Below, in pieces: positions 1 to 42,455 of a stretch of DNA of 42,455 nucleotides (its first letter is position 1; each line of letters starts with the position of its first letter). The DNA is from an uncultured Mediterraneibacter sp. (GTDB lineage Bacteria; Bacillota; Clostridia; Lachnospirales; Lachnospiraceae): contig CALWLJ010000027.1 in assembly GCA_944381495.1 (NCBI GenBank), positions 1-42,455 of the forward strand, in the 5' to 3' direction. Position numbers and translations under genes: made by a program. The notes beneath the pieces were generated by a model. It was not told the DNA's origin. It was given only the letters and a program-made list of their open reading frames with translations, and did not search any database.

Positions 1-1
1 T

Positions 2-190
2 ATGTCCAGTGCGGTCAATCTGTTCCTTCATCAATGCGTTCTCAGAGGAGGGCTTCCGTTTAATGTCGAAATGCCTCGCTACAGTCAGCACACGCTTGAC
101 GCTATGAATGAAGCCCGACGTATTTCCCGTGATCCTGACGTCAAGGGATACACCAGCATGGATGAACTACAGAAGGCTCTAGAAGAATAA
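2..190 (+). CDS. dinJ: Type II antitoxin of the RelB/DinJ family (partial, 5' end outside window)
   Basis: Only the C-terminal 62 residues are visible; the open frame enters from the left edge, so the methionine at position 2 is probably internal. The segment SSAVNLFLHQCVLRGGLPF is the typical RelB/DinJ ribbon-helix-helix end, where this family has 'S.S.A.N.F....V...G.PF'. The tail after it (PRYSQHTLDAMNEARRI) is the region that usually wraps the toxin. Antitoxins of this family bind and neutralise YafQ/RelE ribonucleases and repress their own operon. The stop TAA (188-190) is directly followed by a GTG-started YafQ frame at 191, the expected gene order. The antitoxin part seen here is undamaged although its toxin is broken. 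Family assignment is firm; the exact symbol is by similarity. Confidence 0.82.
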   Translation: MSSAVNLFLHQCVLRGGLPFNVEMPRYSQHTLDAMNEARRISRDPDVKGYTSMDELQKALEE

Positions 191-469
191 GTGTATATAG
201 TAAAATTTACTACCGCTTATAAAAAAAGCTATAAACTCATGAAAAAACGTGGTCTGGATCTTTCGCTTCTCAACAATGTTGTTGATGTACTTCGTCAGTG
301 AAAACAACTCGAAGCAAAATATCGAGATCACGAATTAAGCGGCAAATTTAAAGGTTTTCGTGAATGTCATATTAAACCGGACTGGCTTCTGGTCTATCTG
401 ATTGAAAATGACATTCTAACACTTACGCTTGTTGATACAGGAACACATGCAGATATTTTTAAGCTTTAG
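191..469 (+). pseudogene. yafQ: YafQ-type mRNA interferase toxin, interrupted by an in-frame TGA
   Basis: Reading from GTG 191, the frame encodes a 92-residue YafQ-like protein except that codon 37 is TGA (299-301). The reading resumes without any shift and ends at TAG 467-469. The part after the stop carries the family's catalytic set: the His of YRDHEL, the His and Asp of ECHIKPDW, and the His and Phe of GTHADIF. A single GGA-to-TGA change at codon 37 would explain the break, since a glycine is common there. The residual 36-residue peptide would lack every catalytic residue. The gene abuts the antitoxin (stop at 190, start at 191), so the operon structure is kept. Readthrough or recoding cannot be excluded from sequence, but simple inactivation is the plainest reading. 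Confidence 0.85.
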
Positions 470-472
470 CAA

Positions 473-508
473 TAAGGCGGGATATCCTCTTGTGGATATC
501 CCGCCTTA
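473..508 (+). terminator. Hairpin after the dinJ-yafQ operon
   Basis: Perfect inverted repeat: arms 473-487 and 494-508 (core GGCGGGATATCC) around a 6-base loop. It starts four bases after the yafQ stop. There is no strong T tract after it, so termination efficiency is uncertain. Confidence 0.6.
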
Positions 509-515
509 ATCTATA

Positions 516-547
516 CGCCAACTGGTAAGTTTAATGACCAATTGGCG
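516..547. repeat. Short imperfect inverted repeat
   Basis: CGCCAACTGGT (516-526) faces ACCAATTGGCG (537-547) with one mismatch that becomes a G-U pair on the minus strand. It lies at the downstream end of the decayed minus-strand genes. No T tract is seen, so it may be a relic terminator or simply a stable hairpin. Confidence 0.35.
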
Positions 548-621
548 AAACAGTGTTTAGCTATATTCTGTTGCTCTTTGATTACCGCCAATACGTCCTT
601 ATCTTTTTCCGTCAGCCTAAC

Positions 622-810
622 TTAGGTGGTACCTTGGGTAGCGTCTTGGATAGCTTGGGTAGTTTTTTCAGCACCTTGGGTGGTATCTCCCAGCGCATCC
701 TCTGTATTGCAATAGAGGCTGATGCGAAATCCAATCTCCATATCACTGAACTCCGGCTCACGCAGCCCATATTCCCTCAATGGCTTCCATCGGCATCGGA
801 ATGCTGACCA
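622..810 (-). pseudogene. C-terminal remnant of an ATP-binding transcriptional regulator (AlbA_2/COG2865 type)
   Basis: On the minus strand a frame ending at TAA 622-624 encodes EYGLREPEFSDMEIGFRI followed by a Thr/Gln-rich tail (TTQGAEKTTQ and similar). The segment 'YGLREPEF.DME..FRI' is a common end of the ATP-binding/winged-helix proteins of the COG2865 type, before a variable Gln/Thr-rich linker. No start codon, N-terminal domain or ATPase domain is present, and the frame runs upstream into unrelated sequence. This is therefore a relic of a gene that once lay downstream of the RelE remnant. A 5'-truncated relative is found at 35560-36351. The recognition rests on a short motif and is moderate. 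Confidence 0.5.
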
Positions 811-901
811 CTTTGCAGGTTGCGGAGAACTTTTGCTGTATCCAATTCTCTTTAAAAAAATTTTTCTACCGTCCAGCCTGTCATAAATCTTCTCTATACT
901 G

Positions 902-1024
902 TCAAGCTTCTAACTCATCCAATTTCTGCAATGCAACTTCTGAGCCAAAATTCTCATTAATATAAAAGATACTCTTACAGATCTGCTCATCTGCCATATC
1001 AGTACGAACAATTGTGTATTTCAT
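902..1024 (-). pseudogene. N-terminal remnant of a RelE/ParE-family toxin
   Basis: ATG at 1024 opens a 40-residue frame (MKYTIVRTDMADEQICKSIF at the start, FGSEVALQKLDELEA at the end) stopped by TGA 902-904. This matches the first two helices and first strand of RelE/ParE-type toxins, which normally run to about 95-105 residues. The catalytic C-terminal strands are missing. Immediately after the stop the +1 frame continues with DSIEKIYDRLD, suggesting an indel at about 904 followed by a larger deletion. It starts one base after the Phd remnant's stop codon, the usual antitoxin-toxin spacing. It is not expected to be active. Confidence 0.65.
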
Positions 1025-1025
1025 G

Positions 1026-1115
1026 TTATTTCTCCTTCAACATCTGCCTCGATATTTCACTGTAATGATTTCTCAGATCTGCTGATGAACGAATAGCTTC
1101 TTGTATTGAAGACAT
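1026..1115 (-). pseudogene. Phd/YefM-family antitoxin remnant with internal deletion
   Basis: The 29-residue frame starts MSSIQEAIRSSADLRNHY and ends SRQMLKEK. The N-terminal part is the Phd/YefM DNA-binding start, where ADLRN.Y.EI is diagnostic, but the family is normally 80-95 residues. The middle of the gene has been removed in frame, joining the N terminus to what looks like the original C-terminal MLKEK. A good ribosome binding site (GGGAGG) lies seven bases before this ATG and a near-consensus promoter lies further upstream, so a short peptide could still be made. The following RelE remnant is also truncated, so the whole module is dead. Confidence 0.6.
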
Positions 1116-1144
1116 GATCATACCTCCCGTCTTTTTATAGTCGT

Positions 1145-1173
1145 ATTATATTATTTACCGACTACTGTCACAA
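1145..1173 (-). promoter_or_regulatory. Sigma-A promoter of the decayed phd-relE module
   Basis: On the minus strand a TTGTGA -35 box (1173-1168) and a consensus TATAAT -10 box (1150-1145) are separated by 17 bases. It lies about 30 bases upstream of the Phd remnant start. Confidence 0.7.
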
Positions 1174-1237
1174 TTAACATCTCACGATTTTACCACACTA
1201 TTCCCGCAAAAATTAACGATTTTTGACACTCCCAGAC

Positions 1238-1288
1238 AAAAAGACAGAACCCTCAGAGACCTTATAAAATAAGGCTCCACGGGCTCTG
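1238..1288 (-). terminator. Terminator after the RelA/SpoT-domain gene
   Basis: On the minus strand the outer arms CAGAGCCC (1288-1281) and GGGTTCTG (1252-1245) pair with one G-U, an inner CCTTA/TAAGG stem lies between them, and TCTTTTT follows. It begins about 20 bases after the stop at 1306. Confidence 0.75.
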
Positions 1289-1305
1289 ACGCCACAGATT
1301 CCTGC

Positions 1306-2298
1306 CTAATCGATCAGATCATTCTGGAATCTGGACAGATGCTCATACGGCAGGATCAGCCTCCCCCGGTACAGTCCGCATCCGTCATTCATAAGACTGT
1401 TATTTACAGCCGAGAACATATTCACATCTACTTTTGCCAGGTCCAGTTCCTGCAGTTTTCTGACTCTTTCATATGCCTCGTCAAAATAGATGTTCTCTCC
1501 CACTGGGATACTGTCTCTTCTGGCGCGTTCGCTCTCCTGTTTTTTCTCGTATCCCAGATGATTTGCCGGGCCGATCTCCGCGATGTCGTCCATCTGCTTG
1601 GTGCGGAGCTGCATTTCCATATAGCATTTCGCGCTCTCGTCAAAAAATGTTATATGCAAAGACCTGTATCCGTCTCGTTCTGCATGGCAGATATAATCTC
1701 TGTAATAGGGGCGCACCGCGTCGCTCAGCAGCGGGGAGGTGCTCTCCTTTACGCCAAGGGCCGGCTCTGCGCGGAATTCCTGCTTTTCGAGGAACCCTTT
1801 CATAACATTTGCAATGGCGTACAGGTTACGGATTTCCTCTTTTTCCCGTTCTCTGTCATCACTGACATGGCACTTTGGCATAGATATGACAATGCGGTAT
1901 GCGATCAGATCTCTGAAACCATCCAGCTTCTTTTTCAATTCTTCCAGAGGCGGACAGACTCCATGTGCGGTATAATAATCATAGATGTATTCCACAATAT
2001 AACCGTTGAATTTTGTTTCCGCGCGGATCAGGGATTTGATCCTTCCTTTAAAGGTAAAAGAGAGATTGGCGTATTCCTTTGCCATGTACTTATAAAACTC
2101 CCGGATTTTCTGTGACTGTGCCGTCAGGAAATCATTATGTTCCAGCAGGTCTGAAGTTCGTTTCAGGAAGATGACATGTATCCGGTCCACCTCGTTGTGA
2201 TTTTCTTCTGCTGAAATTTCCAGATCCCGGGCATATTTTTTCAGTATTTTCAACACCGTATCTCCTGAATATAAGTAATCATTTAAAGATATCATCAT
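1306..2298 (-). CDS. RelA/SpoT-domain protein (putative alarmone synthetase)
   Basis: About 330 residues, much shorter than bifunctional Rel (about 740) and without HD hydrolase, TGS or ACT domains. The synthetase core is visible: GFRDLIAYRIVIS at about residue 130, GYRSLHITF near 215, and MEMQLRTKQMDDIAEIGPAN near 230, which is the 'E.Q.RT...D..AE.G.A.H' block of RelA/SpoT folds. The first 100 residues look helical and are not recognised. Proteins of this family make (p)ppGpp or related nucleotides from ATP and GTP/GDP; activity here is inferred. A GTG lies at 2304, but the ATG two codons later sits better behind the AGGTG element, so that start is used. The gene follows sulP by about 30 bases on the same strand and is probably co-transcribed. 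Confidence 0.8.
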   Translation of the reverse strand: MMISLNDYLYSGDTVLKILKKYARDLEISAEENHNEVDRIHVIFLKRTSDLLEHNDFLTAQSQKIREFYKYMAKEYANLSFTFKGRIKSLIRAETKFNGYIVEYIYDYYTAHGVCPPLEELKKKLDGFRDLIAYRIVISMPKCHVSDDREREKEEIRNLYAIANVMKGFLEKQEFRAEPALGVKESTSPLLSDAVRPYYRDYICHAERDGYRSLHITFFDESAKCYMEMQLRTKQMDDIAEIGPANHLGYEKKQESERARRDSIPVGENIYFDEAYERVRKLQELDLAKVDVNMFSAVNNSLMNDGCGLYRGRLILPYEHLSRFQNDLID

Positions 2299-2332
2299 CC
2301 ACACCTACTTTAGTTTTTTCAAAGATTGTTTC

Positions 2333-4486
2333 TTATCTATTTTGGTTTTCCAGCTTATGGAGCTTTCGTATTCCTTCCGGATTCTGCTTTTTCAAACGCT
2401 GTTCCAGAATATCTCTTTTTTCATTCAAATGTTCTCTGATATTCGGATGTTCTCTTAATATTCTGTCGCGCAGCACTCTTCTCCTCCGCTCGATCAGTCT
2501 GACCACAAGGGTACTGTTTTCTTTCAATTCACCTGGAAGATCATCAATATGAAGTTCCAGTCTTCTAAGCAGTTCATCCTCGTCCAGCGGGCCAAGTGAA
2601 TGCCAGTACTGCAGTTTTTCTTCCAGTCCTGCCTCCGACAGCTCTTCCAGATCCGAAATACCGTGTATCTGTTCGACGATCGATTTTACCTGTCTCTCGA
2701 TCTCCCGCACTGCATCCGGCCCAAATGCCCACGCAAACTCTTCCAGCGAATTTTCTTCCTCCGGAGACAGGGCAAAGTAAAGGTTTCTCCTCACCTTTTC
2801 CATCTCGCTCTCTGGAATATCCAGAGGGAACGGCTCCTTCATTCCCATATCGTAAAGTGCGGAAACAATGGTTCTCCTGACCATACCCTCCTGGATCAGC
2901 CAGCCGATGCCAAGCTTTCTGAACTGATCGTTCACATTGCGGGAATGTTCGGTTATGTAAAATCTGATCTTTTGCTTCTTCATTCTGTCCGCCAGAGCAG
3001 CCAGACCGTCCGCCGCCGTAATATCAATGCTGTTGACGGCTCCCGCATCCAAAATGACTGCTTGTGTATCTTCTTTGATGTTATTTTCAATGTCTTTCTG
3101 AAGGATCTTGATATTCGCAAAAAACAGGTTTTCATTGAACCGGTAGATCAGTACATTTTTCACCGGCCACACTGACCGGTTCCGGTCCAGATCATAAAAT
3201 TCCTGTTTTCCCGGTATCATTCCCCGGAAATGTCTGGGCGGATTCGTTGCCTTTATGATCACAGCTACAAAGGAGAGAAGGATTCCTGCTACAACGCCAT
3301 AAATCGTTCCAAGGAAAAGCACAACGACAAATGCCGCCATAAAAATAAGGAATTCTTGTCTGCTCACTTTAAACAGGCGGACCGCCAGATGGAGCTCCAC
3401 AACATTCATCAGCGCTGATATCACGATTGCTGTCAGAACCGGAACCGGCAGATATCCGATAAATCCCGTGGCAAACATCAGGATCACAGCCATCACGATT
3501 CCTGCTGTCAGAGACACTGCCTGAGTCTGTCCCCCGTATTGTTCATTCATGGAAGTACGGGAAATGCTTCCGTTGACAGGACAGCATCCGACGGCTGCCG
3601 AGGCGATATTTCCTGCTGCGCACGCCAGAATTTCCTGTCTGTCATCCAGGCTGTATCCATTCTTAGAGGCAAAATTATTTTCAGCAAGAAGGGTTTCCGC
3701 CATGACGACAACAGCTACCATCAGGCCCCGTCCGGCCACCGCCGTAAGATTAAGCTGCGCGAAATCCGGCAGAAAGAATCCGGGAAGCCCTGTATCTACC
3801 TGTGCCAGAAGCGTCACGCCATAATCATCAATATGGAAAAACAGAGTCAGGCAGACGCCTGCTGCCATAACAGCTGCCGCCATGGGGAATTTCGGGATCA
3901 GACGTTTCCCGGCGATCAGGAGCGCAAGCGCCAGAATACCGAGGATCAGAGAAATCCCGTTTATATGGAGCGCTGCCTCCGCCAGATGGTGAAGCAGCTC
4001 CAGAAGCTCGCCTGTTCCCGCAGAGCCGCCCAGAAGCTTTGGAATCTGCATCAGAATGATCGTCACAGCGATCCCGCTGATAAACCCTCCCATAACCGGC
4101 GTAGAAATAAAGTCTACAATCCGGTCCGCATGAAGAAAATAGAATAACAGCAGCCACAATCCCGCAGCCAGCGCAATAGCAGGCACATACTGCATAGCCT
4201 CGCTGCTTTCGGCGCTGATCCCAAGAGCCGCCAGAGCTGCTCCCACAATTGCGGCCGGCGCAGCGTCCACACCGAATATAAACTGCCGGGATGTTGAAAA
4301 CAATGCGAAAAAGAGAATCGGAAGCAGTGATCCATACAGCCCATAAGCTGCCGGAAGCCCCGAAATCTGTGCATACCCCATAGATATAGGAATGGATACC
4401 GCAGCAATAATAACACCGGAGAAAATATCTTTTGCCAGATACTCCTTTTTATAGTTTCTCAAAGTAGGAAAAAATCGTATTTTCAT
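2333..4486 (-). CDS. SulP-family anion transporter with STAS domain and long C-terminal extension
   Basis: The protein has 717 residues. The N-terminal part (about 1-400) is a multi-span membrane domain with the SulP start SIPISMGYAQISGLPAAYGL in which GYA..AGLP is diagnostic, followed by NGSISRTSMNEQYGGQTQ. A STAS domain occupies about residues 425-540 (AVILDAGAVNSIDITAADGL). Unusually, some 150 further charged, helix-rich residues follow, so the protein is longer than the usual 550-600. SulP proteins move sulfate, bicarbonate or dicarboxylates at the cytoplasmic membrane; the substrate cannot be read here. A TATAAT box lies at 4530-4525 on the minus strand, about 40 bases before the start, with a poor -35. 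The RelA/SpoT-domain gene follows closely. Confidence 0.85.
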   Translation of the reverse strand: MKIRFFPTLRNYKKEYLAKDIFSGVIIAAVSIPISMGYAQISGLPAAYGLYGSLLPILFFALFSTSRQFIFGVDAAPAAIVGAALAALGISAESSEAMQYVPAIALAAGLWLLLFYFLHADRIVDFISTPVMGGFISGIAVTIILMQIPKLLGGSAGTGELLELLHHLAEAALHINGISLILGILALALLIAGKRLIPKFPMAAAVMAAGVCLTLFFHIDDYGVTLLAQVDTGLPGFFLPDFAQLNLTAVAGRGLMVAVVVMAETLLAENNFASKNGYSLDDRQEILACAAGNIASAAVGCCPVNGSISRTSMNEQYGGQTQAVSLTAGIVMAVILMFATGFIGYLPVPVLTAIVISALMNVVELHLAVRLFKVSRQEFLIFMAAFVVVLFLGTIYGVVAGILLSFVAVIIKATNPPRHFRGMIPGKQEFYDLDRNRSVWPVKNVLIYRFNENLFFANIKILQKDIENNIKEDTQAVILDAGAVNSIDITAADGLAALADRMKKQKIRFYITEHSRNVNDQFRKLGIGWLIQEGMVRRTIVSALYDMGMKEPFPLDIPESEMEKVRRNLYFALSPEEENSLEEFAWAFGPDAVREIERQVKSIVEQIHGISDLEELSEAGLEEKLQYWHSLGPLDEDELLRRLELHIDDLPGELKENSTLVVRLIERRRRVLRDRILREHPNIREHLNEKRDILEQRLKKQNPEGIRKLHKLENQNR

Positions 4487-4597
4487 TATTCCCGTTTCTG
4501 CTCCTCTCAGTCATGATATTCACTATTATAATACAGTTGTCTATGTTTCGTTTCTCCACAGATTCTCTTTCTTATCTTACCACGTTCCCTTTTCGCA

Positions 4598-4656
4598 GAA
4601 AAGGCATCCGAAGCAGCACTTTCCCGTTTTTCTCGGTATTTTCTGCTTCAGATGCC
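4598..4656 (-). terminator. Terminator after the beta-mannosidase gene
   Basis: On the minus strand GGCATCTGAAGCAG (4656-4643) pairs with CTGCTTCGGATGCC (4616-4603), with one G-U, around a 26-base loop, followed by TTTTCT. It starts five bases after the stop codon. Confidence 0.8.
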
Positions 4657-4660
4657 CTCA

Positions 4661-7201
4661 TCATTTTATATCATATACGCTTCTCGCACTCAGTCCTTTC
4701 GGCTCTCCTCTCAGGATTTTTACCCGCTTTTCTCCAGCGTTCATATCAAAGTAGTTGTCGGAGAGGATCAGCGTCTCGTCTTCATTGCGGATTTCCACGC
4801 CCCGGGCATAAGCCTGTGCTTTTACGATGATCTCATCGCCCTGCACCTGGCAGGACAGCTGAGGATCCTTATATTTGAAATACTTGGGCAGGGAAAAGAT
4901 TACGGTTCCGGAAGAGATGATTTCTCCGTCTTTTCGTGCTTCGTAGCTTACATACTCGTTCATAACATCAAGATCCGGCAGCTCTGTCTTCTCCAGCCAG
5001 CAGGAGGCCAGCGCCTCTACCGTAATCTCTTCTTTTTCTTCACGGAGCACATTTCCATCCGCGTTTCTCACCGCCCATATTACCTGCAGCTGTTCCGGCT
5101 GAAATGTCTCGTTCGCCACATTCAGGCGGATTGACGGCTCCACTTTGAAATGCTCCCAGTTCATACTGATTTCCCGGGTAAGCCATCCTTCCTCTTCGCA
5201 TGAAATCATGACCGGGGCAAAGAAACGTCTGGCAAAATAGTGCAGTGCTTTCCATCTTCCCGTATAGTCAACCGATGACCAGGAAGCTACCGGCCAGCAG
5301 TCGTTCAGCTGCCAGTAGATGGCGCCCATGCATCGGCCTCTGTTTCGGCGGAAATGTTCCACTCCGTACCGGATGGCATCGGCCTGAAGCATCTGAGAAG
5401 TATAAAGTACCAGATCGAAAGATGACGGATACTTATATGTCTGCTGCATATAGTTGATGATCTTTCCATTAGCGCTGCCGTTTCTCTGATGCCGTTCCAT
5501 TACGTAGGAGAAAATATTCCGGTCCTCAGGCAGAGTAAATGTTTTCACCGTGCTCAGGCAGGGGAAGGACTGGAAGCCAAACTCTGACACATAGCGGAAA
5601 TAGAACTTCCTGTATTCGGAAAACGGCTTGTCTCCATGCCACACATCCCAGTAATGAACATCCCCCCGGTCCGGTGAATTGGGCTCATCAAAGGAACCGC
5701 CGGAAGAAGGGCTCGCCGGCCAGTAAAAATGATCCGGGTCATACTGTTCCAGTACATGGGGGATGATCCGCTCGAACAGGATCAGGTAATCCCGCACCTG
5801 GGAATTCTGTGTAACCCACAGTCTCCGGTCAACAAACATTTCCATCTCATTATTTCCGCACCACAGCGCAAGAGACGCATGGTGGCGGAGCCGGATGATA
5901 TTATCAATGAATTCCTGTGTGACATTTGCCTCGAAATCCGGCGTCAGGTCATATAAGCCACAGGCGAACATAAAGTCCTGCCATACCATCAGCCCCAGTT
6001 CATCGCACAGATCATAGAACCAGTCCTCCGGATAATAGCCGCCGCCCCAGACACGGATCGTATTAAAGTTGGCCTCTCTGCAGTCTTCCAAAAGCTTTCT
6101 CGTCCGCTCTTTGCTTGTCCTGCCCAGAAGGTGATCCTCCGGAATATAGTCCGCTCCCATGGCAAATACGGTCCTGCCGTTGATCTCATGAGCAAAACTC
6201 TCACCCCACTGATCCTTCTCTCTCCTTATCGTCAGAGTGCGCAGACCGATCCGCCGTTCCCAGATGTCTGCCGGCCTGTTTTCAACGTCTTCTTCTGTTC
6301 GGCCATCGGCGCCGTCGGCCTCATTTTTTATCACACTGCAGCCTTCCGTCATTTTCCTGCTGCCTTCCCCCCGTCTGCCGCTTCCCGGTTCTGCTGCTTC
6401 CATCAATTCTACCTTTACCGTATACAGCGGCTGCTCTCCCAGACCGTTGGGCCACCAGAGCCGGGGATGATCGATGAGGATCTTTTCCGGACTGTTTTCG
6501 AAGACACGGCTGCTTCCGTCCGGATCTATCACAGTCACTCTGTATTCCGGATGATCCGCCGCCTTTTCCGCCTTTACTTCAAGCTGCAGTTCCACAGAGC
6601 CGGCATTGTGCTCCTGATGAATCCTCACTTCCTTTATCCGGTCCGCTTCTTCCCCAAGCAGAAAGACCGGGCGGAAGATTCCCGCATCCGGAAGATGAGC
6701 ACCCCAGTCCCATCCGAACATGCAATGCGCTTTACGGATATGCACGAATCCGTCCATAGCGTCCTCACTGCCAAGCGTCGGCGATTCTGCGAACTTTTCA
6801 CGAATGTACTTCAACGGAGAATGGAAAATAACTGTAAGTCTGTTGTTTCCTTCCGCAAGATGATCCTTTACCGGGAATTCCCAGGTTCTGTGCATATTGC
6901 AGGCTTTTCCGACAAGTTTGTCATTGATAAGGATATCAGCAATCGTATCCAGCCCTTCGAACCGGAGCAGTACATCATCGCAGTTCAGATAATCTCTGCC
7001 GCATTCAAACTCTGTCTCGTATTCATAATCGTATTCCATGAGGGACAGTTCCTTTTCCGCGTTGTCCCGCCAGTACGGATCTTCCATCTCTTTATTTCTC
7101 AGAAGATCAGTATATACCGTTCCCGGTACCTGTGCGTTCTGCCAGCCGGACTTGCCGGCCCGGCGCATTCTCCAGTTTTGATTAATTGTTTTTTTCAGCA
7201 T
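4661..7201 (-). CDS. Beta-mannosidase, glycoside hydrolase family 2
   Basis: The 846-residue protein hydrolyses terminal beta-mannosides, probably from manno-oligosaccharides imported to the cytoplasm, since no signal peptide is seen. The N-terminal sugar-binding jelly roll (about 1-190) includes WQNAQVPGTVYTDLL. An immunoglobulin-like domain and the TIM barrel follow, with IRVWGGGYYPEDWFYDLCDE. The acid/base is Glu in WCGNNE (about residue 451) and the nucleophile Glu in VSEFGFQSFP (about 539). A C-terminal beta domain ends the protein. An upstream ATG at 7222 is in frame, but the consensus AGGAGG lies seven bases before the ATG at 7201 (MLKKTINQNW), so that start is chosen. The gene lies directly after the histidine kinase gene on the same strand, so control of it by that system is plausible but unproven. 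Confidence 0.92.
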   Translation of the reverse strand: MLKKTINQNWRMRRAGKSGWQNAQVPGTVYTDLLRNKEMEDPYWRDNAEKELSLMEYDYEYETEFECGRDYLNCDDVLLRFEGLDTIADILINDKLVGKACNMHRTWEFPVKDHLAEGNNRLTVIFHSPLKYIREKFAESPTLGSEDAMDGFVHIRKAHCMFGWDWGAHLPDAGIFRPVFLLGEEADRIKEVRIHQEHNAGSVELQLEVKAEKAADHPEYRVTVIDPDGSSRVFENSPEKILIDHPRLWWPNGLGEQPLYTVKVELMEAAEPGSGRRGEGSRKMTEGCSVIKNEADGADGRTEEDVENRPADIWERRIGLRTLTIRREKDQWGESFAHEINGRTVFAMGADYIPEDHLLGRTSKERTRKLLEDCREANFNTIRVWGGGYYPEDWFYDLCDELGLMVWQDFMFACGLYDLTPDFEANVTQEFIDNIIRLRHHASLALWCGNNEMEMFVDRRLWVTQNSQVRDYLILFERIIPHVLEQYDPDHFYWPASPSSGGSFDEPNSPDRGDVHYWDVWHGDKPFSEYRKFYFRYVSEFGFQSFPCLSTVKTFTLPEDRNIFSYVMERHQRNGSANGKIINYMQQTYKYPSSFDLVLYTSQMLQADAIRYGVEHFRRNRGRCMGAIYWQLNDCWPVASWSSVDYTGRWKALHYFARRFFAPVMISCEEEGWLTREISMNWEHFKVEPSIRLNVANETFQPEQLQVIWAVRNADGNVLREEKEEITVEALASCWLEKTELPDLDVMNEYVSYEARKDGEIISSGTVIFSLPKYFKYKDPQLSCQVQGDEIIVKAQAYARGVEIRNEDETLILSDNYFDMNAGEKRVKILRGEPKGLSARSVYDIK

Positions 7202-7291
7202 CGGAATCCTCCTGTATTTCATAAATTCTCGAATATGATAAATATTTTAATCACCGATTCTTTTCCGAAAGAAGGACTTAGTTCTAAAAAG

Positions 7292-9154
7292 CTACCAGCT
7301 CACTCTCACTCTCACGCCCTCTTCTATATTCTCCACTTTCATCTTCATCCCATGCATCTGGAATATCCGCCTAGCCAGATAAAGTCCCATTCCCAGGTGT
7401 TTCTCCCCATAAGCATCCGCGCCTCTCGCCCGCTTTCCTGTCCAGAGCATCTCGCCGATACGGGACAGATCCTCCTCAGGGATCGGATTTCCGGTATTTT
7501 CTATCACGCACGTCCCAACATCTGCCGTGATATAGATCCAGCCCCCGCGCCGGTTGTAACTGACTGCATTATCCAACAGACACCGGAAAGCCTTCTCAAG
7601 CATGGTCTGGTCGCCTTCTATTGTAATCTCTTCCGGACAGCGCAGGCATACATCAATTTCTCTTTCCTTCGCCCTGGACTCCAGCCGTTCTGCTTCTGTT
7701 TCCAGAAGCTGGCTGAGAGAAAACTTTTTCCTGCTCATCTGCGTATCTCTGCTGTCCAGCCTGGACACCTGGATCATCTCTTTCACCGTCCCGTCCATCT
7801 CTTCTGTCTGTCCTATGATATGATCCAGATAGTATTCTCTCTTGCCGGTATCAGGATTCTCCTTCAGATTTTCCGCAAATCCACGGATCACACTGAGAGG
7901 AGTTTTCATCTCATGTGCCATGGCATTGGTAAAATCTCTTCGCTGCAATTCCGTTTCCGCCATCTTTCTGTAGCTCTTATTCAAGATCCACAGCACATAG
8001 GCGATACAGGCCAGCATAAGCAGAGCTCCGCCCAGATACACATACCGCATATAATCCATAGCTGCCAGCCAGGAGTGCGACGTCATACGAAGCTTCAGTG
8101 TGCAGACCGTCTCTTCCGAATCACTGTCTGTATTGTAGAAATAGACAGGAACTGTCAGATCCGCCTCTGTCTCCGGAACATCATCTTCCAGCTCTTGTCC
8201 TGCTCCCGTGTAGCTGAGACTGCCATTCTCACCGAGCCAGAACTCAGCGGTCTCCCTGATTCTGTCCGGAAAGCTGTTCAAGTATTCATCCTGTCGCCAC
8301 TCCGGCCAGCGGTTGACTTCTGAATCCTGGCCTGGGAAATATCCACCGGAAATTAAGAATGAAGCCCTGGCAAGTCCATACTCATCTGTTTCTTCAGATT
8401 CTTCGTCCGTAGACACCTGCGGATTATCCCATCTCCAGATCTCCTCCGGATCCATTTTTTTATATATCCGCTCCTCTTCCCCATCCTCCTGAAGGCTCAT
8501 AGCCGTGCCTGTCCATTCTTCCGCTTCCTCCTGATCCATCTGCTGATATTTTCTGCGCGAGACCGATATGGCCGTCAACTCACCGTCAGTTGTAAGCTTT
8601 GGCGAAATACTATACTCCTCCCATTCGTCTGAATACTTATATTTCGATTCTTGAAGGTTTAAAAAGTAATATCCGCTCAGCTGATCCAGTTCTTCTTCCG
8701 CCAGATACTCGTCTATACGTGTTGTCCAGATCTCGGCTTCTCCTTCTTTCTCCGGATTCGCCGCATACCCTACAAAAACCGGTCCGCTCTCAGCGATCTT
8801 CTCTCCATCCCCGTCCCATGCCGCTCCAGACCAGAGCATATACGGCAGTTCTCCCTGTCTGACACAGGATGCCAACACAAAATTCAGAGCGTTTCCCGCG
8901 CTTTCCCGGGTCACATGGATCTGTCCGCCTTCATCAGTCTGGAACGCACTTGACGCATAGTCCGTTATCCATTCACTGATCTTATCCAGAGACTCCATAT
9001 GATCCTGCCGGAACTTCTGCTGCACGAGCACAGTGGCAAGCCCCATGCTTCCCACATACAATGCTCCGAAGATCATGATCACCCGCCGGAGGACTCCCGG
9101 CGGTATATAAGATTTCCGTTTCCCCTGAGTTATCCGTTTGTCCCGAACCTTCAT
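7292..9154 (-). CDS. Sensor histidine kinase
   Basis: The 620-residue membrane kinase pairs with the response regulator encoded just upstream. One transmembrane helix lies at about residues 22-42 and a second near 375-395 (GGALLMLACIAYVLWIL). Between them is an extracellular sensor domain of some 330 residues, rich in acidic and aromatic residues and without a recognised fold. No HAMP domain is apparent. The HisKA box has its phospho-acceptor His at about 413 (AMAHEMKTPLSVIRGF). The HATPase N box (LLDNAVSYN) and late glycine box (HLGMGLYLARRI) follow. Its ATG (9154) overlaps the regulator's TGA by ATGA, and GGAGGTG lies just upstream, so translation is coupled. The signal is unknown; neighbouring genes encode a mannosidase and membrane proteins. 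Confidence 0.9.
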   Translation of the reverse strand: MKVRDKRITQGKRKSYIPPGVLRRVIMIFGALYVGSMGLATVLVQQKFRQDHMESLDKISEWITDYASSAFQTDEGGQIHVTRESAGNALNFVLASCVRQGELPYMLWSGAAWDGDGEKIAESGPVFVGYAANPEKEGEAEIWTTRIDEYLAEEELDQLSGYYFLNLQESKYKYSDEWEEYSISPKLTTDGELTAISVSRRKYQQMDQEEAEEWTGTAMSLQEDGEEERIYKKMDPEEIWRWDNPQVSTDEESEETDEYGLARASFLISGGYFPGQDSEVNRWPEWRQDEYLNSFPDRIRETAEFWLGENGSLSYTGAGQELEDDVPETEADLTVPVYFYNTDSDSEETVCTLKLRMTSHSWLAAMDYMRYVYLGGALLMLACIAYVLWILNKSYRKMAETELQRRDFTNAMAHEMKTPLSVIRGFAENLKENPDTGKREYYLDHIIGQTEEMDGTVKEMIQVSRLDSRDTQMSRKKFSLSQLLETEAERLESRAKEREIDVCLRCPEEITIEGDQTMLEKAFRCLLDNAVSYNRRGGWIYITADVGTCVIENTGNPIPEEDLSRIGEMLWTGKRARGADAYGEKHLGMGLYLARRIFQMHGMKMKVENIEEGVRVRVSW

Positions 9155-9825
9155 AACGACACCTCCATCCTGTAGCCGGACTGACGGACCGTCCGGATGG
9201 CACACCAGCTGCCTGAGAGCACTTTTCTCAGCTTCTTGATATGATTGTCAACGACCCGCTCATTTCCCTCGAAGTCATATCCCCAGAAACGAATAAGCAG
9301 CTGCTCTCTTGTAAAGGTACGGTTGGGATTCTCCAGGAAGAATACCAGCATCTCATATTCCTTCGGCGGAAGGCTCTGTTCCACGCCGTTTACAAGAGCT
9401 TTTCTCCTCTGTGTATCTACCTCGATGCCTCCAGCACAGATCCGGTCGCCCGGCCGCTCTCCGCGGAGCCGGTTCATCATAGCCATTACCTTGGCATGAA
9501 GCACCGGGAGGGAAAAGGGCTTTGTCACGTAATCGTCCGCCCCGGCAGCGTACCCGTTCAGTTCGTCCTCTTCCAGCACCCGGGCGGTGATGAAAAACAC
9601 AGGCACGTCACTTAATTTTCTGATTTCCCTGCATACGGCAAATCCGTCTCTGCCCGGAAGCATGACATCCAGAAGGACCATCTGGTAATTCCCCGACACA
9701 ACCATCTCCAGCGCCGTCTCGCCGTCATAAGCCTCATCTGTCTGCCACCCTTTTGCTGTGAAGTAGTCGCTTACCGCCTCGCAGAGAAGCCGGTCATCCT
9801 CCACGATCAATATCTTCATTCCCAT
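9151..9825 (-). CDS. OmpR/PhoB-family response regulator
   Basis: The protein has a receiver domain (residues 3-120) with acidic pocket D10/D11, phosphorylatable D53 (VLLDVMLPGRDGF) and the conserved Lys of TKPFSL. A C-terminal winged helix (about 130-224) contains LPPKEYEMLVFFLENPNRTF and the recognition region ERVVDNHIKKLRKVL. Several in-frame start codons exist up to 9858. The ATG at 9825 is preferred because GGAGGGG lies seven bases upstream and the receiver begins four residues later (MGMKILIVEDD). The stop overlaps the kinase start. Three A/T-rich direct repeats about two helical turns apart lie 90-145 bases upstream and are candidate autoregulatory sites. Confidence 0.93.
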   Translation of the reverse strand: MGMKILIVEDDRLLCEAVSDYFTAKGWQTDEAYDGETALEMVVSGNYQMVLLDVMLPGRDGFAVCREIRKLSDVPVFFITARVLEEDELNGYAAGADDYVTKPFSLPVLHAKVMAMMNRLRGERPGDRICAGGIEVDTQRRKALVNGVEQSLPPKEYEMLVFFLENPNRTFTREQLLIRFWGYDFEGNERVVDNHIKKLRKVLSGSWCAIRTVRQSGYRMEVSL

Positions 9826-9916
9826 ATCCGCCCCTCCGATGTGCATTCTGTTTCGCATCCCGTTCTTCGATCCGCCTGCTCCGGACCTTTTCTTTCTGAT
9901 TTCAGTGTATCAGGGA

Positions 9917-9968
9917 TTTATATTCTTTTTGTATCCTTTTATATTCTTTTCCACTTATATATACTTTT
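9917..9968 (-). promoter_or_regulatory. Direct repeats before the response regulator gene
   Basis: The 13-mer TTTATATTCTTTT (plus strand) occurs at 9917-9929 and 9938-9950, exactly 21 bases apart, and a third related copy TTATATATACTTTT lies at 9955-9968. OmpR-family dimers bind such tandem half-sites. Autoregulation by the downstream regulator is inferred. Confidence 0.5.
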
Positions 9969-10020
9969 CCGCTGAAACGCAACCTTACAGTTAGCTGTTC
10001 AGTTCTGTCTCCGTACCCAG

Positions 10021-10158
10021 CCGTGAAGGAGCTGTGTTGCCACGAAGGCCCGCAGCAGAACGCCGGCACTTAAGCCGCGTCCTTTGCGGCTTTACGTGTC
10101 CGCTGCGCTCTGCTCCGAGCGAAATCGCGGCCGCCGGGGCAACACAGCTCCTTCGCGG
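10021..10158. repeat. Long hairpin element, copy A, with an insert in its loop
   Basis: Arms 10021-10041 and 10138-10158 form a 21-bp stem with a single T-G pair (core GAAGGAGCTGTGTTGCC). The loop begins ACGAAGGCCCG and reaches CGCCGG, as in copy B (25267-25335). Unlike copy B, about 70 further bases follow, bounded by a second CGCCGG and containing the smaller hairpin AAGCCGC/GCGGCTT. No T tract follows on either strand, so it is not an ordinary terminator. It fills most of the gap between the regulator gene and the next minus-strand gene. Confidence 0.8.
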
Positions 10159-10189
10159 CGGACGTCTGAGAAAAACTCAGCACTCCCCC

Positions 10190-10552
10190 TCAAAGCCTGT
10201 ATACCCCCATAAACTCCGGATAGTACTGCTCAATCGCTCTATTGAACTGCATTTTCAGGAGTCCTATAGTCAGGACCCAGGAAATACCCAGCGCCCCGAC
10301 TCCCATAACCAGCGTGAAGATAAGACTGATCAGCATCGCCGCTCCGCCCGCCTCTGTGGCAAACATCAGCAGATTTACAACAATAATGCAGACAAATACG
10401 GTCACAGCCGCTCTTCTAAATCCCGTACATCTGTTATCCTGATCATGCTTCAGTTTCTCATAGACCCGCCCCAGCTCTTTTGAGGAATATTTCTTTTCTT
10501 TCAGATTCTTCTTAATTGTTCTGTCCAGTTCAACATAATGAATTGCAGCCAT
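10190..10552 (-). CDS. Small membrane protein, function unknown
   Basis: The 120-residue protein starts MAAIHYVELD. Its charged N-terminal half (KKNLKEKKYSSKELGRVYEK) is followed by two hydrophobic helices at about residues 48-70 (AAVTVFVCIIVVNLLMF) and 75-100 (LISLIFTLVMGVGALGI). I do not recognise the family. Its ATG overlaps the TAA of the upstream gene as TAATG, and GGAGGAAA at the end of that gene serves as ribosome binding site, so it is translationally coupled to the EF-Tu-domain-2-like membrane protein. The two may work together at the membrane, but no function can be assigned. Confidence 0.75.
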   Translation of the reverse strand: MAAIHYVELDRTIKKNLKEKKYSSKELGRVYEKLKHDQDNRCTGFRRAAVTVFVCIIVVNLLMFATEAGGAAMLISLIFTLVMGVGALGISWVLTIGLLKMQFNRAIEQYYPEFMGVYRL

Positions 10553-11022
10553 TATTTTCCTCCATAAACAATCACATCTCCAGGCTTCAGTTCTTCCGCT
10601 TCCACATTTTTCAGCCAGACCGCAGCTGCCGTATCTGCCGCCCCCGGCGCAGCCTGCCCACGGACCTCGATGCCGCGGATCTTTGTGCGGATCACATTTC
10701 CGCTCTGTGCGTGAACCTCCACCCGGTCTCCCACTTCCATCGTTCCGGCAACTACACCTGCAGCAACACATCCTCCACTTTTCATAGCAAATACATCCTC
10801 AACAACAAATCGATAACGGTCCCTCCCCACCTTTCCGCGAAAACAGGATACACATGCACATAGGAACACAACAGTAAGCATCCCCGCCCCGACAGTCAGA
10901 TGATACTTCTTCCGTCCCGGCGCAGCCGAGCCATGCTCCATCCGGAAAAAGATAACAGTAAGTACCGCAAAGACCGCCGCAAGGAACAGATATTTTAGTA
11001 TGTTGAAAATTCTTTTCCTCAT
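10552..11022 (-). CDS. Membrane-anchored protein with an EF-Tu domain-2-like beta barrel
   Basis: The 156-residue protein has two N-terminal hydrophobic helices (about 8-28 and 42-60). A soluble domain follows that reads like domain 2 of EF-Tu/IF-2 translational GTPases: RFVVEDVFAMKSGGCVAAG, then GTMEVGDRVEV, then ELKPGDVIV. In EF-Tu this barrel follows the GTPase domain, which is wholly absent here. Such stand-alone barrels occur in small Firmicute membrane proteins, but I know of no assigned role. The gene lies 50 bases after the YczE-like gene and overlaps the next gene, forming a three-gene minus-strand operon. GGGGGAAAT lies nine bases before the ATG. The fold call is fairly secure; the function is open. 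Confidence 0.75.
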   Translation of the reverse strand: MRKRIFNILKYLFLAAVFAVLTVIFFRMEHGSAAPGRKKYHLTVGAGMLTVVFLCACVSCFRGKVGRDRYRFVVEDVFAMKSGGCVAAGVVAGTMEVGDRVEVHAQSGNVIRTKIRGIEVRGQAAPGAADTAAAVWLKNVEAEELKPGDVIVYGGK

Positions 11023-11072
11023 TTCTTATTTCCCCCACATTTTCTCAGACGACCGCATTGTACAGACCGGGA

Positions 11073-11729
11073 TCAGATTTCCTCCAGTTTCCAGCGGTTC
11101 AGGAGCTTCCCAAGCTGTTTCGCGATCAGCCCGACCATGATGGCTGCCGCCACAGTTCCTTCTCTCACTCCCTGGAGCTGATGAGTAAAGACAAGAGACA
11201 GAACACATGCGATCACAACAAGTGTCACATCAAAACCGACTTTCATATAACCGAACTTCACCGGAATTACCTGGCAGATAGCAAGGACTACGCCCTCCCC
11301 CGCCAGCACAACCACCCCGGCCTTAACCTCCAGGCTGACCCCTATGGCCACCAGCAAGATACCGATCAGACAGAGGATCCACTGCTGCCAGTACGCATTA
11401 TAAGAAATTCCCTGCACAGCCCACACGCCAAAATCCGTCAGATACCCGAAGAAAAACGCCACCGGAAGCTGCATCAGCTGGATCGGATGATAATTCTTCC
11501 TCAGAATCAAGATCTGCATCAGAATAAAAACACAATGCATGATGATCGTCGCTGTTCCCACCGTAAGCGGCGTAAACAGACTCACAACATAAGGGACACT
11601 GGAGATCGGCGACGTGCCCAGACTGGCCTTGATCGAAAAGGCCACCCCGAAAGCCATGATCGACAAACCGACCAGAAGCAAAAGATAACGTTTCAGAATT
11701 GTGATATGTAACTTATTCAACTTGATCAT
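11073..11729 (-). CDS. YczE/YyaS-type integral membrane protein (DUF6198)
   Basis: The 218-residue protein has five or so membrane helices. The N-terminal signature FGVAFSIKASLGTSPISSVP is characteristic of YczE-like proteins, which resemble YitT-type membrane proteins. The role is unknown; some members lie near regulators of secondary metabolism. A frameshifted paralogue lies at 27889-28631. Near the start, AAGGA abuts the ATG at 11729 with no spacing, while the TTG three codons later (11720) is eight bases downstream, so TTG may be the true start. A TATAAT box at 11752-11747 has its -35 region inside the 47-bp palindrome at 11755-11801. First gene of a probable operon with the two genes downstream. 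Confidence 0.85.
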   Translation of the reverse strand: MIKLNKLHITILKRYLLLLVGLSIMAFGVAFSIKASLGTSPISSVPYVVSLFTPLTVGTATIIMHCVFILMQILILRKNYHPIQLMQLPVAFFFGYLTDFGVWAVQGISYNAYWQQWILCLIGILLVAIGVSLEVKAGVVVLAGEGVVLAICQVIPVKFGYMKVGFDVTLVVIACVLSLVFTHQLQGVREGTVAAAIMVGLIAKQLGKLLNRWKLEEI

Positions 11730-11754
11730 TCCTTTCTTTCCAGTCTATTATACC

Positions 11755-11801
11755 TCAATTGGGGACGTAGTAAAATCGGATTTTACTACGTCCCCAATTG
11801 A
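11755..11801. repeat. 47-bp perfect palindrome
   Basis: Two 23-base arms (left arm begins TCAATTGGGGACGTAG) surround a single central G at 11778 with no mismatch. It lies between the YczE-like gene and the hsp20 terminator, covers the -35 region of the YczE promoter, and is followed by related fragments (GTGTCCCAAAT, CCTGTCCC). The GGGGAC/GTCCCC ends recall REP-like sequences mobilised by Y1 (RAYT) transposases; no transposase is present here. Confidence 0.85.
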
Positions 11802-11847
11802 AATTCAGTGTGTCCCAAATCGAATTTCGCCCTGTCCCTTTTTAACG

Positions 11848-11878
11848 AAAAAAGGCCCGGCATCTTACGTGCCGGACC
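11848..11878 (-). terminator. Terminator of hsp20
   Basis: On the minus strand GGTCCGGCA (11878-11870) pairs with TGCCGGGCC (11862-11854), followed by six T. It lies 35 bases after the hsp20 stop. Confidence 0.92.
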
Positions 11879-11912
11879 CCATTTCTTATGTTTTATGCCC
11901 TTACGGGAAAGA

Positions 11913-12365
11913 TCAGCCTTCAATTGCAATGGTCTTTTTCGTCTCAACTGCTTTTGCATCCTTTTTCGGAATGCTCAGTTTCAGGATACCATCTTCGAAC
12001 TTAGCCTTGATGTCTTCCTGTGTTACTGCGTCGCCTACATAGAAGCTTCTCTGCATAGCGCCTGCGTAACGCTCTTTCCTGATGTATTTACCTTTCTTAT
12101 CCTGCTCATCCTTATCCAATCCCTTAGATGCGGAAATGGTCAGGTAACCGTTCTCAAGTTCAACGTTGATCTCGTCTTTCTTGAATCCCGGCAGGTCTAC
12201 ATCCAGTTCATATCCTGTATCATGTTCCCTGATATCGGTCTTCATGATATTCTTTGCGTTTTTACCATAAAGTGGATTCTTTCTTCCCCAGAAATCTCTG
12301 TCAAACGGAAAATCCATCCAGTCATCATCAAATAAATTCTCTCCAAAAATACTCGGCATTAACAT
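11913..12365 (-). CDS. Small heat shock protein, Hsp20/alpha-crystallin family
   Basis: The 150-residue ATP-independent holdase starts MLMPSIFGENLFDD, the standard N terminus of clostridial Hsp20. The alpha-crystallin domain spans about residues 42-135, with ELDVDLPGFKKDEINVELEN and the family's 'A.F.DGIL.L..PK' block (AKFEDGILKLSIPKK) containing the C-terminal I-x-I-like anchor. It binds unfolding proteins under heat or other stress and passes them to DnaK or ClpB. GGAG lies nine bases before the ATG. It has its own promoter with a CIRCE operator 190-235 bases upstream and its own terminator, so it is a single-gene unit under HrcA control, with a leader of about 185 bases. Confidence 0.95.
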   Translation of the reverse strand: MLMPSIFGENLFDDDWMDFPFDRDFWGRKNPLYGKNAKNIMKTDIREHDTGYELDVDLPGFKKDEINVELENGYLTISASKGLDKDEQDKKGKYIRKERYAGAMQRSFYVGDAVTQEDIKAKFEDGILKLSIPKKDAKAVETKKTIAIEG

Positions 12366-12557
12366 AAGTCATTACTCCTTCCATTATTAAAACATTAGAA
12401 ATAAGTTTTTATGAGCCGCTTTCGGCGGCTGCCATACGCACTCTTGAAGTTGTCTCAAGTGTTGCAAGCTGAGGAAACTCGGGATTCGGAGCTTCTTCCG
12501 GAACCTTTCTGCTTTCTTTATCGGTTCCTTTTGTTCCTCTTCCTTTGTTCTAGTTGT

Positions 12558-12586
12558 AATATAGCACCCGCTATCAGCACTGTCAA
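12558..12586 (-). promoter_or_regulatory. Sigma-A promoter of hsp20
   Basis: On the minus strand a consensus TTGACA (12586-12581) and TATATT (12563-12558) are separated by 17 bases. The -35 box lies inside the CIRCE operator. The leader to the ATG is about 185 bases and contains the hairpin AGCCGC/GCGGCT near 12415-12431. Confidence 0.88.
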
Positions 12587-12600
12587 CCCACGAGTGCTAG
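12574..12600 (-). promoter_or_regulatory. CIRCE operator (HrcA site)
   Basis: TCAGCACTG (12574-12582), nine bases, GAGTGCTAG (12592-12600) match the CIRCE form TTAGCACTC-N9-GAGTGCTAA with the exact 9-base spacer. The operator covers the -35 box of the hsp20 promoter, so HrcA binding would block RNA polymerase. Confidence 0.9.
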
Positions 12601-12700
12601 TTTTTTCAAAAAATTTTTAAATCCTTATTTATCTTAAAGAACAGAAAATAATAACTGATAGCTAATAGACGGATATCCGCTACGAAAAAGGACAGATAGA

Positions 12701-13087
12701 TTATGATTTCATGTTTCTATTTTTAATCCAAAGCGAAAGATTTTCGATACCTCTATCAATCCCGCCAATAATAACAAATCCTCTGATAATAGTAAAAAAG
12801 TTCACTTTATCCCATGCTATCTCCATAATTAAAAACACGATTGCCACAAAAAAGAAAAACAAGGCCCTTATCAGGCTTCCGTCTGATGGTATCTTTTTAT
12901 TTGTTTTAAGTACAGGAATGTCCAGCAGAAACTTGAAGAGCAGCCATATATAAATTCCATAAAGTATAAAAGTCACTCTATTCCCCCATGGAGATATTGC
13001 TTCGGGATGATTAAATACATAACACATAAAACAGACTGCAATGATCAGTAAAAAAATTCCAATAAGCAAATATATTTTTTTCTTCAT
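12701..13087 (-). CDS. Small integral membrane protein, function unknown
   Basis: The 128-residue, strongly hydrophobic protein has about four membrane helices: 5-25 (YLLIGIFLLIIAVCFMCYVF), 38-58 (VTFILYGIYIWLLFKFLL), 72-92 (LIRALFFFFVAIVFLIM) and 97-112. It ends in a basic tail (WIKNRNMKS). I recognise no family motif. AGGAGGCC lies eight bases before the ATG. The gene is clearly richer in A+T than its neighbours, which may mean recent acquisition or simply its hydrophobic content. It stands alone, between hsp20 (same strand, own promoter) and a divergent hydrolase gene. Confidence 0.7.
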   Translation of the reverse strand: MKKKIYLLIGIFLLIIAVCFMCYVFNHPEAISPWGNRVTFILYGIYIWLLFKFLLDIPVLKTNKKIPSDGSLIRALFFFFVAIVFLIMEIAWDKVNFFTIIRGFVIIGGIDRGIENLSLWIKNRNMKS

Positions 13088-13366
13088 GTCTCTGGCCTCC
13101 TTTACAATTCCGGTTTATTGCTGATTTCATTATACTATATCAGCTCTCCAAACGGAAAGTAATTCCCCAAAATCAATTTTTATCGCTTTCTTATCTGTTC
13201 CCCATTCACATGAAATCACATCTCCCCGCCATTTTTCACGCATTGTCACGCCCCGGTTAATTGAACGCCCCGCCCTATTCTGCTATTCTGATATGGTGCT
13301 TTACTATATTATAGCAGCAACGCAATATATCAAAAGATAAACATCAGGATATGGGAGGATGATACA

Positions 13367-14104
13367 ATGCTTATTAAAGAATATGGAGATAAAAACGGAA
13401 AGGCTGTCTTATGTGTCCCCGGAGTTTTCATGGCAGCTGAATGTTTCCGGAGACTCGCAGAGGAACTGCCTGAATATCGGATGGTATGCGTAACGCTGGA
13501 CGGTTTTCATCCGGATTCTGATGAATTCGAAAGTCTGGAACAGCAGACAGAAAAGCTGGTCCATATGCTTCAGGACAGAGGCACCACTGATTTCGAGCTG
13601 GTGATCGGTCTTTCCATGGGAACCATCTTTGCTGTCAGGCTGGCAAAACATCCCTCATTACATATTAAGAAGCTGCTCCTCGACGGTGCGGTCAATTTCT
13701 ACCGTTCAAAATACAAGCCTGTCGTACATGCGGCGATCTACCTGATCTTTTCCTATTTTATGAAAACATCAGGCGACAAGGAGCGAAGCATCCGCGATCT
13801 GGGAAAGGTCTATGGCGGAGACTGGCCGGAAATACAGTACATCTGCCGAACCTCTCTTACAAAGCCTTCCCTTCGCGTGATCGCAAAGCTCCTTGCAGAT
13901 TACAAACTGGAGCCGGGAGTTACCCAGCCCATGTACCTGCTGTACGGAGGAGACGAAGACAATGTCCAGACTAACAGCAAAGTCGTAAAAGAGCTGTACC
14001 CGGATGCAAAAATATCTGTAAAACCCGGTTACAATCATCTCGCATTTCTGAACAGAGAACCCGTGGAATACGGAAAGATCGTAAGGAAAATCCTGGACAG
14101 ATAA
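13367..14104 (+). CDS. Alpha/beta hydrolase
   Basis: The 245-residue alpha/beta-hydrolase-fold protein contains the nucleophile elbow GLSMGT (Ser about residue 86), a late acidic residue in LLYGGDEDNV (about 192) and the catalytic His in PGYNHLAF (about 225). The oxyanion region is near VPGVFMAAECF. No signal peptide is present, so it is cytoplasmic. Substrate is not predictable: the family includes esterases, lipases and peptidases. GGGAGGATG lies nine bases before the ATG. A TATATTAT box at about 13311-13318 could be the -10, but no good -35 is seen. It is a single-gene unit on the plus strand amid minus-strand genes. Confidence 0.88.
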   Translation: MLIKEYGDKNGKAVLCVPGVFMAAECFRRLAEELPEYRMVCVTLDGFHPDSDEFESLEQQTEKLVHMLQDRGTTDFELVIGLSMGTIFAVRLAKHPSLHIKKLLLDGAVNFYRSKYKPVVHAAIYLIFSYFMKTSGDKERSIRDLGKVYGGDWPEIQYICRTSLTKPSLRVIAKLLADYKLEPGVTQPMYLLYGGDEDNVQTNSKVVKELYPDAKISVKPGYNHLAFLNREPVEYGKIVRKILDR

Positions 14105-14123
14105 CGGGCAGATACGCCCCGGA

Positions 14124-14459
14124 TTACTCCTGAAACTCTTTCCTCAGCACTTCCTTCGGCGGTTCGATCTCATTTGCAATGGTGTGCTCCGTCAGTTCGG
14201 ACAGAAGTTTTATCTTCTTATTCAGAAGAGGCCTCATACAGTTGGGCACATGCTCCTGATGGGCTCTGTGTATAGCCACACATTCCTTGCAGTTGCCGTG
14301 GTAGCGGCAGGCTTTCTTACAGGGACAGTGATCCTTGTCCCTGTATTCTTCTCGGAACTGTGCCGCGAACTCTTCCTGGAGCCGGAGCCCCTCCTGGCGG
14401 TTGCCCTTGTGAAATTCTTTCATTGCTGCAAGCTCTTTCTCATTTCCCTCGATGATCAT
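14124..14459 (-). CDS. Small cysteine-rich protein, function unknown
   Basis: The 111-residue protein starts MIIEGNEKELAAMKEFHK. Its centre carries a compact Cys/His cluster, HCPCKKACRYHGNCKECV, followed by a later NCM, with spacing C-x-C-x3-C-x5-C-x2-C, likely to hold a metal. Similar 'CPC...C..HGNC..CV..H' segments occur in short clostridial proteins of unknown role. An in-frame ATG lies two codons upstream, but GGGAGG is eight bases from the ATG at 14459, so that start is chosen. It follows the AlkZ-related gene by 85 bases on the same strand and may be the last gene of that unit. Confidence 0.7.
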   Translation of the reverse strand: MIIEGNEKELAAMKEFHKGNRQEGLRLQEEFAAQFREEYRDKDHCPCKKACRYHGNCKECVAIHRAHQEHVPNCMRPLLNKKIKLLSELTEHTIANEIEPPKEVLRKEFQE

Positions 14460-14544
14460 TCTCATTTCCTCCCATATAAATAATACTTCTCTTATTGAAA
14501 ATAATAACGCCTGAAAACAATACCTCTTGAAAATAATACCGCTC

Positions 14545-15270
14545 TTATCGGATCATCTTCCGGATCTGACCTTCCTCAGCATCCGGAAACTCTCCTGTAA
14601 TCTTTTCCATTATCCGTTCAAAAGATCTCTGCGGATCCTCCCGGTAGGCTGATGTTACCTCTTCATACCCCCACAGATGTTCCGGCGTCGTATACACGGC
14701 GATCGGCCAGCCGTATTCCACGCCGTCCTTTTTGCGTCTTCTTCTCCGGAAATCCCGGTTCAGGATATAGCCCTGCATCTGCAGGTCCGTGATCACGCCA
14801 TCGAAGTTCTTCTCTCCGCCTTTTCCGAACCCGGCCTGCCTTTTCACTTCAAAGGAATACAGCTCCTTCTCGTCCTCGAACAGATCCATGATCTTCTTGC
14901 TCCGGTTGCTGGCCAGCTCATCGTCATACCGGGCGTCAAAATCATACCCGTCCCGCCTGTAATTGGCGAAGACCGGGAACCATTCTCTGGAAATGAACCC
15001 AGCCTTCCTGTCAAAGAACTTCCCGTAGGCGGCCTGCCCGCTTCTGGCAATGATCTCCCGCCACACCCAGGGATCCTGTTCGGGATCGCCGGTCCACCAT
15101 GCATAGGGGTAAACATGATCTTCCACAGAAAATCCTTCCGCCCCATTGGCGAACAGCGGCAGGAACCCCACCTGGTCAATATACCGGATCAGTTCCTCCG
15201 GCGTCCGGATCCGCAGCGGGTTGTCCCAATCCAGGCCGCGCATGATCCACTCTCCCGATTCATTTGGCAT
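14545..15270 (-). CDS. Putative DNA-glycosylase-like protein (AlkZ-related), uncertain
   Basis: The 241-residue protein begins MPNESGEWIM and has the conserved blocks GFLPLFANGAEGFSVEDH, WWTGDPEQDPWVWREIIA and QAGFGKGGEKNFDGVITDLQ. Proteins with these blocks are common in Lachnospiraceae and are often described as AlkZ-related; AlkZ/YcaQ enzymes unhook DNA crosslinks. I recall this name from memory and cannot test it. Arginine-rich RDFRRRRRKK near residue 195 fits nucleic acid binding. GGGAGG lies seven bases before this ATG; the longer frame upstream is non-coding leader. It follows the PtuB-like gene by 74 bases on the same strand but has the GC-rich composition of the core genome, unlike the AT-rich Septu pair. 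Confidence 0.55.
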   Translation of the reverse strand: MPNESGEWIMRGLDWDNPLRIRTPEELIRYIDQVGFLPLFANGAEGFSVEDHVYPYAWWTGDPEQDPWVWREIIARSGQAAYGKFFDRKAGFISREWFPVFANYRRDGYDFDARYDDELASNRSKKIMDLFEDEKELYSFEVKRQAGFGKGGEKNFDGVITDLQMQGYILNRDFRRRRRKKDGVEYGWPIAVYTTPEHLWGYEEVTSAYREDPQRSFERIMEKITGEFPDAEEGQIRKMIR

Positions 15271-15344
15271 ATGTAATTCCTCCCTTGCTGTTATTCTGAA
15301 GAATTGGCGGATGTTCTGGAGCGTCTTGTCAGTTCTTCTCCCAC

Positions 15345-15917
15345 TTACATTGTTCTCCAAAACCATTTGATCACATTAAAATATGGTTGATATTCCTCAT
15401 CTTCTTCATTCATGTAAACCAGATTTATTGTATCTTTATCCAGATTCTGAAGTTTTTTAATAACAGCTTTTCTTGCATTTTTCAACTCATAATCATTTAA
15501 ATTCAAAAGATCAATAGTATAATCATCTCCTACTATTTTCCCGTCTGCATAATATGTAAATTTATCCTCGCAGTGTTCATCTAAAGGAGACACAAACTTT
15601 TCTTTATCGTAATTGTTATCTTTTTTTCGCCCGCAGGTCCTTACATTATTACAGGCGGCAACAATATTCATATAATCCAGTGTTTTAGTGCTTGTATGCC
15701 TCCCCGGATGTCTCGGCTCGATATGTTCATTATGAGATTTTTGTTCTGAAATACGTCCACAACAGTATGCACAGATTCCTTTTTGCTCCTTTATCAAAGC
15801 TTGATTAAGTTTTGGACGGTACTCTGCAAATTCCGGACTGTCATAATCTTTTTGAGGATATTTCTTCTTGAAATCTATAAGAAAACCAGGCTCATTTTCT
15901 TTTTTGATATACAACAT
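15345..15917 (-). CDS. ptuB: Septu-like HNH nuclease (PtuB, TIGR02646-type)
   Basis: The 190-residue HNH-family nuclease has the zinc/HNH features in order: CAYC (C49, C52) followed by C53, SHNEHIEPRHPGRH (residues 61-74), DYMNIVAACNN (81-91) and C95. This is the arrangement of TIGR02646/PtuB proteins, the effector of Septu phage defence, which cuts DNA when released by its ATPase partner. Its ATG overlaps the stop of the ATPase gene (TAATG), the usual ptuA-ptuB order. The gene is AT-rich compared with flanking genes, consistent with horizontal transfer. Retron-associated PtuB relatives exist, but I find no reverse transcriptase in the window. The role as effector is from the family. Confidence 0.8.
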   Translation of the reverse strand: MLYIKKENEPGFLIDFKKKYPQKDYDSPEFAEYRPKLNQALIKEQKGICAYCCGRISEQKSHNEHIEPRHPGRHTSTKTLDYMNIVAACNNVRTCGRKKDNNYDKEKFVSPLDEHCEDKFTYYADGKIVGDDYTIDLLNLNDYELKNARKAVIKKLQNLDKDTINLVYMNEEDEEYQPYFNVIKWFWRTM

Positions 15918-17170
15918 TATTTCATTCTCCTTTTCAGCTCCATCCTTGCCATAATAACGTCCTGGTGATTATCGCTCGTTATTTTTGACAACTCCTTTAT
16001 TTTTTCTTCTGCTGACGAATATTCTCCCTGTTCTATTAGTTCGTAAATAGAATCTATAAATTTCTCCGTTTCGGGATTGATAGAACTTGTTCCCATAAAC
16101 TGTTCCAAGACTGCGTTCGCATCATACCCATTTAATTGTGTGATTGGACTAACTTCTATATCATTTCCATCTCGTTGCATAAAAAACAAATTATAATTTT
16201 CATCTGCTTCGCTTAATATGATTGGAGAATGTGTAGTGACAATAAACTGCAAGTTGGGGAAAGTGGTTTTAAGTACACCTAAAATTTTTCTTTGCCATGT
16301 GGGATGCATATGCAGTTCCAACTCATCGATCAAAACGACGCCTTCGCCTAATAACGGATTTTCCAATGTGGGATTGGCCAGCGTTAATCGCCTTGCCAGA
16401 TCTCCAAATAACGCCAATGTACACTTCTCTCCATCTGACATCTGCGATACATTTAAGCTGATATTCCCTTTATCAATTTTCATCTCCAAACGGGGTTTAC
16501 GGACCACTCTTAAATTCGAGCACTCATCCAACATAGACGTGATCGCAGTCCTTACTGCTTTCAAAGCACGGTCCTGATAGTTTAAATCTCCCGTCTCAAT
16601 TTTGTGTTCATTTTCGTAATCTTCCTGATTTCGATACCATTCAAAAAATGTCCGAAAATCTATCCTATTCTCAATTGATTTCTCAAATGATGAATAAATA
16701 TCAAATGTATGATGAGTCCGTATTCTTAAAGGAATATCCAGCACTAAGCGATTTGTATCATAATTCACAAAAATAGATATATTTCCCTGCTCTTCGTCTG
16801 TAATGTATTTTTCATGAAAAATTTCTGCAATCTTTTTTAATGAATTAATATCATGTGTTCGTTTTCCTGTCTTACGGATCATTTTTCTATAATATGTTAT
16901 CTTCTCTTCTTCCAGATCTATCACTGCAGATATCTTTGTTTCCTGCTTTCCAAATTTAATGTCATCTAATTGAATCGTATAATTTTGTTTTAATTCTTTT
17001 CGATTTACAACCTGATTGATGATATTTGCGTACAATAAATTAACAGCTCGAAGTATGGAAGATTTTCCTGTGCCGTTAATGCCAAAAATCACTGTACTTT
17101 TACCCTGCAGTTCCAATTTTGCAGAGCCGATTGCCCTAAAGTTTTCCAATTCAATATTTTCTAACCGCAT
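15917..17170 (-). CDS. ptuA: Septu-like AAA/ABC-type ATPase (PtuA)
   Basis: The 417-residue SMC/ABC-like ATPase has Walker A at 30-38 (GINGTGKSS), an ABC signature at 242-249 (SQMSDGEK), Walker B at 279-283 (VLIDE) followed by LHMHP, and the H-loop VTTHSP at 311-316. Between Walker A and the signature is a long insertion with helical arms. The C-terminal 70 residues are helical. PtuA forms a complex that restrains PtuB and licenses it on infection. AGGAGG lies six bases before the ATG. The gene is AT-rich and coupled to ptuB. No clear promoter is identified in the 437-base gap upstream. Other overcoming-lysogenisation-type (OLD) ATPases are alternatives, but the HNH neighbour makes Septu the best call. 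Confidence 0.82.
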   Translation of the reverse strand: MRLENIELENFRAIGSAKLELQGKSTVIFGINGTGKSSILRAVNLLYANIINQVVNRKELKQNYTIQLDDIKFGKQETKISAVIDLEEEKITYYRKMIRKTGKRTHDINSLKKIAEIFHEKYITDEEQGNISIFVNYDTNRLVLDIPLRIRTHHTFDIYSSFEKSIENRIDFRTFFEWYRNQEDYENEHKIETGDLNYQDRALKAVRTAITSMLDECSNLRVVRKPRLEMKIDKGNISLNVSQMSDGEKCTLALFGDLARRLTLANPTLENPLLGEGVVLIDELELHMHPTWQRKILGVLKTTFPNLQFIVTTHSPIILSEADENYNLFFMQRDGNDIEVSPITQLNGYDANAVLEQFMGTSSINPETEKFIDSIYELIEQGEYSSAEEKIKELSKITSDNHQDVIMARMELKRRMK

Positions 17171-17489
17171 ATCGCGCCTCCTGACTTTTATGTTCTGATT
17201 TCTTGTTTTGTTTCTGCTTTTCCAAAAGATCTACTCTTAATACCTCACATTATTTATCTTAAAGCAGTCGATATGATTATTGGCAGATCACCGATAAATA
17301 TCACATAGTTCAGATACTTTGCCACACCGAATCACTACTTCTTTATTCTATCAAATCACCATGCTTTTCGCTATCTCTTATTTTCAATTATCCCCATATC
17401 TGTAAGCGGGTAGTCAGATGTATCTCGAATTCCACTTTACTTTTGATCGGATAGGGCGAGATTCCTGTCCCGCTGTTCGTTGCACACCA

Positions 17490-17541
17490 AATGCCTGCTC
17501 GTGCAAACACGGCAGACGCTTGCCGTGCTTATCGCGCAAAA
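17490..17541 (-). repeat. Post-terminator structured element, copy D
   Basis: Read on the minus strand from 17541, this 52-base segment begins TTTTGCGCGATAAGC, forms the hairpin CACGGCA/TGCCGTG, and continues GTTTGCACGAGCAGGCATT. It aligns without gaps to copy C (37647-37596), with 39 of 52 bases identical by my count. Both copies start at the T tract of a terminator on the minus strand. The rest of the gap 17171-17607 shows no gene. Confidence 0.7.
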
Positions 17542-17583
17542 GACCGGCCGCATCGAGATTCTGTTTCTCCCGATGCGGCCGGT
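17538..17583 (-). terminator. Terminator of the GH3 gene
   Basis: On the minus strand ACCGGCCGCATCG (17583-17571) pairs perfectly with CGATGCGGCCGGT (17555-17543) around a 15-base loop and is followed by CTTTTG. It lies 24 bases after the GH3 stop. Confidence 0.9.
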
Positions 17584-17607
17584 TCCGTCATGCCGTCACT
17601 CTTTTAA

Positions 17608-20600
17608 TCATGCCTTCTTCTGTTTCTTCTCTTTCGGCGCTTTGTAATTTTCCGGATGAGCCTTCGCATCCTTCGTTCTGCGTACCATGTAGATCACCAT
17701 GACAACCGTCAGCACTCCTACGGAGATGTTGGAGATCCACAGACCGATCTTCCAGGGTGACATAGTATAGCTGATAGTAGTTCCCGGTGCGATGTTGTTC
17801 ATGGAACGGCTGTTTACCACAGCATAGCACATATCTTTTACCGCACGGCGGATCACAGAGACTGCTGTAGCGCTTTCTGTATCCTCGATCAGTGAAGTAA
17901 AGGAATCACCCCATGCCATCCATGTATCTGTTCCGGACCGGAGTGCAGAGTCCACGCTGTTGGATCCTGCGTTCATGACCATATCGGAGATCACCATTCC
18001 GCGGAACCCCCACTCGTCACGGAGAAGCTCTGTGTTAAGCGCGTAGTTTGCTCCGCCCCATGTGAATCCGAAGTAATTCATGCAGTTCATGATACCGGTT
18101 GCCCCGCGCATCGTACGTGTGGAGACTGTACCGTCTTCGTCCGATGTATAGTTGATCGTCATTCTTGCCTGTTTCACTGCGATCTCAAACGGCTTCAGAT
18201 AGATTTCTCTCATAGCCTGCTCGTTGCACCAGATGGAAACACGGCTTCTGTCGTTGTCGTAAAGTTCCTCGTCATTGAGAGCAAAATGCTTGATGGTCGT
18301 GATCAGTCCCTGATCAGAGCATCCGGACACCACATAGGCTCCCATGATACCTGAAAGCAGCGGATCCTCGCTGTAGTACTCAAAGTTTCTTCCCGAGAAC
18401 GGGGAACGGTGGATGTTCATAGCCGGAGCATACCAGCTGTTCACTCCTGCGCTCATGGCTTCCTGTCCCACTGCCTCGCCCATGTTGTAGGCAAGATCTG
18501 TGTTAAATGTAGCGGCAATGATCGGCTCGCTGGGATATGCAGTGTACTCGAAGGAGTCTGTAATGCTTCCAACGATTCCCTGCGGTCCGTCATAATCTAC
18601 AGTAGCCGGTTTTCCGACAGATACAATAGCTGCTGTCTGGTCATAGGACGCCGCCAGAGCCACATACAGGCTGGGATCAGAGAAATCCAGCTGATCCATC
18701 AGATCATCCCAGCGGGGATCATCATAATCAGCGCCTCGCAGGGAAGCCAGGGAATCTCCGTTGTCCGCGTCTGTTTCAGGCATATCTTCTGTATAGACTT
18801 TGCTTCCCTCTACATTTCCCAGAGTCTCATCTGTGGAGAGGTCGATTGGAGAAAGTGTCATAGTGCCGTCACCATTGTCTGTCCCTACGCCTTCCGGGGC
18901 AGTCCGCTCGTCCGCTGTCGGTGATGTAGCCGTATTCATCAGCGGTCCGTTGGCTCTTGTGAGCTGGCTGGTGGACGCCATATGATCTGTCATTTCCTGG
19001 AAAAGGTTTGTTGCCGCTGTGTACTCCGTGGAGCCGTCGGATTTTGTCATGACCTCTTCCGTATAATTGCCTTCATCATCCAGCTGTGACTGTGCCTCGA
19101 TCTCGGATTGACGCGGATTATCGTTGTCATACCAGATTGTATCCGGAACTGTCACGGTTCTGGAATCATACTCCTCATGTGCATTGGCATTGATGCTGAT
19201 GGCGTAATCGCCGCCCTCCAGCACATAGGCTCCTGCCGTTCCGTCCGGATTCTCTCTCGTGTAGCAGTAGGACGCCATATCTTCTTTATCAAAAGTTACT
19301 GTCACTTCCGCTGACTGGCCGGGCGCGATCTCGTCCGTCTTGTCATAAGCGATCAGGTTTCCTGTAGATTTCTCAATCTGATTCTCGATATCGAAATCCG
19401 TATAGGGAGGGTTGTAATATACCTGCACCACATCTTTTCCTGCCCTTGTGCCATTATTGGTCACTGTAACAGTCAGAGTAACTGTATCTTCATCTTCTGT
19501 CAGATCTGTAATACTCTGAGTAAAGTCTGTATCATAGCTCAGTCCGTATCCGAAGGGGATCTGGACCGCCGCGTCATAATCCTGTCCGTCCTGACCGAAC
19601 ACGCTGAATGTTCCGCCGGTATCGTCAACCGTCTCATAATAACGGTATCCTACATAAATGTTTTCCTCATACTCAAGGAAGTTCATCTCTGTGGGATCGC
19701 CTACCGGATTGGGGAATCCGCCGGCCACCAGATAGAGGTTGTCATATTCATAATTTCCGAAATTTGCAGAGCTGGGATCGGACATAATATCTGTCATCCA
19801 CGTGTCCACTGCTCTTCCTGACGGGTTTACATCCCCGCAGAGGATCTCGCCCATAGCCTGGAAACCTTTTCCGCCCGGTCCTCCGATCCAGAGGATCGCG
19901 TCCGCGGACAACTCTCCGTCCTCTTCCATCAGCTCACTGATCTCCATCACATTAGATGTATTCAGGATCACTACAACATTTTCACAGTTTGCCTTGGCAA
20001 AACGGATCATTTCCTTCTCTGCCTCAGAGAGCTGGAGCTGATGAGCCGTGCCGTCCACATATCCGGTGCCATAGATGGCGCTACCTTCTACATCTGCCTG
20101 GACGTCGCTTCCTTCTCCGCCTACACGTCCGATAAATACAATACCTGTAGTTCCCTGGCAGGATTCTTCCATTCCGTCATATACGGAAGGCTCATACTCT
20201 ATGATATCGATTCCGGCGCCCTCAAATCCGCCTTCCTCATTTGCCCGCTCATAGCCTTCCGCGTTCATTCCTCTTGCATCGCCGCTGTTCAGAGCGTCTT
20301 CCATGGCTTCATTTACATTGAAATACTCATGCAGGGCGCCGGAAGCGGTCACGATCTGATCAGAATCTGTATTTACATTACCGGAACCTGTTCCGCCGTA
20401 GACCGGACTTATATATCTGTATCCAAAAGGCGTCACTGAAGAGCCTTTTTCCAGAGGCAGTACCCCGTTATTCTTAAAGAGGACTTCGCCTTCCTCCGCG
20501 ATCTGAAGAGCTGCACTCTGAGAAATCTCTGTCAGTTCGTCGCCGTTTTCATAGTCTGCCGTATAATACTCTGTATCCCACTCCGAAGCCTCATCCGGGA

Positions 20601-20763
20601 CTGTTGTCACCATCTCTCCTCTGCCCAGGAAGATCTCCATGGAGAGGGAGAAGAAATTCATCAGGATCGTTGCCGTAATATCAAGGGCAAGCAGAACCGC
20701 CAGTACGATGGCCCAGATCCGGACGAACTTTTTGTTATTCATCTTTAACTTTTTACTTTCCAT
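17608..20763 (-). CDS. Membrane-anchored glycoside hydrolase family 3 with inverted domain order
   Basis: The 1051-residue protein has its GH3 C-domain first (about 85-400; EGEVLFKNNGVLPLEKGSS, then GPGGKGFQAMGEILCGD), an Fn3-like domain next (VTLTVTVTNNGTRAGKDVVQ), and the GH3 TIM-barrel domain last (about 690-970). The barrel has IKHFALNDEELYDNDRSRV and the nucleophile Asp of GMVISDM at about 927. Inverted GH3s are known from rumen and gut clostridia. One membrane helix lies at about 14-36 and another near 1010-1032, so the enzyme is anchored at both ends, presumably with the catalytic part outside. The substrate may be a beta-glucoside or beta-xyloside. AGCGGAGG precedes the ATG. It has its own promoter, a leader hairpin and a terminator. 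Confidence 0.88.
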   Translation of the reverse strand: MESKKLKMNNKKFVRIWAIVLAVLLALDITATILMNFFSLSMEIFLGRGEMVTTVPDEASEWDTEYYTADYENGDELTEISQSAALQIAEEGEVLFKNNGVLPLEKGSSVTPFGYRYISPVYGGTGSGNVNTDSDQIVTASGALHEYFNVNEAMEDALNSGDARGMNAEGYERANEEGGFEGAGIDIIEYEPSVYDGMEESCQGTTGIVFIGRVGGEGSDVQADVEGSAIYGTGYVDGTAHQLQLSEAEKEMIRFAKANCENVVVILNTSNVMEISELMEEDGELSADAILWIGGPGGKGFQAMGEILCGDVNPSGRAVDTWMTDIMSDPSSANFGNYEYDNLYLVAGGFPNPVGDPTEMNFLEYEENIYVGYRYYETVDDTGGTFSVFGQDGQDYDAAVQIPFGYGLSYDTDFTQSITDLTEDEDTVTLTVTVTNNGTRAGKDVVQVYYNPPYTDFDIENQIEKSTGNLIAYDKTDEIAPGQSAEVTVTFDKEDMASYCYTRENPDGTAGAYVLEGGDYAISINANAHEEYDSRTVTVPDTIWYDNDNPRQSEIEAQSQLDDEGNYTEEVMTKSDGSTEYTAATNLFQEMTDHMASTSQLTRANGPLMNTATSPTADERTAPEGVGTDNGDGTMTLSPIDLSTDETLGNVEGSKVYTEDMPETDADNGDSLASLRGADYDDPRWDDLMDQLDFSDPSLYVALAASYDQTAAIVSVGKPATVDYDGPQGIVGSITDSFEYTAYPSEPIIAATFNTDLAYNMGEAVGQEAMSAGVNSWYAPAMNIHRSPFSGRNFEYYSEDPLLSGIMGAYVVSGCSDQGLITTIKHFALNDEELYDNDRSRVSIWCNEQAMREIYLKPFEIAVKQARMTINYTSDEDGTVSTRTMRGATGIMNCMNYFGFTWGGANYALNTELLRDEWGFRGMVISDMVMNAGSNSVDSALRSGTDTWMAWGDSFTSLIEDTESATAVSVIRRAVKDMCYAVVNSRSMNNIAPGTTISYTMSPWKIGLWISNISVGVLTVVMVIYMVRRTKDAKAHPENYKAPKEKKQKKA

Positions 20764-20787
20764 CTCTTTCCTCCGCTTTTACAATAG

Positions 20788-20825
20788 TGAAAAGGGAGCC
20801 GGCTCCCGGGATTTTCTGGCTCCTC
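20788..20825 (-). terminator. Terminator-like hairpin in the GH3 leader (possible attenuator)
   Basis: On the minus strand GGAGCC (20823-20818) can pair with GGCTCC (20800-20795), followed by CTTTTC. The same bases also form the perfect 14-base palindrome GGGAGCCGGCTCCC (20794-20807). It lies between the GH3 promoter and its start codon. It may instead terminate the upstream kinase transcript. Confidence 0.5.
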
Positions 20826-20840
20826 TTTCCTTACACGGGG

Positions 20841-20870
20841 ATCATAACATAAGATGAAATTTTTGTGTAA
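20841..20870 (-). promoter_or_regulatory. Promoter of the GH3 gene
   Basis: On the minus strand TTACAC (20870-20865) and TATGAT (20846-20841) are separated by 18 bases, with a TG one base before the -10 (extended -10). The leader would be about 70 bases and includes a terminator-like hairpin. Confidence 0.6.
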
Positions 20871-20923
20871 AATCTGGTGGGAACTGTCAGAATTGTGATG
20901 TATTTGGTAAATATATGACAGAT

Positions 20924-22225
20924 TCAGAACAGAATATCCAGGATAAACTTCCCGTTTTGATGGCTCATTTCCGCTTCTCCGCCATATTTTTGTGCAATAT
21001 AACGGATACTTCTCGTGCCAAACCCGTGGAACCGCTTATCTTCCTTAGTCGTAACCGGCAGTCCGTCTTCAAACCGAAGTTCATCTGAACATTCATTTTC
21101 CATATGGATGAAAAGCATGTCCTGCTGCCCGGCAACATTCAGGCTGATGATCCGCTTCTCTTCCGGCTCCCGGATGACCGATGCGATGGCATTGTCAAGA
21201 GCATTGCCGAACAGGGAATAGATATCTGCCGCATTCATAAATGACAGCCGCTTTCCGTCAATGATATATGTAAACTTTATATTGTATTTCTGGCAGATCA
21301 GGCTCTTCTCCGTCAGCACCAGGTCAACCGCATCATTGCCGGATTTCACCATGCTGTCATAGATCATGACGCTTTTCTGGAACTCTTCGATCTTTTCCCG
21401 GCGGAGGTTCTCATTGTCAATGCCTTCCAGAGCCTGTATCTGATACTTCAGGTCATGACACTTGATATTAATGATATCAATATTTTCCTTCGACATCTCA
21501 TGCTGCTGTTTTTCCATATGAAGGAGCTGCTCCAGGATCTCATTCTGAGATTCCAGCTTATTCCGGCTGGACAGATCGAACTGCATGGCAATGCCCAGAG
21601 AGCAGGCGATCACTGCGTACAGCCGGCAGATCACACTTGTCATAATACCGTTTCCCGTATCCAGTCCCTCGCCCATAACAGAAAGAACGATACTGCTCAG
21701 GAGCACACAGGCGGAAACCAGACTCATGCGGATATCCGCATCCTTCAGTTCCCTTTCCTGATATTTTTTCACAAGAATTTTATAAAAAATAACGCCCGCC
21801 GCGGCAAAAACAAGGAAATTCAGGACCAGTTTGTCAACGATCCAGGGAATCGCATCCGCCACCAGCACAGACCGGATCATGTATCTGCACGCCTGGGTGA
21901 GCGCGTAAGTAATATGCTGCGCCGCATATCCGGCCGTACCCACAAAGAGGATATCCCTCCTTCTGACATCGAACAGAATATGCATCATAAACATCGTAAC
22001 CCCGAACAGCAGCAGATAATATACGATCTCCATAGGATAGTAAGATGCAGGAATCCGGCGGATCAGACGGATCAGGCCCACTCCGGCGCCATAGTAGACA
22101 GCCAGCATCCCGATCAGTTTCGCCGCGAAATGTTCTTTCCTCGGGAGAGGCCAGGAAAACGCCGCCTCCATAATAAACAGCTGGGTAGAAAAGTTGAAGA
22201 AATATTCATATACATATCGTTCCAT
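20924..22225 (-). CDS. GHKL-type sensor histidine kinase (AgrC-like)
   Basis: The 433-residue kinase has about six N-terminal membrane helices (1-215), a coiled coil rich in Gln and Glu (about 222-250), the phospho-acceptor region IKCHDLKYQIQAL (His about 257) and a GHKL ATPase domain with the N box FGNALDNAIASV and the glycine box FHGFGTRSIRYIA. This layout is that of AgrC/ComD-like peptide sensors and of VirS-type kinases. Its ATG overlaps the LytTR regulator's stop as TAATG. No AgrD-like peptide gene or AgrB protease is visible nearby, so the ligand may be something else. The GH3 gene starts 160 bases downstream with its own promoter, so it may be a target. Confidence 0.9.
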   Translation of the reverse strand: MERYVYEYFFNFSTQLFIMEAAFSWPLPRKEHFAAKLIGMLAVYYGAGVGLIRLIRRIPASYYPMEIVYYLLLFGVTMFMMHILFDVRRRDILFVGTAGYAAQHITYALTQACRYMIRSVLVADAIPWIVDKLVLNFLVFAAAGVIFYKILVKKYQERELKDADIRMSLVSACVLLSSIVLSVMGEGLDTGNGIMTSVICRLYAVIACSLGIAMQFDLSSRNKLESQNEILEQLLHMEKQQHEMSKENIDIINIKCHDLKYQIQALEGIDNENLRREKIEEFQKSVMIYDSMVKSGNDAVDLVLTEKSLICQKYNIKFTYIIDGKRLSFMNAADIYSLFGNALDNAIASVIREPEEKRIISLNVAGQQDMLFIHMENECSDELRFEDGLPVTTKEDKRFHGFGTRSIRYIAQKYGGEAEMSHQNGKFILDILF

Positions 22226-22950
22226 TACTGCTCCCCTCCCAGATATCTCATCAGCTCCGCATAAAGCGTCTTCTGATGGCTCCTGCTGACCGGTATCGCC
22301 TCATCTGCCACCCATACCGTGTCCTTCCGTATCTTCCGGACATGCCTCAGATTGACCAGACAGCCGCTGGAGCATTTTCCGAAGCCATAACTTAAAAACT
22401 CTCCTTCTTTCCGCGCGATTGTTCCTCTCTCCCGGAACTCTCCCATGGATGTATGATAAATGATATAGTTTTTATTCTTGTCCTTCTCCAGATAATAGAT
22501 CTCCGAGAAAGGGACCCGCACGATACCATCTTCCCCTTCCATCAGAGCTGTCTTCTCCCTCCGGGTTGACTGAAACCGCAGCGCTTTGCGGAACTTGTCC
22601 AGAAAGGTATAATACTCTACCGGCTTCACAATGAAGTCAAGAGCATTCACCTCATATCCATTGATGGCATACTGAGCCATATTTGTCACAAAGATCAGGC
22701 TGACGGACTCGTCAACCTTCCGGATCCTCCTGGCCGTCTCCAGGCCGTCCGCCCCGGGCATCTCAATGTCCAGGAAGATCACGTCGTACACCGCCGAAAA
22801 TCCATCCAGAAAAGCCACACTGTCCGAAAAGGTTTCCACAATGCAGTCCACCTTCTCTTCCTCAGCCGCCTGACCGGCATACCCCTTCATCTTTTCAAGA
22901 AATGCCCTGTCATCATCCACCAGGGCGATCCGTACTTTCGCTGACGGCAT
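22225..22950 (-). CDS. LytTR-family response regulator
   Basis: The 241-residue protein has a receiver domain (7-125) with acidic residues D12-D14, phosphorylatable D61 in VIFLDIEMPGADGLE, and the Lys of FIVKPVEYY. A LytTR DNA-binding domain (about 140-238) follows, with VPFSEIYYLEKDKNKNYII and CLVNLRHVRKI. LytTR proteins bind direct repeats and usually control toxins, exoenzymes or quorum-sensing operons with a GHKL kinase partner, which follows immediately. GGGGGAAT lies before the ATG. The first 38 bases overlap, in another frame, the end of the P-loop protein gene. Such a long same-strand overlap is unusual and suggests that the upstream gene's end was altered. Confidence 0.92.
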   Translation of the reverse strand: MPSAKVRIALVDDDRAFLEKMKGYAGQAAEEEKVDCIVETFSDSVAFLDGFSAVYDVIFLDIEMPGADGLETARRIRKVDESVSLIFVTNMAQYAINGYEVNALDFIVKPVEYYTFLDKFRKALRFQSTRREKTALMEGEDGIVRVPFSEIYYLEKDKNKNYIIYHTSMGEFRERGTIARKEGEFLSYGFGKCSSGCLVNLRHVRKIRKDTVWVADEAIPVSRSHQKTLYAELMRYLGGEQ

Positions 22951-23941
22951 CTGCAGATTCCCCCTTTTCCCTTTTCCACAGGAGATCGATTCCTGTCATG
23001 CCATTTAGGATCTTATCGCTAATATTCCGTTCCGTATATGCTTTATTCAGCACTCTTTTTGAGTATTTTAAATAAGAGTCTTTCGTCAGATTAATAAGAA
23101 GCGATGTAAAAAATCGTTCCCAGCTAAAAAACTCACTGCTTTCAATATAGGAACCAGGATCTTCCAGGATTCCTTTCACTCTTCTTTCTTCAAATATTCC
23201 TGATCGTAAAACAAGCCATTCAAACGATTCCGGAAGATACAGAACAATATCCTCGCTTTTTTTTATCAGCTGCATCAGTCTGCGCATCTCGGAACCAAAT
23301 GCCGCCCCATCTGCAACAATAAGCATATTTTTTGAATTACACTTATTGACCATCTGAAAAACATTGGATTTCCCATTGGCAGAAATACATTGAATATTAT
23401 TGTGTTCACAAACGGAATCAAAAAATTGAAATCCTGCATTAGAATCTTCCGTGATTACCAGATCAGGCCTGATTTCCTCTGCGTAATTATCTTTCTCATA
23501 AATATGGAACATTTCGTTATATGTCTGCTTCAGGCTTCCATATTTTCCCGATGTACGAATACCGTAAATTTCAGAGACACTATATGGCAGAGTCTCAAGA
23601 CTTTCCCTTGTCACGATCACATAGTAATTATCAGTCTCTCTGATAACTTCCGCAAACTCCCTGGAAGATACAAACCTGTTTCCTTCATCTATGAAAATAA
23701 TGCACTTTGACAACTCAGACAATTGACCTTTCCATCCACGGCCTTCTATTACGGCACAAGTTCTGTCTGCAACAACACTTATGCCACTGTCATCTCCATT
23801 TTCGTAATATTCCTGGATCATTTCGACCAATGTCGTTTTTCCTGTGGCACTGTCTCCCTGTATAACCGTAAGGTTTCTTTTTATTTCAAAATCATATTTA
23901 ATTTTTTTATTTTGTACAACGACTCTGTATGTTCCTTTCAT
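22913..23941 (-). CDS. P-loop ATPase of unknown function, partner of DUF4869
   Basis: The 342-residue protein has a Walker A at 29-36 (GDSATGKT) and a Walker-B-like KCIIFIDEGNRF at 80-90. After residue 150 comes a second region, VITEDSNAGFQFFDSVCEHN, then MLIVADGAAFGSEMRRLMQL, which reads like a Toprim-type alternation of strands and acidic residues (inference). The last 100 residues contain SSEFFSWERFFTSLLINL and a charged tail running into the next gene. Relatives are widespread in Lachnospiraceae next to DUF4869 proteins, to my recollection under uninformative names. GGAGAGGAAT precedes the ATG and only nine bases separate it from the DUF4869 gene. The gene is AT-rich compared with the kinase genes. 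Confidence 0.7.
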   Translation of the reverse strand: MKGTYRVVVQNKKIKYDFEIKRNLTVIQGDSATGKTTLVEMIQEYYENGDDSGISVVADRTCAVIEGRGWKGQLSELSKCIIFIDEGNRFVSSREFAEVIRETDNYYVIVTRESLETLPYSVSEIYGIRTSGKYGSLKQTYNEMFHIYEKDNYAEEIRPDLVITEDSNAGFQFFDSVCEHNNIQCISANGKSNVFQMVNKCNSKNMLIVADGAAFGSEMRRLMQLIKKSEDIVLYLPESFEWLVLRSGIFEERRVKGILEDPGSYIESSEFFSWERFFTSLLINLTKDSYLKYSKRVLNKAYTERNISDKILNGMTGIDLLWKREKGESADAVSESTDRPGG

Positions 23942-23950
23942 ATTCCTCTC

Positions 23951-24388
23951 CTATACATATCTGCCTGCGATCGGGACTAATTCCTCCATATTGTGTACAA
24001 TCTGATCTGTGTTAAGGATTTTGATACGGAACTGACCTTCTCCGAAATCCATGATATGTCTGAGATTAATTGTGATGTCTTTATCCTGTCCCAGCTTAAG
24101 GATCCATTTTGCACAATTATCACCACAAGTTGAAGCATTGAAAATTCTGTCCGGCTCATTTGCAATCAGCAGCAGCGTCTTCACTCCCCCTGACAGATTC
24201 AGCGGTGGTATTTTACCCAAAACAGGACTGTCTATGACTCCCCCTGCCAAAACAGTGGATTTATCAACATCAAGGATCATTTCTCTGCCAAGAGGCGCTG
24301 TGATCCAGTCCTCTTCATAAACATTTTTAAAATAAACTGCGGTGTTATATATTGCTTCCTGCATATCTCCAAAAAAAATACTTAACAT
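23951..24388 (-). CDS. DUF4869-type protein
   Basis: The 145-residue soluble protein starts MLSIFFGDMQEAIYNTAVYF, which I recognise as the N terminus of DUF4869 proteins. Other features are PPLNLSGGVKTLLLIANEPD near residue 75, a Cys pair in NASTCGDNCAKWI (about 103-113) and an ending ELVPIAGRYV. No catalytic motif is evident. It is the first gene of a cassette with the P-loop ATPase. GGGGAGAAG precedes the ATG and a plausible promoter lies about 30 bases upstream. In gut clostridia such pairs look mobile. The function is not known; a defence or phage-related role is conceivable but not shown by the sequence. Confidence 0.7.
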   Translation of the reverse strand: MLSIFFGDMQEAIYNTAVYFKNVYEEDWITAPLGREMILDVDKSTVLAGGVIDSPVLGKIPPLNLSGGVKTLLLIANEPDRIFNASTCGDNCAKWILKLGQDKDITINLRHIMDFGEGQFRIKILNTDQIVHNMEELVPIAGRYV

Positions 24389-24416
24389 ATAACTTCTCCC
24401 CTTTCCTGGTTAATAT

Positions 24417-24444
24417 ATCATATTCCGCAAGGTAAAATTCCCAA
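24417..24444 (-). promoter_or_regulatory. Possible promoter of the DUF4869/P-loop cassette
   Basis: On the minus strand TTGGGA (24444-24439) and TATGAT (24422-24417) are separated by 16 bases, in the 77-base gap after the TetR gene. The -35 match is weak. Confidence 0.4.
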
Positions 24445-24465
24445 ATTTCAACTGGCAGGTATTTT

Positions 24466-25017
24466 TCATTTTTCTGTTATATCTGCTAGCATCGGCTGCA
24501 GACATTTCACGATCTTCTCTATCGTCTTCACAAACGTCTCACCATCCGCCTCCGGATTATTCAGGAACGCATGATAGGTCCCCTGGATACAGTACGACAA
24601 CAGGATATTCTTCTCAACATCCTTCTCATATTCCGGATACTTTCGAAAGATCACCTTCTTCAGTTCATAGTCCAACTGATTTCCCAGATGGTTCTGCTCC
24701 TTTCCTGAAAACAGGATTCGGATCAGAGAAATCTGGGACATAAATGCCAGGCACAACGCCCTTGTAAACGCATCTGAATTCTCAAAAGTGTAATCTTTCA
24801 AATGTTCGATACTGTTTATAATAGACGCTACTGTCTCCTGTTCCATCGCCTCAGAAAGTGCATATATATCCGCATAATGAGAATAAAATGTAGATTTGTT
24901 AATATATGCCTCGGCACACAGCTCCTTCACCGTAATCTTCTCCAACGGCTTCCTGGCCCGCAGCTCAATAAACGCATTCTTAATAGCCTTCTCCGTCTTC
25001 TCAACTCTCAGATCCAT
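24466..25017 (-). CDS. TetR/AcrR-family transcriptional regulator
   Basis: The 183-residue protein has an N-terminal helix-turn-helix at about residues 26-52 (ITVKELCAEAYINKSTFYSH), the TetR-family DNA-binding signature. The C-terminal 130 residues are helical and bind an unknown ligand. In-frame ATGs exist at 25038 and 25023, but GGAGG lies eight bases before the ATG at 25017 (MDLRVEKTEK), so that start is used. A promoter at 25188-25216 points toward the gene with a leader of about 165 bases. The nearest divergent gene is glgB, and the DUF4869 cassette lies downstream. Either may be a target, but no operator is evident. Confidence 0.88.
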   Translation of the reverse strand: MDLRVEKTEKAIKNAFIELRARKPLEKITVKELCAEAYINKSTFYSHYADIYALSEAMEQETVASIINSIEHLKDYTFENSDAFTRALCLAFMSQISLIRILFSGKEQNHLGNQLDYELKKVIFRKYPEYEKDVEKNILLSYCIQGTYHAFLNNPEADGETFVKTIEKIVKCLQPMLADITEK

Positions 25018-25187
25018 CACCATCTCCTCCAGATCCATAAAATGGTCATATATATGATATCAATACGACCTGATACCGCCCCGCATGCACCTTCGCAGAA
25101 TTACCCGACACTTTCCAGACAACCGTCGTTTTTCCAACACATTTCTAAAATCGTCGGTGGACGTTCTCTTTACCCTCAGATAATATA

Positions 25188-25216
25188 ATTATACGGCAAT
25201 AAACGACAGTTGTCCA
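25188..25216 (-). promoter_or_regulatory. Promoter pointing to the TetR gene
   Basis: On the minus strand TGGACA (25216-25211) and consensus TATAAT (25193-25188) are separated by 17 bases. The A/T palindrome around 25181-25195 gives a second TATAAT on the plus strand, so divergent transcription toward glgB is possible, though no good plus-strand -35 is seen. Confidence 0.6.
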
Positions 25217-25266
25217 TTTTAAGCATTACCGTTCATCTGCCGCGGTTCACCTCTGCCCGGATTCCA

Positions 25267-25335
25267 GGCATGGAGGAGCCGTATTGTCACGAAGGCCCGT
25301 AGCAGAGCGCCGGGACAATACGGCTCCTTCATGCC
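25267..25335. repeat. Long hairpin element, copy B
   Basis: Arms 25267-25288 (begins GGCATGGAGGAGCCG) and 25314-25335 pair over 22 bp with one G-T. The 25-base loop (25289-25313) begins ACGAAGGCCCG and ends CGCCGG, differing from copy A at only two positions. It lies 50 bases upstream of the glgB start codon. No T tract follows. The remainder of the gap 25018-25384 shows only the TetR promoter. Confidence 0.85.
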
Positions 25336-25384
25336 GGCCCTCTGGGTAGAGACACGCGGCAACACCTATTTTAAGGAGGGAATT

Positions 25385-27208
25385 ATGGATTTTTACGGAT
25401 TTTACACAGGAAAGATTTTCGATGCATACAGATTCCTGGGAGCTCAGGTCACTGCGGCCGGCGTGGTATTCCGCACCTTCGCTCCCTCAGCCTCCAAAAT
25501 ATCCGTCATCGGAGAATTCACCGAATGGGAGGAACTTCCCATGGAGAAGGTCCGTGACGGCAATTTCTGGGAAGTCACATCCCAGGACGCCCGTCCGGGA
25601 ATGATGTACAAGTACCGGATCTACGACCAGTCCGGACAGTATATCGACCACTGCGATCCCTACGGTTATGGGATGGAGCTGCGCCCCAACACCGCGTCCA
25701 TTATCCGTGATATGAAAACATACCATTTCCACGATGACGCATGGATGAGAAAACGCAGCTGCCACCTGAATTCCCCACTGAATATTTATGAGATTCACTT
25801 CGGCTCCTTCCGGAAACCTTCTGAAGAGCCGGACGCATGGTATAACTACGAAGAGATGGCGGACATCCTGATTCCATATGTAAAGGAAAACGGCTATAAC
25901 TATATTGAGATCATGCCGCTGAATGAGTACCCCAGCGACGAGTCCTGGGGCTATCAGGGCACCGGTTTCTTCAGCCCCACTTCACGGTACGGCACGGCAG
26001 ACCAGCTGAAAGCATTCGTCAACGCCTGCCACCGAAACGGCATCGGCATCATCCTTGATTTCGTACCGGTACATTTCGCAGTAGACGGATACGCGTTGGC
26101 GAAATACGACGGAACCGCTCTGTACGAATACCCTCACTCGGCAGTCGGCTACAGCGAATGGGGCAGCTGCAACTTCATGCATTCCAGAGGCGAAGTCCGC
26201 AGCTTCCTCCAGTCAGCGGCAAATTACTGGCTTACAGAATACCACATTGACGGACTGCGCATGGACGCCATCAGCCGGGCCATCTACTGGCAGGGCACGC
26301 CGGAACGGGGCGTCAATCCAAACGCAGTGGAATTTCTGAAATACATGAACCAGGGTTTGAAAAAGCTCCACCCCGACGCTATCCTGGCAGCAGAGGATTC
26401 CACTTCCTTCCCCGGCGTGACAAAGCCGGCGGAAGAAGGCGGTCTGGGATTTGACTACAAATGGGATATGGGCTGGATGAACGATACCCTGGACTATTTC
26501 CGCACGGATCCCCTGTTCCGCGGCGGCATTTACCACAAGCTGACATTCTCCATGGCCTACTACTATGACGAGCGCTATTTGCTGCCCCTCTCCCACGATG
26601 AGGTCGTACACGGCAAGGCCACGATCCTTCAGAAAATGTGGGGAGATTATGAGCTGAAATTTCCGCAGGCAAGGGCATTCTACATGTATATGTACGCTCA
26701 CCCAGGCAAGAAGCTGAACTTCATGGGAAATGAGATTGGCCACTTCCGGGAATGGGACGAGAAACGGGAACAGGACTGGGGACTGCTGGCTTATCCCGCC
26801 CACCAGGATTTCCATCGTTTTATGACCGATCTGAGCCTTTTCTATCAGAGCCATCCCGCCTTTTCAGAAAAGGACTACGATCCCGAAGGTTTCCACTGGC
26901 TGGACTGCCACGCGGAGGAGCGCTGTATCTACGTGTTCGAGCGTACCAGCGGGGAACCTGGGGACAGCAGGAGCGAACGGATTGCTGCATTCTTTAACTT
27001 CTCCGGCATAGAACAGCCGGATTATACGGTTGAAATTCCAGGTGCAGCCAGACTCCGCCGGATCTTCACAAGCGAATGGAAAGAATACGGCGGATCAGAG
27101 GAGACAAAGGAAAAGATTCTGACAGGAAAAGACGAAATATTTGAATTATCCATGAAACCTTTCTCAGCAGAGTATTATATGATAGAAGAAAAACAGAATA
27201 CAGTTTAA
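25385..27208 (+). CDS. glgB: 1,4-alpha-glucan branching enzyme (GH13)
   Basis: The 607-residue enzyme makes alpha-1,6 branches in glycogen by cutting alpha-1,4 chains and transferring the segment. An N-terminal CBM48-like domain (about 1-130) is followed by the GH13 barrel. Catalytic residues are Asp294 in DGLRMDAI, Glu337 in AAEDSTSFP and Asp405 in LSHDEVVHG; NYIEIMPLNEYPSDESWGYQ is the branching-enzyme-specific region before strand 3. A C-terminal beta domain ends the protein. The frame is open back to 25331, but AAGGAGGG sits seven bases before the ATG at 25385 (MDFYGFYTGK), so that start is used. It stands alone: no other glycogen gene is near, and a terminator follows. The covarying hairpin lies in its upstream region. 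Confidence 0.95.
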   Translation: MDFYGFYTGKIFDAYRFLGAQVTAAGVVFRTFAPSASKISVIGEFTEWEELPMEKVRDGNFWEVTSQDARPGMMYKYRIYDQSGQYIDHCDPYGYGMELRPNTASIIRDMKTYHFHDDAWMRKRSCHLNSPLNIYEIHFGSFRKPSEEPDAWYNYEEMADILIPYVKENGYNYIEIMPLNEYPSDESWGYQGTGFFSPTSRYGTADQLKAFVNACHRNGIGIILDFVPVHFAVDGYALAKYDGTALYEYPHSAVGYSEWGSCNFMHSRGEVRSFLQSAANYWLTEYHIDGLRMDAISRAIYWQGTPERGVNPNAVEFLKYMNQGLKKLHPDAILAAEDSTSFPGVTKPAEEGGLGFDYKWDMGWMNDTLDYFRTDPLFRGGIYHKLTFSMAYYYDERYLLPLSHDEVVHGKATILQKMWGDYELKFPQARAFYMYMYAHPGKKLNFMGNEIGHFREWDEKREQDWGLLAYPAHQDFHRFMTDLSLFYQSHPAFSEKDYDPEGFHWLDCHAEERCIYVFERTSGEPGDSRSERIAAFFNFSGIEQPDYTVEIPGAARLRRIFTSEWKEYGGSEETKEKILTGKDEIFELSMKPFSAEYYMIEEKQNTV

Positions 27209-27231
27209 TTTCTAATATCAAAAACATAAAC

Positions 27232-27270
27232 AGAGCGGAGCTGCACTCTATGGCCTAACTCCGCTCTTCA
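27232..27270 (+). terminator. Terminator of glgB
   Basis: AGAGCGGAG (27232-27240) pairs with CTCCGCTCT (27259-27267) around an 18-base loop, followed by a T/A-rich stretch (TCATATTTAT). It lies 24 bases after the stop. The T tract is weak. Confidence 0.7.
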
Positions 27271-27388
27271 TATTTATATAATTCCTCTATCCCTTTTATC
27301 CTCTGTCAGAAAATCAGCTTCGTTCATTCATATAAATGATTTCTTCAAGTTATTTTGATTCACTATCCAATTATGGAGCATACGTCCT

Positions 27389-27862
27389 TTACTGAAATCC
27401 CTTTCTCCTCTTCGCCGCGTCGATCAGCTCCTTCGCCTCCTCGAAAGCCTCCGGCAGATAATCCTCGGTCCATTCCTTTCCGGCTTTCTCCTGCTTCTTG
27501 ATAGCTTCCCAGCTGGCCTGTGATCCGTCGTCCCCGGAACCTTCTCCGCTGCCGAACACATGGGGATGACGGCGGATCATCTTATCGCTGATGCTCTGGA
27601 TCACATCATCCATGGTAAAATAGCCCTCTTCCTCAGCGATCCGGGCATGGAGGACAACCTGCATAAGCAGATCCCCAAGCTCTTCCTTCAGATTGTCCGG
27701 ATCCCCGGTCTGATCCAGGATATTGATCCCGCAGATCACCTCAGCCGCTTCTTCAATACAGGTCTTTTTCAGGCTGGCATGAGTCTGGGCCCGATCCCAC
27801 GGGCATCCGTCGGGCGCCCGCAGACGGGCGATAATATTTTCAAACTCCTCAAACTTCGTCAT
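27389..27862 (-). CDS. mazG: MazG-type nucleoside triphosphate pyrophosphohydrolase
   Basis: The 157-residue single-domain MazG has the N-terminal block RLRAPDGCPWDRAQTHASLK and the metal-binding EEAAEV plus EELGDLLMQVVLHARIA, the paired E-x-x-E and E-x-x-D motifs of all-alpha NTP pyrophosphatases. These enzymes hydrolyse NTPs and dNTPs to monophosphates and are thought to clean aberrant nucleotides or lower ppGpp. E. coli MazG has two such domains, Firmicute versions often one. An in-frame ATG exists at 27877; its AAAGGA lies directly against the codon, so the ATG at 27862 after GGTGAAG is slightly preferred, without certainty. The gene follows the broken YczE gene by about 10-25 bases on the same strand. 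Confidence 0.92.
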   Translation of the reverse strand: MTKFEEFENIIARLRAPDGCPWDRAQTHASLKKTCIEEAAEVICGINILDQTGDPDNLKEELGDLLMQVVLHARIAEEEGYFTMDDVIQSISDKMIRRHPHVFGSGEGSGDDGSQASWEAIKKQEKAGKEWTEDYLPEAFEEAKELIDAAKRRKGFQ

Positions 27863-27888
27863 TACTTCACCATACATTCCTTTCTGTT

Positions 27889-28631
27889 TTATTCTTCCAC
27901 TCCCGCCATTTCTTTCATCCTCTCATATGTAAAATGATTGAACACGGCAATAGTCCGCCCCACTCCGATCATGGCCAGGATTGTCCCCACACCTACGCCA
28001 ACCAGATGTCCGGCGAACACAAAGCTCAGAACAAGGGTGATCGTGATATTAGTCAAATCAAAACAATTCTTCGTAAATCCCACACTCTTGTGGATCGTGT
28101 CCGCAATAGCCTGGACGATCCCGTCTCCCGGATTAGGGACAATACGCATGTTCAGCGACATAGCCGCACCGATTCCGGTCAGGATGATCGCCATAATCAG
28201 GACGGCCACCGCACTGCCATCTCTCCGGCACTGCTCTTTCCATCAGAATAAAACTCCGGGATCACCGCTGAAAATACGTTCAGGAAGCGGGTAAATACCA
28301 GGCTCAGCGGGATCTGGAGAACATCCATCAGCAGGATCAGTTTCCTGTCTGTTTTCTCTGCATGTTCCAGCACCGAATTGGATCTTTCTATTTCTCTTTC
28401 ATATTTCCGGCTGCGGATCATATGAAGCACAAGCTCTATCACCACAAACACACTGTACAACGCCAGTGTCATGTTTCCAAAGTTGTGGTCAAAGATCTCA
28501 GAAATGCTGTATGCCACCGATATGATCGGCGATACGCCCAGCCCTGTCTTCATGTTCAGAGTCAGTCCCAGTGCCAGGACGATCAGTCCGATCACGTAGA
28601 ACAGCACCCGGAAGAAAACCGGTTTTCTCAT
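27889..28631 (-). pseudogene. YczE-type membrane protein (DUF6198 paralogue), frameshifted
   Basis: Two overlapping minus-strand frames encode the halves of one protein. The 5' half (from ATG 28631) starts MRKPVFFRVLFYVIGLIVLA and contains LNMKTGLGVSPIISVAYS, the YczE signature also seen at 11073-11729. It runs to AGEMAVRWPS and a stop near 28197. The 3' half resumes in the next frame with VAVLIMAIILTGIGAAMSLN and ends at 27889. Adding one base near 28205 would rejoin them as one protein of about 247 residues, in line with the family. A sequencing error would look the same. AGGAGG precedes the start. The gene would have been the first of an operon with mazG. Confidence 0.8.
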
Positions 28632-28653
28632 ATATTGACTTCCTCCTGTCTCA

Positions 28654-28734
28654 AATTAACATTCATTTCCCTTTTCATCATCATCTCACCACACTATAAT
28701 AGAATTATCTGTGTTGAGAATAACAGAAAGACAA
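28654..28734 (+). promoter_or_regulatory. Duplicated promoter segment, copy L1
   Basis: This 81-base segment aligns without gaps to 35344-35424 (64 of 81 identical by my count), both centred on CCACACTATAATA. The -10 TATAAT is at 28695-28700; the -35 position holds TTTTCA (28672-28677), 17 bases upstream. It points toward the holin-like toxin at 28875 with a leader of about 170 bases. The palindromic -10 could also serve the divergent YczE pseudogene. Confidence 0.6.
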
Positions 28735-28874
28735 TTGCTTTTCATCAACACTATATCAATAGTGCAAATCAGACCGACAGTACGGCTACTTGCCCTAAAA
28801 TAATAGTGTACTTATCAAGGCAGCTGGGAGGGCGAATCCATCCGTTTCGGAGTCTTGCGAAAGGGGTGGTGCTT

Positions 28875-28970
28875 ATGTACGTTACATATGACGACTTATT
28901 TACATTTGTACTAATGATCATCGCGATCATCACTCTTGTAAAAAGTTTTTATGATAAACGGAAAAAGTAG
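28875..28970 (+). CDS. Small holin-like membrane toxin of a type I toxin-antitoxin module
   Basis: The 31-residue peptide has an acidic and aromatic start (MYVTYDDLFTF), one hydrophobic helix (VLMIIAIITLVKSF) and a basic end (YDKRKK). This is the pattern of Firmicute holin-like toxins such as the TxpA/BsrG group, which insert in the membrane and depolarise it. AAAGGGGTGG lies six to seven bases before the ATG, and the leader just before it (GAATCCATCCGTTTCGGAG) is of the kind conserved in front of these toxins. The mRNA ends in a hairpin shared with a convergent antisense RNA (28961-29067), so repression by base pairing at the 3' end is expected. Family recognition is from the peptide's overall form. 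Confidence 0.8.
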   Translation: MYVTYDDLFTFVLMIIAIITLVKSFYDKRKK

Positions 28971-29067
28971 TCGCTCGTATCTTGGCAGGATAAGCGACTA
29001 CTCTTTATAGTTTAAACATCTTGCCCGGGACGGATAGGCTTCATCTATCTATCCCAGTTGTCTTGTT
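28961..29067 (-). ncRNA. Predicted antisense RNA antitoxin
   Basis: A strong minus-strand promoter at 29101-29074 would start transcription near 29067. The RNA would run about 107 bases through the hairpin GGGATAGATAG/CTATCCGTCCC (about 29055-29027) and end at the two-way terminator 28962-29008. It is complementary to the last bases of the toxin reading frame and its 3' untranslated part. This convergent arrangement with overlapping 3' ends is that of RatA/TxpA and related type I modules. The RNA ends are inferred. Confidence 0.68.
28962..29008. terminator. Two-way terminator shared by toxin mRNA and antisense RNA
   Basis: AGTAGTCGCT (28966-28975) pairs with AGCGACTACT (28993-29002). Reading plus, TCTTTAT follows; reading minus, five T (28966-28962) follow. 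The toxin stop codon TAG lies in the left arm. Confidence 0.82.
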
Positions 29068-29073
29068 AAGTAC

Positions 29074-29101
29074 ATTATAGCAAATGTCCCCCGAAAGTCA
29101 A
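29074..29101 (-). promoter_or_regulatory. Promoter of the antisense RNA
   Basis: On the minus strand TTGACT (29101-29096) and consensus TATAAT (29079-29074) are separated by 16 bases. No minus-strand reading frame follows, which supports an RNA product. Confidence 0.8.
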
Positions 29102-29153
29102 CCGCCCAATATGGGGCCAGTTTTAAACGTCAAATCATTTTTACTTATCTGAA

Positions 29154-29711
29154 TTATCTGAACTCCACCAGCTCTTTCACCGCGTCCATATCTCCCCGCA
29201 CAAATCCGTCTTTCTTCAGCAGCACTCCTGCCTTTCCTTTACACCTCAGCACCCAGAGATGTTTGCTTTCAGAGATCTTCTCTACATCGGAGTACGGGAA
29301 CCTTGTCTTCTTCCCCGTCTCTGACTCAACGACAAAATGATCCTTGTAAAAACGGGTCGTGCGGGCCGGTGTAGCGCCGGATCCCTGCACCATTGCCTGA
29401 TACTTCCGCTTCCCGCCGGTTCTGGGGAGCACAGCCAGCAGCCATACGAGGAGGGCAGCCACGAACACCAGCTCTCCTGCCAGATAGAACAGGCTGCCTC
29501 CCGTAGCTATCATCCAGACTGCAGTTCCGATCATGATCACGATCAGTACACAGGCAAGTTTCATCACTGATTTGCGGTAGTTCTGGTTCACCAGGGCAAG
29601 CCGCCCTTCTTCAAAAAGCCCTCGCGTTATCTCGATATGATTCTCAGCAGCCGGTACTCCTGCTTCACTTCCCACGTCAAACACGATACTTCCATTATCC
29701 TTTTCCTTCAT
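29154..29711 (-). CDS. YcxB-like membrane protein
   Basis: The 185-residue protein has a soluble N-terminal part with EITRGLFEEGRLALVNQNYR, two membrane helices (about 48-67 and 74-92) and a C-terminal beta-rich domain (TTRFYKDHFVVESETGKKTR, then RFPYSDVEKISESKHLWVL) that matches the YcxB-like C-terminal domain. No enzymatic role is known. AGGAGG lies six bases before the ATG. Its start overlaps the end of the DUF624-like gene by 17 bases, so it is the last gene of the operon headed by the LacI gene. Confidence 0.8.
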   Translation of the reverse strand: MKEKDNGSIVFDVGSEAGVPAAENHIEITRGLFEEGRLALVNQNYRKSVMKLACVLIVIMIGTAVWMIATGGSLFYLAGELVFVAALLVWLLAVLPRTGGKRKYQAMVQGSGATPARTTRFYKDHFVVESETGKKTRFPYSDVEKISESKHLWVLRCKGKAGVLLKKDGFVRGDMDAVKELVEFR

Positions 29712-30525
29712 TTTCTTCCTCCTGTTTCCTCTTCAGCCACGCCTGATCGTCTTCATAGAAAGGCGTCTGATCCGGATACGCTTTTGCGATCTCTTCCTCA
29801 ATATGTAAAGCTTCATCCATTGTATCATACATAAGAAAATTCGCAAGGAAAAGGATAAACCAGAATCCGGTCAGCAGGAGCATGACCACAGACCAGGGAA
29901 GGAACAGGGCCAGTACCACCCAGTAAGCCAGCTGAAGCACCGAACAACCGAATGTCCTCGGGAAATAGCGGAGCATGAAGAGGATACAGTTCTTCAGCCG
30001 CTGCAGCCCGGACTGATCAAAGAGGACAAGCTGCGGCCAGTACAAAGAGAAGATCATAGTCATCACGACAAGCCCCACAATGAAGACCGTGATTGTTCCA
30101 TATCCCGGCGCCGACGAAGCCCACCAGAACATCATGACCATGAACAGGTAAAATCCAATCAGCAGACAAAAGATAATCCCCGGGATGACCGACTGCCTCC
30201 AGTTCTGTTTCCATGCCCGCCGGTAGTTTTCCATAAATTTCCCCGGCGCATCCCGGAGACTCCGGTAAATGATGTCATACATACATGACAGACCCGGGCC
30301 GGCAATAGCGCCGCCGATGATACAGAACGGGATCAGGACAAGAATACTGGACGACAGGATCGCATACAGCACCCCCGCGCCAAAGGGCAGGAAACACGCC
30401 AGTGTTATAAGATTTCCCAGAAAATAGCGTTTGAAATCCCGATCCAGAAGTTCAGTAAACCGCGCCATGCCGGTCAGTCTGCGTCCTGTTCCTCCGCCGG
30501 AACCGATTTTCGAAAATAATGCCAT
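29695..30525 (-). CDS. DUF624/YesL-like integral membrane protein
   Basis: The 276-residue protein has about six membrane helices. The start, LLDRDFKRYFLGNLITLACF, is the DUF624/YesL pattern with a short cytoplasmic segment before the first helix. NYRRAWKQNWRQSVIPGIIF and a charged C-terminal tail (EEIAKAYPDQTPFYEDD) follow. YesL-type genes often sit in carbohydrate operons next to LacI or AraC regulators and transporters; the role is unknown. AGGAGGG precedes the ATG by five bases. The gene is in a tight minus-strand run: lipoprotein gene 11 bases upstream, YcxB-like gene overlapping downstream. Confidence 0.82.
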   Translation of the reverse strand: MALFSKIGSGGGTGRRLTGMARFTELLDRDFKRYFLGNLITLACFLPFGAGVLYAILSSSILVLIPFCIIGGAIAGPGLSCMYDIIYRSLRDAPGKFMENYRRAWKQNWRQSVIPGIIFCLLIGFYLFMVMMFWWASSAPGYGTITVFIVGLVVMTMIFSLYWPQLVLFDQSGLQRLKNCILFMLRYFPRTFGCSVLQLAYWVVLALFLPWSVVMLLLTGFWFILFLANFLMYDTMDEALHIEEEIAKAYPDQTPFYEDDQAWLKRKQEEENEGKG

Positions 30526-30536
30526 CTCAATCCCTC

Positions 30537-31145
30537 CTAATTATCCGTACTGTAAGTACAGCACTCCAGAAATCCGGTCAGCAAGTCTCTCAGATCATCC
30601 TCATAGTCTTCCACACAGGTAAGCTCGATGCAGACGGCGCAGTCTCCGACCGCGGCGAAGGCGGATACGCCTCTGTCATAGGGAGAATCCGGATCTTTGC
30701 ATGTATAAGTGATCATCGTATAATCCTGTCCGTTGCAGGAAATCTGCTCTTCCTGTGATACTTCGTAATTATCCCGGGCCTGTTCCAGCCAGTCCTCCAT
30801 GTCTTCTCCGGCTTTCGCCGTGTCATCCGCATCTTCCAGCAGGAGATAAAGCTGGGCGTCGTACAGGTCCACCGTCTCCCCGTCACTGTTTTCATAGGGC
30901 TCCGAGTCCCCCGCCACCCATGTAGCGTAATACATTCCCTGCGCCGCAAGAGCTGTGTTGCTCTCCAGAAGTTTCAGCCTGTCATCCGGTTTCGCCACTG
31001 TCAGAACCGTTCCCACAGCCAGATTGCCCTCTGCATCTGTCTCCGGAACTTCCTCCTCAATCTGAGGTGCGGCGCATCCTCCTGTCAGGAGCATCGCTGC
31101 CACAGCCAGACAGCATACATACTTCTTTGCCGGCCTTCCTTTCAT
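30537..31145 (-). CDS. Putative lipoprotein, function unknown
   Basis: The 202-residue protein has a basic N terminus (MKGRPAKKYVCC), a hydrophobic stretch and a lipobox-like MLLTGGC with Cys at about residue 24, so it is probably lipid-anchored outside the membrane. The mature part is strongly acidic (EEEVPETDAEGNLAVGTV) and contains ALAAQGMYYATWVAGDSEPY and a paired Cys region near the end (CAVCIELTC). The T at -3 makes the lipobox imperfect. I recognise no domain. GGAGGAAG precedes the ATG. It sits 19 bases after the single-span protein gene and 11 before the DUF624 gene. Confidence 0.75.
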   Translation of the reverse strand: MKGRPAKKYVCCLAVAAMLLTGGCAAPQIEEEVPETDAEGNLAVGTVLTVAKPDDRLKLLESNTALAAQGMYYATWVAGDSEPYENSDGETVDLYDAQLYLLLEDADDTAKAGEDMEDWLEQARDNYEVSQEEQISCNGQDYTMITYTCKDPDSPYDRGVSAFAAVGDCAVCIELTCVEDYEDDLRDLLTGFLECCTYSTDN

Positions 31146-31164
31146 CCGACTTCCTCCTTCCTAT

Positions 31165-31836
31165 TTATCCGTTTACGATCCGATCCCACAGTTCGCCGCA
31201 CTGCTCGGCATATGGCGTGGTCCGGTCACCGTAGAAGCACCGTCTGCCCAGGAACAACCCGGAGACCAGATCCCGGTTCTCACCGCTTACTTCCTGCCCC
31301 AGCAGGGAATCCGTGTAGGAACCCAGGTCCATATCCGCGAGACCGGGGCAGTCCTTCCAGGCTACCACTTTTCCTTCCACACTGCTGTCCCCCTCCGCAG
31401 GGCAGCTGCCGTCCGGATCCGCCAGGATCTCATATCCTTTCTGAAAATTTTCCGGATCATCCATCAGGAAAAAGTAGCTGTCGCATCCTTCCATATCTCC
31501 GATGAGCGGAGCGTCCGCTCCGAAAGAATCTACTGCATCCGGATCCGACACATATTGATTGACCTTCACCACTACTTCACCGTCTCCGTTGTAGTCATCC
31601 GCCAGCGCTGCGAAAGCTGTTTCTATAGCTGCCGCCGTATCTTCCGGCAATATTGTTTCTCCCACGTATGCGATCTGGACATCAGGCTTCGTATCGCATA
31701 TCCCCAGATAACTGCCGGCCAGCTGAATCAGAATCACGAGAAGGATGACTCCGCATATTACATACCATTTATAGTAATACCACCAGTTCCGGATCCGGTC
31801 CCATGTAAGCTTGCTGTTTCGCACTTTTCCATTCAT
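31165..31836 (-). CDS. Single-span membrane protein with an extracytoplasmic domain, function unknown
   Basis: The 223-residue protein has a short basic cytoplasmic start, KLTWDRIRNWWYYYKWYV, running into one helix (ICGVILLVILIQLAGSYLGI, about residues 25-45). An acidic outer domain follows, including PDVQIAYVGETILPEDTAAA and VVVKVNQYVSDPDAVDS. The outer domain loosely recalls periplasmic binding folds, but that is only an impression. Related proteins with the WWYYYKWY start are common beside DUF624 genes in this family. In-frame starts upstream overlap the LacI gene; the ATG at 31836, 17 bases after the LacI stop with AGGAAGG upstream, is preferred. Confidence 0.75.
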   Translation of the reverse strand: MNGKVRNSKLTWDRIRNWWYYYKWYVICGVILLVILIQLAGSYLGICDTKPDVQIAYVGETILPEDTAAAIETAFAALADDYNGDGEVVVKVNQYVSDPDAVDSFGADAPLIGDMEGCDSYFFLMDDPENFQKGYEILADPDGSCPAEGDSSVEGKVVAWKDCPGLADMDLGSYTDSLLGQEVSGENRDLVSGLFLGRRCFYGDRTTPYAEQCGELWDRIVNG

Positions 31837-31852
31837 ACCGTCCGCCTTCCTG

Positions 31853-32869
31853 TCATTCACCCTTATCTTCCTCCTCAGGGGACTCCAGCGTGGTCCCTCC
31901 GTAAGCATACGTTACCGGCAGACATACAAGAGGGGGCTTGGCAGACATGCTCTCCTGAAGGAGCAGCTCCACACACATCTCCGCCAGGTCAGGCACCGGC
32001 TGCACGATGGTAGAACAGATATAATCCGCATTTCCAAAATACCGGATACCGTCAAAACCTATGACCTGCACATCTTCCGGCACACGCAGCCCCAGACGCC
32101 GGAGCAGTTTACAAGTAAAATACGCCAGTCCGTCGGTCACACAGAAGACACCATCAATTTCCAGTTTCCCGTCCCGCATATGATCCAGAAGAAATCTTTC
32201 AAACTCGTCATAAGATTCCCCTGTATTGATGATCTTCATTTCATAAGGAAGAGACCGGGAGAGACAGCCGTTCTCAAATCCCGCTTTCCTCTTGTTCGGT
32301 TCATTGTTCAATACAGATCCCACCCGGAAAAAGGCCACCTTTTTACACCCCAGGTCAGCCAGTTTCTCAGCGGCAAGCTGTCCCCCGGCGAAATTATCTG
32401 ATGCAACACAGGGAATCTTGGCCCCCATGGAGCGGTCAATGGACACAAAGGGGATTCCCTCCTCTACGACCAGATCCGGATTGTAAGTCAGACCGATGAT
32501 CCCGTCCACTTTGTTTTGCTTCGCCATAGTAATGTACTCCTGTTCCTGAGCCATATCAGAGTCTGTAGACAGGAGCAGCAGGCGGTACTTTCTCTTTAAT
32601 AATGCCAGATTAATATGATAGGCAAGCAGTCCGAAAAACGGCTCCCGGGTATTGGGGATCAGCAGAGCCACTGTATAAGTCTTGTTTGCCTTCAGCCCCT
32701 GTGCATAACTATTGACCTGATAATTCAGCTTTTTGATTGCTTCCTCCACCCGGATCCGGTAGGATTCTCCCACTGGAATGCCGTTTACCACCTTTGATAC
32801 CGTTCCCAGGGCTACCCCGGCCTCCCGGGCCACATCTTTCATTGTAGGCGCTGAATTGTCTCTTTTCAT
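31853..32869 (-). CDS. LacI-family transcriptional regulator
   Basis: The 338-residue protein has an N-terminal helix-turn-helix (TMKDVAREAGVALGTVSKVV, residues 9-28), a hinge helix and a periplasmic-binding-type effector domain (60-338; ALLIPNTREPFFGLLAYHIN, then VIGFDGIRYF). It would repress nearby sugar genes until an inducer binds; the divergent GH32/fructokinase genes point to sucrose or fructans. Oddly, the sequence just before its ATG is the inside of the GH32 reading frame, and no ribosome binding site or promoter is visible there. Both divergent genes therefore seem to have lost their shared control region by deletion. The protein itself looks complete. Confidence 0.88.
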   Translation of the reverse strand: MKRDNSAPTMKDVAREAGVALGTVSKVVNGIPVGESYRIRVEEAIKKLNYQVNSYAQGLKANKTYTVALLIPNTREPFFGLLAYHINLALLKRKYRLLLLSTDSDMAQEQEYITMAKQNKVDGIIGLTYNPDLVVEEGIPFVSIDRSMGAKIPCVASDNFAGGQLAAEKLADLGCKKVAFFRVGSVLNNEPNKRKAGFENGCLSRSLPYEMKIINTGESYDEFERFLLDHMRDGKLEIDGVFCVTDGLAYFTCKLLRRLGLRVPEDVQVIGFDGIRYFGNADYICSTIVQPVPDLAEMCVELLLQESMSAKPPLVCLPVTYAYGGTTLESPEEEDKGE

Positions 32870-34223
32870 ATATAACGGAGAATATCATCTGTTCTACCAG
32901 TATCATCCATATAACTCCCACTGGGGGCCGATGCACTGGGAACACGCCGTAAGCAGCGACCTGCTGCACTGGAGATATCTTCCCGCGGCTCTGGCTCCGG
33001 ACACAGATTATGACAGGGACGGCTGCTTCTCCGGAAGCGCCGTCACCCTGGATGACGGCAGACAGCTGCTGATGTATACCGGAGTCATTAATGAGACGCA
33101 GCCGGACGGAAGTCATCTTGGCGTCCAGACACAGTGTATTGCAGTCGGGGACGGTATCGACTATGAGAAATACCCGGGCAACCCGGTACTTGACAGAAAG
33201 GACCTGCCGGAAAACGGAAGCCGGTTCGATTTCCGCGATCCCCGGATCTGGCGGACGTCCGACGGGACTTTCCGCTGCGTAGCCGGGAACTGTACGCCGG
33301 ACAAAGACGGACAGATCCTGCTGTTCAGCAGTCCTGACGGGCTGAAATGGAAATTTGAAAAGATCCTGCTCCAAAATAACGGACGCTTCGGCAAAATGTG
33401 GGAATGCCCGGACTTCTTTGAACTGGACGGGAAACAGGTTCTCCTGATAAGTCCCCAGGACATGCTGCCCCAGGGATTTGAATACCACAACGGAAACGGA
33501 ACCGTCTGCATCATCGGCAGCTACGATGAAGAAACGGATACCTTCCACGAAGAACTTGATCAGGCCATTGACTATGGCATCGACTTCTATGCGCCCCAGA
33601 CGGTGGTTGCTCCTGACGGACGTCGGATCATGATCGGATGGATGCAGAACTGGGATACCTGCAATCTGCACTCTCCGGAGAAGCCCTGGTTCGGACAGAT
33701 GAGCATCCCAAGAGAGCTGTCTGTCAGAGACGGGCGTCTGATCCAGCGTCCGGTCCGTGAACTGGAAGATTTCCGGCAGAACCGGATCAGCTACAAGCAC
33801 GTCGTGTTCAATGATATCATCCGTCTGGAGGGAATCCAGGGGCGCCGGATCGATATGGAGCTGACCCTTCGCCCCGGCGACGCAGACGAGATGTACCGCA
33901 AATTCGCAGTCCGCTTCGCACAGAACGGCACATGCCATACGGCGCTGAGCTTCCGTCCTCACGAATCGATCCTCAAGATCGACCGGAAATTCTCCGGTTC
34001 CAGAAGGGCCATCATCCATCAGAGAAGAAGCCTGGTAAACAGCACCGACGGGCAGATCAAACTCAGGATCATCCTGGACAACTTCAGCGTGGAAGTATTT
34101 GCCAACGACGGTGAACATGCAATGTCCGCTACAATATATACAGATCCTGCCGCAGACGGGATCCTGTTCTACGCAGACGGAAAAGTGGATATGGATGTCG
34201 TAAAATATGACATTATATCCTGA
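32868..34223 (+). pseudogene. GH32 sucrose/fructan hydrolase lacking its N terminus
   Basis: From IYNGEYHLFYQYHPY (32868) the frame matches GH32 enzymes to the C-terminal beta-sandwich. The transition-state stabiliser RDP (FDFRDPRIWR) and acid/base Glu (WECPDFF) are present. The first 25-40 residues, including the WMNDPNG block with the nucleophile Asp, are missing. In their place the frame runs antisense through the LacI start. No ribosome binding site or start suited to the family exists; the first internal ATG lies in GPMHWEHAVS. The protein would have split sucrose, sucrose-6-phosphate or fructans, with fructokinase downstream using the fructose. The loss of the nucleophile means no activity is expected. 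Confidence 0.82.
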
Positions 34224-34281
34224 TGCCGGGATTCTGAAAATACTGCACAGACCCAATTGATCAAAAAGCAGAGAACAAAAC

Positions 34282-34326
34282 GCTGCAGTTATTATCCGCT
34301 GTATAATGACTGCAGCATTTTATTTT
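34282..34326 (+). terminator. Terminator between GH32 and fructokinase
   Basis: GCTGCAGT (34282-34289) pairs with ACTGCAGC (34309-34316), and the inner ATTAT/ATAAT extends the stem to 14 bp; ATTTTATTTT follows. It implies that fructokinase has its own promoter or depends on readthrough. Confidence 0.85.
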
Positions 34327-34371
34327 CTCTGCCATTTTCATCTATAAACTTTGGAAAGGAAACAGAAAGCT

Positions 34372-35331
34372 ATGAAAACATACGATGTAACCGCACTCGG
34401 CGAACTACTGATCGACTTTACAGAAAACGGAGTCAGCGGACAGGGCAACCCCCTCTTTGAGGCCAACCCCGGAGGAGCCCCCTGCAATGTTCTCGCCATG
34501 CTGACCAGACTGGGGCATAAGACCGCATTTATCGGAAAAGTTGGAAAAGACTTCTTCGGAGAACAGCTAAAGTCAGCCATCGAGGAAGTTGGAATTGATT
34601 CTTCTTATCTCCAGATGGACAAAGATATCCATACCACGCTGGCTCTGGTCCATACATTTCCCGACGGTGACCGGGACTTCTCTTTCTACCGGAATCCCGG
34701 AGCAGACATGATGCTGACCGCTGATGAAATACCGGAAGACCTGATCCGCAACTCGAAGATCTTCCACTTCGGCACCCTCTCCATGACTCATGAAGGCGTG
34801 CGGGAAGCAACAAAAAAAGCAATCCGAATCGCAGAAGAATCCGGCTGTATCATTTCCTTCGATCCCAATCTGCGCCCGCCCCTGTGGAAGAGCCTGGACG
34901 AGGCAAAGGAACAGGTACTGTACGGCCTGGCCCACTGCCACATCCTGAAGATCTCGGACAACGAAATCCAGTGGCTCACCGGAAAAGAGGACTACACAGA
35001 AGGCGTGGAATGGATCCGTGAAAGATATCAGATCCCGCTGATCCTTGTATCCATGGGAAAAGAAGGCAGCCGCGCCTATTATAAGGGAATCATGGCCGAA
35101 GCCGCTCCCTTCCTTCAGGAAAACACCATCGAGACCACCGGAGCCGGGGACACCTTCTGCGGATGCGTGCTTCATTATATCTGCGGACATGGGCTTGAGG
35201 GACTGACCGCTGACGGGCTGAGAGAGATGCTGACATTCGCCAACGCAGCGGCGTCTGTGATCACTACCCGTAAGGGGGCGCTGCGGGTGATGCCGGAGAG
35301 GGAGGAGATAGAGAGGATGCTGAAGGGGTGA
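34372..35331 (+). CDS. scrK: PfkB-family carbohydrate kinase, probably fructokinase
   Basis: The 319-residue protein starts MKTYDVTALGELLIDFTENG and has the two PfkB signatures: GGAPCNVLAMLTRLG near residue 40 and TTGAGDTFCG near 256, with catalytic Asp260. PfkB kinases phosphorylate fructose, ribose or other sugars. The neighbouring GH32 gene and LacI regulator make fructose the likely substrate, giving fructose-6-phosphate for glycolysis. An in-frame ATG lies at 34351; the start at 34372 fits family length and follows AAAGGAA at about ten bases. The gene looks intact, unlike its GH32 neighbour, and is separated from it by a terminator. Confidence 0.88.
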   Translation: MKTYDVTALGELLIDFTENGVSGQGNPLFEANPGGAPCNVLAMLTRLGHKTAFIGKVGKDFFGEQLKSAIEEVGIDSSYLQMDKDIHTTLALVHTFPDGDRDFSFYRNPGADMMLTADEIPEDLIRNSKIFHFGTLSMTHEGVREATKKAIRIAEESGCIISFDPNLRPPLWKSLDEAKEQVLYGLAHCHILKISDNEIQWLTGKEDYTEGVEWIRERYQIPLILVSMGKEGSRAYYKGIMAEAAPFLQENTIETTGAGDTFCGCVLHYICGHGLEGLTADGLREMLTFANAAASVITTRKGALRVMPEREEIERMLKG

Positions 35332-35343
35332 AGTCCTGCCGAG

Positions 35344-35424
35344 AATTAACATTCATTCCACTTGTCATCGCCATCTTGCCACACTATAATAAAATTATCT
35401 GTGGCGGATACGATAGAAAGGCAA
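35344..35424 (+). promoter_or_regulatory. Duplicated promoter segment, copy L2
   Basis: This segment has the same 81 bases as copy L1 at 28654-28734, here with a good -35 TTGTCA (35362-35367), 17 bases and TATAAT (35385-35390). It begins about 12 bases after the fructokinase stop and leads only to broken reading frames: an unrecognised open stretch 35429-35548 and the truncated ATP-binding gene. Confidence 0.65.
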
Positions 35425-35559
35425 GAATACGATTGAAGCAAATTTGCAGAACGATGATCTGATATTAGACTGTGTCAATTTTGATAACGCACTTGGAACC
35501 GGTACTACTATTCCGCTTGAAATAGGAAATATAAACGAAAAAAACTAAAACTGCATCTG

Positions 35560-36351
35560 ATGAACGGCTCATATCTGACCAACGCAGCTATGCTCCTGTT
35601 CAGCAAAGATCCCGAAAAATGGCAGCTGGGTGCGTATGTAAAAATAGGCTATTTTGAGACAGATGCCGATCTGCTGTATCAGGATGAAATCCACGGCTCC
35701 ATCCTGGAACAAATCGACAAAATCGTAGAGCTTGTGTACCTGAAATACATGCGAGCCAAGATCACTTATGAAGGAATGCAGCGAATCGAGCGGTACTTTG
35801 TACCGGAAGAAGCCCTTCGGGAAGCCTTGCTGAACGCTCTGTGCCACAAACAGTATCAATCCGGTGTACCAATCCAGATCAGTGTATATGAAGATAAGCT
35901 GTATATCGCCAACTGCGGCTACCTACCGGAAAACTGGACACTGGAAAACCTGATGAACAAACATGCCTCTATTCCATATAACCCTAATATTGCCCATGTG
36001 TTCTATCTGGCGGGTTTTATTGAGAGCTGGGGACGTGGGATTGAGAAAATCTGTTCCGCCTGTAAAAAGGACGGCGTACCGCAGCCGGAGTACACGATCA
36101 ACCCGGGAGATATTATGATAAAGTTCACTGCACCGGAGGATCGAATCATACGGGTGACTGTAAAGGTGACTGATAAAGTGACTGATAAGGAACGGGGACT
36201 TTTGACATTACTTGCGGAAGATCCCGGCTATACAATGCCGCAACTGGCTGAACGATTAGGTGTCAGCAGGAAAACGGTAGCTGTACGATTGAAAAAATTG
36301 AAGGAGGCAAAGCTAATTGAGCGCATCGGCTCCGACCGTAAAGGATACTGA
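35560..36351 (+). pseudogene. 5'-truncated ATP-binding regulator (COG2865 type)
   Basis: The visible 263 residues begin MNGSYLTNAAMLLFSKDPEK, which in this family lies after an N-terminal AlbA_2 domain of about 150-200 residues that is absent here. The ATPase-like part follows (EALREALLNALCHKQYQSGV, then HVFYLAGFIESWGRGIEKI), and then a winged helix (TMPQLAERLGVSRKTVAVRL). In-frame KKLKLHL before the ATG shows that coding homology continues a little upstream before meeting a stop at about 35520. No ribosome binding site is seen. Intact members are thought to be DNA-binding regulators. A short product from an internal start is possible but unlikely to be functional. Confidence 0.7.
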
Positions 36352-36361
36352 AAATTATTGA

Positions 36362-36423
36362 AATAAACAGAGACGCCCTTGCGCACGCTGATATAGCCTG
36401 CTTCAAGGGCGTCTCTGTTTATT
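36362..36423. terminator. Two-way terminator
   Basis: A perfect 20-bp stem, arms 36362-36381 and 36404-36423 (core AACAGAGACGCCCTTG), has A/T-rich ends on both sides, so it can end transcripts from both directions. It overlaps the stop codon of the HAD pseudogene on the minus strand. Confidence 0.85.
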
Positions 36424-36886
36424 CATCGTATATTGCCATCTCTCCCATACATATCCTGCCATCTTTCAGGCATTCCTCATACGACCTGATCACCGGGTAC
36501 CCGCATCTCCCCTCATTTTCCTTCTCCAGCCTGGGCGGATGATACCACATGCCGTGAAGCCCGGCGCTGCAGGCCCCTTCTACATCTTTTCTCATATTGT
36601 CTCCGGTAAAGATGCATTCTTCCGGGGCACATCCGGCTTTCTCCACACAGAGCCGGAAGAACAGGGAAGAGGGCTTCTCCACGCCAGCTTCCTCGCTTGT
36701 GACGATAAAGGACATCTCCCGGAGTACGTCCAGCTTCTCCAGCTTCTTGTACTAGATATATGCGGTCATGTCAGTATCCACTCCTACGGAAACGCCCGCC
36801 TTGCGGAGTTCAGTCACCAGTTCCCGGAATCCCGGTTCAGCGACAGCTGTTCTGATGTGTATCACAGCAGAGCGGAGCGTCCTGCT
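36419..36886 (-). pseudogene. HAD-family hydrolase, N-terminally truncated and with an internal stop
   Basis: The minus-strand frame encodes PGFRELVTELRKAGVSVGVD, then DMTAYI, a TAG (36754-36752), then YKKLEKLDVLREMSFIVTSE and the HAD core EECIFTGDNMRKDVEGACSA. The pieces match YjjG/TA0175-like HAD phosphatases (IIRTD-type start, cap, GDN..D motif). A CAG-to-TAG change restores the usual '.YIQYKKLEKL'. The N-terminal third, with the DxDxT nucleophile motif and cap, is lost near 36886. The intact family dephosphorylates small phosphometabolites. The C-terminal open part (from 36715) could be mistaken for a short gene but lacks the catalytic Asp. Confidence 0.8.
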
Positions 36887-36913
36887 CTGTCAGCAGCGCC
36901 CGGCCTCGCAGCC

Positions 36914-37516
36914 TTATTCTCCGTCTGTTCTTTTCCGGATCACGCCGTCCAGATACACCGTGAACATCCGCTCCGCCACATGTTCAATATCATAGGATCC
37001 TCTGGAAGAGCTCCAGTCAAATATGATCCCCTTGGCCAGGATGCAGAGTTCCTTCGCTATCTCATCCGCAGTGAACCCTTCTTTGATCTCATCCGGCTTT
37101 TCGTACAGGCATTTCCTTGATATCTCATAAAAGGCATTGTACATATACATAGGATCAATGGCCCGGTTGTGCGAGTTGAAGAAATTTATGCAGAAATCAA
37201 GCCCGAACTCTGAAGTATACCGGATATACCACTTATAGCAGATCAGCATCTGATGATACAGATCCGCATTTTTCATATTTTCTTCCTGGCCTTCCATGAA
37301 ATCCTCTGCCGACATGGTGTAATAATATGCCAGCAGTTCATCTTTATTTTTGAAGAAATGATAAAAGCTGCCGTTGCTCGTGTTGGACTCCTTACAGATC
37401 CTGCGCACCGTTACCTTATCATATCCTTCTTCCTTCAGAATTTTCACCGCTGTCTGAAAGATCAGATCCTTGGTCTTCTTTCCGCTTTCCGTTAATTCCG
37501 CATCCGTTCTGCCCAT
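36914..37516 (-). CDS. TetR/AcrR-family transcriptional regulator
   Basis: The 200-residue protein starts MGRTDAELTESGKKT. A helix-turn-helix lies at about residues 35-60 (VTVRRICKESNTSNGSFYHF), followed by FKNKDELLAYYY, typical of TetR proteins. The C-terminal ligand domain carries aromatic residues and ends KRTDGE. An in-frame GTG lies three codons upstream, but GGAG sits eight bases before this ATG. The downstream HAD pseudogene and the upstream oxidoreductase remnant are both broken, so its original target may be gone. No operator can be assigned. Confidence 0.88.
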   Translation of the reverse strand: MGRTDAELTESGKKTKDLIFQTAVKILKEEGYDKVTVRRICKESNTSNGSFYHFFKNKDELLAYYYTMSAEDFMEGQEENMKNADLYHQMLICYKWYIRYTSEFGLDFCINFFNSHNRAIDPMYMYNAFYEISRKCLYEKPDEIKEGFTADEIAKELCILAKGIIFDWSSSRGSYDIEHVAERMFTVYLDGVIRKRTDGE

Positions 37517-37595
37517 CGTTTCCACTCCTTGTAATCACTTGACGTTTTTATCTCTGTGAGAATGCTACCATAACTCAGATCCGTCCGCAAGCCCT

Positions 37596-37647
37596 GATGT
37601 CCGCTCGTGCAGGCACGGCGGCCGCCCTCCGGGCGTATCGCACAAAA
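37596..37647 (-). repeat. Post-terminator structured element, copy C
   Basis: Read on the minus strand from 37647, it begins TTTTGTGCGATACGC, contains the hairpin CGCCC/GGGCG, and continues GCCGTGCCTGCACGAGCGG. It aligns without gaps to copy D (17541-17490). It again starts at the T tract of a minus-strand terminator, here that of the oxidoreductase remnant. Confidence 0.7.
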
Positions 37648-37684
37648 CTGCGGGGAGGAACCGTGATGACACAGCTCCTCCCCG
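37644..37684 (-). terminator. Terminator after the oxidoreductase remnant
   Basis: On the minus strand CGGGGAGGA (37684-37676) pairs with TCCTCCCCG (37659-37651), with an inner GTG/CAC pairing, followed by CAGTTTTG. The arm sequence GGAGGAGCTGTGT resembles the stem of hairpin element copy A. Confidence 0.8.
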
Positions 37685-37703
37685 TCGTTACACCTGTTAA
37701 CTC

Positions 37704-38541
37704 TTATAATGACCACCCAAGATAGTAACTTTCTTCAATATTCTTGATTCCCTGCTTCACATCTTTAGCATCTCCGGTCAGAACAGTCTCGATTCCTGTA
37801 TCTTTCAGTTCATGATACAAATCCTGATTGGATGCGGATCCCACGGCAACAATAATATCCGACACATCGTCAATCTCATAATCTTTGTCTTTATATTTGT
37901 ATGTAACCGTCCCGTTCTCGAACTTCTGGAAATATGCCTTTGTGTGGACGTCCACCTTGAACTCATCCAGTATCTTGAACAGGAAGTAATTATTGGAATA
38001 TTCTCCGTCCAGAGAAATCCCGTCCCGTACTTCCAGAATAGATACATGCTTAAAGTCCTGTGCCACATGAGCCGCTGTCTCTACTCCTACACTTCCGCCG
38101 CCGATGACGACCACATTCTTTCCGGTAAGAGTCTTCCTGCCGCTCAGGATATCCTGGGCCAGAAATACATTCTCACCGTCCAGTCCCGGAAGGGGCAGCA
38201 TCTTTTCACGGCTTCCCGTAGCGATAACGATCTGATCCGGCTGTTCTTCAAGCGCCATCTGAGCAGTATATTCTGTATTCAGCTTTACTTCCACGCCAAG
38301 CTGATCCATCCGGTGCTCCAGCCATGTCACCAGGGTTGTAAAATCCTGCTTTGCAGGGGGCACTGCCGCCAGCAGCCACTGACCGCCGATCTTTCCGCTC
38401 TTCTCATAGACCGTTACTTTGTGTCCTTTCTGAGCCGCTGTGACCGCTGCCTCGCAGCCGGACACTCCCGCTCCTACAACGGTGATCTTCTTCGGATGTT
38501 CTGCTTTCTGCTCTGTCTTCTCCGCCATGAATTGATTCTGC
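37704..38541 (-). pseudogene. C-terminal FAD/NAD(P) half of an Old Yellow Enzyme-type flavin oxidoreductase
   Basis: About 275 residues remain. HPKKITVVGAGVSGCEAAVT is the FAD-binding GxGxxG start, IGGQWLLAAVPPAK is typical of 2,4-dienoyl-CoA reductase/2-enoate reductase-type proteins, and KNVVVIGGGSVGVETAAHVA is the NAD(P)-binding fold. The end is NIEESYYLGWSL. In such enzymes an FMN-binding TIM barrel and an iron-sulfur cluster of about 350-400 residues precede this part; both are absent. Instead the frame runs antisense into the RpiR gene, whose start codon lies at the junction (38543). No start site fits; an internal ATG (FMAEKTEQ) lacks a good ribosome binding site. The reaction of the lost enzyme cannot be specified. 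Confidence 0.78.
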
Positions 38542-38542
38542 C

Positions 38543-39421
38543 ATGCTTCTGACACAGAGAATTGAAGAAATGCATCTGCCTTCGGCAGAGAAGACGGCGG
38601 CCGCTTATCTTCTCTCCCAGGGCAGTAAACTGAAGGGACGCTCAACCCGGAAGATTGCTTCCGACGCGTACACCACGCCCGCCACCCTTGTACGCCTGGG
38701 ACAGCGGCTCGGGTATGAGGGATGGACAGATTTCTTTGAAGCATTTCTGGAGGAACGGGAGTATCTGGAACGGCATTTTCAGAATGTGGACGCCAATCGT
38801 CCCTTCTCCCCCGGCGACTCGCAGACAGCGGTGGCAAACAAGATTGCCGCACTCTATACTGAAAGCATTTCTGACACCATGTCTCTGATCAATTATGAGG
38901 TACTTGAGCAGGCCGTGAAATGCATGCTCCGCTCCAGAAATATCCTGATCATGGCCCTCAGTATTTCTCTGGACTGCACCTGGCTGTTCAAACGGAATAT
39001 GCAGAGACTACAGAAAAACGTATTGATCGAGACAAGCAATGCGGAGCAGCTGTGTACCGCCATGGCAGCAACTCCCGATGACTGTGTCATCATGGTAACC
39101 TATTCCGGGTCCCCCACCAAGATCCTGGAAGAAGCACAGATTCTCCATAACAACCATGTACCCATTATCCTGCTTACAGGTCTGGGGGAAAATTCTGTCC
39201 GCCCTCTGGCAGACTACGTACTGGATATTACAACACGAGAGCGGCTTTACTCTAAGATCGGGAATTTCTCCACAGAGGTATCCGTACACCTTCTGCTGGA
39301 CATCCTGTATTCCTGCTATTTTGCCGCTGATTACGAGCAAAACTGGAAGACCCGGCTGACGGTAGCAAAAGAAATGGAAAAATACCGTTCATCCAGAAAC
39401 GAAATAATGCGGGAGCAGTAA
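38543..39421 (+). CDS. MurR/RpiR-family transcriptional regulator
   Basis: The 292-residue protein starts MLLTQRIEEMHLPSAEKTAA, then RSTRKIASDAYTTPATLVRL (helix-turn-helix, residues 34-53) and GYEGWTDFFEAFLEE, all typical of the RpiR N-terminal domain. A SIS sugar-phosphate-binding domain (about 115-250) follows, with CVIMVTYSGSPTKILEEA. These regulators sense phosphosugars and control sugar catabolism. The protein looks complete from its first methionine, yet no ribosome binding site or promoter is visible upstream, where the truncated oxidoreductase begins on the other strand. Expression is therefore doubtful. This is the same layout as the LacI/GH32 junction. Confidence 0.88.
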   Translation: MLLTQRIEEMHLPSAEKTAAAYLLSQGSKLKGRSTRKIASDAYTTPATLVRLGQRLGYEGWTDFFEAFLEEREYLERHFQNVDANRPFSPGDSQTAVANKIAALYTESISDTMSLINYEVLEQAVKCMLRSRNILIMALSISLDCTWLFKRNMQRLQKNVLIETSNAEQLCTAMAATPDDCVIMVTYSGSPTKILEEAQILHNNHVPIILLTGLGENSVRPLADYVLDITTRERLYSKIGNFSTEVSVHLLLDILYSCYFAADYEQNWKTRLTVAKEMEKYRSSRNEIMREQ

Positions 39422-39524
39422 CTGTTCCCGCAGTTCCCGCCTTATCTGCCAGACACGATGCAGCGCCACTGTACTCTGTCCCTGCCGGAAGACCGAGATA
39501 TTTCTATTTTATCCCTTGCTTTTC

Positions 39525-39553
39525 TTGTTCCCTCCCTCCTCCTGTGCTATAAT
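39525..39553 (+). promoter_or_regulatory. Promoter of pncB
   Basis: TTGTTC (39525-39530), 17 bases and consensus TATAAT (39548-39553), with TG one base before the -10 (extended -10). The leader to the pncB ATG is about 130 bases. Confidence 0.8.
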
Positions 39554-39583
39554 CGAAAAGACAACCTGAGGAAGAGACCTGAT

Positions 39584-39647
39584 GCAGGGGATTTTTTTGT
39601 TCCCTGCCAATTATCGATGAACGCAGCCCTCTTTGCGACCGCGTTCA
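39584..39647 (+). other. Structured leader of pncB
   Basis: Two hairpins lie between promoter and start codon: GCAGGG/CCCTGC (39584-39607) with a T7 run in its loop, and TGAACGC/GCGTTCA (39618-39647). Alternatively CCTG-ATG-CAGG followed by GGATTTTTTT could act as a small terminator. I cannot match it to a known riboswitch. Confidence 0.4.
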
Positions 39648-39689
39648 CGCTACCCGAAAATCAAAACAGACAAAAGAGGGAAAATTATT

Positions 39690-41147
39690 ATGAGCGCACA
39701 GAACCTTACGTTGCTGACCGATCTGTATGAACTGACCATGATGCAGGGGTATTTCGAGACCCAGGACAATCAGAACGTCATATTCGACGTGTTTTTCCGT
39801 GACAACCCCAACCAGGGCGGGTACTCCATCATGGCAGGACTGGAACAGGTCATCGATTATATCAAAAATCTGAACTTCTCCTACGACGACGTAGATTATC
39901 TGAGAAGCCTGGGTATTTTCAGTGAAGATTTTCTTCAGTATCTGAGCGGTTTCCATTTCAGCGGAAATATCTACGCTATCCCCGAGGGAAGCGTGATCTT
40001 TCCGAAGGAACCCCTGATCAAAGTCATCGCTCCTATCATGGAGGCCCAGCTGGTAGAGACAGCTATCCTGAACATCATCAACCATCAGTGCCTGATCGCC
40101 ACCAAGGCGTCCCGGGTGGTCTACGCTGCCCAGGGCAACGGAGTCATGGAGTTCGGACTGCGCCGGGCCCAGGGACCGGACGCCGGACTGTACGGAGCCC
40201 GGGCGGCCATGATCGGCGGATGCGTCGGCACATCCAATGTGCTTGCCGGACAGATGTTTGATGTTCCTGTCCTGGGGACTCATGCCCACAGCTGGATCAT
40301 GAGCTTCAAGGACGAATACACTGCATTCAAAGAATATGCAAGACTCTATCCTGACGCCTGCACGCTTCTCGTAGATACATACGACACTCTGAAATCCGGC
40401 GTTCCCAATGCCATCCGGGTTTTCAAAGAGATGCGCGACGCGGGAATCCATCCGAAGAGCTACGGTATCCGGCTGGATTCCGGAGACCTTGCCTACCTGT
40501 CCAAAAAGGCAAGAAAAATGCTGGATGAAGCAGGATTTACCGACGCGGTCATCGCAGCGTCCAACGACCTGGATGAATTCCTGATCAACGACCTGAAGAT
40601 CCAGGGCGCGGCTATCACATCCTGGGGCGTGGGCACCAACCTGATCACGTCCAAAGACTGTCCGTCTTTTGGAGGTGTATACAAGCTGGCGGCCATCCAG
40701 AATGCAGAAGGCGAATTCATCCCGAAGATCAAGATCTCCGAGAACACCGAGAAGATCACTAACCCGGGCAATAAGACCATTTACCGCATCTACGACAAAG
40801 AGACCGGCAAGATCCGCGCCGACCTGATCTGTTTCGCAGATGAAGTATATGATCCGGAAGAGGATCTGCTCCTCTTCGATCCCAAGGCCACCTGGAAGAA
40901 AACAAAGCTCAAAGGCGGCACATACACGATGAAAGAGATCCTGAAGCCGGTGTTCATCAACGGAGAGTGCAAGTATCCTTCTCCCTCAGTCAAAGAGATC
41001 GCTGAATTCTGCCGTCAGGAAAAAGAAACCCTGTGGGATGAGACAAAACGTCTCTTCAATCCGCACAGAGTTTATGTGGATCTCTCCAGGAAGCTCTACG
41101 ACACGAAGGAAGAACTTCTGGACAATGCCAACAGACAGGATGCATAG
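39690..41147 (+). CDS. pncB: Nicotinate phosphoribosyltransferase
   Basis: The 485-residue enzyme joins nicotinate to PRPP, giving nicotinate mononucleotide for NAD salvage, with ATP. It starts MSAQNLTLLTDLYELTMMQG, the typical NAPRTase N terminus. Further motifs are EFGLRRAQGPDAGLYGARAA, VLGTHAHSWIMSF with the phosphorylatable His region, and YGIRLDSGDLAYLSKKAR, a phosphoribosyl-binding region. Length fits the bacterial 480-490 class. The frame is open back to 39633, but GAGGGAAAA lies before the ATG at 39690, matching the family start. It has a clear promoter and a hairpin-rich leader, and is followed 61 bases later by a D-Ala-D-Ala ligase gene without a terminator between, so they may share a transcript. 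Confidence 0.95.
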   Translation: MSAQNLTLLTDLYELTMMQGYFETQDNQNVIFDVFFRDNPNQGGYSIMAGLEQVIDYIKNLNFSYDDVDYLRSLGIFSEDFLQYLSGFHFSGNIYAIPEGSVIFPKEPLIKVIAPIMEAQLVETAILNIINHQCLIATKASRVVYAAQGNGVMEFGLRRAQGPDAGLYGARAAMIGGCVGTSNVLAGQMFDVPVLGTHAHSWIMSFKDEYTAFKEYARLYPDACTLLVDTYDTLKSGVPNAIRVFKEMRDAGIHPKSYGIRLDSGDLAYLSKKARKMLDEAGFTDAVIAASNDLDEFLINDLKIQGAAITSWGVGTNLITSKDCPSFGGVYKLAAIQNAEGEFIPKIKISENTEKITNPGNKTIYRIYDKETGKIRADLICFADEVYDPEEDLLLFDPKATWKKTKLKGGTYTMKEILKPVFINGECKYPSPSVKEIAEFCRQEKETLWDETKRLFNPHRVYVDLSRKLYDTKEELLDNANRQDA

Positions 41148-41208
41148 GCATTTTCAGCCTGTACATTTCTGTATCTGCTAAATATATTATCAAAGGAGCA
41201 ATATTATC

Positions 41209-42273
41209 ATGAAGATCATTGTATTGGCAGGAGGACTGAGCACAGAGCGTGACGTTTCTCTGGTCTCCGCTGCCGGAATCTGTAAAACCCTCTTGGAGAA
41301 AGGACATGACGCCTATCTGCTGGATGTATATATGGGACTGGAGAATCCTCCGGAAAATCTGGAAGATGTATTCACACTCCCCGGACACGGCCTGGAGATC
41401 GCGGGCAACATTTCCGAGGAAGAACCGGATCTGGCGGCTGTAAAAGCCTCCCGCCCGGATCAGTCAGACTGTTTCCTCGGTCCCAACGTGATCGAGCTCT
41501 GCCGCCTGGCAGACATTACATTTATCGGACTTCACGGCGGAGAGGGAGAGAACGGCAAACTTCAGGCAACCTTTGACCTGCTGGGCATCCGCTATACAGG
41601 CCCCTCTTCACTGGGCTGCGCGGTAGCCATGGACAAAGGCCTGACCAAACAGATCTTTCTCCAGTCCGGCATCGACACCCCAATGGGCGTCAGCCTGCAT
41701 AAGTCCGAGAAGGACAGAAGTCTTGCATCCATGGGCCTGTCCCTTCCGGTCGTTATCAAGCCCTGCTCCGGAGGCTCCAGTATCGGCGTCTATATCGTCA
41801 GCACCGAGGAAGAGTACCGGGAAGCGCTGGAGAAATCCTTCCGCTACGAAGATGAACTTGTCATAGAAACCTATATCAAAGGCCGGGAATTCGCCTGCGG
41901 CATCATCGACGGCGAGGCGCTGCCGCCCATCGAGATCATCCCGAAGACCGGATTCTTCGACTACGCTAACAAATATCAGGACGGAGCCACCATGGAAGTC
42001 TGCCCGGCGGACATCCCCGAAGAAATCTCCGACCGTATGAAAGAACTGACTACCAAAGCTTATTACGCGCTGAAACTGAATGTCTACAGCCGGGCTGATT
42101 TTCTGCTGGATGCAGACGGAAACCTGTACTGTCTGGAGATGAACACGCTCCCCGGCATGACTGCCGCCAGCCTGCTTCCCAAAGAAGCCCGGGCCATCGG
42201 CATCGAATACGGCGACCTGTGCGAACTCATCATCCAGAAATCCCTGGACGCAAGATACGCTGTGAACGCTTAG
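41209..42273 (+). CDS. ddl: D-alanine--D-alanine ligase family protein
   Basis: The 354-residue ATP-grasp enzyme makes the D-Ala-D-Ala dipeptide of peptidoglycan, or a relative thereof. The N-terminal block is VLAGGLSTERDVSLVSAAGI, followed by FIGLHGGEGENGKLQ, the ATP-binding loop KPCSGGSSIGVYIV and the metal-binding ADFLLDADGNLYCLEMN with TLPGMT. An insertion around residues 45-95 is longer than in E. coli DdlB. AAAGGAGC lies about ten bases before the ATG. The last codons (AVNA and stop) lie inside the first unit of a 91-bp tandem repeat, so the repeat supplies the stop codon. Another ligase of the family could make a different depsipeptide; D-Ala-D-Ala is the default. Confidence 0.9.
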   Translation: MKIIVLAGGLSTERDVSLVSAAGICKTLLEKGHDAYLLDVYMGLENPPENLEDVFTLPGHGLEIAGNISEEEPDLAAVKASRPDQSDCFLGPNVIELCRLADITFIGLHGGEGENGKLQATFDLLGIRYTGPSSLGCAVAMDKGLTKQIFLQSGIDTPMGVSLHKSEKDRSLASMGLSLPVVIKPCSGGSSIGVYIVSTEEEYREALEKSFRYEDELVIETYIKGREFACGIIDGEALPPIEIIPKTGFFDYANKYQDGATMEVCPADIPEEISDRMKELTTKAYYALKLNVYSRADFLLDADGNLYCLEMNTLPGMTAASLLPKEARAIGIEYGDLCELIIQKSLDARYAVNA

Positions 42274-42455
42274 CGAGGTATTTTCGAGCTTAGCGTGAAC
42301 GCGCGCACGGACACTTGGCGAGGTATTTTCGAGCCTAGTGACCGGGTGCCATGTGAACGCTTAGCGAGGTTCTTTCGCGCTTAGCGTGAACGCGCGCACG
42401 GACACTTGGCGAGGTATTTTCGAGCCTAGTGACCGGGTGCCATGTGAACGCTTAG
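42261..42455. repeat. 91-bp tandem repeat array with paired hairpins, running off the window
   Basis: Units start at 42261, 42352 and 42443 (exactly 91 bases apart); the third is cut by the window edge. Units 1 and 2 differ at three positions. Each holds two hairpins with the same core GCGAGGTATTTTCGAGC: ACGCTTAGC/GCTTAGCGT and CACTTGGC/GCCTAGTG, each with one T-T mismatch at the same place. Unit 1 overlaps the ligase stop codon. Confidence 0.9.

What the first reader, a model, noticed from the sequence alone, without database searches (positions are those of the whole stretch)
10021..25335. Two copies of a long hairpin with a covarying stem and a constant loop
Copies at 10021-10158 and 25267-25335 share a 25-base loop start (ACGAAGGCCCG to CGCCGG, two differences). 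Their stems differ at three paired positions, and each change is compensated: T-A becomes C-G, G-C becomes A-T, C-G becomes T-A. Compensated changes with a fixed loop argue that the folded form, as RNA or single-stranded DNA, is selected. There is no T tract, so it is not a plain terminator. One copy lies before glgB, the other after a membrane-protein operon. The arm motif GGAGGAGCTGTGT recurs in the terminator at 37651-37684.
Basis: seen in the sequence. Interest (0 to 1): 0.75.

Follow-up and report, generated by a model that had tools for sequence, protein, structure and literature searches.

The report
Mobile folded repeats in gut bacteria
Many gut bacteria of one large family carry scattered copies of a small, apparently mobile piece of DNA whose single strand folds into a conserved three-armed shape on a stem of freely changing sequence; it matches no family in the RNA catalogue searched, and a pair of copies has been kept in front of an essential gene.

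Summary
The two window hairpins belong to a dispersed family: 28 long and 11 short or partial loci in this genome (genus inferred to be Mediterraneibacter), and matches in 119 of 299 sampled genomes of its family, one per genus. A long copy is ~140 nt: an outer stem of free sequence, a three-way-junction core, and a small hairpin that is GNRA-capped in 98 of 100 relatives. The window's second copy has lost most of the core. The fold covaries strongly (30 of 56 pairs in 22 long copies). In one relative, copies are 263-264-bp MITE-like units with inverted ends and 7-bp target duplications (9 of 11 exact). After insertion, dispersed copies mostly decay without compensation. An exception is ileS: all 16 genomes compared have a copy before it, 11 also a second, divergent one; both evolve with compensation and G-U rather than A-C wobbles, in element orientation. 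Best reading: a non-autonomous mobile element whose folded single strand matters for spreading, with one exapted pair. No Rfam match; the transposase is unknown.

The parts
10020..10159 (+). Long copy: 22-bp outer stem (10020-10041 with 10138-10159) around the three-way-junction core (10042-10137)
   Evidence: R1 model 157.1 bits, E 6.8e-29; inverted repeat; first row of the 22-sequence alignment A1
10042..10066 (+). Conserved core start ACGAAGGCCCGCAGCAGAACGCCGG
   Evidence: pattern found 28 times in the own genome with up to 3 mismatches, reversed-pattern control 0; two of the 28 are on C27, which duplicates the window
10119..10128 (+). Small hairpin that carries a GNRA tetraloop in 98 of 100 relatives; this copy departs from it (AAAT loop after one change)
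9995..10019 (+). Left foot beginning CTGTTCAG, the common foot beside other copies; the matching right foot (from 10160) is degenerate here
   Evidence: recurs beside other copies; element boundaries not proven in this genus
25267..25335 (+). Short copy: outer stem 25267-25288 with 25314-25335 and the core start 25289-25313; rest of the core missing
   Evidence: R1 48.2 bits, E 9.4e-8; arms; comparison of short and long forms
37646..37689 (-). Possible core-less remnant or chance hairpin; not claimed as a member
   Evidence: R1 14.5 bits, E 0.32; no R2 hit

Best explanation
A family of non-autonomous, MITE-like mobile elements of Lachnospiraceae whose conserved part is a structure, not a gene: a three-way-junction core at the tip of an outer stem that must pair but may have almost any sequence. 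Shown: a dispersed multi-copy family; strong covariation; strand-specific wobble in the outer stem and a GNRA-type loop; near-identical copies with terminal inverted repeats and 7-bp target duplications in one relative; decay of dispersed copies after insertion in one species comparison; copies kept with compensation before ileS. Inferred: copies are moved in trans by a transposase not identified here; the fold of one strand (RNA, or single-stranded DNA of fixed polarity) is needed for an element to spread, so selection on pairing acts on the lineages that keep moving and stops once a copy is fixed; the ileS pair was later taken into use by the host.
For: Copies: 28 long + 11 short or partial loci in the own genome. 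Spread: 119 of 299 family genomes with model R2, 100 of 397 with R1. Mobility: in G230, 11 distinct copies with both ends were measured; 9 have exact 7-bp duplications, one 6/7, one 3/7; mean 6.55 against 1.92 (sd 0.57) over 900 offsets; several copies 98-100% alike over the core. Structure: A1 (MAFFT, 22 of the 28 long copies): 96.2% of cells paired, 134 two-sided changes against 32.5 (sd 5.1) in shuffles, slid controls 31-49% paired. GNRA loop in 98 of 100 rows. Single strand: outer stem G-U 101 against A-C 36, 18 columns against 4 (fitted alignment); 19 against 1 and 16 against 2 at ileS (MAFFT alignments). Decay after insertion: of 498 Watson-Crick pairs 28 became unpaired or wobble (9 G-U, 9 A-C, 10 other) and 4 were compensated. 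No clear gene-orientation bias: own genome ++ 8, -- 8, -+ 6, +- 6 of 28, by crude ORF calls. Close pairs: 20 of 20 two-match loci are divergent (10 at ileS, one at a contig end that looks the same, 9 elsewhere).
Against: Target duplications were shown in one relative only; in the window's genus the ends are blurred, and the candidate empty sites that I aligned were deletions or unclear. No autonomous partner was found, but little was searched. A conserved RNA-like core is not expected of an element moved only through its inverted repeats. In helix P3 of A2, A-C (63) exceeds G-U (23), mostly at columns that pair badly; over the whole structure without two columns that are usually G-U, the ratio is only 154:106. 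At ileS the column-wise sign tests are modest (outer stem 6:1, p 0.125, and 9:1, p 0.021). Reverse-direction decay counts are milder (17 uncompensated, 7 compensated). The distal ileS copy keeps its fold on the strand antisense to ileS, yet a simple scan found no promoter in the spacers.
Confidence: 0.5

Rival explanations
1. A family of regulatory or trans-acting structured RNAs used by the host; copies spread because they are useful, like a dispersed riboswitch or sRNA.
For: GNRA loops in 98 of 100, covariation also inside the core, in-situ compensation at ileS, T-box leader beside the pair in the one locus tested with a lax threshold.
Against: No clear orientation preference relative to genes, decay of orthologous dispersed copies, no promoter-like sites in the ileS spacers by a simple scan, inverted ends and target duplications in G230.
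Confidence: 0.2
2. Host-maintained extragenic palindromes of the REP/BIME kind that act on mRNA ends, attenuation or DNA topology.
For: Intergenic, often close to gene ends, mosaics with other hairpin modules.
Against: No clear orientation bias; pairing mostly not kept after insertion; an asymmetric core is conserved, which a symmetric palindrome does not need.
Confidence: 0.13
3. The paired changes arise mechanically: arms of a palindrome copy each other during replication (template switching), without selection.
For: Outer-stem sequence is nearly free while pairing is near-perfect.
Against: Correction should act on dispersed copies too, but these acquire A-C and other mismatches; it predicts G-U equal to A-C, while ileS copies show 19:1 and 16:2; it does not explain the GNRA loop.
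Confidence: 0.1
4. Ordinary intrinsic terminators that look alike by chance.
For: Hairpins near gene ends.
Against: No T tract, copy 2 lies just before a start codon, conserved asymmetric core, 39 loci.
Confidence: 0.02

Closest known systems
REPINs (REP doublets linked to RAYT transposases; PMC3116915, passages read)
   Same: Miniature, extragenic, non-coding, many copies; inverted doublets; a hairpin of variable sequence whose changes are often compensated; decayed singlets
   Different: REPINs have conserved REP ends and a variable hairpin between them; here the core is conserved and the outer stem varies. REPINs are linked to tyrosine transposases (RAYTs); here 7-bp target duplications occur in one relative. 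No RAYT search was made.
BOX elements of Streptococcus pneumoniae (PMC3049150, passages read)
   Same: Modular dispersed repeat predicted to fold as RNA and thought to be a mobile parasite; one BOX forms a composite with two T-box riboswitches, much as the pair at ileS does here
   Different: No BOX sequence was compared; BOX is described for S. pneumoniae and S. suis, against a family-wide spread with a covarying three-way junction here; the word 'compensatory' does not occur in that paper's main text
MITEs with terminal inverted repeats and target duplications (general class; ERIC and Correia elements named in PMC3049150 passages)
   Same: Inverted ends and target duplications (shown in G230), no gene, full-length complementarity
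   Different: Inverted ends and outer stems differ between genera while the internal structured core is what is conserved
Rfam structured RNA families
   Same: Covariation and a GNRA loop, typical of structured RNA
   Different: No family at gathering score in the window; weak hits on copy 1 only at E 0.98-4.4

Membership tests
MITE (non-autonomous DNA transposon) | Terminal inverted repeats | tested here: met
   G230: 11 distinct copies with GGGTGTCAAAAGCCC (up to 2 mismatches) at both ends; in the window's genus only variable CTGTTCA/TGAACAG feet
MITE (non-autonomous DNA transposon) | Target-site duplication | tested here: met
   7 bp, 9 of 11 exact in G230; not shown in the window's genus
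MITE (non-autonomous DNA transposon) | Short, without a gene, many copies | tested here: met
   263-264 bp in G230; 39 loci in the own genome
MITE (non-autonomous DNA transposon) | Autonomous partner with the same ends | tested here: inconclusive
   20 of 73 end sites in G230 were compared with the core: 15 have all of it, 2 part (39 and 55 nt), 2 only 22-26 nt, 1 none; 6 loci were printed and one flanking frame was searched, an FtsX-like permease; no systematic transposase search
REPIN/REP-RAYT | Inverted doublet as the unit | tested here: inconclusive
   Two-match loci are divergent in 20 of 20, but most copies in the own genome are single and tandem copies occur
REPIN/REP-RAYT | Cognate RAYT (Y1) transposase in the genome | not tested
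REPIN/REP-RAYT | Insertion without target duplication (recalled for Y1/IS200-IS605 chemistry) | tested here: not met
   7-bp duplications in G230
Any Rfam 15 family | Score at the gathering threshold | tested here: not met
   0 matches in the window; in 16 relative loci one T-box, beside and not on the element
Intrinsic terminator | Hairpin followed by a T tract | tested here: not met
   (the two window copies)
BOX element | boxA-boxB-boxC modules | not tested
   no BOX sequence or model was compared

The most novel reading that the evidence does not exclude
A new kind of mobile element that is recognised for movement as a folded single strand (an RNA-like three-way junction on a stem of arbitrary sequence) rather than by conserved terminal sequences, so that inverted ends and stems drift freely between lineages; a divergent pair of it has been domesticated in the T-box leader of ileS and works from both strands.
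Probability: 0.27. Interest if true: 0.87.

Novelty: new variant of a known kind. Interest (0 to 1): 0.62.

Why it matters
It would be a widespread repeat of a major gut-bacterial family in which a nucleic-acid fold, not a protein gene or end sequence, is the heritable identity of the element. It offers a natural experiment: decaying dispersed copies beside in-situ compensated copies at one essential gene. It makes testable whether some miniature mobile elements travel through, or are recognised as, a folded single strand, and it warns that covariation across copies of a repeat is not by itself evidence for a host RNA.

Tried and rejected
Rfam at gathering and lax thresholds: no family for the element. 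Blastn in distant mode: no match in phages (window copy 1) or plasmids (window copy 1 and a G230 copy). IMG/VR scan with one strict pattern: 0. Gene-orientation bias: none in the own genome; in 59 further copies -- 19, ++ 11, +- 16, -+ 11, 2 undetermined, and 4 of 59 lie inside an ORF of 150 or more residues; gene calls were crude. I suspected that insertion copies the target as an inverted repeat, because one sister-genome site (L069/L279) lacks the element inside a small hairpin; L075/L309 shows that internal deletions also leave such remains, so I dropped it. Of 8 candidate empty sites suggested I aligned 5 (L059, L075, L078, L084, L087); none gave a clean junction. Sequestering of the ileS Shine-Dalgarno by the stem foot: mean pairing 0.79 in 15 loci, but shuffled upstream sequence gives 0.61, so undecided. 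Promoters in the ileS spacers: none by a simple scan of 11 loci. L068/L274 (same site, different element) and L069/L279 were left out of the decay count. Papers: the listings (some capped) showed no description of this element. PMC8040213 (abstract, outline and passages seen) reports 3161 candidate RNAs in supplements that I could not open, so it may be there unnamed. Of PMC2864571, PMC3049150 and PMC3116915 I saw passages only.
Full report
What was checked. The two hairpins exist at the stated places. The first (10020-10159) is a 22-bp outer stem around a structured core; the second (25267-25335) is the same stem design with most of the core missing. A pattern of the shared core start gave 28 hits in the window's genome against 0 for the reversed pattern; two of them are on contig C27, which has the window's length and coordinates while the window is also placed on C11, so they are duplicates.

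Names. That genus g1 is Mediterraneibacter and family f1 Lachnospiraceae is inferred from the named records and matching contig lengths (e.g. 63,439 bases for G029:C2 and DXCZ01000042.1).

Anatomy. Twenty-two of the 28 long own-genome copies were aligned with MAFFT (A1). RNAalifold gives 56 pairs, 30 with changes on both sides. Counted on that structure: 96.2% of cells paired; 134 two-sided changes against 32.5 (sd 5.1) in shuffles; covariation score 0.356 against 0.148; structures slid by 1-3 columns pair 31-49%. From the outside in there is a stem of free sequence, a short junction helix, a long arm with bulges and a U-rich apical loop, and a small hairpin. The small loop is GNRA in 98 of 100 relatives (GAAA 38, GAGA 37, GGGA 14, GCGA 4, GGAA 3, GCAA 2). 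Window copy 1 has one change there and folds with a different loop. In 100 relatives aligned to the model (A2, so fitted to the structure), 53 of 56 pairs have two-sided changes, 94.1% of cells pair, and outer-stem pairs use all four Watson-Crick types.

Copy number and spread. Model R1 finds 61 rows at E<=0.01 in the own genome; after dropping 20 opposite-strand echoes and two C27 rows there are 28 long and 11 short or partial loci. R1 matches 28 of 41 genus genomes, 100 of 397 family genomes, 44 of 392 order genomes and 8 of 391 class genomes; each match listed in the order and class searches lies in the window's own family. The broader model R2 matches 119 of 299 family genomes, one per genus, and 5 of 398 phylum genomes, one of them (G1473, three copies with different outer stems) outside the family. 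These counts include the own genome; copy numbers per genome are capped in the large searches. A strict pattern found none in viral contigs, and blastn found none in phages or plasmids.

Mobility. In genome G230 the copies are 263-264-bp units with GGGTGTCAAAAGCCC inverted ends. Eleven distinct copies with both ends were measured: 9 have an exact 7-bp direct duplication, one has 6 of 7 and one 3 of 7; the mean is 6.55 of 7 against 1.92 (sd 0.57) over 900 offsets. By eye, 6 of the 11 sit beside another small hairpin repeat. In G704 and G174, near-identical copies with other inverted ends, and a tandem array, were read. In the window's genus the element sits in mosaics with other palindromic modules, and clean insertion ends could not be shown; the possible empty sites that I aligned were deletions or unclear.

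Which strand folds. If only double-stranded DNA mattered, G-U and A-C mismatches should be about equal in element orientation. In the outer stem of A2 they are 101 and 36, with 18 columns against 4 (this alignment leans to the structure). In the unfitted A1 they are 24 and 12. In helix P3 of A2 the reverse holds (23 and 63), mostly in columns that pair badly; over all pairs but two columns that are usually G-U the counts are 154 and 106. At ileS, in MAFFT alignments, the outer-stem counts are 19 G-U, 1 A-C and 8 other for the proximal copies, and 16, 2 and 6 for the distal ones, although the two lie in opposite orientation; by column this is 6 against 1 (p 0.125) and 9 against 1 (p 0.021). This points to the element strand, as RNA or as single-stranded DNA; the GNRA loop favours RNA, and the lack of promoter-like sites between the pair leaves it open.

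What happens after insertion. Thirteen own-genome copies were compared with their orthologous region in sister genome G029. Leaving out ileS, one site with a different element and one where the element is missing, ten remain. From own to G029, of 498 Watson-Crick pairs 465 are unchanged, 4 compensated, 9 became G-U, 9 A-C, 10 other mismatches and 1 a gap; in the reverse direction 470, 7, 9, 4, 4 and 4. So dispersed copies mostly decay. At ileS 10 pairs are compensated against 3 uncompensated changes (6 in reverse).

The ileS pair. The gene is ileS by NCBIfam TIGR00392 (597 and 601 bits on 492-residue fragments, below the whole-protein cut-off of 621). In 16 genomes of the genus a copy lies in sense direction before ileS: about 20 bases before the start in 15, and 160 in G007, where partial copies intervene. 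In 11 of the 16 I aligned a second, reversed copy upstream; the own genome lacks it. In the one locus tested with a lax threshold, a T-box leader lies upstream (58 bits, E 6.6e-12, below the gathering score of 93). Two-sided changes occur in 28 of 50 pairs of the proximal set and 26 of 55 of the distal set. The foot of the proximal stem may pair with the Shine-Dalgarno, but a shuffled control is not far below (0.79 against 0.61). Among the 80 loci, 20 hold two matches and all 20 are divergent (10 at ileS, one at a contig end that looks the same, 9 elsewhere). Tandem copies occur in other places; I saw no convergent close pair in displayed rows but did not count these systematically, and the tables are truncated.

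Interpretation. Multi-copy spread, inverted ends and target duplications in a relative, lack of orientation bias and decay after insertion argue for a non-autonomous mobile element. Maintenance of the fold across lineages, but not in fixed copies, suggests that the fold is used while the element spreads; this step is inferred. The ileS pair looks exapted. It works most like REPINs and BOX elements (passages of PMC3116915 and PMC3049150). It is filed under MITE-like only loosely, since the mover is unknown and the duplications were shown in one relative.

Noticed in passing
own-genome copies L060, L062, L066, L073, L074, L076 (up to about 330 bases 5' of the element): Two further palindromic modules (a GGTTCCGGG...-type hairpin and GGCGCGGC...GCCGCGCC) repeat in the same order beside several copies, forming larger mosaics of up to about 470 bases.
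   Followed up: partly
L205, L207, L208, L210, L211, L255 flanks (genome G230): Six of 11 insertion sites lie beside another small hairpin repeat (GAAAGTC...GACTTTC type) with copy-specific outer arms.
   Followed up: no
L213 (G174:C21:12016-13322): Three copies in a direct tandem array with a 187-base period.
   Followed up: no
L121:980-1110 (G007, before ileS): The 3' part of the element with its small hairpin is repeated twice more, in tandem, between the proximal copy and ileS.
   Followed up: no
L059 and L061 flanks (copies also shown as L006 and L015): Inverted complementarity continues past the common ends into copy-specific flanking DNA (e.g. AAATTTTA/TAAAATTT); unexplained.
   Followed up: no
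L082:1904-2211 against L290: A stretch of about 308 bases, apparently coding, is present in the window's genome and absent in sister genome G029.
   Followed up: no
G000 contigs C11 and C27: The window appears twice in its own assembly (C27 has the window's length and coordinates), so raw copy counts must be corrected.
   Followed up: yes
L068 against L274: The same intergenic site holds two different elements of the family in sister genomes, suggesting an insertion hot spot or element replacement.
   Followed up: partly
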